Shown: one piece after another, positions 1 to 64,000 of the stretch
How positions within the stretch are numbered: the stretch's first letter is position 1
Layout of the letters: each line of letters begins with the position of its first letter
Assembly (NCBI RefSeq): GCF_021155765.1
Contig: NC_060114.1
Coordinates: 17,121,501-17,185,500 of the forward strand
Length of the DNA stretch: 64,000 nt
Reading direction: 5' to 3'
Origin: Diprion similis
Lineage: Eukaryota > Arthropoda > Insecta > Hymenoptera > Diprionidae
The notes under the pieces: model-generated
Seen by the model: only the letters and a program-made list of their open reading frames with translations
What the model was told of the DNA's origin: nothing
Database searches by the model: none
Program-made: the position numbers and the translations under genes

Positions 1-158
1 TTTTGCTCCGTTCATGGGGCGTCATTCTGTTGAAAATGATGGCTCACTGTTGATTCAGTTCAGTGTCGCTTCGCTTAATTGTTTATTCCTGATATTCACA
101 ATTGGTCTAAGTTCACAGTCGGTATTTTTTTTTTTGTTATTTTTAAAGGGGTTAGGAA

Positions 159-183
159 CTTAGACCATTCTGTATGGTCTAAG
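159..183. repeat. perfect short inverted repeat
   Basis: Ten-base perfect arms CTTAGACCAT / ATGGTCTAAG are separated by five bases. A further partial copy of the arm (TTGGTCTAAG) lies about 55 bases upstream near position 102. This suggests the remains of a foldback element rather than a chance palindrome. Function is unknown. Confidence 0.5.
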
Positions 184-428
184 GTTCGGAATCTACATTT
201 AAAATATAAATTATATGTCACATGGTCAATTCCAATCAAGAAGGAAGTGAAGGTGTTGAATTCGACGAAACACGTCAATCTTGGATAACAGAGGCGCCGA
301 TTAGCTAGAATCATTCAGAAATTTCGGATTATTGGTAATTGGCAGTAATTGCATTGATTAACCATGCACAATCCTGCAACCGTAAAGGATCATCTACAAT
401 TAGGCTATCTATCATGTAACTTTATATA

Positions 429-760
429 ACGCGAGTATTTTTCACGCGGTTTTTCTTAGGTGTTTTCGGTACACAAAGTACCCGTTTCTACGCCGGTCGA
501 GTGAGTCTGCGAATTGCGCATGCGCGGAGTACTGAAACGACCGCTTTTGACGCCTAGGAGTCAAAGTTGGTCATTTCTGTACGGCTCTCAGGCTGTGTCA
601 GGCGCTGACGCGACAAACGCAGCGAACTGATCTCACATTTCGCGACCCTAACCTCAATTTGGTGCTGCGCGAAAAACCGCGTAACATACTCTTGTTATAT
701 AAAGTATCGTGTATAACATGGAGGCAACGGTCTTTGCCTCCTTGTTATACAATGTACCAT
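429..760. repeat. diverged dispersed repeat, copy 1
   Basis: This segment aligns co-linearly with 13383-13670. Shared landmarks in the same order are the ACGCG start, a CGGTCG-GTGA-TCTGCGA block, GCGCATGC, a TAGGAGT-AAA-TGGTC block, CCT-AATTT-GTGC, and a CCTTGTTA-ACAAT end. Identity looks moderate, with small indels. No open frame is shared between the copies, so this is probably an old non-coding transposon family. It contains the inverted repeat at 711-750. Confidence 0.55.
711..750. repeat. 16-bp-arm inverted repeat
   Basis: Arms 711-726 and 735-750 are reverse complements with a single mismatch (GTATAACATGGAGGCA against GTATAACAAGGAGGCA), around an eight-base loop. It forms the 3' part of the dispersed repeat at 429-760. 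It could be a terminal hairpin of that element. Confidence 0.6.
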
Positions 761-778
761 TTCACATTTTCACATTGT

Positions 779-844
779 CCACCGTCCAATCACTCTGATT
801 GGTTGACCAAGCTTTGCAAGCCAATCAGAATGCTTGGATGGTGG
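779..844. repeat. 24-bp-arm inverted repeat
   Basis: Arms 779-802 and 821-844 are reverse complements with three mismatches (the shared core is TCTGATTGG), around an 18-base loop. It lies just downstream of another hairpin, which suggests one compound foldback element across roughly 430-850. Confidence 0.6.
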
Positions 845-1746
845 GAAATTGAGGATGTCAAAAGTTACATAATAGATAGCCGGGTCCCTAACGCCTGAAA
901 GGTAGCGCTGATCGTACCAAGGGCGTAAAATTATCGTACCCAAGCCGAAATTATCGTGTATTTCGAAATATTAAAAAAAAAAAAAGATATCTCGCAGAAA
1001 GAATGATTAATTTCATATTATCGTGAACACATATAGCACCCAACACTAAATTCTATTAAATTTCATCATTACAATATACTTATATATGTATACCTATATG
1101 TCGAGGATGACGAAAGAGCAGAGTTACCGTGGTGGGCTTTTATTATTTCAAAGGGTAGCTTTTTTTAAAAAGAGGAATGAAGATTTAGTCAATAAGCAAA
1201 TCTTGAATTAAATTGACGTACCCAAGAAATATTGTAAATTGAATCTCCTTTTGAAAAGTTCTGTTAATTAAAGTTTAGTTTTTTTTTTTTCCTTCTTCCG
1301 CACAGTCATGAGTTCATAGTTCTCATTCTGTTAAATAAACGGTGGTTTATAATGTGTTCCACACGCCCAACACGAAGCTCGCGAGTGTTATTTGGCCATT
1401 CTCCGATGAATAAAAATGCTAAACTGAATGAAAAGCAGATTAAGACCCGGTAGGAGCCATAGATAGTCGTAAATAATAAAATAAAAAACGAAATGTGCCC
1501 GAAAACGAAGAAATAAGGTGAATAAAAGGCAAAAAGTGGACGGATGAGATTAAATAATTTCAACGCGCACCTCAGTGGTGACTCCAGAAAGTTTAAAAAT
1601 GGTGAAATACATCCAGAATGAAGTGGGAAAAAACTTCGGTCACCAATTTTCTACAAATGTTTGACAGTTTTCGACTACTGCGAAGTTTTTTACATGATTG
1701 TCGAGTCTGCGAAAAAGACGTGTTGGCGGTAACATTATTTTCTTAA

Positions 1747-1941
1747 ACTCGGTCTACAATCGACGCATACGTTCCCGTTTCAGTTCCCGTACAAAGTTGA
1801 AATATACGGAATTTCTAGTAACGAGTGCGCTGCGTGCGCATTTCATTGTAGACGGTCACGGTAGACGGTACTATAGGTTTCGTATAGCTCAACTTCCACG
1901 GGAACGAGAACGGGAATGTATGTGTTCATTGTAGACCGAGC
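1747..1941. mobile_element. MITE-like foldback element (about 195 bp)
   Basis: The left arm (about 1747-1822) and the right arm (about 1866-1941) are long imperfect reverse complements. Both ends begin with the same terminal sequence CTCGGTCTACAAT. Inside the arms the matching blocks include TTCCCGTT, GTTCCCGT and AGTTGA. There is no coding capacity. This is the shape of a miniature inverted-repeat transposable element. I could not define a clean target-site duplication, so the superfamily is unassigned. Confidence 0.6.
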
Positions 1942-2276
1942 TTTAGTTTCAATTCTACCTGTATTCAATGACATTGTAATTTCATTACAAGGCTGTCTAT
2001 TTTTGAAGATAAGTTGCGATAAAAGTAATTAAAATTATTATAAATATGGTTTTTATAATAATTTCATTTAAATAAAAGTATATAGTTCGATTATCGGAAT
2101 AAACTGGTTTTCCGAGCACTTATGTCCCCCAATTAGTTCGGATAATCGACGTTCTACCGTATTTTATTCGATCGAAAGTCTTTGGAGAATTCAAATTTAC
2201 GCCTAAGCCCGCGTGCTAAGGCAATTCGGTAAGCATCCATGTATATCGCAGTGTATCTCTTCGGCATACATAAGCT

Positions 2277-2325
2277 ACTAACCTAACCTAACCTAACCTA
2301 GCTTAACTCTAACTAACCTAACCTC
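2277..2325. repeat. interstitial telomere-like (CCTAA)n array
   Basis: Four or so tandem CCTAA units are followed by degenerate units (AACTAACCTAACCTC). CCTAA is the C-strand form of TTAGG, the ancestral insect telomere repeat. The array is short and internal, so it is an interstitial remnant and not a chromosome end. Confidence 0.7.
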
Positions 2326-2535
2326 TGGTTCAAGTGGCGCATAATAACAATTGCAATCCACACACCAGAGACCGTTTAAAAGGGTCAGTACAGCACCATG
2401 TACGCCGTTTCGTACGTACGTTGTGTTGCATGTAAATCAAGTATTTAGGTGTTAAAAAAATCGAATAAAATTAAATATAGCAACAAAGTGAAGCAGTTGA
2501 TTACATACACGTTGAACAGTAACTTATTAAGTAAA

Positions 2536-5528
2536 ATGACAATCGTCAGCTTATTGAAACGACTACCAGAAGTGAACAGATTTCATGGGATTAGGGTAAG
2601 TGTGATTTTTTCTTTGTCATTATTGTTAGAAATTGCATTATTCCTGTTTGTACTTCATTGAACGAACGTGATTGAACACTCATAGCGCATTCATAGTTTT
2701 ACGTTCACTATTATTCACGTTGCTCAATAATCGTGACCTCAGGGTAATGTCTAGTGGTTAAAAATAACAAGCCAAGGTTAGCGTATTCTAACTTTTTTCA
2801 CTTCTAATTCACACACCACGCACTTTATGTTGACAAATTATTTTCGCACCTCTTAGCGCTCTTATAAATTACCAAAAAATCATCCTGTTCACTGTTCCAA
2901 TTCTACATCTCAAATGAGGTTCAGAAAGCTCCGCTGAATAATTTCTTTTACAGTCAGATACCTGATCGATGCCTAGAAGAAATTTCTTATGAGCTATTCA
3001 TTCAAGCGTAATGCTGTAGCTGAAATACCACAGAGAGTTTGGTTTTCTGATTAAAACAGTTTCTTATGCAACGAAAATTTCTCACGATAATTTGAATTGC
3101 TTCTCATATGTAATGTGCGTATTTTTTAAATCGCTAGGTATCAGTATATAGATAAGTTTTTTGGATATCAAAGATTCATTTAATCAAGAAAAGCTATCCA
3201 AGTCTGAAGTCGCTGATCATTTAATATTCTAATCATACTGTTATCTGCAAATCATACATAATCAGTTGGAATCAGTCGAAAAGATCTAGGTTTGCATGGT
3301 TGCCATGTTAAATTGTGCAATAAGTTGAAATTAAAAAGTACGTCTTGACGTCTTCAATTTTTTCAACCATCTACCTTTAATCTTTCAGCATTTAAGTACA
3401 AAGCCAAAGTTTGGTCTACTCTTTGACATTGATGGGGTCATAGTTCGCGGTAAAACGGTTCTGCCTCCCGTGCCAAAAGCCTTTGACCGTCTAAGAGATT
3501 CAGATGGCAAATTCCGAGTGCCGACGGTATTTGTTACAAACAGCGGGAACGCACTGCGCAGTCAGAAAGCGAAAGACTTGTCCAAATGGATTGGTTACCA
3601 AGTGAAAGAGGAGCAGGTGGTGATGGCACACTCGCCGTTGCAGATGTTTAAACAATTTCATGAAAAACAATTTTTAATATCAGGTCAAGGTCCAGTCAAA
3701 GATATAGCCAATGAACTAGGATTCAAGAAAACAGTAACGATCGACGAGCTTGCCAAGAACTTTCCTTCGCTAGATTACGTAGACTTGTCCAAAAGAAATC
3801 CACGCTGCGGTCCGATAGATCCAGACTTTCCGAGAATAGAGGGTATCGTCATGTTCGGAGAGCCTAAGGCTTGGGAAACTTCTTTACAATTGATGGTAGA
3901 CCTTTTGCTGACCGACGGAATGCCCGTTGCTTCACCTCCGGCCGTTCCTCATCCACATATCCCAATACTGGCCTGCAATATGGATCTTCTGTGGGTGGCG
4001 GAGGCTCCGATACCGAGATACGGTCACGGTGCCTTTTTATTATGTCTTGAAAATCTGTACAAAAAAGTTACCGGTAAAAATATGGTCTATACCGCGCTAG
4101 TTGGCAAGCCGAGCGAAGTAACTTACCACCACGCCAATCGCATGATACTAAATCATGCCAAAAGTATCGGAATCAATCACAACATTGAAACGATATACGC
4201 CGTCGGGTGAGTCAGCTTCTTGTTCCTATATCCGTCTATTTTCAAAAACCCATTATTAAATGCTTGAAGGTGGATGAGAGTTGTTTTTAAAAACGAGGTT
4301 TAAATTAATAACGTTGTCGTGACGAAACGTTGGGAAAAAAGTCATTATTTTCTTAATTTTACGAGATTTAAGGAACTAAGATTTCGAAATATGAGTGCGT
4401 TTTGTTTAATTACGGTTTACTGAATATCAAACAATTCCAAAATCCGAAATAACGTTACTAACTTCGATATGTTTTTCAAAAACATCCCAAGTTGGATAGT
4501 CTGTTGCGTCATTTGTTGCTTCTGATGAAATTGATTGCGCAAGACAACAACGCGATGTTTCTCTATTATCTATTTCAATGTCAAAGGTTTCTGTCGAACC
4601 ATTAGCCACTGGGTGGAGTAAGGAGTCTTGTTTATTTTTACTCGAGCATACAGAATGATTGCTAAAATAGAATCACCGCAAGGTTCTTTCATCCGTGTTA
4701 TCTTATCAGGATAATAAAAACATATCCAGGTTTATTTACCATACAAAACTGACCATAGTCAATAATAATCGACCTTTGAGAATAGGAAACTGCAGCTTAT
4801 CTAGAGAGTAGAATCATTTCGAGTGGTTCAAGTATCAATATCTTTACAGCTGTTCGAAGGTCGCCTGTTTTTCTATACGTTCAAAACAAAGCATGTTTTC
4901 TTCATTTGCAAATGAAACTCTGACCGGGCAAACTATCCGCTTCATATATCTTTGCCACGCGTTGTATGTATAATAATTACAATTCATAACTGTTTAATAT
5001 TTTTCTCTAATCAAACTATCGTATTAATCATCAAACCATCGAGATAACAATACCGCACCACTTCAAATAGACACTCATTAAAGATTGTCTGAGGAAATAA
5101 AGATATTCTCAAATGCATGTACAGGTTTTGGATAATTCGTTAAAATTTAGGGGGAAAAAATAATTCCAACATTAATAATGATAATAATAACGCAGTGATT
5201 TTCACTTTTTTACAGCGACAACATAAACACGGATGTTTTTGGGGCGAATTTATACGACAAGTACCTGGCTCGTTATGCAAATGGAAAAGGCAGTAAGTCG
5301 CGTAGCATGGAGAAGCTGATAGGCAACAACGGTCTGAAGCGTTGTGCTAAAGCTTGTATAAGTATTCTTGTCGAAACCGGAGTACACAAACGAGATTCCG
5401 AGTTTATATCCGAACACAGTCCCAGAGATTTTTTACCGGTCGAAGATGCGCTGTGCAAACCTGCGTTCATAGTTAACGACGTAGAGTGCGCGATCGACTT
5501 GGCCTTCAAAGAAGAAAAGTTTGATTGA
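2536..5528 (+). CDS. HDHD5: HAD-superfamily hydrolase HDHD5 (CECR5-like), mitochondrial
   Basis: Three coding exons: 2536-2595, 3389-4206 and 5216-5528. All junctions are GT/AG and the phases close to a 396-residue protein, the usual length of this family. The first 27 residues are basic, with RHLSTK near their end, which looks like a mitochondrial presequence. HAD motif I is FDIDGVIV with Asp33 and Asp35; motif II is VFVTNSG; the C-terminal acidic motif is GDNINTD at about 293-299, its first Gly split across the last intron. The fold belongs to the type IIA HAD phosphatases, but the physiological substrate of HDHD5 is not known to me. The ATG at 2536 was chosen because the frame upstream offers only a GTG at 2449. 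The 3' UTR end is unclear; several A-rich hexamer candidates lie at 5.8-6.3 kb. Confidence 0.93.
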
Positions 5529-7715
5529 TCTGGTGGTTAAAATTTTAGCGTCTAATTTCCAGAGACTTTGCAAATTTCGACGGAGAAAATTTTGCCTGCG
5601 ATCCAACGGAGTGCACAATTACGATTTTGGTAGTAACCGGAATTTAGGATTTGAAATGTTGCATGATTCTTTGATACGAATCAATTGAGTCATGTAAATA
5701 CTGTCATAAATATTAGGTGCGAGGCACGAAGCTTCAATATGCATGGCATTCGCATTGTTGGCAATACTATCTAAAAATTACTGGAATAACATTCAAATTA
5801 GAGATAGAAATTATTGTTCAAATCATTGTTTACTTGGAAGCCTTGTTTTAACATAAAATATGTCTAAGACAGTTTTATTTTGGCCAGACTTTTTCATCAG
5901 TTTATGCTAGATTCGCAAGGATCTTACGTTATGTGCGAAATCAACCCTAATTTGTTACTCATTTTTTTTTCTCAAATTTCAGGTCTATCGAATGCATGCA
6001 TAACTTGTATCGGCGTTATGTTATATATAAATGTTATACGTACACTTGTACAATGTGTACATAAATGAAACTTAGTCAAAGCATAATAGTACGTTCCTAG
6101 ATTTAATTTTAGTAAAGAATTTTGATATGATAAATTGGAGTAAAAGCGAGCGACGGTTTACAAATTAAACATTATGCGAGACAAAGAGGATTAATTAATA
6201 GCCATTAGCCATATAATAATAGTTTCGTGATTATTTATTGTGATTAACAAGCAATATTTTATGGCCATTAAAATAAAAAAGATCGTTATAATTTTATTCT
6301 AAGATAAATATAAAGAGCAGAAAATCACCTGCTCGAACGACGACTCGGAAATAATGACAACAAACTGTAAAGTCTCCGTGCGAGAATAATAATTTTGATC
6401 AAAGTGTAAAGTCCATATGTTATTACAAACATTATTCAAAATTTTACTAAATCCTAAATTTATACATATAAATTATGAATGAACTGAAATGCTAATGAGA
6501 GGGTAACTCTGCTCGTATATCGATGTAAGACTGACCAAAGCTGAATTAAACGACTTCGTAATGTCGATATGTGTGCTATAATAATGTTGGCTGTTTATAC
6601 ATTAATAATAATGATGATGATGATGATGATGATAATGATAATGTTAGTGGTAGTAATATGAATAATAATAAAAAAGTTACGATCAAACTAAAGCGGTAGG
6701 GTAAAATCGATATGACAGCACGCCTGTGTTGTTCGTAGAAAAATATTTAGCTGGATATGTTTTGTAGTCTGAAGAATGAAAAATAATAATAAGAATACAG
6801 AAACGAATGAATCTTAAGAAAACAAATAAGAAACGATAAAAACTTATCATTAAAAGATATATTCAAGCATAATTTGAAAACCTAACTAGATTAGCAATTT
6901 TAATCATGAAATACAAATTGAAATATGATCTGTGAATACTTTTTAAATATCAAAAAAGAAAAATTGCATAAAATCCTTCAACTTTTAACGTTACATTGTT
7001 GAGGTGGTAAAAATATGATAATTTAATACTCAGATAAATATCAGTGCTCGGTAGGATATAAAATTGATAAATCCTAAATAATAGTCAATTAGTTAACAAT
7101 AATTAACAATTTTTCCACTTACAAAATGAAAAATAGTCTGGCATCAAACGGATACAGCATTGTGTTTAAAGTTCAAATATTAAAGTATCGTCGTTCCATA
7201 ATATATACATATATTTCAATCGTCGGCATAGGACGGAATTAAAACAGAAGTATTCTCATATTTCATATACTATACGTTTCTCCAAAACGTTTGTACATAT
7301 GTACGTTCAAGTACTTCAATATAGATATACATTATAGGTATACACGAAGTTGATGCAATTTTATTATTATTTACATTAAATATACCGAAATAAAATGTGT
7401 ATGAATATTCATCGCGTATTTGCAAATTTGAGAATAATTGTAAAATTGTAAAAAAAAACAAAAAAAAAAAAAAAAAATCATGCAACTCATTAGATTGCAG
7501 AAATTATTGTATATTATCATGTGCGTTAAATAATAAATATTCCAAAACTTATTAATGATTCACTATAGTGTACAAATTTTAATTAGTATAAAGAACCTTT
7601 TTTATTTTATTCTTTGTTCTATTTTGCTAGGAATTATTAAATCTCTGGGCTGGGAAGGTTTGATTTTTTTTTAACAAAATCCATTTATGTATGTTTTTTA
7701 ATTCTAGACTTTGTG

Positions 7716-7744
7716 GGGAGGGGGGGGGGGGAGGGGGGAGGGGG
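7716..7744 (+). repeat. G-rich tract, possible G-quadruplex
   Basis: Several runs of G, the longest 12 or so, are interrupted by single A residues. It is isolated in AT-rich DNA. Sequence alone cannot show whether it folds. Confidence 0.6.
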
Positions 7745-8969
7745 ATAAATTAGATTAGTATTCGATAGATATATAACGAGGGTTGAATTTATTTCCACGT
7801 AAAATATTACAATGATATTTTATATTTCCTTAAATTTCTTATTTCTTGCGGTAAACTTGTGGACCATAATTAATCTTAAACTAATAATTATCGTTGGAAT
7901 ACCAGAAATATATTAAATTATGCTTGAGCTTCGTAGATTGAAGCGTTAATTACAAATTACGATGACCATTACTTCCTAAAAATCTTACACATGATCATAG
8001 AAAACGTCACACACAACCTTTTGCGCACATTATAATCGTTAACACTAGCCTAATAATATTTACAGTACGGTTACTTTATTTTTGAAAATTTTCTGAAATT
8101 ATCTTAGAATCCATTCTTTATCACACCTCTCTATTTTTCAAATTTCTTTTATTCTTATCATTTAAGGTACTCGTTATTTTATGTTTCATTAATAACAATC
8201 ATGATCGATTAGTCAAAATTACTCGACCACTTTTTACTTATTGTTAATAGCTCTCAACGATATACTTGCTGAGACAAGGTCCAAGAATTAAGTCGTATAA
8301 ATTTGAAAATTCGTAACATTTTTGTCTGAAGAAAGAAATGAAAAAAAAAAAAAAAAAAAAAAAATATAACGCAATTCAAAAGCCAAAATTCATTTATTAT
8401 ACAATTATACAGCAGCATCAATTGCCTATAATTAATACTCTCATTTTTATTTTTGTATATTGTTACCGACCTGGACAATTATTGCAAGCTTAATTACACA
8501 CGCACGCGTCCGCAAAAAAATTTCACAAAATTTATTTGCAAATTCTCACATTTAGCTGACTTAATCGTTGCAATATTTTCTTTCATTAAAATAGTAATAA
8601 AAATGAATTATTGCTTCGCTGCCCGTAGATTCAGAACGACGTGCTTTACAATATAATCCCTGGCTTAGATGTTACAGCATTTCGTAATATAACGAGCTTT
8701 AAGCGGACAATAATTTGCTGTACGTTTAAATATTATTCATAATTGTACTGGTTGATATAAATTAGAAACATAAATAAAAAATGATTAGACCAGAAAATAT
8801 ACACATAATATTCATACGTACGTCCATAAAATGAAAACTTCGCATGTTTTTTTTCTTTTTCAAATTTTACAAGGGTGCAAGTTGATCGTGCTTCATCAAA
8901 ATTGAAACAATTACGTAACTAACTGATGAGAGAAACGGAAAGACGTTACAAACGTAACTGTACTTAACG

Positions 8970-9013
<44 letters not shown>
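8970..9013. repeat. (AAT)n microsatellite
   Basis: About 14 perfect TAA/AAT units run in tandem. It is simple sequence with no coding frame. Confidence 0.9.
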
Positions 9014-9015
<2 letters not shown>

Positions 9016-10091
9016 TCGTAATACTATTAAGAATCATAATAATGGAGAAAATAAAAAATTTTCAGAAACAAAAATGATATAATCATTAAACAGGCAATAC
9101 AACTTGTAATCGCTAATTAGTATAAAACAATTTAACGCATAAGTAAATCTATATCAAACGGTTTAACTGGTACAAAATGTTTCGTTGCGTGTAAGATATT
9201 TGTCAAATGTCTGATATTTTATTGGGAAGGAGATATTGTGCGAAGATACAGAGTTAATTATCTGATATGAAAAACAAATATCCATGATTGTACCGTTTGA
9301 TGTCGTTTTACTTGCTTACACATATTCAACAAACGATAACTCACGATTCGTACTCAAAACATTTGAATCAAACTTTCTTATTAAATGTTTTGCATAACTT
9401 AAATAAAATTATTTTTATCACGCTCGTTACAACAACCACGACGACGATCTGAAAAATCTGAAGTACGTTAATTACGTAATTCTTCGCTGGTCATAATATC
9501 TTATTCTCAGCCTTATTACTTTGTTTTCATTTCAATTGTCATTAATCAAATTCTAATTTATTCATTTTCTTTTTTATTCTTGTGTGTAGTATTCTTTTTG
9601 CAATAGCCAATTGGCAATAGAATAATTTTTGCAAATCGTGACATCAAATTTCAGATAAAATAATTGCTCTTCCGCTTTTCATTCTATTATTTTATTCTCT
9701 CCAAGATATTTTCGAAGTTATTTTATTTCGATTGTTTACCATGCTTCTGGAGACTAAAAATAATTGGCTAAAAGTACGAATGACCTGTACGATAATGGAA
9801 ATTTGCTTCGAGAAGCGCAGCACAATCTTATAAAAACATTAGATTTCAAATAACTAGATGATAATTGTCTTTTAGTATTTTTTTTTCAGAGATCACTAGA
9901 TTCTTTATTTTCCTTTATCAGTAATTCATTTATTCTTTCTTTCGGTTCCACTCTGTTACCCACCTACTTTATCGTGAAGAACAGAGGGGGCTCCGTTGCC
10001 AGTTTTTGAACCTGGTTATGATTTATCGGACATAATTGAAAATTACGTCTCAATCGGAAGATAACAAACCGCGATCTGATTCAGATGCGGA

Positions 10092-12261
10092 TCAGACCTC
10101 TAAAAAATCTTTCAGCAAAGTCACACGCCGTTTCTCGGCTATGTCTTTCTGATTCTCAAGATCTCCGCGGTCTGTTGTTTCTGCGCGTTCAATTTTCCAG
10201 GATAGATTCTCTATCTCTGCCTCCAATTGCGCTTGCTGATACTCGAACTGCGTGAGAAAAAGCAAAGTTACAGAATGGAATAAAACGACTGACCTAAAAT
10301 TACTCTACCTTTTATAAGAGAAATAAAGATAATAAGACTGTTGGATTTTCCAAAAGAATAAAAGCTTCGACAGCTTCAGCGCGACACTTAATTTATCTGG
10401 CATACATATCAGAAATGAACGCTTAGACTTGATTTTGAAAGGACAAACGAAGAAGAACTTCTACGTTTACTTACCAGTACTTTGCGCGGTCCTGCCTCCA
10501 TGAAGTAGGCATATGGATATGTGTACTGGAGGGTATACCTACAGCGTGCCAAAAGAGAAGCAGCTTCGAACAAGTGTTGCCAATCGATCCATGTTCCGCT
10601 GGCATGCATTACTTTTTTGTGGATGCGAGATTTTATTGTTTCCAGCGTTTGTTCTTCGAGCTTTAGCGACTTGCTGTGATTTTCCCACTGTAATAAGAGA
10701 TTCGATCAATTAAAAACAAGCACTTTACACGATTGCACGCTCAGACGTAAAGCAAAACAATTTACCACAATCTTTTACCTGAGTAAAATGTTATATGATA
10801 AGTATTTGTTTACTCACTCTTTCATAATAATGGAGATATTTTTTCAGGGCTTCCCGAGCCTGTGCGTGGACACTTTCACGAGAAATATTGGGGTTTTCCT
10901 TATACCGTGAACATTCGTAGTATTCGCTGCCGTGTGCCTTCCAATCTCCGAGGCACATCCAGCAAAAATCGTGTTTGCAATTGTAACATTGCATATGATT
11001 GCACCCGCCATTTTTTTCTATGCAAATGTGGCACTTTGGACACTGAAATCAGTTACAAATGTGTTGATTTGCTTTTAAGGTTCACGAGTCACTTAAATAA
11101 GGGCACGCACAATATTTTTCCAACACGATCAGCCAGCATTTCGGTTCACTTACATCTTTGGTGTGAGCGCATATGTAATTTGCAGTCTCTGAGTCATCGG
11201 CACATTTAGTAAGCCATTTCTTTATCGTACCGCAGTCGGTTGGAGCATGATAATCCATTCCACACCTGAAGCTGGAAAAATTCAGACAAGGAAGATAAAC
11301 GAATTTGATATATTTTCCGCAAGTGATAAAATACCCAATTTACCGGAGAAAAAAAAAAACCATTTCCTTAAGTAATCAATAATTTCAGTTACCAAAATGG
11401 TGTTTTACACGAGGAACAGATGACTTTTTTAGCTCTCAATTCTTTGGAGCGTACGACTATCTGGCAATTTGGTCCTGGACAGAAACGAAGCTGCGGATGA
11501 GACTTGACGTAATCTCGGAAGACAAACTGCTGATATCTCTCTCTCATTGTCAGCTTGGTAAGGAGAGATAAGACAAAATCCTCTGGCACAAGTACTTCGC
11601 AGTCCTGAGCCATGCAACCAATTCCTAAAAAAAAAAGTGTAAGAATAATACGATAGTACGATCATATAAACGAGTATTAATAAAACTTGTCGTGTCGGTA
11701 ATGAAATAAGAGTATCTATGAATAGTTGACGAACGCACCCGTCGAAATCCCTTGTATAATTTGAACTTCGAAATGCATGCACCAGCAGTCCTTGCAGAAG
11801 GTATGGCCGCATGTTAGAGCGGCGAATCTTTCCAGGGACAAAGTATTGACACAAACCAAACACGTTGCAGTCCTTGCACCTCTGAGGACTATGCTGCTGT
11901 CCGGTTCATGGGAGGACTTGATTTTTGAAGTAACCAAAAGACCGGAAGCGTCGTTGCGATACTTGAGGATAATATCTTGGAGCGCCCATTCATGGGCATG
12001 CAACAATACTTTGGCTAGGGACGGCGTGATCTGTAATTTATTACTCAGTTCTTCGACATTTTCATTCAAAAGTCTCTCTACCTCTTCGACTTTGAGGCAC
12101 TCGTGAATCGCGTATTCCGGATCCTTTTTGTTGTGCTCTAAATCAATGTCGTTGTCCGCCTCGCTGCCCCATTGCGGATTGTTGTAATAATCCTCGTATC
12201 CTGTATCCCCGCAATCCGAATCCGTGTAATCCATGTCGCTCTCATATTCTTCGCCCGACAT
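10092..12261 (-). CDS. ari-2: ariadne-2 RBR E3 ubiquitin-protein ligase (ARIH2/TRIAD1 orthologue)
   Basis: Six coding exons, read downwards: 12261-11739, 11624-11393, 11271-11154, 11042-10818, 10687-10475 and 10247-10092. All are GT/AG and the phases close to 488 residues (human ARIH2 has 493). An acidic N-terminus comes first. RING1 starts at Cys134 (CLVC...CGHTFC). The IBR zinc ligands follow, including the [11 protein letters not shown] stretch. The Rcat domain begins [14 protein letters not shown], with Cys305 in the position of the catalytic cysteine of ARIH2, followed by CKHDFCWMC. The helical Ariadne domain ends the protein. It therefore looks catalytically intact. Family members take ubiquitin from UBE2L3-type E2s onto the catalytic Cys, and ARIH2 works with neddylated CUL5 ligases. 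The start is the ATG that immediately follows a CACAG acceptor. Confidence 0.96.
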
Positions 12262-12924
12262 CTGTGTGATATCGAGAATAAATATCACTGTATCGTCTGA
12301 TCTCAAAAATGCATTGGATATACAAAGCCAAGATGAATAAATGGAAAGCAGGTTAAGGTACCTTTTGATTATAATGCGCAAGTTTGACGAATGAATTTCA
12401 AGAGAAATATGATTGAGTAAAAATACTATTCAGAGAAAAAGTATGTTCTATACAGGAGATACAGGGGGGTGAATTTTTATAGGCGATCAATTTGGTTGTA
12501 CCGATGACTGTATAAATCGACGGAACAATCTCGATATTGTTCAAGCAGAATACATGATTGTTCTTTACTCGAATACACGGATGAATCGGGGTTATAAATA
12601 CGTTGAGAGAGTTGGAGTGAGAGAGAGAATGGAGACGAAAAAAAATGACGAAATTTTGTCAAGGCTCTGAGTCTACAGTGGGTGAATTGTGGAAACCGTT
12701 TCCTCCTTGCGTTCCTCATTATTGCAAGAATAGATAACATATTATTATTATTCATACTACGAGCGAAAACAGTGACGTTTCTGAAACCGTAGAACAACAA
12801 ACGAGGAAAATATACACGCAAACAATAGGAGTATGAAGATCCCAATTGTTTCCTGGGATTTCCAGTTTTCATTCGGGTGAAACTCGACCAATGGATTCTT
12901 GGTAATATTCGTCTGATCACGTAC

Positions 12925-13000
12925 CTTGGATCGTTCGACTATCAAGAGAAATGCATTAAAATCACAACTGACGTTGCAAGAATAATGTTCTAAATATCCT
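12925..13000 (-). promoter_or_regulatory. probable 5' non-coding exon and promoter side of ariadne-2
   Basis: On the minus strand a consensus donor (AAG|GTACGT) ends an exon at 12925, and the first coding exon begins at an acceptor exactly at the ATG (12261). A non-coding first exon spliced across about 660 bases would explain this. Its 5' limit is a guess. It would carry a five-codon upstream open frame (12956-12942, ATG to TGA), which might reduce translation. No TATA box is evident. Confidence 0.4.
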
Positions 13001-13382
13001 AAACTTGGGTAACACCACTACGACAGAAGACCACCTCGTGTAAAAGCCCCCCCACCAAACACGACGTCGACGAGAAAGACGCATAAAAGGTGACTATAGT
13101 CGTGCCGACAGACGAGCACGGTACCAGGTGCCTTCCTTCGTCGGTAAGATAGAAAACTGCTGCCTCAGTCGGTAACAAAGAAAACTGTGAAGGAACAGCC
13201 GTTCGGAAAAATTTTTATGAAACTATCGAGCAACTGAGGAATTTCAACAATTTGAATTTATTTGGGAAACCTCGAATAGCAACCACAATTATGTGTTACT
13301 CAGAAGTTTAGATTCAGATTAGATTTGATGTGACCAATTCTCGTGAACAAGGACTCGCTTTGTGCGTAACCGAATTTATGCA

Positions 13383-13670
13383 ACGCGGGCATGTTTTACG
13401 CGTTTTTCCATGCATGTTTTCCGTTCAAAAAAATACTCGTGTCTATGACGGTCGCGTGATTCTGCGAGGGCGCATGCACGGACTATACCGAAAAGACTAC
13501 TTTCAAGGTTTAGGAGTTAAAAGTGGTCTTTTCAGAACTGCACACATGCACTGTCGCAAGCAAATCTAGCATTACGCGATCTTCACCTGAATTTCGTGCT
13601 TTATATTGCAAACTTACGCTTGGCCCGGAAAGACCGAGTTTGCCCACCTTGTTACACAATATATACAATT
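13383..13670. repeat. diverged dispersed repeat, copy 2
   Basis: This is the second copy of the family seen at 429-760, in the same orientation and with the same order of conserved blocks (ACGCG start, GACGGTCGCGTGATTCTGCGA, GCGCATGC, TTTAGGAGTTAAAAGTGGTC, CACCTGAATTTCGTGC, CCTTGTTACACAAT). The hairpin at the end of copy 1 is not preserved here. It is probably a decayed transposon. Confidence 0.55.
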
Positions 13671-14201
13671 TCCACAAGTCGCATTTCCCAATTCTACTAT
13701 TTTTAATAAATACCGTTGACAACAATAAATTCTTCCGTCGATGCAAGTGATAACATCAATGTCACTGTCCATGTTAATTGCGAAGATATGTTCTTCAGTA
13801 ACAACAGCGATTTTACGAACCATGTTTATTGTGAACAAACGAGAGTTGCAATAGAAAACCTGACGTCAATACCTTGTCGAAAATTGATTAATGAAGAAAA
13901 TGAACCCTCGTTCATAAAAATTGGTTGAAGTTTTACGCATTATTCAAGCCGTTTCCAGCCATCAAAGCTTTGTCGTTCGAAAGACGCGCTAAATAATGGC
14001 AACGCAGGCAGCGTCGTTAACGGAAAGAATTGTAGCTTGAGCCATAGACATATTGGTTCTGGTTGAACCGACGTTGGACCCCCACTTTTCTCCAGTTGTA
14101 GTCGGTACTCGGATAAAGGCAGCTTCATGCTGACGTAAAAGTTATCTTGATAGTTGTTGATCGACACGTTGACATTTTGACATATTAATGAAAGAATAGA
14201 A

Positions 14202-14825
14202 ATGCCGAATTACGTGTACTCGTTAGCCGAGAAAATACAGATGGTGTTGCAGCGTGAACAGGGATTGACCTACAGGAACATAACTGATCACTTTGCGGCG
14301 ACGTATCCTAGCAGGCCGATACCGTCTTCGACAACGGTGAGAAACGTGGTAAAAAAATTTCGCGAGACGGGTAACCTCAATGCAAAAATAGTCAAAGTGA
14401 TCCAGCCATCGAAGCGAGTCAAGGAAGAAGTGAAGCTCGACATCTGTCTCAAAGTCGTCGAAGACCCGAGCAAACCCGTCTCTCATATCGCTGAAGAAAT
14501 TGGTGTCGCAAAGTCTACGGTGCGAAGGGTTCTTCAACAATATAAGATGGGGCCGTATGACCGTCGGAAAGGCGGTAGAAAAAAAAAGGAATCCCATAAG
14601 TTTGAAGATGAGGAAGAAATGGAGATTGCTGTCGAGCCTGAACTGCTGAGTTTGAAAGTCGAACCCCTTTTTGTCGACGAAAACGAACCGTTTTCCACAC
14701 CATACATCCAAATAGCTGGAGTGAAAGTCGAGCCACTTTCCTCGGAAGAAATTGACCCCTTGTCTATAGCCAAAAGTGAGCTATGTGACGTTAAAAGTGA
14801 ACCTCCTTCTCCTGAATCGTGGTGA
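14202..14825 (+). CDS. intronless helix-turn-helix protein with acidic SUMO-motif tail, probably transposon-derived
   Basis: One uninterrupted exon of 207 residues starts at an ATG. Residues about 4-58 resemble the insect-expanded helix-turn-helix domain often called DUF4817 (opening YSLAEKIQMVLQ, ending KKFRETGNL). A second HTH follows at about 93-116 (SHIAEEIGVAKSTVRRVL), then a basic patch (RRKGGRKKK) fit for DNA binding or nuclear import. The C-terminal 60 residues are acidic and hold three psi-K-x-E sumoylation motifs, LKVE, VKVE and VKSE, exactly 23 residues apart (Lys152, Lys175, Lys198), plus AKSE at 190-193. There is no DDE catalytic domain. The likely origin is the DNA-binding half of a mariner/pogo-like transposase now used as a regulator. 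That is inference; the function is unknown. Confidence 0.7.
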   Translation: MPNYVYSLAEKIQMVLQREQGLTYRNITDHFAATYPSRPIPSSTTVRNVVKKFRETGNLNAKIVKVIQPSKRVKEEVKLDICLKVVEDPSKPVSHIAEEIGVAKSTVRRVLQQYKMGPYDRRKGGRKKKESHKFEDEEEMEIAVEPELLSLKVEPLFVDENEPFSTPYIQIAGVKVEPLSSEEIDPLSIAKSELCDVKSEPPSPESW

Positions 14826-16179
14826 ACATGCCGATTACAAAAGTCTTTTTTGAAGAATCCGTTCCGATCAATTCTTGGTCCTGATCACTTGTATGGGATA
14901 CATTGGACACTCGGTGGCTGAACTGATGCCCCGAAAATCTTTTTATTGCTTTTATTTCTTTTAATCAACCAATGGTAACTTAGGTTAGGGGAGGGTCTCA
15001 GCTGATGTTTCGCATCGAAAATATTACCGGTGGAATCTGTTCGCTGATTTGGCCCCCTTTTGGTAGGTGTCGCTCCATCCCGCTTTATTTAGAATATTTT
15101 TCGAACCAATCTGGCATTCGAATTCCATTTTTGTTATTTTTGTTCACTGATATTGATCTCAAGCTACTGATGCTTGTGTAGAAATTTGATAAATAATGAT
15201 AACTCTGCAGCATTTCCAAGAAAATCTACTAACATACGTGCATGTATAATTTCTAGGTAATACATGAATTAACCTGAGCATGAGATTTTGATGACAAGGT
15301 GCTCTAAATGAGACCATTCGTTAAGCCATGAGAAAAATGGTGAATGAATGAATACGAAATTTTTTCAAATTACCCACTGACTGGATAAAGGTTGGTAGAG
15401 TTTAATAACCACACAGATTCAAAGTTTCATATTTCTACTAATAGTTGCTTCATTTTATTGTTCTTAATTGATGTGTTTATTGTTTTAGGTCGGGAGGCCT
15501 GTTGCCTTTCCATTTTCCTTGGCAACGTTGAAACTGGATAGCAAATCATCTTGTGCTTTGAGATACCAATCAAAGTTGTTCATTCACCAGAAGGAACCAA
15601 CGTTTTGGAAGTGTGTTGAACAGAGCTGTGGTAACTGTGTTGGCTAGAAAAGTTGCTCAGTTACCGAATGTTGTCGCAATCATCACATATCATAAATTTC
15701 GAATAGTCCAAGGACGGAACTATGGACTATTTTTTTTTTTATCAAACTTGCAGAGAGGGAAATATATTTATTTGTGACGTGTAATCCGTTTTTTGTCCTT
15801 TTGCTAAGCTGCTCCGATAAAAACATTTGTCTAGTATCCGCGAAACTGAAACTGTGGCAGAAACGATGGTGAAAACCGTCTAAAATCTGTTAATAAAGAT
15901 TGAGACGGTAAGAAGTAAATTTTTTTCCCGACAACCCATTTACTTGTTTCATTTAGTTCGCAAAGTGACCGAAGTTGGCCTCGGAATGTTAGGAGAGTGG
16001 CGCTTCTAGGTCTTCATTAATCTATGGTCAAAGCTGCCAAACGCACGTGTGCGGCGTGGATATTTTGAAGTTCCAGGATGATCGATTCTTGCGTGCAATT
16101 ATTTTGCACAATGAGTGAAAATAAGAATTGAAACAAGAACGTGTCGACCAAAAATCCGCTACGGGTGGTAAATTTCACT
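14826..16179 (+). promoter_or_regulatory. spacer with NOL9 promoter region and a CACGTG E-box
   Basis: No coding frame is supported. A canonical E-box CACGTG lies at 16044-16049, about 130 bases before the NOL9 start codon. Such sites bind Myc/Max-type factors, which drive ribosome biogenesis genes in animals, so the placement fits the gene. That it is used here is inference. The left part may include the 3' UTR of the HTH gene. Confidence 0.4.
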
Positions 16180-19100
16180 ATGACGACTAACGGCTGTGAC
16201 TGGAAATTCAGAAATCGTGTCAGGTGAGTGATAATGAATTTTCGACGTGTAGTTTTGAGGTTAACCGCATTCTCTGCGCGTATTACGTCTGTACATCATC
16301 TTGACTTTCTATTTCGTTGACTTTTTAACGTTCATTCGCGTAACGACATGCGATCCGAGTTGCTTCTATTGAATTTTCGATTCTCATTTGTTCAATTTGT
16401 CACTTTCTTATTTGATTTCAGCAAATTGCTGACCGATAAAATCAGTTCGATTGAAAATTCGAAGGGTCGTTCCGACAAACAAAAGCAAATGACTGATCGT
16501 TTTACAAAGAAACCCGTCGTTATTTTACAACCACCACAAACAATTACCGTCGTAGACGATGAGTCCTCAACTGAAGTTTCGACCAAAGACGTAGACGAAG
16601 TACTTAACAAAAAGTCAAGATCAGATAAACGTAAAAAACGTCCTAGTCAAGACAGCTGCGAAGCAATGAAGAAACAAAAAGTACAGAAAGAAAAACAAAA
16701 AGTTAAGAAAGGAAAAACTCCTCAATTAGATCGTATTTTAAAAAAAGAAAAGGCACGTTCTAAATGTTTAAGACGGAATACGTCGAAATCTGAGAAATTG
16801 CGAAAGTTTTCGACTGACAATTTGCATCCTACAGAGAATACTGATCACGATAATACTCATACCGACGATAATTTGACGGAAAATAATCACGTCTTAAATG
16901 ATTCAACAACGATTTCCGAAAGAAAAAAGAGATTTGAAGATCCAACGGTAATAAGTGGAGTTCCATTAAACGTATCAAACTTGTCAATATTTAACTCGTC
17001 AGTTACATACACGAGTGCACATTTCACGGCGACAAATTCGCGGGATGATTTTGCTCATCGCTTTTTCTCTGACGCGGAAGATTCGAATTCGAGCGGTAAT
17101 TTAATAGATCCCTATTGCAAAGCCACGATCATGGAAAATGCCACAATGGATACTGAATCCATTGATGGATGTGGTAACGAAGGCATCGACGATGTTGCGA
17201 ATCTGTTTGTAGATACATCCGCAGATATCGAGGAGTATGATTCGGACGTATCGTTTGTTTCGAGTGGCGACAAATCACATCCAGATTCTTGTTCGACTCC
17301 GACCAACTACGATTTCGGGGTGGAACTTCCGTTTCAGGATTCGGAAATAACGTCGGAAATCCAGTCAAAACTAAAGCCCAAATTTTACAGTCTTCAAAGT
17401 AAGGTGATAGCCACGATGAGTCCGTCGTGTAAATTTTACTTCAACGGAAAATTGCGCGTCAAAGTCTTGATCGGTAAGGTAGAAATATACGGGTTCGTTT
17501 TTAGTAAAAGCGAAACTGTCGTACCGGCCGAGATATATTCGCCAAGAGGGGTGAGTTTGGCGAGCATAGAAACCGTCTGCGACGAGATTAACGATAATAC
17601 GAGCTTAGAAAGCGTTTGCAATTTGCTGAGAACTGAGGGAATGAACATCGACGCAGCGGAAAATCTCGCGCGGAAACTGAACGGACAAACGGTCGTAGTT
17701 TTAGAAAATTTGGAAAACACGTTGACGAAATTTTTGGACATTTATTACCAGTTCAAACTCTTTCCAAAGATCGAAGATACGACGAATTACCACAACTCAC
17801 ATCCAAAGAAGGCGGAAAAATTGTTGCAGACGATGTTTCAGTACGACGATCTCGGAAAGCAGTTACAGAAAGATAGTTATCGCGATTCGAATGTACTGAA
17901 ACGACTTGTGGACCAGAATCCGAATGATTATCAACGGATATTGATTGCCGGTGGCAAGAACGTCGGAAAGTCGACGACTCTGCGATATTTCGTAAACGGT
18001 TTGTTGCCCACTCGCAAGGAAGTCGTCGTCGTAGATTTCGATCCCGGTCAGCCTGAATTCACGCCGCCCGGATGCATTTCTTTGAACTTGATCGACCGGC
18101 CTTTGACCGGGCCGAATTACACGCACATGAAATCCCCGTTTTACCAGCTTTATATCGGCGAAATCGACGTCACCCGATGCATTCCACGTTACGTAAATGC
18201 GGCGAAAAAATTGGTGGAATACCTAAACGAATCGACGAGACTACGGAACAGTACAGTCGTCATTAACACGATGGGATTTTGCACCGGTATCGGATGGGAC
18301 ATCATCGTCTACATTATCAAACTAATTCACCCATCAACAGTCGTGCAAATAGGTAGCCATAGACCGAAAAACAACTTCCTTCACTCGTTGAGCAGTGAAG
18401 TGATCAACGGGCAGGTATTTATAATTCCTGGATAATTAACTAAAATTCCTTCCTCCTATTTTTGGGTCACGAATAATCGCATAAATTCACCCGACTTTGT
18501 ATGATTTATGAATTTATTTCATAGATCCCGACTCTTTCACCGGATCGTTTAGCCGGTAGTTCGGACGATTATCAGCTCTGGGATAAGTTCTGCGATCACG
18601 AATTAGACGTGGTGCCAACGCTCGCTGAATCGAAAGGAAAATCCGGAGATTTGTGGGAAATCGGACCACGCGAGCAGCGTGATCTGACGCTTCTATCGTA
18701 CCTCAGTAAAATCGTGAAGTACGACGCGAGCGGCGAAAAGTTTTTGTGAGTCTATCGCCTCTTTTACAAGCTTTCAAATTGTTCCTGGACTAATTTCACA
18801 CCGTTTCAGATTCTCTCAGTCGTTGCGAATCAACGAGACAATTCCCTACTCGTGAGTATATAAATAATTTTTTTTTTTTTTTATTTTTTTTTGCGAAAGT
18901 TCGAAGCGATATTTTCATTCTTGATCTCATGTTATCGATTTTTTTTACAGGATACCGTTGTCGAGTTTGACGATATCGCTGATGCGGCCTTTGGTACCAG
19001 CTTCTCATATTTTGGCAACAATGAACGGGAACATCGTTGCCTTGTGCGGGATCGACGAGACCCAAGAGAATTCAGAGGAATCTTATGTTGCGGATGAAGT

Positions 19101-19485
19101 TCATACCAAAACTTTGCTGAGAGCGCCGTTATCGACGTGTTACGGATTCGGTAATATTTCGTATTCTTTTTTTTTTTTTTTTGTTTATTCGTCTTTATTT
19201 TTTCGCCCACCAAACTGTTACTCGCGATTCCATAATTTCGTTACAGGAATCGTGCGTGGCGTCGATGTGAAAACTGGAAAGGCATATGTCAACACTCCAC
19301 TCTCTGTCAGCGAGTTACAATCCGTAAATGCCTTCGTCGGTTCCATTCCGTTACCTCCAGCATTGATTGGTGGTCTAGATCATCGTAATGCGCCTTACGT
19401 AGGCGAGGAAGTCAATTTACCAACGAGCAGAGAGACTAATCGTAGATTTTTCCGAATGAGGCGTAACTTTATAAATAGATACTGA
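16180..19485 (+). CDS. NOL9: polynucleotide 5'-hydroxyl-kinase NOL9 (Grc3 family)
   Basis: Six coding exons: 16180-16223, 16422-18414, 18525-18745, 18810-18851, 18951-19150 and 19247-19485. All are GT/AG and the phases close to 912 residues. The long N-terminal third is charged and Lys-rich (KKSRSDKRKKRP), typical of nucleolar proteins. The kinase carries a P-loop GGKNVGKST at about 525-533 and DFDPGQPEFTPPG shortly after, the Clp1/Grc3 signature. The C-terminal domain ends in a run rich in Arg and aromatic residues. NOL9/Grc3 phosphorylates the 5'-hydroxyl end made by Las1 in ITS2 during 60S ribosome maturation. A short first exon was preferred over the ATG at 16348 because the 16223/16422 junction is consensus, in phase, and avoids an unusual hydrophobic N-terminus. 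Confidence 0.93.
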
Positions 19486-19951
19486 ATCGAGGGAAAAAAA
19501 AAACAAAGAGTTAGATTCAACATTGGGGGGGAGGGGGGGAGGCAATGGGTATGATTTGATCGAGATATTTTTTGTTCGAAAATCGCTTGTTGGGTTAAAA
19601 AAACACCATTCACATGTTTTATTTGAAAATAATGAATAGACTGTTTATATTAATAAAATAACAGTTTTTTTTTCATTCATTCATATTGAGTTTTGAACAT
19701 GCATAAAAACAAGAAAACAATTATCATTGCACTTTTCGTATAGGTATCGTTAGATATGACTTACATTTAGAGATTAAATGTTTCTTTGACGATTAGAGTT
19801 AAAATATTTCTAAATTATATAGAAAAAAAGTATAAAAAATATTTTCATGACCGATTTTCAAAGATGGTTTTTTTTTTTTTTTTTTTTTGGGTGCCAACGT
19901 AAAATCGTCACACGTGGAGAGATCAGTACGTTTATAGAAAATCGATAAGGT
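19486..19951. terminator. convergent 3' ends of NOL9 (+) and DNMT3 (-)
   Basis: A plus-strand AATAAA lies at 19652-19657, 167 bases after the NOL9 stop. A minus-strand AATAAA (plus-strand TTTATT) lies at 19618-19623, beyond the DNMT3 stop. If both are used, the two mature mRNAs overlap tail to tail by some tens of bases. A long T tract near 19870 and a G-rich stretch near 19525 are the other features. Confidence 0.5.
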
Positions 19952-22900
19952 TTACTCCGGCGTTTTTAATAAAAAGAAATAGCAGAGAGGTCGCAAAATT
20001 GCAGTGATCGTTTGCACACTCCATGATTGACCGATCAGTTTTTGCCGTTTAGTAGCAGAAAGGTTTTTAACATCAGTAAAATGCCTCGGGAAGCCAAAAA
20101 TCGCCTCCAATTCTGTTATCCACAATGAATCAGGCGCTCCGTTCATCAAAACTGGCTTCAAAAGTGATACACCTAGATGTCGTTGACGAAAATGAGTGGA
20201 AATAGAAATAATTAGTAGAAACTTATTAAGGGCGTTGCTGCATGATGGACAATATCAGAGTCTCATTATTATTTACCTTGTTTCAAAGAATTTACTTTGG
20301 TCGTGACCGTTTGTATTTTTTTTACCAAAGCGTGGCGATTGCAATTTGGTGTCAACACGCTTTGCAGATTTTGAGATGGGTCTGGAGGTGGAAAATTTAC
20401 CCCTATTGGAAGATTACTCCAGAACAATCTCGGCCGATGTTGGGGTGAAAAATCTGAGGCATCTATGAGGTACGGTTCACACTTGAGGGACCTTCAAATA
20501 AAAACATCATTATTACCTTGATCTTTCATCCCTGATTAAGCTATTGGTTTGAAGAGGAAATTCAAAAGCTCATCAATCTTACTGATTAATTGCAATTCTG
20601 TATCGACTCTGCATAGAAGCAACATTTTCAAAGAGCCAAAATAAGTGGTGACCTCTGTTAGCTTCAGTGACGAGGTTCTTTATTCGACAGTAGTCGAAAA
20701 AGAGTACTCCAGTTCCGTTCGGATCTGGAAAATGTAAGTAGAATTGCAACTTCGCGCTTTTAAAGTACCTGCATTTTCGAATACGAAAAAACCGTCTGCC
20801 AACAGAAACGTGATCAAAGTAAATGAAACACAACTCACCGTGTAAACCCAATCGGTTTGGATTCGCTAGGCTTAAGTCGTTGCACGGAGAACCGCCGATG
20901 AGTAAATCGATGGGTGCAATCGAGTCTATAACGTCCTGCGTTATATTCCTGACATCACCAAGCCGGTATATTCTGTCCCCAAAATATGCCATGCTGACAG
21001 TTTGCGCATCAGCGTCGATTTCTGCAGCGTAATAACCTTCCACTAATATGCCTAGATTTTCCAACACTAGCAGTCCTGAAAATTTAATTTCAAATATGCA
21101 TTCGCAGATATTCTATTTCTGGTTCGGTGAATCATTTTCGTCAAATGTAAGCTCAATTACCTGTACTGATTCCATCGAACAGCGACAGTACGCGCATTGG
21201 TTTTCTCTCTCTATTATTATTCCACACTTTGTTCCAACTTGTGTCAATATTTTTGTGAAATAGTCGACCCATCCTTGTCTTCCAGTCAGCTCGCGGTTTG
21301 AATATTCGACTTTTCTCTCTGTTGTAAGAGTCGTCACATAAAAAACAGAGCCAGGGATCCTTGAGCAGAATTTCATCATAGTCCGCTGGTGCTATCAGAT
21401 ACTTGAGACACGCGGTACAATAAACTCTGAAAGTATGATATGAAATATTTTGCTCAGCTCGTAAACAATCGAATAATGTTAGACAGCTCACTTACCGAGG
21501 ACAATCATAACTGTCACACATGACGATTGTGTCCGAACCGGCGCACAAAGTGCAGTAGAACTAAAAATTGTTAAGAACAATAAAATTTACATTACATTTT
21601 ATTAATATTCTAGAAAGCATTCATTCGTCGTACTCACGCATTTTCCGTCATCCCCGTAAGCGAATATAGCTGCCTTGAATTCTTCCTGTAATAAAAATTC
21701 TGTATAAATTCTTGTTTACAGTACATGTCAAACAAAGGATAATCAAGAATATTTAGAATCGTTAATAACTGACCAAGCAAGTTGTGCAAAGAACGCAGTT
21801 GAAAAACGGATGTTCCTGTACATTGTTGCAGTGAATTTTTAGACAAATAATGCACAGAACTTCCAGAGTGTCAAGAAGCCCAGCGAGTACAGCTTTCAAA
21901 GCATCTAAAACGTGATTAACGATAAGTTAGATGTTACATTATTTCTGTTCTAAATTGCCGCTCAATCTTTGTCAACTCCAAACGAGATCTTTGCTTTACC
22001 GCAGTCTTCAATTTGGCTTTCACGTTCGGCTGCAACTCCCTGATTTGCTTTCATCTCATTAAGTTTTTCCACAATGTGAGACGAATATCTTGATTCTAAA
22101 GACTCGTCATTTGGCTTAGAAATTATTGGCATTTTCGAATTGGTACTCAAACTTGACACCCAAGCTAAGACATCGTCCATCGTCCATTTCCTCGTATCGT
22201 AAGTGAGACGAGCACAGTGATCCTGAATAAAAATTGGAACCTTCTCAGTCATGCGTGTCAGTGGTAATTGCGTGAAAAATGGTGTTGAATATTTTATGTA
22301 GAACGTTGTAGGCCGGCTAAAACTCCGAAGCATACCTTGCAGGCATTGAGAACAGCGTTCGTGTATACTTGTCTTTTACACTGAGTTATGTAGCTCTTCA
22401 TTTTCTTTATTCCCTCGTCGAATTTCATTACATTCTCATAGTGAACCTGGGAATTTGGATAAAAGAATGTTCAATTTTTTATCTGAAATCTCTACTTGAT
22501 AGTGTTCGAAGAAAAATTCAATGTTCAATTACCTGGGATAACTGATAATCCCCGTACCAGAGGATCCATTGGCACCCAAAGTTGGGTTCCTTTGTTCCAC
22601 AGTCGTGATGATGAACGATCATCGCTGCCGGTGAGGAAATACCAATAAATTCTTAATCAAGTTCTGTCCGAGGTTCTAGAGTGACCAATTGCTGGTTCTG
22701 AAAACCTACCAGGCCACCAACTATGTCCACTGATTTTTCCCCAAACGATGACGCCCGGTTTTTGATCCATCAGTGGCAGTACATGATTTTCTGCAGAATT
22801 GGAAAGCAATTCCTTCGCGGATTTCCGGACCAAGTCTTTGGGAAATTTACTGGATCGTGATCCTGCGTTGAAGAATTGAAGTCTTAGCCGGAGCGAAAAG

Positions 22901-25466
22901 GTGACTTTGGAATAGGGAAGAACGTCAGAAATTCTTAAAAACGCATATTTGATCAGAAAACTTTTCATGCGGTACGCAAGCCACAGAGGATTCGGTAAAT
23001 CAAAAAGTTTAAGGGAGAAGGATTGATAACTTTTACATGGATTGCAGGGTGAGAAGAAAAGCAAAAGATGGTGTGAATAGTATCAAAGAAAAGGAGGACC
23101 ATTATCCTTGAGCTTCTTGTCCAAGCTGTCCCGATTCTCACTGTTTGAAGGACTCGAGTCACTGGGCGATTTCGGCGAACCTGAAATGAACGAAGGCTTG
23201 ACTATTATGTTGATTGAATGGACGCCCTCGACTTTTGACCAAACTCACGTGCTTCTTCTTTACTGCGTTCAATCTTTGCCTTTGCCTTAGTATTTTCCTG
23301 CTTTAACTGGGCCAGCCGTTGTTGTATATACTTTGGAAGTGGACTGCATATTACCTCATTCACTATAAAATATGGTAAAGATATTATCCTTGCGTTTTGG
23401 TTAACCAGATGCTAGTTTATGTGGAAATATAATACTCACGGTGGTTCTTTCCCATCAGATGCTTTTGGACCCAGGCTACGTAAGGTTTGATTAAAGGGAT
23501 GTTCAAACGTTTCGAGAATAGCTATGAACCAAAAAAATAAAAAGTAGCGAAAAACACTAAGTTTTGATTTAACTCAGCAAAATTATAACTGAATGCCTAT
23601 TAGAACTTGCGACAGAAAATTTCACCTTTAAAGTTACGAAACAGGCCTTCTTTCTATCCCTTGGCACTCTTTCGTCTTCCAGATGTCTGAGCAGTCTATT
23701 GTCTAAACTATTTGAAAATGGTTCAACTTGAGTTTTCTCGTTTAGCTGTAACGGGAAATAAAATTTACTTGCATTGTGAATGGAAAAATTTCGTATGGTC
23801 TGTAACTCTGTATGTAATCCAACAATTTTCTTACCAGCGAAATTAGATCCTCGCCTATCCAATAAACACAAACTTTATCCACCTTCGGTTCAATCCCGAC
23901 ATCCTCAGCGGCAACCACTAATGCTAGAAAAAGTCAAGAATACGAAATGTGAAGCAAATTATCTTCGAAGACAAAAGCGTGGAAGGTAACGAAAAACCAA
24001 TCGAGCTGTTTTAAAACCAATTCGAAATATCTCCATAAAATAATGTTCATTTAAAATGCAGGAGGAGGACACCTGTGAAATGCTGCAGTGTTCAAAAGTA
24101 CCTAGGATTCTGTGATACAATGTTCTACAAAGTCCCAGTAAAATGTTTGAAGCTTCAAATAAATTCTAGAAGAAATATCCATGAAATTTCAGTGAAATCC
24201 GTGAACTTCCAGACATCGTTATACCGTGAAATGAATCCGATTGCCAGTAAAATTTGTAATAATTTTATGGACAACCGTGAAGTACGGGGTATTCAAGAAC
24301 CTGATTCATTGGAAGTTCACTGAAACCTCTTGACATCTATGAAATTTTCAAGAAACCCATGAACAATTCTACAAGACATCTATCTCGTGAAACTTTTATT
24401 CCAAGTAAAAAGACGCCATCCTACCAATGGACAAAATGGTCATTGATATCTTACCGGGCCACCAAGCCATGCTGATGCGTCCCCAAACGAATTTGCCGAT
24501 TTGATTGCGTGCGTTTTCCGAGCCAAAGACATTCTCGATGCTCTTAATCAGACTTCGCGTCATCCTGCGACCATTGTGCGAAGTCTGTTCCTTCAGAGAA
24601 GTCTGATGGCCTCTTCTCATCTCTGGAAATTGGGAAATACTGTTCGTTCTTTTATCCTGGATAGATTTCACTTTCGATACATCTGCGGATGGATATTTCT
24701 CTCCCCTTTTGCTCCGGGTCTCCGCGTATCTTTCCTTGGCCGAAGGATACTGTTTGAGTCCATAAGTCAAGAGATTCTGTTCCAAGGATTCCTGACGTTG
24801 ATTACACATCTCTCCGGTCTCGCTCTGCAATGTTCTACGATCTGCATGGCGTCGACCAGTGTAGCTACTCCGAGGACAGTCATCGCGAGTGTTTGATGAA
24901 TTCTTTATCTTATCCTGGCCAGCGTTGGTGGTAACTATGTTACCGTCAAAGGTGTTTTGATTTTCGGAGGATGCTTGCAGCCAGTTTTCGAGATTACGAA
25001 TGATGGCCGATTTGTCGTAGTTCCTGCTCGATGAACCGGAGAAACTTTTCTCGGCAGGTGGTTCTTCCTCCTTGCAGACGAAGCTGTTTTCGGATGAATA
25101 GTAATCGTGGTCGCGGTTGAGGAACCCAACACCGATTTTTTCGCTCCGTTCATCGAATTCATAGTACAACCCTCCGTAATCGGTCTCGTCAACTTTTTCC
25201 AAGACATTTTGACCGGTCTCGTCATCGGACTTTACCCAGGAATTTCCGATATCGGACAACGTGGTTCTTTCTGTTTTGAAAAACGGCTTCTTTGTGTAGA
25301 GGCAATGATCTTCGAGGATACCGGAGTCGTCGATTGATCTTTTGTTGGATGCCACGTTACACTGATCGGATTCCCATTCTGCAAGCGGATAATCTTCACT
25401 CTCGACGAATACATTCGAATAATATTCATCGCTCGACGTTCGGACGATAGTTTCATTCTGGAACAT
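19952..25466 (-). CDS. DNMT3: DNA (cytosine-5)-methyltransferase 3 with two PWWP domains
   Basis: Eighteen coding exons, read downwards: 25466-24455, 23923-23835, 23745-23626, 23521-23440, 23362-23249, 23180-23142, 22862-22710, 22624-22533, 22446-22336, 22222-22000, 21904-21774, 21685-21638, 21560-21496, 21426-21161, 21075-20839, 20724-20583, 20491-20277, and a last exon ending at 19952. Length is about 1,110 residues. A disordered acidic N-terminus (about 1-320) comes first. PWWP-1 follows at about 322-435 (KFVWGRISMAWWP) and PWWP-2 at about 515-604 (GVIVWGKISGHSWWP, WILWYGD). The Cys-rich ADD domain spans about 680-810. The catalytic domain has motif I SLFDGISTG, GGSPCNDLS with catalytic Cys913, FENV at about 959-962 and QHRPR at about 992-996, so it looks active. 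The family methylates unmodified CpG DNA. The junction into the last exon is unresolved (see findings). An acceptor at 25485 leaves the frame open upstream, so a further 5' exon may exist. Confidence 0.93.
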
Positions 25467-26573
25467 ATACGATTGAATCTGAATCTGTAGTCCTTTTCAA
25501 CTTTTGTGAAAACTGTTGGAGGCGTGAAAAATTTTAGACTACAAATTTTTCGTAGTTACTTTTCTAGAAAATGTTTCTTTCGCGCTTTAGGAAGCGCGGA
25601 TTTTCAAACGTATATGTTAACCACGTTGCAGGAGTTGAATTCGATGAAATTTATCGTGAAACTCGATGTCCAGGAGACTAATCGATATCTATTTATCCAG
25701 TGGGGTAAATTCTCGATGGAAACCACTGATGGAAACATTATTCTGTCACATTCATAAGGTTTCAAAGCGACCAACAGATGGCGACAGTTGAAACTAACCT
25801 GATAAAGCAATTTATGATTTGCCGATGAATTGGAATATTTTTGGCGGGATACGAGGCAGTTCCATATGAATTATCGAATCACTACGAAATACACTACAAT
25901 TAGCGTTTCGAAATTGAAATGAAAATACTTCCTCTAACTCATCATGCACTTGTAGAAAATATATTGATCGGTTAGCTATCGATTAGTTATTTTAAACGGC
26001 ATGCGTTTAACAGGAATGAAAATTACTCAAGCATCGGTACCGTGTACCTGTCGAAATGGGTAACGGAAAATTTTTTCCCAGAAACTATAATCAGCCAGAT
26101 ACATGGAAAATTTGGTGATTCGAAAGTGGCATAGAGTGTTTGAAACGGGAAGAAAAAAAGGGAAAGAGAACTTAATTTGCAATAGAACTGATCAATGAAA
26201 TGAGAGCTGTGAAAAGAAGTAGAAGAAAGAAAAAAAAACAAAAAAAACGAAGAAACGAGAAGAAAACGAATGTAGAAGAAGCCTTGAACTATAAGTAATA
26301 GGTTTGATGACCCGTAGGTCAGGTGGTTCACAAAGTTTCCTCGTAACAACTTTCGGCATAAATTGAAAGTTGTTGACAGAGTTTTGTCGAGGGAACGAGG
26401 CGCGGGGCAACCCTCAAGAGTAATTCTTGTGCCTCTGGTTAGTTCGAGCGCTGCTCTACTCCGATGCGGATTGTCTCGAGTGCAGGACTGTCTCATCGTC
26501 GATATATTTTTTTATCGATTTTTTTATATCTTATTTTTTTTTTTTCGAACATTCGAACCTTCGCGACGTCTTT

Positions 26574-26606
<33 letters not shown>

Positions 26607-28029
26607 CAATATCTTTCATATCCCATGCAACAGGCAAAAATCACTTCAGCCACAGGTATAAATTCTTCCAGCATGAACATGGGGTAAAAAAAAAACAAAT
26701 GTGCAAAATATTTCGTCAAATGTTTCTGATATGTAATCAAGCTCTGTAATTATATTATTATCCTACAGAGATTAGGTTATCAAAATCAGTAGACGATATG
26801 AACATATTCCGTATTCGGTATGTATGTACATAATTATTCATCCGGAAATTAGTTCGCTTTATCAACATTCTACAACATCCTCTTTATGATGAAGTGAGAT
26901 AGAGTTCTCTGAGACTAATACAGGAAAAATACGTATATGTGCCATTATTATATCAGCATCCACACGAAGGCAGATATAATGCATATATTTATATGAATAT
27001 AATGTATACGTGTGTACATCTCTATCCTGTGATCCAGGATATCCAGGACTTGATTCTTACATACAAGACCCAGGAAAATCGGTGAACCGCAATTTTGTCG
27101 TCCACCCATGGTAACTCGTCCTGGTATACTTGTGTAATTAAAGTCAGGAACAGCTTCAACAATTATTATAGGTCGTGTCGTACGAAAAGACTTTATTTGC
27201 GAAATTCACAACAAATGTTTTATTTCGATTCACGTCATGTTTTATTTCTATACAAAAACCTACTCATACAGTTATTTATAGAAATTACGTAATACATGAT
27301 GGTCATTGAATTGCATAAATTTCGTATAATTTCTTACACTTTTTGTCTTTAGATAGTTGTTAATTTAATGAATCCAGTTTTAGAAATATGACAACAAGAA
27401 GAAAGAAAAGAAAAAAAAAATAACAGAGATTTCTTGTTAGTTTCCTGATCACCCTGTATCTTTTCTTTCGCTCGCGTATATTTGTAGAGTTTTTTTTTCA
27501 TATCTTTGTAACCAGCTGTCTCTGTGGTAAGTTCATTGATTCGTTGATTGACTCGTCGATTGGTTTCAGGCACCTTCATTCTTCTTCCCCCATTCATTCG
27601 AATAGCAAGTGTACTAGTACAGCAGGCATAACTAAGCAACGATGGTTATTTATTGGATAAAAATAAGAGATGTAAAACAACCGATCTCCGAATGGACTGG
27701 GGCGGGGGGGGGGGGGTGCAGGAATCTTCCTCAGCCAGTACGGGAGATAAAGATAGAGATAGACAGAGACCGATAATCGAGAAGAGAATAGTGTGTAAAT
27801 GAAGAAATACGGATAAGAGCGAACCGGGCATGCACACAGAGGTGCTCGGAAAATGAACGCGAGTAAGGCTTACACGCGGGTTCACAAACGCCAGGTTGGA
27901 TAGATGATAGGAGTGTGTGTGCGCGTGTTGACGAAGGAAAGGCGACGGGAGAAAGCGAGAAAGAGAAAAAGAGAGAGAGAGAGCGTGAGCAGCGCGTGTA
28001 CGTATACATACACGAGAATAGAGAGGTAA
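25467..28029. other. DNMT3 5' flank and DNMT3-TDG spacer
   Basis: No plus-strand gene is supported. The right part of this stretch (27.3-27.9 kb) holds purine-rich low-complexity DNA, and a 13-base G run lies at 27704-27716. The DNMT3 promoter must lie in or beyond the first several hundred bases, but I see no diagnostic core element. Open frames near 26.0-26.5 kb are built from GAAA-rich simple sequence and are not credible. Confidence 0.5.
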
Positions 28030-28947
28030 TAGATGCGAGAGAGTGTGAGACTCGCTGATGAGGAAGAGAGAAGAACGAGGGATGAAGCGGGCGCGAAAAG
28101 AGGAAGAGAAGAGCTCTCCGTGCTTCTACCCTATGCAAAGAAGCGGAGGCAGCTCGCAGGAGAAGCAGGAGAAGCAGGAGGAGCAGCAGCAGCAGCAGCA
28201 GCAGCAGGTTTGCGCTGCGCAGCGGTTTGCATGCATGTACAGGTCGAGCTGGTCGCGCGCAATGGCGCACACAGCCGAACGAACCGTTGGCAAACGCCAA
28301 ACGGGGATGGGACGTCAGGGGTGGTAGAAAAGAGAGAGAGAGAGAGAGAGAGAGAAGAAGGGGTGGGAAGGGGCGACGGTCTCCTAGTCTTTCTTGTATT
28401 CTATTGATTTTTCCCCGTGGAAGTTTTGCCGGCGGGGCGGAGGGGGGGGGGGGGAAGAGAGAGGGAGGGTGAGTGGATGGGTGGGAAATGGTGGCGGCCG
28501 CGGCTGCGACGGTGGAACCGGCAGCGGGAACGTCGACGACGAGGACGACGACGACGACGATGACGGCGATACTCACCGGTTATGCGCCGCGCAGGCCGCA
28601 GGCCGCCGAATAGAAGTAGTAGCGTGCACAACCGCTGCGCATAGGCTGGCTCTGGTTGTTGGCCCGCGATTGCGAGGAGCGGAGCTGAGCTGAGCTGAAC
28701 TGAGCTGAGCTGCCTGCCTGCCTGCCTGCCTGCCTGCCGACGAACCGCGCGAGGAGGAAACGGCTTACGTTTACGCTTACGGCCAGCTAGCGAGCCAGCG
28801 AGCCGGCGGCGGCAGGGAGGACCGGAGAGGAGAGGAGAGGTGTGGAGAGGAGAACCTCTCTCTATGTTGGGAGGTCTCTCTCGAAACGGTTGCGCGCGCA
28901 GCGACGCGCACACACCCAGAGGCCTGAACCTACGTCGTGAACCTACA

Positions 28948-28979
<32 letters not shown>

Positions 28980-29220
28980 GCGCTCCCGACGCGACCGTAA
29001 AGCTACACAATCCTCCACCACCACCACAGCACACTACCACCACACCATCACCACCACCACCACCACCACCACGCCATCGCCGCCGCCATCACCGTCACAC
29101 CAGTCACCGACCGACACAAACGCACACCGCGCCAGCACCGTCCTCAGTAAGAGAGAAGGTCTCTGTGAACAGCAGCGACGGGGCAGGCACAGCGCACATT
29201 TGCACTCGTGGTAAAAGCGA
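28030..29220 (+). promoter_or_regulatory. GC-rich, CpG-containing island, probable TDG promoter/leader
   Basis: Against an AT-rich background this 1.2 kb is strongly GC-rich and CpG-containing. It is dense in tandem short units: GCA at 28183-28206, GA at 28333-28354, a GACGAC run near 28536-28561, GAGCTGAGCT near 28677-28710, TGCC at 28711-28737, ACG near 28949-28976 and CAC near 29050-29072. The placement 2.4-3.6 kb before the TDG start codon suits a promoter with a long leader. Transcript evidence is needed to place the start site. Long frames through it are simple-repeat artefacts. Confidence 0.45.
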
Positions 29221-31640
29221 ACATGGTTGCCAAGAACAAGTTTAACCCGTGTATTATTATATAGTTATAAATTAAATATACCTCGCTACTCGGTGTGTTA
29301 AATACAAAGCTGGATATATCTGTTGGTTATTGTTGTTGTTGTTATTATTGTTGTTAATTCGTTTTACTTTCTTTTTAAACCATATTTCAATTATTCTTCG
29401 ACGCAAGTTTAATCACACAAGTCACGACCGACGGTTCGCGCGAGATGGGGAAAAGTGATGTTTTTCATGTGACAAAATAATTGTTTTCCTTGCTGTTTTT
29501 TTTTTTTTTTTTTTTTTTTTTAATCTCCTTCTCGTTTCCGTTTTGTTTGTTTGTTTTTCCTTTAAATTTTCATTTCGTTATATTTTCTTTCTCTTTCTTG
29601 TGTGTGTGTGTGTTTTTAATTATTTTTTTTTCTTTTCTTTCTCTAAACACTTTTACACAAACGTTATACCATCATCGAATTGCTTAAAATTATTTATATA
29701 AGATAATACTGTGCGGATTTCGCTATCTTTCTCGGGTGCTAACTTCGAGTTGTTCTCGGGGTTTGGATTATGTAGAGGATTCACCGTTCTATATATATAC
29801 AAAATTCGTGTATATATATATACATACATACATACATACTCATACACACATATATATATATATATATATATATTCGTGTGGGTGTTTCTCTCCGTGTGTG
29901 TACATATACATTATACACGTATGCGTACTCTATGCGTGTATGGACGTCGGAGGGTATGAGCTCTGCTGCTGGTGCTGAACATGTACAGAGGAAAGAAGGT
30001 GGTGTTGTACTCGTTCTATAACTATAGTTTGTGTAAGACGTTAGTGGTGGTGGTGGTGGTGCAGAACACGGTCTCGCAGATCTTGTAGGCGTTGTGACGA
30101 GGTTATCTGTCCAGTTAGCTCGGGAGAAGAAAACTTCTTGATCCCCCTCGTCGTTTTCGTACAAGACGATACATCGCCGCGGTACAAGAAGTTTAAGAAG
30201 GTATAATACATATATACTATACACCTCATAGAGCTGCATTGGCGGCTCTTGGTAAGGACACACTTCTTCTTCTTTCACGGGGAAAAATAAAGAAAGAAGA
30301 AGAAGAAGAAGAAGAAGAACAGAGAAGAAAAAAGAAAGAAAGAAAAAAAAACAACAACAACAAAAAACGAAGTAAATACAAGAAGGGAAAAAGATCAGAA
30401 GGCAGAAGTGTACACCTATACCAAGCTCTTACGCTTCTCCGAGGAACAAGAAGCAAAAGAACAAAGAAAAAAGCTGAGAGATAAAAAAAAATATCGAAAA
30501 AAAAAAAAGAACTGAAAGTTAAACCGAAAAAGGAGAAAAAAAAATCACACAAACACACACACAGACACACACGTACACACACACTCGTATAAGTCAGGAA
30601 ACTAGATTCACACAAGCCCACGTTGACCATCTACGAGTTCGCCACAGCGAGCGATATTGTGTGCATACAGTTCGTGATAAGAAAGGATTATAACGACGTT
30701 TACGGCTGGTATGTGCGTGTCTGCTGCTGCTGCTGCTGTGTGTGTACGGAAAGTTTGTTGCGCGCAAAAATAGGAGGCATATCTTCTGTGACTACCGTCT
30801 TTAGTCTACCTAACGATAAGCTGCGGTGCAGCAAACATACCCACACAGAGATAGAGAGAGTGAGTTTGGTTGCGCTAAAAAAAAATTCTACAAAAGTTAT
30901 TACTCCTCACTGATATCTGGAGGTTCTTTGCCGAGCTCGTGCGCTGCACAATACAACAGCTGAACCTTGAGTGGTGTGAAAATATGACCGTAGTAGGTAG
31001 GTACTGCTGCTGCTGCACGGTGGTGACGAGGATTGAGTAACACTTGATATTCACATCGAGTTTTTAACTCACTCAGTGTGTTTCTCTCTGGTTTCGTCAA
31101 GTTTATATATATATATATATATATACAGTATATACTCAGGAAGTGAGACAGGGATTAATAAATGTTAACGGTATTACATACAACAATTAATAAACCGTGT
31201 CAGTGTGTGTTTAAAAAAGGAGGAAGTTAATTTCGAGTTAAACGTAACTTGTACAATCAATGTAATAGTAATATTGATGATAATAATAAGTGGTGGAATG
31301 TAAATCGGTGTTTGGTGGATGTCGGAGTACATATTTCGGTGAATCGAGATAAGTTAATAACAAAAAAAAAAAAAAAAAAAACTAAATAAATAATAGTGAA
31401 GCGGTGTCGGGGGATCTGTTCAATCATGAATATAATAAAACTCTAGCCTTCTGGGGCGGTAAATCCAAACCCTGGAACAAACACCCCCGTATGGTGAGAA
31501 AGGAAAGGGGTATTGATGTGGTCTCTTTTCGCATTAACAAGTGACCACTGAGTGGTCGAAGACCAGGGAAAAGAGGGAGGGATAAAGTAGAGGATAAGAT
31601 ATAGTGAAAACGAGAAGAGGGCGAAAGAAGGGAAGGAAAA
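29221..31640 (+). other. probable TDG leader region, low complexity
   Basis: This stretch holds T tracts, a TA/ATAC stretch at 29.79-29.87 kb, a GAA-rich run near 30290-30330, an A-rich block at 30.3-30.5 kb, TGC units near 30722-30740 and a TA run near 31106-31125. No open frame is credible. Part of it is probably transcribed as 5' UTR or upstream introns of TDG, but I cannot place exons. Confidence 0.4.
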
Positions 31641-34600
31641 ATGCAGGTTGCAACACTGTTCAGGGAAAGTGCTACCCTTTTGGGAGCATCGAGTTTAGAT
31701 CCACCCCAACAGACTCATCACCAACCCATGCAACAGCAGCACCAACATCAGCAGGTCCAACAACAACAGCAACAACAACAACAACAACAGCAGCAGCAGC
31801 AACAGCATGCCGACTTGCACCTTGGACATAATCATCACATGCAGCACCATTACAAAATGTAAGTTTATCTCATTGTCAAACGATATATTTCTTCATTGTC
31901 GTCGTCGACTCCATTTTTGTTGAACAATCGACTAATCACCATTATCGATAGTAAGTACGTATGCATCGTTATCCGACGGTGTTGCGAAGTACGGTGTGTA
32001 TTTTTTTTTCCATTGCGCAAGAAAGAGAAAGGAGGGACAAAGTGGTATTTTGTATATCGAAAAAATCAGAAAGAAAAAAAGAAAAATTGAGTATCCTCGA
32101 TTTTCGAAAGACGTTACAATTTGCTGCAAAAACCCTTTCTTTGAAATATTCCTTGTATTTTTAGTCATTGTCGTATGAATACGTGGTATACGTGCGTAAT
32201 GGGAAAAAAGTTATGCGCTTGCGTGACTCACACACTCTTAAAACTTCACCTGTCTTCCTTCGCTTCGCATGCATCACATTTTTTCACCGAGGTTAAGAAC
32301 TCTGACCCGATGAATATGTTGATTTGCGTTAGATCGGCGACAGGTGAAAAGTTTCGAAACGCCGATTCCATTAGCTCATAGCTATTGTGTAAGAGTTGAT
32401 CGTGAAAGAAAAAATGTTCGTCTTCTTTTGCTTTCCAAATTTTCCAACCTTTTTATCCCCCCCCCCCCCCCCCCCTCCCCCTCTCATTCTTTCCTCTACA
32501 ATTTAAACTTTGATCCAATCACTATTTAGTCATTTTTTATTAATTATATTCTATATACTACAGACAGTATAAACCTAATGTTGATTTGTGTGAACAAACG
32601 TTGACGACATTTTATCCATTTCCTGACATCTGGATTTTCCGCAGCACTGTTATAAGTTATAAGTAAGAAATTAATACTCGTGATAAGAGGTTTCGTATTC
32701 AATTTCAAGCGTACGCGTATCTAACATACGTTATATATCTATACTCGCCATTATCCTGTACATGTGTTACACATATACCCGCCATCATCCACATGCATGA
32801 GTGAATTCAGTGGCAAGTGAGATAAATTATCATTGGATATACCATCGCCTATAAATACATGCAACATACGTGCGAATAAAGACAATGATATAAGGTAATC
32901 GATGACAAAACATGACCTTCTTTCCGCCTACTTTATGTGCGGAAAGCTGTAGGTATAAAAGAAAGTAAAATAAAACTGAAATTAACCAGAAAAAGGGAAG
33001 TTAGCAAACTTTTTTCTTGCATCATTAACAGAGACAAAAGTAGGAAGTAAAAGTTTGAAACTCGCGCCAAAACTTGGGATCGTATGTATACATATACACG
33101 TATATGTATACGAATGAGAAATGAGGCTCCGACCTTGGATCAACTTTTTCTGGGTGAAAGGGTACGATTCAGTTTACTCGGAGCGAAACTTTTTCGGTGC
33201 TATATATATATATATGTGCGAGTTTTTGTTACACCGTTAATCTTATCGATGTTAAAGTCCGATCTTAATAGTTACTTCTTTCAGTTTTGCTGGTAGAAGC
33301 TTATTTCCCAACTTTCTATTTACGTTTTTTTTTTTTTTTTTTTTTTTAATATTTGTGTGTGAATAGTAAAGGTTATCGTCCCGGTTATATATATATGTAT
33401 GTATTGCATACTTGAAATTAATTTGCAATATTTTTTCTCGCAGTATGTTCATAACATTCATTCATCACGCTTGCACTTTGGGAGTTAATTTGAGAATGTA
33501 TTAACTGACTATATAGCCCGCCGCATACATTCCACGCAGAAATGTATGTACGTTAAATTCCAGGCAATGATAAGTAACATGTGATAAGCAGTCCATAATT
33601 AGGGGACGAAACAAGAGTCGGCAGACCGTCAGACTGAGTTTGACAATGTCGTTGAAACACTCCGTCATGTTAGTTCAGGGTAACGAAGCGTGTACGAAAT
33701 ATGTTTCTGTGCTACTAACGTTTTTCAATTTACAATTCAAGAACAACGATCATTTGAGTGTTGAATACGTGAAGTATGTTCAGAGCCGAGTAAAACGATA
33801 CGTCACAAGGTATTTTTCGACGTACTCGATCGTAAGATATTGCGGTTTGAAGTCGGACGGCGCAGCGCTAATTGCTGCGCATTCTTGAGCCGACGACGGA
33901 TACCCACCGTTGCATTTCGGGACTCTTGAAACGAAATGACGTGTTCATGGGTATCGTTGAACTCGGCTTAACGTCCTCTTTGCGATTTTTCCAACGAAAT
34001 AGTCGTAACTAAAAGTTGAAATTTCGCACTTCTTGTGTAACGCTTATTAAAAAAAAAAAAAAAGGAAAAATCTGATATCGAAGCTGATTGCGGGACCGCG
34101 ATAAAAAAAAACTCTTTATATTCGTGGATAGTATATGAATGCTCACGTTAAATCGAAACAAAAAATAGAACAGACAAAAAATGAGCGATTGGGCAAGATG
34201 ATGCCACAGGTCGGGGTTCCGGATTCTGAGTTTACAGTTTGTTAGTAGTTGGATGAAAACTCGGTCAAAGTCTTGACGCCGCCGTCGCGAAGCTACTACC
34301 TCCTACAACTCTCTGGGATTCACTGCTTGCTACTGCTGCAGGGTCGCCTGGCTGAATGCCTCCTATGAGTTGGCTGGCTCGGGGAGTAAAAGATATCTCG
34401 TAATTCTCCCTCGCAAACTTTCATCCTTCTCCTCTTCCTCCCCTTCCTCCTCCTCCTCCAAGAGCTCCCTGTCTTAAATGGCATTATCAAAGGGGAATCG
34501 CTTGCGTAGAAAATATACTTTGTATAAGAGTGAGAAAAAACAGCGAGAGAGCGACAGAGAGAGATAGGCAGGGATGAGCGGACGAAGCGGAGCGTTAAAA

Positions 34601-35677
34601 TAATCGGGGAATCCCCGTGCGTGAAACAATTTAAAAGTGAAATTGAACGATAAAAAGGACTATAGTACGATATTGATGTGCAAATTGACGAATATACTAT
34701 GTATTGCTTGAATTGTATGCATCTTTAAAATGGTAATATATAATATACATACATATATATATATTAGCGTGGCCCAAACAAAACGAATATTTTTTTTTTT
34801 TTCGATTTTAGATAAAAATATGTAAATTTAACATGTTTCAAAAATGCTCAGCAAAAATCAGCTCGATTAAGAAATTTTAAATAAAGTGGTTAAAGATTAA
34901 TGAAAAAAGAAAGAAAGAAAAAAATCTGGTTACATTGTTATTTTATACGTTTGAAATTGTAAATATTCTGAAAATTTCCACTCGATATATATATATATAT
35001 CAATTTATAGAGGTCGCTCAAAATTTTTTTAATTTTTAAATTAGTGTACTTTAGACGTGTCGAGTGATCTGTAAATAGAAATATTAACAAGCTGTTTATT
35101 ATTTTTTTTTTTTATTTTTTTTTTTTCACACGAAGTTAACATCTCAAAGAATATAAATAAAGCACGAGACACGAAGGAAAACCACAAAAAGAATAACTAC
35201 TACTGCACTTTAGCAGGTACGAGTTAGGTTTGTCTGTTATATGGTAATATGTTATGGTAATTGCACGTCGGTAATTAGGATTTATGCAGGTACTGGAGGA
35301 AACCGCAATTACCGGTTGGGACGTAAGAATCATTAAAAAAAAAAAAAAAAAATATTGGTTTAATTTTTTCTCGCTATGCGCGCTTGTTGTAGTAGAATTT
35401 GTCTTCATCCTTGATCGTCTTATACTTACGAATGAAATAAGGACTTGAGATGAGTTTAAAGGTTTATCAAGTTCTACGTTTTACTAAAACTAATAATTTA
35501 CTTTCTTCTTTTTTTTTGAAATTTGATTAGAATCCTATGAAAATAAGAAATAAATGCGAATTTTTGAAAATTAAATCAGTTTAGAAAAAAAAATTGAAAT
35601 GATCACTAATAATAATTGTCTCTTTGGTTTTTCTTTGTGTCTCGTGGTTCATTGCTATTCTCCAAGATGTCGACTTC

Positions 35678-35711
<34 letters not shown>

Positions 35712-36877
35712 CAATTTGTCAACATTTCTATTTACAGGTCATTCGAACACTTCTAAAGTACACTAATACTCTAAGAATTAGAAAAATCTTGACCGACCTC
35801 TATGAACTGATATATCGAGTTGAAATTTTCAGAACATCTAAAATTTCAAACGTAGAAAATGATAACATGGCAAGAAGAAAAAAAAAAAAATTCAATTTCA
35901 ACCATTTTGTAAATTCTTAAAGAGATCTTTATCGACCACTTAAAATTCTTCAATCGAGTTGATTTTTTGTTTTTAAATTTTAAAACATGTTGAAACTAGT
36001 ATATTTTCATGCGATATCGAAAAAAAGACGATTCATTTTTTTGGACCACTCAACAACTTTATTCACAACAATTTTTATGCTGATAACATTCCGGTTTCAA
36101 TTTTTAAGCCTACATTTCAATAAATTAATTTAATTCACGCGATTGAAACGATTTGAAATCGATTCGATATGTTAATTTGATTGCCGTTTACGCGGTTTTT
36201 TCATTCGAATTGATTGACGGTAAATTCATCCGAGGATAGAGAAAACAAAGTAAAGTGATGATAAGAATGATATCAATGATGAAAAAATTTAAATCGTTTC
36301 AAGGAACTCAAGGAGAGAGAGAGAGAGAGAGAAAGAGATAGATGAGAAAAGTTTTGGTATCAACTAAACATATAAGAAAATACAAGAGTCAACGATTCGT
36401 ACCGTGTTAAATATAGCCATTGCGGAATGGGGTGGAAAAAAAAAAAAACAAAAAAAAAACGAGTATAATTCGACATCGAAAAGTTTCCTGCTAAACGGGT
36501 GGTTAAAAGGGAAGTTAAGAGGGAAGAGAGAAAAGTTATGACGGTAAAAAGAAGAAAAAAGAAAACAACAAAAATTGACAAATAAATAAGTAAAAATGAA
36601 GAACCGCGGAGAACGTTAGGGGCGGGGGGGGGGGGGGGAGGAGGAGGAGGAAGAGGAAGAGGAGGAACTAACCAATAAACAAGGATACCTGCAGACGTGC
36701 CCAGGGAGATGAGATCCAAGTTATGTTAGGTTCAGGTTCGACTCCAGGTTTTTCGTTTCGTTTCCTTTCGCCAAGTTGGGTAAGGTTAAGGTTTGAAAGA
36801 GCCAAGATTGATTCACATCATAAAATCTGATTGCCTTCCTCGTGAAGAAAGTATCCACATTCATCCACCGTTCTTTC

Positions 36878-36953
<76 letters not shown>

Positions 36954-38653
36954 TTGCTCTCTGCAGCGGGTCCGTGAAATTCCCTCACGTTTTTCTTTAG
37001 TGAAAAAATTTCCTTTCCCCCCTCTCTATCATTCTCAACTTCTTCTCTGCATTCATTCAAAAGTGCATATATTTGTTTATTATTTATCAACACAACTTTT
37101 TGTCACACAACTCCGGATAATCAATTTTATAATCATACTTTTGATTAAGTTCGAAATTTTTTTTGGATACAACGATTATATTATTCATCATCGTATGTAA
37201 AATTTATTCTATTATAAACCTAATTCACATCCAAAGACTCGGTTAGCATGTTGTAGTATGAAAATTTTTGTACTCTTTGTACATATTAAAGGTTAATTTA
37301 CAGTTTATTGACATCCTTATATGCCTTGTGACAGGGGGAATAATTTTGATAATAATAATCATTAAGATTACAAAGATCGGTTGTGTAAAAAGATGCTTCT
37401 GTATTAAATTGCACGGTAAATTCAGCAACCCCGGATCTCCACAGCTGTGTACGCCTTTTCTCCTTATTCTTGATACCTTTTTTTTTTTTTTTTCTGTGAA
37501 CACTCACCGAGCGTCGAACTTTTGTTCGATTATTTTCACAAATAATATTGGTTTCTTTTGAAATGTATCAGCCGTGAAAGATTTAAGTGACAAGACGCAG
37601 TAGCAGCAGCAGCACCGATGAGGAGTGGCTGGCAAAGTATCAACAGCCTGTTGCTAGTTATATTGATACAGTTTTGATCGGCAATTTCTTTTTTTCAATT
37701 GATTCATTCATTCATTCCTTCTATTTGTTCATTCTTTTTTTACCGCAGTTTTCTTTTCTTCTTATATCTATACTGCAAAAAAATCTCTGAGCAGATGGGG
37801 AATCGGTGATAATTCTTTGACGCTGGTATATTCATCGATCTTCTTTTTCTTTCTTTTTTTTCTTCTTATTATTCGCTGTATTAAAATATGACAGGAATAT
37901 CTATGAACACTGTATATGTAATACGAAGAGGCGTCAATTCGATTATTTGTCGGGGGGGGGGGGGGGGGGGGGGGGTTTAGATGTCGAAGTATGGAGAAGT
38001 AAAAGATTAGAAAATCTCACAATTCCTCTCGATTTTTCTCTTCCACGTTTTGTCCTTTCTATACTTTATATTTCTGTATATCGACTTACTATGTTTTCAA
38101 TTTTCTGTACTTGAACTATTTACATATTTCGATGTTCTGGTTCTTCTATGAATCAGTAATTCTGATTTTTCACTCCTAGACTTTGTCAATGTCAGCATTT
38201 TCCATATTTCTTTCATAAAAACTCGAACGATATTCAAATATTTTTCCGTTAAACCCAGGCGATAGTTTCACGAACGCATTAGTCAGAATTTTACCCGGGG
38301 AAATTCAAACACTCCACGCTAGCTGATAAAGAGCTAGGATAGTTTCGTTTTGGCCTATACCCTAGCTAGCCCTGTGGTTTTTCCGTTATCGACATTTTCA
38401 CTGTTTAGCAACGCGTATGTATAACACTGTATACCCATCCATATACATTACCGTGCATATATGTATACGTGAACACATGTATGTGTACGTGGGCATCGTA
38501 CCACCTAACTCGTCGGTGTCTGTCTCTCCTGCGGACAAGGGAGGGTCGGAGGGGTTTTGTTTGTATGCGCGAACGTGAATTCATATACATACATACACAC
38601 ACATAACCTAAAACGTGCATCTATGTATATATGTACGTATACTGTAGTATACC

Positions 38654-38699
<46 letters not shown>

Positions 38700-38739
38700 T
38701 ATATATATCGTAATACATATTGGCGCGCGTGCGACTTGG

Positions 38740-38784
<45 letters not shown>

Positions 38785-39163
38785 GGTGTATGTATATACA
38801 TATATAAATGTCTTTCCCTGTGTGCGAAGAGTTTTCTGGGGGTCTCCCTTAGCAACAAGCAGCCCCTGCCGGATTAACTGATGGCTACAAGTCCCCATGG
38901 CGTAAAAAAATACACGTGCAAGAAAAGGGATGAATTGTGAATTTGAAGTAAACGTTACTTTGTTTTTTTTTCCTGTTTTTTTTTTTTTTTTTTGATCTTG
39001 TTTGTCTATTTTTATTGCTATTGTTGTTGTTATTATTGTTATTTTACTTTTTTTTTTCACTCAGGTTTACACTTTGCGTTCGACAAAATTATCTCCCCCA
39101 TCGTAGTACGTTATACGTCTTGCGTTATTACTACTGTTATTCCGTAAAGGGTTCATTCTATTG

Positions 39164-39194
<31 letters not shown>

Positions 39195-40413
39195 CGTCGT
39201 TATCATTCTCTCTGTTGGTTTTTTTGTCGATTTTTTCTTTCAATATTTATTCTCGGTTTCGTTAAATGTTCATATGTCAAAATGACTCATCGACGAAACT
39301 CAAAATAGTTGTTGAACTGTCGGCAAACATAGTTGGGAATGTGTTTAAATTTTTTATTTCATAAAGTAAAAAGACGAATGAATAAAAGTTTTGAAAAAAA
39401 AAAAAAAAAAAAAAAAAATGATATCACACGTGTCGAAAGATACCGAATATTAGAATAAATTTGAAGATTAGTTATTATTGTTTACGATAATACTTTTATG
39501 AGAAGCTCATCGAAACTGGTAGAAACTGATTTTTTCGCTCCGGAACCGCAGATTATAATCGATTATGCGAAATTCACGGGGTGAGATAAAAAAAATGACT
39601 CTGAAATCGAACCCTCTGGGGTGAACAAATGAACTCACGCCTTTTCTTCGTTAACTTAAACTACCTAAATCTAAGAAAATCTGACATTTTAATATTTTGT
39701 TATAAACATACCTAACCTTTACAGTTTCAAAAAGTAACCTTTCAAGGAAATTCCAAAACGAAATCATCGATTGAAAATATTCAATAACGCATTTGTCGTA
39801 ACGATTTTTGTCGCTGGGGTACAAACGACCCCAGTGTCTCAAGTATGTGATTCTACGCAAGTGTGTCAAACAAGGGTTAAATGTTATCCCTACACCACCT
39901 ACTTGCCTCCTACACCCTGAAAATAGAGTGAATGAGAAAAGTGACGAGAATATTGTTGTAGAACATATAATTTCTAATTTTTTCCCCAACTTGTTTTAAT
40001 CGGAGATTGTCGATCGGACGCCGTTTCGTACCCATCACTACCTCCTCACACTGTAGCCTCCACCTCCACCTCCACCTCCACCACCTCCTCTTCCTCTTCT
40101 TCCCCCTTTTCCATCTCTTCCTCCAATTCCCCCGTTTCCCCCCAGCCCATTCATCCCATGCAACACGCTCCCCGCCAGTCGTTTCAACCAAGTACGCAGA
40201 CACAAACACTGCGCGAAGCATAATACATGTGCGCCACATACATACACACACACACACGCACACACACACACATGCAACACGGTTCAACGTACATACCAGC
40301 TATATACACTCGGGGCCAACGCATGTATCCACCTTGAACACGGTATACTGAGGGTGTATGTATGTACATCAGCACTATGTATTTACATGTGGAAGGAGGT
40401 AGATAGGTGTACC

Positions 40414-40476
<63 letters not shown>

Positions 40477-40556
40477 GTAAACACTACGAGGCATGTAAGA
40501 GTATATACACATATACATAGCGGTGTGTGTGGGCTCTCGCGTATATATAGTATATG

Positions 40557-40618
<62 letters not shown>

Positions 40619-40836
40619 CGCTCGGGTATACTATACAAAGTATACTCCATGTCAAAATATAGGGGGAAGAGAGAGAGGGGGGGGGGGGGGGGGGAGGGGG
40701 CTTTTGGTTTGCCTTACCTTGGTTATATACACCTGGTGTTGGTGTTGCTGCTGCTGCTGCTGCTGCTGCTGCGCCGTTGTCAATGAGTATTCCCTGATTT
40801 ATGATTTTTTTTTCCTTCATTTTTCGTTTCTGGGGT

Positions 40837-40868
<32 letters not shown>

Positions 40869-41645
40869 GTGGTTCTTCAATTCGTTCTACTCATTTTCAT
40901 AGGATAGTTGGTAGAAGTAATAACGATCGGAGATTTCGACGTGTTGCGGTACACTAGATTCGTGTAGTGAGATCTTTTGTTTTTTCTCGGCGACGGGGGA
41001 AGACAATCAACAAGACTTTTATCTTATTTGTACAGGTTAGGTTAGTCGGTGATACAGGTGGCGTCAAATTTTGTGGCGAATATCGGCGACGGTTATTTAT
41101 GGAGGAATATACAGTTAATGAAAAATAAAAGAACGATATAGAGTCATGGGATGGAGTATAAATGATGGTTTTTTACCATGTTGAAGTTAGTAACGTTATC
41201 GTAAAGATTCGTGATGAGGAAAAACCGTTACTTCGTGGTTTTGGGACTTTTTGAAATTCACTAAAGCGCGGTAAAACAAGACATACTCATATTCTGAAAT
41301 ATTCGATACTTAAGAGTCATTGTAAACATACGTTACGATAACGTTATTAACTTCAATCTCGTGTCTTTTCTGTTCTACGTGAAATTGAATGAAAGTACAA
41401 GCGCAGTTGCCGTGCAGGTGATATCGCACAAAAATGAAACAAAATCTTGCAAAATAATTCTTTTTTGTATCCGTTAGGCGGTTTTGAGATGGTATAAATA
41501 ATGATAGATAGTTTAAGAAAAAATTTGCACGGATTTTCGTCATACCTCTTAAAACGTTTATATGTAAGAATGAAAAAACACGAATTACGTTAATAAACTG
41601 GTTGACGAAAGGAAATTGGTGTACTTATTGACAATGGATAGAAGA

Positions 41646-41676
<31 letters not shown>

Positions 41677-44600
41677 CTTGTTTAACGGAAAATGAAGAGG
41701 ACAAGCTTCAAGATTTTTGCTTAACAGTTATTATGTTATTATATAGGAATTTTATACTTTATATTATTTACTCATTGTTAGTGATTAATGAAAGTATAAA
41801 TGATAAGGAATACGGACACTGGTGGATAATTGATGAACGACCGACTGACAGCGTTAATGAGACCGTCTAGTTGATCATTTTTTTAAACCGAGGGAGAACC
41901 CTTCGTTTATGTTTATCTATACACTACGTCCCTTTTATTGACGTTTAAAATCCTGTACAAGGGGGGATATTCAGTCAAGATAAGCCAACGATTCTATTCG
42001 CACTTTATTGATGAATGAGTAACGAGGATAAAATTCGGCCAACTTGCAGGGTCGTAAACGCGTGTAAATCATACCGTGCAAAATCATCTTATACTTCGAT
42101 ATCTCGAGTGAAAAAAATTTGAAAAAGTTTGGACAGATGTTGGTGGTAATAGAAGAGGGATGAATTCTCATTAAAGTAAAGAATGCTTCTTTTTCTTTCG
42201 AGTTGATTGATGAATAGTTACAGTAGCATCAAAGTGGGACTTATTTTTCCCTAACAAGCATCCGCGGTGACTAATAATATAATCATCATACCGGTATCAG
42301 GAAATTGAATTTGTTTTGACGGTTTATTTCTCCGGAATTTCTCCAATAATTAGCGTCAATTTACTTTTAGTAATTCAAATACCTGTTTCGTAGAGGTCAA
42401 CTCTCCATCAGTCCTTTGCTTCTGTTCCATTTTCGCAATCTTGTGTCATTCGCTTATTCCTGAAACATAAGATTTAAGATAGTTCAATAGCGTGCTAGTA
42501 CCAGTAGATACAACATTACGGAAATTTGAAATATGCAGAAAAAATCTTTAATTGCAAAATTCACCAATTATAGATTTCCGTACCAGTTAAGTTTAAATTT
42601 TTATGTATTTATAGTCACAATAGATGTTGTTGGACTGGCACTGGCCTCTGATCTCTAGAAACCTTTAATACTCTTAAGCCATATGACGGCTGGACTGACT
42701 GACGTTGTACACGGATCATAGAAAAGCCAAGACCCTTAATTGAATATAGTCGGAATTATGTGGGTTTTTGCTCTCAACACATTTAGGTATCTTTTTGCTC
42801 TACTTAATCTCTTGTGTATTTATGCAATAAAGAACTAATGTTTTTTTCACACGACGCAGAATTGTTTCAGACATTTTATTAACTAAAGTGATATCTGTTT
42901 CAGGTCATATCCCTCTCCGGTTCAAAATGGAGTTCCTAATGGTCAGACGATGAATTGCTCAAACACACAAGGTTCGTACCAAGAAAACGCAGTGGGGTAA
43001 TTTCAGTAGTTAAAGAAGGTTGTCAGATCCTTGACAACAAAGAATTCAGCATTGACGGTTTTCCTCGTTGAATGTTAAAACTGGAGGTTAGCAACCACAG
43101 AAGCAAACTCGCATCCGCTGAAAGATTCCTTGAACTTAATTGCGTTATAAATAGAAACGATGATAAAGCTATGGAAATATATTTACAAGAAAATAAACAG
43201 GAATAATCGAGTCATTAGGGTTTTTCTAGTAGTAATGATTCATCGATTTACTTATTTCAGGTGGAATTATGGTGAAGCAGGAAGCTAGGGACGATGGCTA
43301 CGAAACAAGCCCGGATCTCGAACTCAGGAGTACGGGTGGCGACAGTAGTCAACAATATCATACACCCCTAACACCACACACACCGCACACACCTCACACA
43401 CCTCACACACCGCTCACACCGATGTCAGCGACATCTCAACAGCCAGGTAGCAACACAACGAATCTCAATCAGGTGGGTTTCAAGTTGCAAGTAATTATTA
43501 CTTCCAAATGTTGATAAGTTCACTCCCTGCAGGTTTGTTTGAGCAGGAAACAAAAAAAAAAAGAAACCAAACTAATCAATGTACGATTGCTAATCGCAGG
43601 TCACAATCAAATGCGAAACACCTGTCGATCCGTACTCATTTGTGGATGAGGAAATGTCGATGGGAGGCGGTATGAGAGCGGCGAGTAGTCCAGGCAGCAA
43701 TCAGGAAAGTATGACGTGTCCTGGCGGAGCTCAATCTAGAACGCCGTCGACGCCTCCTGGTCACCTGCAGAACCATTCGCCTGGCAATATCTCGAGTCAG
43801 CTTCAGATGAGCCTCGCCATGAATGGGACGAATCCTCAATTACCTCACCAACCCAAGAAACGAGGCAGGAAGAAGAAGTCAGAAATGATACTGACGCCAG
43901 AGGAGTAAGAATCTTCTTTTTTGACCATAAATAAGACAATGTTGAAGTAGGAGTCTTTCTCGGTTTTACTTCTTTGTCTGATTAAAATAAATTTAGTAAA
44001 TAAAAAAATTGTTTCTGTTTCTTTGAAAGTCATTGTATTTACAGAGCCGAACTGGCAGAGGCCAAGAAACGGGCGAAGACTTACAAGGAGCGAAAAAAGC
44101 ACGACAGATTTGATGGGATGCCGGAAGAGGAAGTTAGTAAACGAGTGCTGCCGGATCACCTGACGAGTAATCTTGACATTATTATAGTAAGTTTTGATGA
44201 TTACTCGGTGGTTAACTGTTGGTTCATTGAGCGTATATTGATAGGGATGAAACAATTCTCTGTTGACAATTGTTAAGTTACATGCGTGTAGAAAAATGAT
44301 ACACACAAAAGTTGGATGAATCATTAAAGTGGATGGCAACATTTGTCAACAGGGAAAAATAACCACATGAAAAATGGAACATCATTATCATATTTGAAGA
44401 TTGTAATGAGTTGGAGGTAGAAGAACGTTTCCCTTGAATTAGTCGGACAGATTGAAAATCAAGCCCAACTGTTATATTTGAATCATTTCCTTTCAGTTAA
44501 ATAAGAATACGGATTGTATAGTCCTTAGCAGCTTCTTCTGCCTCTAACAACGACTCTCTAAATATTTGATTCCTGAGATTAATTGAAAACTTTTAGCAGC

Positions 44601-46224
44601 GTCAAGTTGTCGGATCAACAGATTTTTATCACATATTTCTTTCAACGTTTATATAAGTTCAAGCTGTAGCTATGAGTGAGCCAGTGATTAGTACAGATCA
44701 GAATATAGCTGAAATGATGGTTGAGTAACACCGGCTTCGATCGTCAAGTTATTGCGAGTCCTGAGAGGATACTGGATGGGATGCGGAATAATACAGAAAG
44801 ATAAGGAGCATTAGACTATTCGAGAAGCATAACACCTGCGATTGGAGTTCGTGATACAGCATCTAGTGACTTGAAGAAACCAGAAATCTGTGTTGAAGCT
44901 GATACCAAGACAGGAGATAATCCTCCAAGAAGAAGTACATGTTTGGTCAAACATGACGTCGAATACAACAAAAAAGGGAATTAAAAAGCTCTGCCAGCAT
45001 CATCAAAATGATTTCTTTTGCATGAAAAGTAACTTTGTTATTATTATATGCCTGCGATGAATAGACTTCTTCGTAAATCTATCACTAGTTTACATATCTA
45101 TAATTATTTCTGCATTGGTTTCGGTCATCTCTTCATACAGCGATACTTTTTATTTTATTTTCATTATCCTCCTCGATGCATGATTCGTTTTTTTTTTCCC
45201 TATGTTTAATTCTAGCGTTCAGTTATTTGAGACGATGTGTCTATGTTTGAAATAATTTGTGGTAGAAAAAGTAATACAAGAGAATATTTTTTTTTTTTAT
45301 TTGGGGCAAATTTGGATCAGACGTTCGGTGGTCAAGAAACATGTATAATGCAGATTATAATGGACTCGAATATCTTTTGGTTTTTCAACAATCGTGACTC
45401 ATGATGTGAAAAAAAAAAAAAAAAAAAAAAATTATTTTGAGAATTAAAAATTCATCTAGATAATTTCAAGCAGCTCATATTTTTATGTTATAGATTGGCA
45501 TCAATCCAGGATTGTTTGCCGCTTACAAAGGGCATCATTACGCGGGACCTGGAAATCATTTCTGTAAGTAACAATTAAATTTCAAAATTTACTATCAAAA
45601 TTTTCCTTACCCAAAAACAAACGTTAAATGTAATTAGTGATTATAATTTTGTTAATTACATGTTGGTTAAAAGTAATTTCAAAAGGCAAATGAAAAGGAG
45701 ACTAATTGTTACAAGAAAAAATTAAATAAATGACGTTTAAATCAGAGGGTTCAAGATGAAAGATCGTTTGTATATTTACTTTATTCTAACATCGTGATGA
45801 TATAGAAAATCGATAAACCCAAAGAAAACATAAGAAGGTAAAAAATAAAGATTAAACAACAAGTAACAAAGTAAATAAATAAACTATATAGAAACGACTG
45901 TACAGAGTAACAAGACGGTAAGGGTGGGAATGGGAAGAGGGGAGAGGGAATGAGGGAGCAGAGGAGAGACGTGAGCGGGAAAAACGGGGGGCAGGGAGGC
46001 AGGGAGGGAGGGAGGGAGGGAGTTCAGGCAGGGGGAACGAGGAAAAGGCCAGAGAACGACGGGAGGGTGGAAAATGTGGGTGGAATGAAGAGGTGTGGGT
46101 GAGTTCATGTCCCACGCCTATCCGTTCAATAGCAGCTTTAGTCCAGCGCTCTTCTCTCTCTTTCGCTCTATCCTTCTCTCTGGCTCTCCCTTTTTGTCTC
46201 TCTCTCTTTATTTTTTACTCTGTG

Positions 46225-46282
<58 letters not shown>

Positions 46283-49200
46283 TTTCATCTCTCGCCCCTT
46301 TCATCCCTAATTTCTCACTGTCCCGACGTATTCTTTTTCTTTCTTTACAAACATGTATATTTTTAATAGACCTCGCGTCACGTGTATTTTAATGGACTTT
46401 TCTTTTTCGTTCATTCGGTTCCACCTCCGCTGACATCCTGTTTCCTTCTTTTAATTTACAATTAAATGCATCGCGCCGACGGCGATTATTACGCGCATTA
46501 AAAATAGTTCGGAAAACAGATTAATGGCGGATAATTATGCCATCTCTCATACGGCGTGCGTACGTATCTATAATATACTTACGTGTGTACGTATGTATGT
46601 ATGTATGTATGTATGTATGTATGTATGTATGTATGTATGTACGTATGTATGTATGTATGTACGTCGTACGTACGGTACGCGCTTCGTCCTACTTTTTAGC
46701 TCGATCGATTATATCCCACACGTTGTTCGTTTTCCTTCTCGTATGCCACGAGGTAATCTTTCGTTAACGAAAATAGAATAATAATGTGATTAATAGTATT
46801 ATTCTCATCATCATCATCATCATCATCATCATTATAGTCATGATTTTTCAATGCATTTGACCAAAATGGTTATAGAAATGATAATGTCTATGCAGTGTGC
46901 CTGATTGGCTAAGCTAACGGATCGATATCATTCGAATTTCGAATGTGATATTCTGGCATTTTTTTTTACAACAAACGGTTCGATGGCGAAAACATTAATT
47001 CACTTATTTTCTCTCCTATATCTATACGCGCAATATGCGTATCGTGTGTCGATATTATTTCTATACGACTACTTTCCATGACTCTGCAATTTGATGATAC
47101 GTTTTTTCTCTTATTATCGCCCCTTTTACGACGCGTGAAAGTAGTGTTAACGGTTTTTTCGGTTTTCGTTTGTAGGCGCTACGAATCTCCCTTAGCAAAT
47201 AATTCTACATCAATAAGATGCGTTTACGTCGCAATGAAAAGATCGTCGATGGGTCGCAAGTAATTTATCAAGACTGTGACTTCTTTCAGGGAAATGTCTT
47301 CATCTGAGCGGTTTAACGCCCGAACCTCTTACAGCCGATGACGATTACAAATTGTTACGGCTTGGAATAGGATTTACTAATATGGTGGCACGAGCGACCA
47401 AAGGAAGCGCCGATCTCACGCGGAAAGAAATAAAGGAAGGTCAGTGAAATTTTCATAATTTTTGCCATTTATTACCAGAATCTGTTTCGTTTTGTTTTTT
47501 TTCCATAGCAGCCGTCTCTGGTTCTCGTGGAACTTTCAAGTAAATTCGAGACAAAGCGATCTTATCATTCGTTATAACGTAATGTAACTACACATACTTT
47601 TGATCTGTGTTTAGGAAATTTCCGAAGAAGGGCGAAAACAATCGAACAAAGCTAGATTTATCCGCGCGAGAATTACTAGATTTGTTGGTTATGGTGTTGT
47701 TCTTTTGTTCGAATGGCGTAGATTAATCAGACCGTTTGATCTATCACATGGAATGAAAGAGACAAAAGTTACGTTATTTCGATGTGTACTTACCCACGGG
47801 AGGTTAATCGAGGAAAATACTCGATGATTTCTCAATCGCGTTGGTGTGACAATTCACAATTTTACACCGGCACAATAATGACTTTCTTCATTAGTTACTT
47901 TGATTTTTGATCAACGATATTCTAACCTACATGGCTTCTCGGACCACGCTGTATGCCTAAACGGCACAGAAAATACTTATCCAGTTTTAAACTCGGCATT
48001 GGCCAATAGTTACATTTCATTCATATGATCACTTCAAGTCCGACACAAAGAATATGGCGATCAACCTAAACTCACATGTGTAGGCACATCACAGACGTAG
48101 TGCGGCACAACACACTAGTGTGTTTTTTGTTGTATTTTTTCCCTTCGGCAATGACGTAATTGACCCTGTACGCGACAAAATCCTCGTATTATTTTGCCGC
48201 CGTTCAACTTGTGTCATAGTTCAGGCGATTGAGAAACGCTCCTGATTGGTTCGTTGAAAATGTATCCATGCGAAATCCATCTACGTGTTATTTTTACACT
48301 CTATGGCTTATGCGTTCGCGCGCCAACGTTCGATTCTTTGATCGAAGCTATTGAAACACGGGATGCGAATTCAAATCTATTATTTATGCATGGAATAATT
48401 ATCACAAAGAACTTGAATACGATATTCTTTGATTATCTAATTTTATTTACGTTATAAACTTTTAAATAATAATTATTAGCTTCAGTTTTAAGAAGAAAAA
48501 ATTTGTGTCAACGTTTTCCTTATCTCGTGAAGATTAAAAATTATTCTAGATTTTTTCGTACCTGTTCGAAATAAACTGGCATTTATACATGTTTTTAAAA
48601 ATGTTTCAGGAAGTCACGTGTTACTTGAAAAATTACAAAAGTATAAACCCAAAATAGCCGTATTCAACGGTAAATTGATCTACGAAGTATTTTCTGGAAA
48701 AAAAGAATTCGGATTTGGCAGGCAACCGACTCTCGTCGATGGAACTAATACGGTAAAGTTAAATTAATGAAAAATAAAAATATGAACAAATGAATAAAAC
48801 AAAGTACCCAAAACAGAAGGAAATTAGACCAAAAGTTGAAAAGTTTTGTTACACATTTTTTTGAATGATATTCGCATTTTTTCTCATTCTTTTAATTTTA
48901 AAATTGTGTTTCAAAGTGAGGTATTCCAACTGACTTTCATACTTTATTTTACAGCACATGTGGGTCATGCCGTCGAGTAGTGCGAGGTGTGCACAGCTAC
49001 CACGAGCGGCGGATAAAGTTCCATATTACGCGGCATTGAAGAAGTTCCGTGATTATTTGAATGGTGCAATAAGCCACCTTGAGGAATCGGACATAGTTTT
49101 CGCCGATTCGAAACTGAAGAAAAAGGAAGCGGAACCAGTCGAGGACAGGAAGCCGATATTCGATAACGAATTTACACCGGACAGCGAAAACCAGATAACA

Positions 49201-51027
49201 GATTTGAGCAGCACGATGCAGATAAAACAAGAACCGGGCACGGGTGTGGTACCGGGTAAAAAAAAGCGGGGAAGACCAAAGAAGATAAAGAGTATCGAAG
49301 AACAGCCCGCGCCAGACCCAGAGAAGCTTGATGCCAACGGTGAAGTGATAAAGAAACGGCGTGGTAGACCGAAGAAAATACATCAACAACAGAAGCAGCA
49401 ACAGCAGCAGCAGCAGCAACAGCAGCAACAGCAAATGGAAAGTGACAGCAGGGAGCGAGAGACCCAGCAGCAACATCATCATCAGCATCAACAGCAACAG
49501 CAGCAGCAACAGCAACAACAACAGCAGCAGCAGCAGCAGCAACAACAACAACAACAACAACAACAACAGCAACAACATCAAACTCTCAGCAATCATCATA
49601 ACGAAAACTATTCGAATTCCGTGCCAAACTGTTTTTCACCACCGATAATGTCGCCGCCAAACAGTTTTCCCCATATGGCACCTTACCCGTCGATGGGGGA
49701 TTCGGGATTCTTCGGTCAGGGTATGAACGACAGTCCGTACAACATAAGTGCGAAGCAGAGCCCTGTCCACATGCATCATTACAGCCAGAGTCCAAAGTCC
49801 ATGTCGCTATCGTTCACCCACTCCGACTTGTCATCGGAGATAAACACGGCGATATCGTCGGAGAACAACCTCGAACCGTCCCCCCTGACATCGCCGAGCG
49901 TTGAACACCCGGACTTTGAGCCCCCGACCAGCATCGCCCAGCAAAATATGACCGGCGATCACAGATCGTACAACCCGGGCAGCGGCGACAACAACGGCCA
50001 CCACAGCAGCCCCGGAACCCCCTCACACTCGAGCTACAACAGTTACATGGGGTACCACGACCGACAGCCGGAATCCCACAACACCCATCCGCACCAGACG
50101 ACGCCGACGCCGTTGAGCCAGCAGGGTTCCGGCAACGACGAGCACTCTCACCACTCTCATCAGACGCCCCCTCACACGCATCCGCACACACCTACGCACC
50201 CGGCGATGTCGCCGCACTCCCACGAGCAGTACAACACGGTGAAGAGGAGCAACACGAATGGCGCCAGCGGCCAGGACGTCTCGTCGAAGAGTCTCAGCGA
50301 TCTTGAGTCACTTGTCGACCAGATACCGAGCATAGCGGACGGCGGTAACCAGCGTCACCCATCGCAGAGCGTCATGAGCGACGAGTCCCTGGCGGAGAAG
50401 ATGGACACCCATCACCAGGCCTCGTACCTACCAAGTTTCACGCCATCCAGCATGTCGAATTACAGTCCGCCACCCGCGCCGCCTCACGCCGGACTTTATC
50501 CCGGTTCCCTCCATCATTCGCCGGCGGACAACTACGGCTCGTTGTACGGAATGAACAACCGGCATCACCCGGAGACCCAACAGCACAGCAAGTCTTATAC
50601 CGTGGAAAATTTAACCTCGAACAGTTACAGCTCGAGCATGAACCACCCTCATCCGGGTAATTCGTATCCCAACATTATACCCGGACCCCATTATCCCGTC
50701 CCGATGGGATCCACGAACGGATACCTCTTCGGCGGACTCGACCCTAGCCTGATGCAACGCACTTACGGCATGGGCGGCATGGGCGGGATGGGCGGGATGG
50801 GCGGAATGCATCCCTCTCTAGGACCCATGGCCAATCCCTATCCCTACAACGGGTCGTACACCAGCTCCTTTGACGCTTACCCACCTTCCCACGCCGGGAT
50901 TCACGCGCCTAGCGCCAACTATCCGGGCTATCCTGGCGGCGGTGGACCCGGTCCCGGGAGCTCCGCGACTTCCTACCTTTCGTCACATCACAGGCCGCCC
51001 GTTGATCTCGCCTACGACGCTGTATGA
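31641..51027 (+). CDS. TDG: G/T mismatch-specific thymine DNA glycosylase, long insect form (TDG/Thd1)
   Basis: Nine coding exons: 31641-31858, 42904-42971, 43261-43472, 43600-43904, 44045-44186, 45494-45563, 47290-47439, 48610-48752 and 48955-51027. All are GT/AG and the phases close to 1,126 residues (human TDG has 410). The N-terminus has a poly-Gln tract, a run of TP dipeptides (130-149) and an AT-hook-like KKRGRKKK. The glycosylase core begins at about residue 265: [15 protein letters not shown] holds Asn319, equivalent to catalytic Asn140 of human TDG, and [10 protein letters not shown] holds Arg447, equivalent to the inserting Arg275. After the core come a sumoylation motif IKQE (526-529), two AT-hooks (KKRGRPKK at about 539 and KRRGRPKK at about 570), a poly-Gln/His tract and a low-complexity tail rich in His, Pro, Ser and Gly. 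TDG starts base excision repair of T opposite G and, in vertebrates, of oxidised 5-methylcytosine. Confidence 0.95.
33888..33968 (+). repeat. 81-nt hairpin in TDG intron 1
   Basis: The outer arms (AGCCGA...GATACCCA at the left, TGGGTATC...TCGGCT at the right) and the inner arms (CATTTCG / CGAAATG) pair in register, with small internal loops and a 13-base terminal loop. The shape resembles a microRNA precursor, but it is equally what a tiny foldback transposon leaves. I recognise no known microRNA seed. Confidence 0.45.
34768..36050. repeat. long imperfect inverted repeat (arms about 430 bp, loop about 430 bp)
   Basis: The left arm (about 34768-35190) is the reverse complement of the right arm (about 35618-36050) over its whole length. 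Anchors, from outside in, pair in order: GTGG-CCAAA, TTTCGAT, ACATGTTT, TCGATT-AG, ACGTTTGAAATT, TTCTGAAAATTTC, ACTCGATATAT, ATAGAGGTCG, TAGTGTACTTTAGA, CTGTAAATAGAAAT, a T-rich tract, GAAGT, ACATCT and CACGAGACAC. Identity is highest in the middle of the arms. Transcribed as part of TDG intron 1, it would fold into a hairpin hundreds of base pairs long. No protein is encoded. It may be a foldback transposon or two opposed copies of one element. Confidence 0.75.
36881..36946. repeat. (CT)n microsatellite
   Basis: About 33 CT dinucleotides run in tandem. Read on the other strand it is a GA run, the kind bound by GAGA-type factors in insects. Similar runs lie at 46229-46278 and 51381-51420 in and just after the same gene. 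Confidence 0.9.
37952..37975 (+). repeat. 24-base poly-G run
   Basis: An uninterrupted homopolymer of G lies inside TDG intron 1. Other G or C runs of 13-19 bases occur at 27704-27716, 32457-32475 and 40677-40694. The exact length is prone to sequencing error. Confidence 0.85.
40417..40615. repeat. two long (TA)n microsatellites
   Basis: TA runs at about 40417-40475 and 40564-40615 flank about 90 bases of mixed sequence. Each run is self-complementary, and the two could also pair with each other. Apparent open frames of Tyr/Ile repeats through them are artefacts. Confidence 0.9.
43359..43421 (+). repeat. in-frame CACACACC-type minisatellite coding the TP run of TDG
   Basis: Nine-base-scale units encode His-Thr-Pro or Leu-Thr-Pro, giving seven TP dipeptides. 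Proline-directed kinases recognise such TP sites, so the stretch is a potential phosphorylation cluster. It lies N-terminal to the catalytic core. Confidence 0.7.
46229..46278. repeat. (CT)n microsatellite in TDG intron 6
   Basis: About 25 CT units sit in intron 6 (45564-47289). A purine-rich stretch with GGGA repeats (45.93-46.03 kb) precedes it. Confidence 0.9.
46590..46660. repeat. (GTAT)n microsatellite in TDG intron 6
   Basis: About 17 GTAT tetranucleotides, with two GTAC interruptions, form a nearly perfect array. Confidence 0.9.
49384..49580 (+). repeat. interrupted CAG/CAA tract encoding poly-Gln in TDG
   Basis: Two CAG/CAA blocks, split by a His- and Glu-containing linker, encode long Gln stretches just after the second AT-hook. 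CAA interruptions are frequent, which normally stabilises length. The minus-strand poly-Leu frame over the same bases is a shadow. Confidence 0.9.
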
Positions 51028-51380
51028 TAATCAAAGTAATCGATATAATATTACACGCTTTTTTCTATTTTTACATTATTATTATTGTTATTATTATTAT
51101 TATTATTTTCCGATCTGAATTTTTTCGCCTTCATATCTCGTAGCCTCGATGAGTGATATGAAAAATTATTTATCGGTATTTGATTTTTATTTATTTCTTT
51201 CAGATGAGGATTTATATTTATTATTGTTATTTTATTTGATTATTTATTTATGACGAGGAAAAAATTGTTGGCCGTATAAAGTTTGTTCAATTTTCGTTTT
51301 AATGAACTTTCGCGAAATCGACGCCGACTTATGATCTTGGAAGAAGAAAAAATTCGTAATTTTCGCTTTTTCTCACTCTC

Positions 51381-51422
<42 letters not shown>

Positions 51423-52831
51423 CCTCTCTGTATGAACAATATTACAAACTGCAGTATTTTTTGTAGTTAAATATCAACAGTAAAATCCGATACTTGTTTT
51501 TTGGCGTAGATACAAGCATACAAATGCATATATAACGAGTGAATTTTATAGGTACTTGGTGTGAATTGTTGAAAGTGAAAAAATTTTTCACATTGTGAAG
51601 AATACCTGGTAGACAAATTCATATTCTGATACAGATTAAATATGGCCGCCGTTGACATGTTTGTAGCTTCATTTTAGTTCTAAAATAATTTTCAGCACGT
51701 GAAACAAGATCAAAGCAATATATATGTTTAGTTACGGTTATATTTTTGATAAAATTTTATATACTTAAAATCCAAATTGCTAAATTCACTCACCAAGAGA
51801 AACATTTACTGCCTATGGTTTACTCGTTATAACGATAATGATCAATTATAACTTATATCCGGGAAAAAAGTATGGAAGTTGTAGAAAAAAAAATGGTTAG
51901 AGGTGTAAAATATTCAATGGGAACAGAATTGCATTACTTCTTCATCCTTATCTCCAAGATCCGCGGACGATGTGACCGTTTTCGTTTTATTTTATTAATT
52001 AATTAATTAATTAATTTAAGATAAAAATTTCACAAAAAATCACGTTTTTCGCAACATCGACGCTACAAGTTTAAGACGAACGAATAAAAGGTTGCTCGCA
52101 AAGTCTGTGGCCAAGAATGTGTCGTAGGTATATCGGTAATAATCACTCGTTGTTACGGACTCGAAGCAATCAGCTCTGTAGGTAAAACTTTGATTTTATA
52201 CTTATTTGAGTGTGAATGTAAGAATAAATAGATAATTACAGGAAAGACCAGGGCATGGTTGTGAAATCAAGGGGCAAAGTGCAATTTTCCAATTCACTTC
52301 TCTTTCCAATGTTTGGGTAAAGTGAAATCGAATCGATATATACTATATGTACAATATTATTATAGAATAACTAAATATAATATTATGATCCACATTGCCC
52401 TGGTCTCTCCTACACGCGCTCTAAAAACTTGGAATTCTACTTGTTATGTACTTTATTATTTTCTTCTTTACGAAATTCTATATAATTATATTATCAACAT
52501 CTAATAATAGACGTATGTGTACATGACTAAACTAACAATAGTCAAAATTATTGTATGTATGTTAACCTACCTATCCACTACCTAGTGCGGTGAAAATCAC
52601 GACTATTTCCTGGCTATAACTTTTACGCGTATACTTGTAACCCAAATCTAAACTAAATCCTTCAAGTGTTACCCTGACCCTCGGCTTTCAACGGGACACT
52701 TATGGTGCCATTTAAAAAACAAATACAAACATTACGAAAAGGAGAAAAAAAATTGTACGCTACTGTAAAAATGCACAGGTTTTTGTCCTGTCATACGATA
52801 CTAATATTATTATTATTATGAATATTGATAA

Positions 52832-52870
<39 letters not shown>

Positions 52871-53115
52871 AACATGTAACGATGATTGAGTACATGATAT
52901 AATATAGTTATATATATACGTATTATAAGTATATATAGAAGGTTTAATTGTGTCCCGGCGATATGGTGATTAACAATAATTAATCATTATTGTTTATACA
53001 TATTGTTATATATTTGTTCAGTTTTAGGTATGACATTATTATAATAATAATTATTATTATTATTAATATTATCCTTTATTAACTAATGATTATTATTAAT
53101 TAGAGAAATATTATT

Positions 53116-53219
53116 GGACATCCATGGTGGAAAAATATTTCTGATTTACGGTGTTCGAATTACGTGAAAGAAATTGGAATATTTTCATAGATAATCAGAG
53201 ATTATTGGACTTTTCAGCT

Positions 53220-53252
<33 letters not shown>

Positions 53253-53403
53253 GCTAATTTACTGAGAAATATTCTGAAAAAGTTTGAGTAACTAGAAAAA
53301 ATTCTGTGAAAAATCTGATAATTTCTAATTATCTCTGAAAATATTCTGATTTCTTTTGATTAATTGGAAAACCGTGAGTCGGAAATATTTTTTCACTAGG
53401 GAT
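53116..53403. mobile_element. MITE-like foldback element (about 290 bp)
   Basis: The left arm (about 53121-53218) matches the reverse complement of the right arm (about 53300-53400), starting GTGGAAAAATATTTC against GTGAAAAAATATTTC and continuing through TACGGT / CACGGT, GAATATTTTCA-AGATAAT and a TTTTCA block near the loop. A T tract lies in the loop. The nine bases AATATTATT occur on both flanks (53107-53115 and 53404-53412), a possible target duplication, though the region is AT-rich. Confidence 0.55.
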
Positions 53404-56156
53404 AATATTATTAAAATTGTTTTAAAAGAAGAGATATAATTGGCTGGCGATAAACGCTAATTAATAAAAAAAAAAAAAAAACGCGAGTGTAACAGCGGTA
53501 AACAGGTGGTATATATATATATTATAAATGGAAATGCAATTGAAAAAGTTGCAGTTTTTATACGTGATAATTTTGTTATGTCAAACGAAATTAATTCATG
53601 TGTAACATCTGGTCTGCGTGCAATATACTTGTATATATACTGTACTTATACACGTAAATATGTATATATATATATATTCTATATATATACATATATTTAC
53701 GGATATGTTTATAACAGAATTATATGTGTATAACAGAATCCGTTCTGTTCGGGAAGAGGTGAAAATCAGATTAAGAATGATTCTTTATTCGAAAGATAGA
53801 AAATATAACGATTGCATAAAAATATGTACATTAGGTATACATATTATATCTCGAATACCGATATTTGAAATATTTGAGCGTTGTGATGATTTTAGTTTTT
53901 TTTTTTGTTTTTCTCGTTTATTTTAATTAAATGCTAATTTTTTTCCTTAGCATTATTTGATCAGAGATTATTATTGTTGAGATTGTAAATATATAGTTTA
54001 AATTTACAAGAAATCGTTGCCTGCAATTTGTCCATATCAAGTTATAATAAGGCTTAGTCGAGTCGATTACAATGCATATAACGGCAGACGTGGCAAAGAT
54101 AAGATGAAAACGATAGAACACGCCATATTTTTTTTATCGGATTATAGAGGAATATTAGATTCGAGGTTAGGTCTATTACTGACAATGGAAGGCAAATGGC
54201 CGCGAAGCTTGTTCAACTGTCCACCTCGCGACTTCAGCTTGCTCGATTTTCCGAGAACTTTGTGAATCGAGAGAAATTTGAAATTCAATCGGATTCTCGG
54301 CGCCTGCATGATTAAGAAATAACCATGTTTTTCACTTTCGAATATTCTCTCAACCGTGAATTGCGAATTGAATTTTGCCTTCTCTGTGTCTGAATTACGT
54401 CTGCAGTTATGTTTGAATCAGTATCGCTAAGCCTTGAATATATCAATTACATATATGTCAATGATCTTAAAATAGCAATCTTGTTTTCATCAGGCTTATA
54501 AAAAAAAAAAAAACTTGGGGCTTTCGGAATTGCTATTGCGTTTTTAGGGCGATTGTGAGTAAATCTTAGATAGTCACTTATATGAGCCAGATTGTCGCCG
54601 ATTTCGTTTCAACGCGATGTAATTGAACAGGGACAAAAAAGCTTCCTCCGATTCCATAATGTTACGTCGATTGTGCGGAGAGAAATATAAAGCATAATCT
54701 AGGCTTGCTTATAAAATTGTGCAATAATATTTTAATATCTTATTAGTAATCGGCTAATCGGAACAGAGGAAACTCTCTGAAGACGTTACGACGTAGGTAA
54801 TTTTCATATTTAAATTCGAATTGTCGGTATGTGCATTATTATACATAATTATTAATTATATTGTCAACATGATCGAATTATACACGCCGTTGAGCTTGTA
54901 CATCATTCTGTGGTATATATACGTGCGTATTTATACGTAATATCTCTCTTTTTCTTTTGTTTTTAGGTATACGCATAATTTGATCGCAGGTACCTCTATA
55001 GCATATTACCTATTATACTTATTGTACACTGTATAAATCTTAACACGGAAAAATAGCCTGCAACGAATCTCATTTTTTTTCTCGTCCATTACAACATCTC
55101 TGCATGGATTTTGACTCTTCCTTGTCCTCTGGGTTATCCTCTATCCGTGTAATTCACTATTCAATATGTACGGCGATGATTATATATGTATATATAACAC
55201 ACACACACATCAATCACGTCAACCGTGTTATGTACTTAAACTATAATTTATCTTTCATCGTTCAAGCTACAATGAGAAAGAAAAATAAAAATAATAAGAA
55301 GAACTATATGGTGCGCCATACCCCATGGATTATATATGCATATAACATAGTTAAACAATTTGTTATAGATATATCTGTTTGATATGGTATATTACACGTA
55401 TTATTCAATGTAGAACAGATATCATCGATCAGAACATCGTAAACAAGACAAAAAATTACGCGAATCGTGAAAAATCAGACGTTTATAAATAAATCGTATT
55501 AAATAATCAATATTGAGAAATTTGCCACAATCATTTGAAATCCGATATAAAATTCTCCATTTGGAATAAAAAAAATTTCACAATTAATATGAAATACAAA
55601 AAATTTTCGGAAAAAAATATTGCCCGTAATGTTCAATTCGTCCAGGATATTGTAAAGTTTAATTTTTTCATATCTGATTTCATCATTACGTTTGATCAGA
55701 TAATTATTTATCTCTATTGTAACTTAAAATTTGTTAAATCTATTACGGCATTTATTAATAATATTATTCTTATTACTTTCAAACATTAATAATAGTAGTA
55801 ATAATAATTATAACAAGAATAACAACAACAATAATAATAATACCGATATTAGTACACTATTATAAGTATATATATAATACCATAATATGAAATAAATTTT
55901 AATATTACTATATCATTATTGCATATTCATACACGTATAAATATACCCGAATACATGCAGTACTAGCATAAAGAATTTAAAAAAAATGATATTGGTATAA
56001 AAAGTACACATACACAGTAAATACCTATATAATACGTGATATATGTGTACAGATAAGAAAATTTAAGTACTTAGGTATAATACATGATTTTTAAATGTTT
56101 TTGGAAACATACGCGAAGAGCGTATATATATGATATATATATTTATGAATAAATAA

Positions 56157-56226
56157 TAATAATAACAATAATAATAACAACAACAACAACAGAAACACTA
56201 ATAATAATAATAACAACAACAACAAC

Positions 56227-56269
<43 letters not shown>

Positions 56270-56270
56270 T
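56157..56270. repeat. mixed AAT/AAC trinucleotide array
   Basis: Tandem AAT units alternate with AAC units (for example around 56176-56192 and 56211-56226). Related blocks continue at 56351-56402 and 56461-56525. It is low complexity and not coding. Confidence 0.85.
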
Positions 56271-56656
56271 GTCACGTAACATTATATCAAGTAATCACAT
56301 AGATTGTGTTGAGATATTATTATGATGCACAGGGTATAGATGAAATCGTTAATAATAATAATAATAATAATAACAACAACAACAATAGCAACAACAACAA
56401 AAACCAATATCTGTTTAATTATTAGATGTTTCTTTCATTAAATTATCGGCCTGAAAATGTTATTAATAATAGTAATAGTAATAATAACAATAATAACAAT
56501 CATACCAATAATAATAATAATAATGATAAAAATAACTTTAAAGAAATGAATGAATTCTCTAATATTAACAAATTTAAAACAATTCACAACTAATAGATGT
56601 ATAATTCTTTGCGAGAATCCATACAATAGTAATAATAGTAATAACAATAGTAATAC

Positions 56657-56778
<122 letters not shown>

Positions 56779-57003
56779 CTGCTGCTGATTATATTAATAA
56801 TAATAACAACAATAACAACAGCAACAATAATTCAACTATCTGAATTAAAATTGAAATATAAATGTTAATGCTAATTATTACGTAAACCTATCGAAGTAAT
56901 TGACGATGATGCCGATGATAATGAAGTAAATCATGACGATTTATTAATTCGTATTGAATATAATTATACTTAATTGTAAATTATTGGATTAAATAATAAC
57001 TAA

Positions 57004-57048
<45 letters not shown>
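57004..57048. repeat. (TA)n microsatellite
   Basis: About 22 TA units are followed by CA units. It is simple sequence. Confidence 0.9.
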
Positions 57049-57058
<10 letters not shown>

Positions 57059-58805
57059 TATATATATGGATAAAATTGCTGTTGAACGGAGCAAGTAATC
57101 ATATTAAGTACATATAACGGTTACCTTTCATGTGGTTACATATGTAGCAACGAATTTTGCTGATTTATAAATAACAATTATGTACTAATGACGCAAGAGT
57201 TAATTTTTACGAATAAGCCGTAAGAAAGTATTGAAATTCGTCTCTCGTACCACGTGGAAAGTAATCTTATATAAGAGAGCTTGGGCCAGTGGCCTCCAAA
57301 CATATTTTTTAATCGCTTCGAATCTCTATTGTTCTACGTAATATAATGTGACTATATCTTAATTGTAAACGATAAATATGGATTGAATGAATGATTCAGT
57401 ATAATTTGTTCGATATCAATTACTACTACTATAATTATTGTTATGATCGTTATTACCATTATCATTATCATTATTAGTACTACTAATATAATGATGATAT
57501 TAAACCGCGTTTAATTTTCCCCCGTATTCAGAAATTATATCGTAAAGATTGAATATATTAGGATAGTAGGATCATTTCGCACCGCATATGAATACAAAGC
57601 TGTCTTCGGCTCGATTTAAATATATGTACTTTATAGAAATGAACATTAATTTAGCAATTAATCAACTAATAGAAAAAAGGCGAACGAGTTCGGAGAGAGC
57701 GAATGAGAGAGAATATGCGAGCACGTGTCCTGTGCTAAAAGTTGGGGTCCATAATTATGGAGAAGTTGAAAATGTGACAGAACTTATCTTATTCGTATAA
57801 TTGACTTGAACAACTTTGACATGCTTTGCGTCTGATTCTTAAAAGCTATTTACTGTACGGTGGATAAGTCTTGATCTCTGAAATTGAGTTTCAACCTTAT
57901 GTTATACAGATAGACATATTTTCTGTGTTTAAATTTAAACCCGTCATCGCGGTATAAACTAGATGCATGGAAAAATCACAACCCATAATTAATGCGGTAT
58001 ATTTTTCGGGTTATTGAAAATTGTATATAATTACTAATAGCTATCGAAATGCTGATTTTATTCATTATCATTCCAGTGTTCCTTGTTCACAATTTTTTTT
58101 TTTTCCTCAAATATTCTTAGTTTCGTTCTCGTTATCATCATCGTTGAAACATATCGTATAAAAAAAAAACGCTTCACATTACAGGAACTGAACTAAAAGA
58201 TTAATTGGAATACAATTATCGAAGTAATTCTGTTATACTCAAGTTATGATTTTGACAAAATTTTTGTTCCCAAAATTAGAATTAATCAGATGAATGAGTA
58301 TGCATGACGGATACGGCGCTGAAAGAGAGTCATCAGCCAATCATCTCGAATATATTACATGAATATCAAGGCGCAGAGACGTTAGCTTGTTCAAGCTGTG
58401 AGTTATTTATTTTGTTACATGAAGTTAGCAGAGAGTAAAAAACTGATTGAAAAATGCCTCTTTTGTAATTAGATACACCAAGATTGTTTATTATATACTA
58501 ATTACTAACAATTAGTATCTGCAGGCCAATGTGTTGACATTTCTTTGGAATGTCAAGATTCAAATGCATCGAAGAATGAACCAAGAAAGAAAAAGAGAGA
58601 AAAAAAAAACAGGAGACGAACGGAATCTGCAATACCGACGGAGTATCGAAGCCTGTAGATTGATTTGTAACGCCATCTCTGAGGCGGATGGTGAACCGTT
58701 TGACCAACGAAAGAAGCGTGTCACCATAAAGTGTAAATTCATTCCCGTTTCTAACAGTGGGATCGTTCCTTTATTGCTAAGTGCAGGAAGCTGTCAAGAG
58801 GAAAA

Positions 58806-60503
58806 ATGCCGTTGGAAAATTTGGAAGAAGAGGGTCTGGAGAAGAATCCGAATTTGGAATTGGCCCAGACAAAATTCCTGCTCGGTTTACCGGAGCACAA
58901 AGACGAGATAAGCTTGAAAACAAAACTCCTCGATGCCATCAAAGCGGAAAGTAAGACAATGCCATGGTATTATTTTTTCATGCGGGAATTACTGGCTGCA
59001 AAAAAAAAAAAAAATAATCATCAATATAACATCTAATCTCATAATTAATCTATCGATCTTTTCTTCTACCTCGAGCGGTTATCGTCAACTCATCGCTAAC
59101 ATAACCTCAAAAGTTTTAAAAAGCAATTCCTAACCCCAATTTTGACAAAGCGTAATCCGATTCTCGCTGCGCTTTTGTTGCAGTCCGTCTCTTTTCGAGC
59201 TAATCTAATTCGTCTATTGTGCTATCCTTCACAGATATGGCACCGTTCTACAAAGAAGTTTGTCAGGACCTTAACTGGCCCGTAGACGAGGCGTTGCTAG
59301 CAAAGATGCTGGCGACGAATCAGGAACAGTTGAAGGAGCTCGATGCGGCGATCGAAGACGCGGAGCAAAATCTGGGCGAGATGGAAGTGAGAGAAGCGAA
59401 TTTAAAGAAGTCTGAACATCTGTGCAGAATCGGAGACAAGGACGGAGCGATATCTGCGTTTAGAAAAACTTACGACAAGACCGTATCTCTTGGTCACAGA
59501 CTCGATATTGTCTTCCACAATATTAGGATCGGCCTTTTCTACATGGACCACGATCTCGTCACACGAAACATAGAGAAGGCCAAGAGGTAAAGATATCTGA
59601 ATCTCTTTCACTTCTCTTACTCACAGGTTCATTTTTGCCATCTGCACAGCTTGATCGAGGAAGGTGGAGACTGGGACAGGAGGAACAGGCTCAAAGTCTA
59701 CCAAGGAACCTACTGCATCGCAGTTCGTGACTTCAAGGAAGCTGCCACCTTCTTCCTGGACACAATTAGCACGTTCACTAGCTACGAGCTGATGGACTAC
59801 AACACGTTTGTCAGATACACGGTCTACTTGAGCATGATAAGTTTACCCCGCAATCAGCTTCGAGACAAAATTATTAAAGGTTCTGAAATTCTTGAGGTTC
59901 TCCACACCAATCCCGACACCAAGGACTATCTCTTTTCTTTGTACAATTGCCACTACGCTGATTTCTTCAAAAATTTAGGTAAGTTTCAGAATTTATGTTT
60001 TCCGCTAAGAGAAATTAGATCTCTGACGATGATTTGCAGAGCTTTTAATTTTTTAAATTGTTTTTCAGCCCAAGTCGAGGGATTGTTGCGCAGAGATTAC
60101 CTCGTCTTCCCCCATTACCGTTACTACGTTAGGGAAATGCGTATATTAGCTTACACTCAGCTCCTCGAGTCCTACAGATCGCTCACGCTTCAGTACATGG
60201 CCGAAGCCTTCGGGGTTACAGTGGATTACGTCGACCAGTGAGTATTGCTCTTGTTTCTGATGTTAACTCGACTCGCATCGCAAGATCTGCTCAATTGCTT
60301 TGCTTGGTATACTTTTTCTGTCATCCAGGGAACTTTCGCGCTTCATAGCCGCAGGACGACTGCATTGTAAGGTTGACCGTGTTGGCGGTGTCGTGGAGAC
60401 GAATAGACCGGACAGTAAGAATTGGCAATACCAAGCGATGGTCAAGCAAGGAGATTTGCTTTTAAACAGAGTCCAGAAGTTGTCTCGAGTGATAAATATT
60501 TAA
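58806..60503 (+). CDS. PSMD6: 26S proteasome non-ATPase regulatory subunit 6 (PSMD6/Rpn7)
   Basis: Five coding exons: 58806-58950, 59235-59586, 59650-59978, 60069-60237 and 60329-60503. All are GT/AG and the phases close to 389 residues, exactly the length of the human protein. The N-terminus begins [10 protein letters not shown] as in animal orthologues. A helical repeat region follows (YLCRIGDK-like [43 protein letters not shown]). The C-terminal PCI domain includes [12 protein letters not shown] and [12 protein letters not shown], and the chain ends [14 protein letters not shown]. Rpn7 is a structural subunit of the proteasome lid and helps hold it to the base. Introns are 63-284 bases. 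Nothing is missing or truncated. Confidence 0.97.
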
Positions 60504-61614
60504 TTGTAACGAATAATAACCGCGGGGGCCCAGGGATCGTCGGTCAAGTTCGTAAACCGAACGCTTTCCTTTGCGTACAAAGTTATGCAGAAGATCAGAA
60601 TTTAAAACAACGTTCTGTTATCCTCAAACGGAAAATTTGACATCAAGCTCGCGAATCGTGGGCTCGTTTGAAACATGCAATTTGTTGTCACGCTAAGAAT
60701 GCCGTTAAAAAGTAATCATAAATTTTTATGGTAATTAGGATGTTTCCAGTGTAGACTTTTATCCTTTTTTTCTTCACTCGTGATATTCGTCATCTTAGGA
60801 AAGGAAAAATTCAGTATAAATGAAATTTTATTAGCTTCTCACTTTTCCATCAAAAAAAAAAAAAAAAAAAAACACCTGTTTCTAGAGAAATTCCCATATA
60901 CTTATAATTTTAATATTATTCGCACGAACTTCGTCAATAGGAATAATTATTGTGTTTGAAAAACGAACTCTACAAAAGATAAAAATAAATATGAAATGAG
61001 ACAAAAGTGCGTAAACGATACTCTTGAACAAAGTGAATAAAACTTACGTAGTCGATAAGCAAAAACTTTGCGAAAATATTTTTCTACAATTTTTGTGTCC
61101 CACATTAACGGTTTTGCGAATATTTCTCCGGTAATATAAAGATGAATCCACTAAACATCTTCAATATAGAATTTTTATTTTTATTTCGCCATCAAAGACA
61201 CGTTGACTTATTGCTTCATATCTGTGCGACTTAGATCGATTGGTCTTATTGGTTCTTTTTTTAAACGATATAATCCGCGTTCCAGTTCCTGTAAAAATTT
61301 CCCATACATAAGAACAGGAAATCTTCAAAGGTTACCGAATTTTTTCGTGTCTTGAAAATGACTGAAAATGAAGAAGAATAATCGCGACTCATTCATACAG
61401 ACGTAACCAGCGAATTAACGATTTCGGCAGGGTTTATTATTCAATGTTGAAAATTCCGTTGCTTACCGTCAATTATATTATAAGTAACCGTAAAGTCTGC
61501 TCGTTATAGTCAAGGGTATAATGATTTATCATCTCTAAAAAGTAATATATAGATAGTCGCCTGGGAGAGTATACCGGTAAGTATAATAATTGTCATAAGT
61601 CCAACTAAAACTGA
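60504..61614. other. spacer downstream of PSMD6
   Basis: AT-rich sequence with the PSMD6 3' UTR at its left end. I see no gene, repeat array or clear regulatory site beyond an A tract near 60850-60870. Confidence 0.6.
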
Positions 61615-62309
61615 ATGCCGCGGTTCAGTTTTCTTAAAATATTATCCGATTTCGCAAGGAATCGGACACTTGGCATTCGTTTCTGTCACACTCTAAACGC
61701 GCTATTGAGTAACAACAGTGTCTTCAACAAAAATCGTTCCCCAACCAACGAGGACACGGTTACGATAAAAGAACATGTAAATTATCCAGAAGAGGACGGA
61801 AAAAAGCCAATCGACCATCAAGGTACGTACAATAACATGCAAAGAGAGAAAAAACTAATTGTAAGCCAAATTTCTACGTTCAGTGCATTAAAAACACTAT
61901 TTTCCAGGAACCAATCTTTAAAAATTAATTCTGGAAAAAACCTTGGAACGTCTGTTAATAGTTAAGAAAATGATTAATGATAAAATACGGTAGACAACAG
62001 TATCTTTACGTATAGGGGAGAAGAGGGAAAAATGGCAGGAATAACAGACTAATTTCAACAGCTCCATTTTTTTTTTCATGTTTGGCCTAAAATACATTTC
62101 AAGCGTTATTGACATGTTTTGAAATCCCATTCGATTGTACAGGGGGGCCATTTTGGTCACTAGGGTCTATTTTGCCCGCTTCTTCCCTACACCAAGTAAC
62201 GTTTGAAAGATTCAATGACCTTGTCTACGTCACGGATGTCAGACGAATACGAGGCCTAGACAGTGACGCTCAGCCCTTGGATGTACTCATTACCGTCAAG
62301 GTAACGTAA
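61615..62309 (+). CDS. candidate two-exon small gene, possibly mitochondrial
   Basis: An ATG at 61615 opens a frame to a consensus donor (CAAG|GTACGT, exon end 61822). An acceptor at 62142 opens a second exon from 62143 that joins in the correct phase and reads to a TAA ending at 62309, giving about 124 residues. A further donor (AAG|GTAACG) at 62300 would allow it to continue instead. The first 30 residues are basic and hydrophobic with no acidic residue after Asp12, like a mitochondrial presequence. The second exon has a protein-like composition (FNDLVYVTDVRRIRG). I do not recognise the family. It could be chance, since two compatible splice sites and a 160-base open frame are not rare. Confidence 0.35.
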
Positions 62310-62930
62310 TTTTTAACAATTGTGGACGTCGTTTACAATATGTTGCGTAATGTTTCGTTACCTCGTCAATGTCTGAAATAATGTGTGAGATTTAGAATGT
62401 TTTTATATTGTTGTTTTGTTGGAATGGAAGTTTCGCAACCGTTGGTGTAGAGTACATCCAATCGTTGATGTGAAATGAGGTGCGTTACAATGATTAGAAA
62501 AAGAATTTCAATAACATGATACAGTCCGTCTATTCGGTTTGGCCGACCCTGCGTCGAGGAAAATGACGTCATATTAAAAATAAATTTTCATCTAAAAACG
62601 TGGTATTCGCTAGAAATTATTGGAGTCGATGCAAGAGTCGAATTGAACAGTTTTCATCACGATGTTCAAAGTACCCAATAGCCCTTGCGATAAGGCCGTG
62701 CGCCCAGAAAACAATTGACTATCACATAATCTTATAATTGTAAAAAAAAAAATTAAGAATGGTTTTAATAATAGAATCGGTATTTCCACTCTACAAGTAT
62801 CGTAAAAAGTTCCTGCATTCGAAGAAAAATTGCTACGTGAAAAACAAACGGCGAACGAATGATGAATAGGTAGAAACGAACTGGGTGAATGGATGCCGAT
62901 ATTGTCTTATAGACGATTGAAGTATCGGGC
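62310..62930. other. spacer with nothing recognised
   Basis: AT-rich DNA without credible open frames, arrays or inverted repeats that I could see. Confidence 0.5.
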
Positions 62931-63480
62931 ATGACGGAGAATGAGATAGAGAGAGAGAGGGAGAAAAATAGAAAAAGAGAGAGAGATTGTCTCGTAATTG
63001 GCAGTCTGCACTGCCACCGCTCTCGAAGAGGGACAGAGAGATGGAAAGTTCGCGAGAGGGACTGAGAGCAGTGTCAGCGGACATATATGGTCGGCCCGAT
63101 GCCAGAGGCTCTCGAATTACAAGCCGGCGCGGCGCAGCTGGTATCGCAGCTTAGGTCTGCGCCTGCCGTCGCTCCTTCAATCCTCTTTCCCGATGCGCGG
63201 AGCCAGCAGCACCAGCACCAGGACCAGCACCAGCAGCAGCAGCGGATCCGGAGCCGAGGAAGCGGAGGCATCGCCGTGTTGCGCGGCGCCCACCGCCGAC
63301 GTCGACGCCGACGCCCGCTACCAAAAATACCCCGCGTCTGAACAACAAGTGGAAAACGCTCTGGGCAATCCATCCATCCATCCATCCATCCCCGTCCTCA
63401 CCTCTTGCAATCCCACCTCATACCCACCCACAATTTTCCTCGTTTCAATATCATCGAGTATCCCCCTCCACCACACACGC
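62931..63480 (+). promoter_or_regulatory. GC-rich segment with GA, CAG/CCAG and TCCA repeats, possible first exon of the next gene
   Basis: A GA-rich stretch (62945-62987) is followed by about 400 bases of GC-rich, CpG-containing DNA with AGCACCAG units (63206-63240), GACGCCGAC units (63298-63313) and a TCCA array (63370-63391). An ATG at 63087 opens an 84-residue frame rich in Gln, His and Arg. The composition resembles the TDG promoter region, so it may mark the promoter or first exon of a gene beyond the window. No splice partner is visible. Confidence 0.3.
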
Positions 63481-63491
63481 ATATTCGTCTG

Positions 63492-63865
63492 CAGGGTGGC
63501 CACACACCTGAAAAACCTGGAAATATCTGGGACTTTAAAATGGGTCATGGAAAACTGGGGATTGTTAGGGAATTTTTATTTTAGTCATGGAAAACAGTGA
63601 AAATATTTGTTTTTTTATATAGGAAATTAGAAATGATTTTTTGAGGTGACAAATTGGGTTAACGCTGACTTTTGTACATTATGTTTTTTTTCAATCCGAA
63701 TGGAATTTGTACCGAATATATAGAATTAGTATGCTAAGCGATTATTTAGGTTTTAGTAATTTACTAGGACTGGGAAAATGTTGTTAGGGGAAACTTGGTC
63801 TTAGGTACTAGAAAACCTGGAAATGTCATGAGATTATTGTCTCAAAAAATTTTTGCCAGCCTCAG
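63492..63865. mobile_element. non-autonomous DNA-transposon-like element (about 370 bp)
   Basis: The left end begins CAGGGTGGCCACA and the right end, read on the other strand, begins CTGAGGCTGGCA, an imperfect terminal inverted repeat. The interior has repeated AAAACCTGGAAAT and GTCATGGAAAAC-type motifs (63511-63525, 63544-63556, 63583-63596, 63810-63829). There is no coding capacity. I could not see a target-site duplication, so the boundaries and superfamily are uncertain. Confidence 0.4.
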
Positions 63866-64000
63866 TGTCTTTATCGTGTGTTCTGCTAATAAATAATTTA
63901 TAGTCTGCTGCTAATCAATACAGTCTTAATCAGTGCATCGAGACCGATATTTTTAGCATGGTATTAGGAAGTTCAAATTAGCCAGGAATCATTGCCTATT

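Follow-up and report, generated by a model that had tools for sequence, protein, structure and literature searches.

The genome of Diprion similis carries the genes for DNMT3 and TDG as immediate neighbours in head-to-head orientation, an arrangement that is probably a passively inherited gene order, with each gene under its own promoter and no regulatory role attached to the proximity. Within the window (the whole stretch of 64,000 nucleotides that was analysed, C10:17121501-17185500), the structure of both genes, their domains, catalytic residues and orientation, and the spacing of their start codons are observed directly, the start of TDG being a likely one. The features are as follows.

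16348..19485 (approximate), plus strand: NOL9 polynucleotide kinase, convergent with DNMT3; Pfam Cupin_NOL9 and CLP1_P
19952..25466, minus strand: DNMT3, 1119 aa encoded in 18 exons; no Pfam match in the N-terminal part, then PWWP 1, PWWP 2, ADD, methyltransferase
25467..31640: spacer between the start codons, 6,174 bp, with no recognised gene
31641..31858, plus strand: Q-rich exon with which the TDG coding sequence probably begins, ATG at 31641; putatively attached to TDG
42904..42941 (38 nt) or 42904..42971 (68 nt), plus strand: probable small TDG exon, absent from the list of the sequence-only reading
43261..51027, plus strand: main body of TDG, seven exons in one frame (43261-43472, 43600-43904, 44045-44186, 45494-45563, 47290-47439, 48610-48752, 48955-51027); glycosylase domain and long Q/H/P/S-rich tail
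58806..60241 (approximate), plus strand: PSMD6/RPN7 proteasome subunit, the next recognised gene past TDG; Pfam RPN7, PDB PSMD6 5.9e-49

The coding sequence of DNMT3 runs from the ATG at 25466 to the stop at 19952, its 18 exons joining into a single open frame with GT-AG borders at all 17 introns. Pfam recognizes PWWP in two stretches (4.6e-18), DNMT3_ADD_GATA1-like (1.8e-12; ADD_DNMT3 itself matches at 0.0022, under its own cut-off) and, in the C-terminal domain, DNA_methylase (3.5e-17), while the top PDB match of the protein is DNMT3A (2.3e-108), spanning the ADD domain through to residue 1113. The methyltransferase domain of DNMT3 is marked by PCN, ENV and RxR motifs; here PCN, ENV and RPR are intact and align to DNMT3A via GGSPCNDLS, LFENV and HRPRLFW. 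A search of the 269 Mb assembly (60 contigs) with the ADD-methyltransferase part returned seven matches, all seven inside this locus. Judged by these features, the gene encodes a de novo cytosine methyltransferase, predicted to be active. The two PWWP domains fall at 22533-24600 of the window. Bombus terrestris DNMT3 is reported to have two PWWP domains, a PHD and a methyltransferase domain (PMC5799256), the same layout as found here; the portion of that account consulted is silent on neighbouring genes.

The TDG protein matches the Pfam family UDG (6.3e-19), and sequence comparison of its glycosylase domain with PDB entries favours TDG (1.6e-72) over MUG-type G/U glycosylases (3.1e-20). In the PDB alignment the catalytic Asn of GINPG and the flipped-base residues are identical to human A145, H151, N157 and N191. 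The sequence is that of a mismatch and oxidised-cytosine glycosylase of base-excision repair, which would be enzymatically active. The glycosylase domain of the window TDG aligns to almost all of the construct in the solved TDG structures (14-221 of 227; PDB 5ff8, 2rba and others), with segments that include MPSSSARC retained; unlike those structures, the window protein carries a long Q/H/P/S-rich C-terminal tail. Past the glycosylase domain this tail exceeds 600 aa, and the last exon of TDG contains long polyglutamine/histidine runs at 49390-49580. The earlier identification of intact multi-exon neighbours, made from the letters alone, is thus borne out: the frames are open over 1119 aa and 1116/1126 aa, DNMT3 lies on the minus and TDG on the plus strand, and the PDB matches agree with both enzyme names.

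What could account for the adjacency of these two genes? The distance from the DNMT3 ATG at 25466 to the TDG ATG at 31641 is 6,175 bp, a value which is likely rather than certain because the start at 31641 depends on accepting the small exon at 42904. Bidirectional promoter pairs, whose head-to-head orientation DNMT3 and TDG share, are by the usual definition those with transcription starts no more than about 1 kb apart, whereas 6,175 bp separate the start codons here. Passive order is favoured by this spacing: ARI1 (RING and IBR domains; ATG 12261) and a helix-turn-helix gene (ATG 14202), the only further divergent pair of the window whose distance was determined, are 1,941 bp apart, and the DNMT3-TDG spacer is rather long to act as a promoter common to both genes.

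The statement that no gene lies between the two agrees with the Pfam scan, in which none of the 29 spacer ORFs of at least 80 aa (29/29 scanned) reached a family cut-off, a scan that a short-exon or non-coding gene would escape. Two of these ORFs gave sub-cut-off matches, to Mucin and DUF7546, and an Rfam scan of the window returned no RNA match over threshold. Tandem repeats form 14 rows in the spacer and cover 496 of its 6,174 bp. The stretch at 28.0-29.0 kb has a GC content of 0.61, with tandem arrays taking up 209 of the 1,000 bp, and may belong to the promoter of DNMT3 or of TDG.

Passive order is also favoured by the scatter of the other toolkit genes, which are unclustered: DNMT2 is on contig C3 (PDB DNMT2 5.7e-86), TET on C2, SRA matches on C8 and C4, a second TDG on C6, and DNMT1 on C10 at a distance of 7.5 Mb from DNMT3-TDG (PDB DNMT1 1.9e-58). 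The SRA (UHRF1-type) domain matches are at C8:6776981-6777415 and C4:18863954-18864564, and one of two on C4 is interrupted by stops, perhaps by an intron. The second TDG is a separate gene:

C6:8180275-8180865 and beyond (ORF at locus 1306-2664): second TDG, intronless, open frame of 452 aa, 430 aa from the first Met

It shares 57% identity with the window TDG across 196 glycosylase-domain positions and 39% when low-complexity tails are aligned as well (357 positions), and its top PDB match is TDG (1.4e-41). In the segment around human His151 it differs from the window TDG, reading GINPSLTAAYRGRYY, with Tyr in place of the His. Being intronless and diverged, the gene looks like an old retrocopy, and since its frame has stayed open it is probably a working one. 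The genome search with PF03167 returned only this intronless copy and missed the exon-split window TDG, so further UDG-family genes are possible. For any knock-down of TDG in the Diprion similis lineage it follows that one copy may compensate for the other.

Against passive order stands the low probability of such a placement by chance, approximately 1.3-2 in 10,000 for adjacency of one named pair and about 0.4-0.6% for any adjacent pair among eight toolkit genes, with 10,000-15,000 genes and a set of eight assumed and the pair picked post hoc. We do not find this compelling, because the pair was chosen after the window had been read. The placement of DNMT1, DNMT3 and TDG on one chromosome-size contig (C10) also speaks against passive order. 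With passive order as the preferred reading, separate promoters and the absence of a role for the adjacency are most likely: DNMT3 and TDG, which point away from each other, would most likely have a promoter each, and their proximity would most likely be inherited, possibly as part of an old linkage block that includes a projectin (bent)-like gene. In the established demethylation pathway TDG acts after TET, and where demethylation is concerned the TDG of Diprion similis would likewise act downstream of TET. The proposed opposition of a methylation writer and an eraser was right as to the identities, but TDG is not itself a 5mC eraser, acting after a TET whose gene is on C2.

The old linkage block is a special case of passive order which we regard as plausible, if somewhat short of probable. 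DNMT3, TDG and the projectin-like gene would all descend from one ancestral insect linkage block, the third member being the following gene:

about 81000-149000 in window coordinates, plus strand: projectin (bent)-like titin/twitchin-type Ig/FN3 gene, about 30 kb past TDG

Its ORFs were read by eye, and the one stretch tested, of 950 aa, matches fn3, I-set and titin/twitchin. Apart from the presence of this gene about 30 kb past TDG, the idea draws on the honey bee, where, in the parts of the sources covered, DNMT3 is GB55485, an Ig/FN3 protein GB55483, an NHERF1-like protein GB55482 and a calcium-channel D subunit GB55480. The numbers of the first two are near-consecutive, and if GB numbers follow gene position, DNMT3 and projectin would be close in bees too; we take the numbers as a hint of an old neighbourhood. 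That number order equals position is, however, an assumption. Besides, a single number (GB55484) intervenes in the bee, whereas both TDG and PSMD6 intervene here, and the gene similar to GB55480, found by a calcium-channel IQ match, lies on C10 at a distance of 5.3 Mb, with another such match on C6. When the genome was searched with EBP50_C for a gene of the NHERF type, no match was obtained; having no working control, the search is uninformative. In Drosophila, according to the source portions consulted, bent is on the fourth chromosome, which speaks for the block. It is flanked there by ey, whereas, against the block, none of the 14 Pax-domain matches in our genome lies on C10. Thd1, the Drosophila TDG, is presumably also on the fourth chromosome, a placement for which a literature search gave no confirmation.

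The spacing itself hangs on where TDG begins. Exon 31641-31858 ends at the donor AAT/gtaagt with two bases left over and exon 43261 requires one, so the two are out of phase and permit no direct in-frame joining. Scanning the intron of about 11.4 kb for an exon matching both phases yielded nine candidates, of which 42904-42941 scores highest (17.0, or 16.7 with the acceptor of exon 43261 excluded from the training set). Its insertion restores the frame and gives a protein of 1116 aa, or of 1126 aa with the 68-nt form that ends at 42971; both donors (42941 and 42971), 30 nt apart, preserve the frame, and alternative splicing between them is possible. When the intron was imitated by 60 first-order Markov copies, six of them contained a candidate of at least 16.5; an equal or better small exon occurred in one of six other stretch-strand combinations (at 17.8), and the reverse strand of the intron itself peaks at 14.3. 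As control sequences sometimes score equally, the splice signals are moderate evidence for the small exon. A start at ATG 31641 is likely, and the spacing of about 6.2 kb given by the sequence-only reading then holds. It would give way to 17.8 kb if TDG started at ATG 43269, the Q-rich exon at 31641 belonging to another transcript or being non-coding. We consider this alternative unlikely. It gains from the barred direct junction, from the control sequences that matched the small exon and from the context of ATG 43269, where -3 is A and +4 is G; it has against it that the small exon ranked first among the nine candidates and keeps the frame with either donor.

Less probable still is that selection couples the two genes, by means of regulatory elements in the spacer (25.5-31.6 kb) that would be common to both and keep the writer and the repair enzyme in balance. 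Such coupling would fit with functionally related genes adjoining each other and with the GC-rich stretch at 28-29 kb, in which tandem arrays account for so little of the sequence. In the part of the source consulted, human TDG is described as binding DNMT3A and inhibiting it, with a cut in DNMT3A activity of roughly half (PMC7948466), and a selected link between such partners is in that light not absurd. Yet the spacer is long, the second TDG is unlinked, and Drosophila is described, again in a source consulted in part, as possessing TDG (Thd1) while DNMT1 and DNMT3 are absent (PMC9584883). Retention of Thd1 without these methyltransferases shows that co-inheritance of DNMT3 and TDG, one of the meanings first suggested for their proximity, is not general. 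It is very improbable that the pair would form a selected hymenopteran head-to-head module, co-regulated through the spacer, with TDG protein directly braking DNMT3 and the pair setting methylation dose, in which case the intronless TDG on C6 would serve repair alone.

The first interpretation is thus right in part: it stands for identities and arrangement, while the meaning suggested for the adjacency finds no support in the tests that were possible. In the literature searched, which was covered in part and leaves subscription journals outside, the order of DNMT3 and TDG in insect genomes is the subject of no listed title or abstract, which is not proof of absence. As it stands, the adjacency is a tidy and checkable fact of gene order. 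Should the order prove conserved, it would provide a natural handle on how methylation is written and removed in balance in insects, and the loss of DNMT3 could be dated at this locus.

Passive order is, finally, favoured by CpG o/e, which does not single out DNMT3 and TDG: it is 1.08 for the DNMT3 CDS, 1.07 for the TDG CDS, 1.07 for the ARI1 region, 1.21 for the spacer and 1.28 for the window. As a trace of common germline methylation the ratio was set aside, DNMT3 and TDG not being separated from their neighbours. The NOL9 region (16001-20000) has the higher values of about 1.6-1.8 per kb, against 1.28 for the window.
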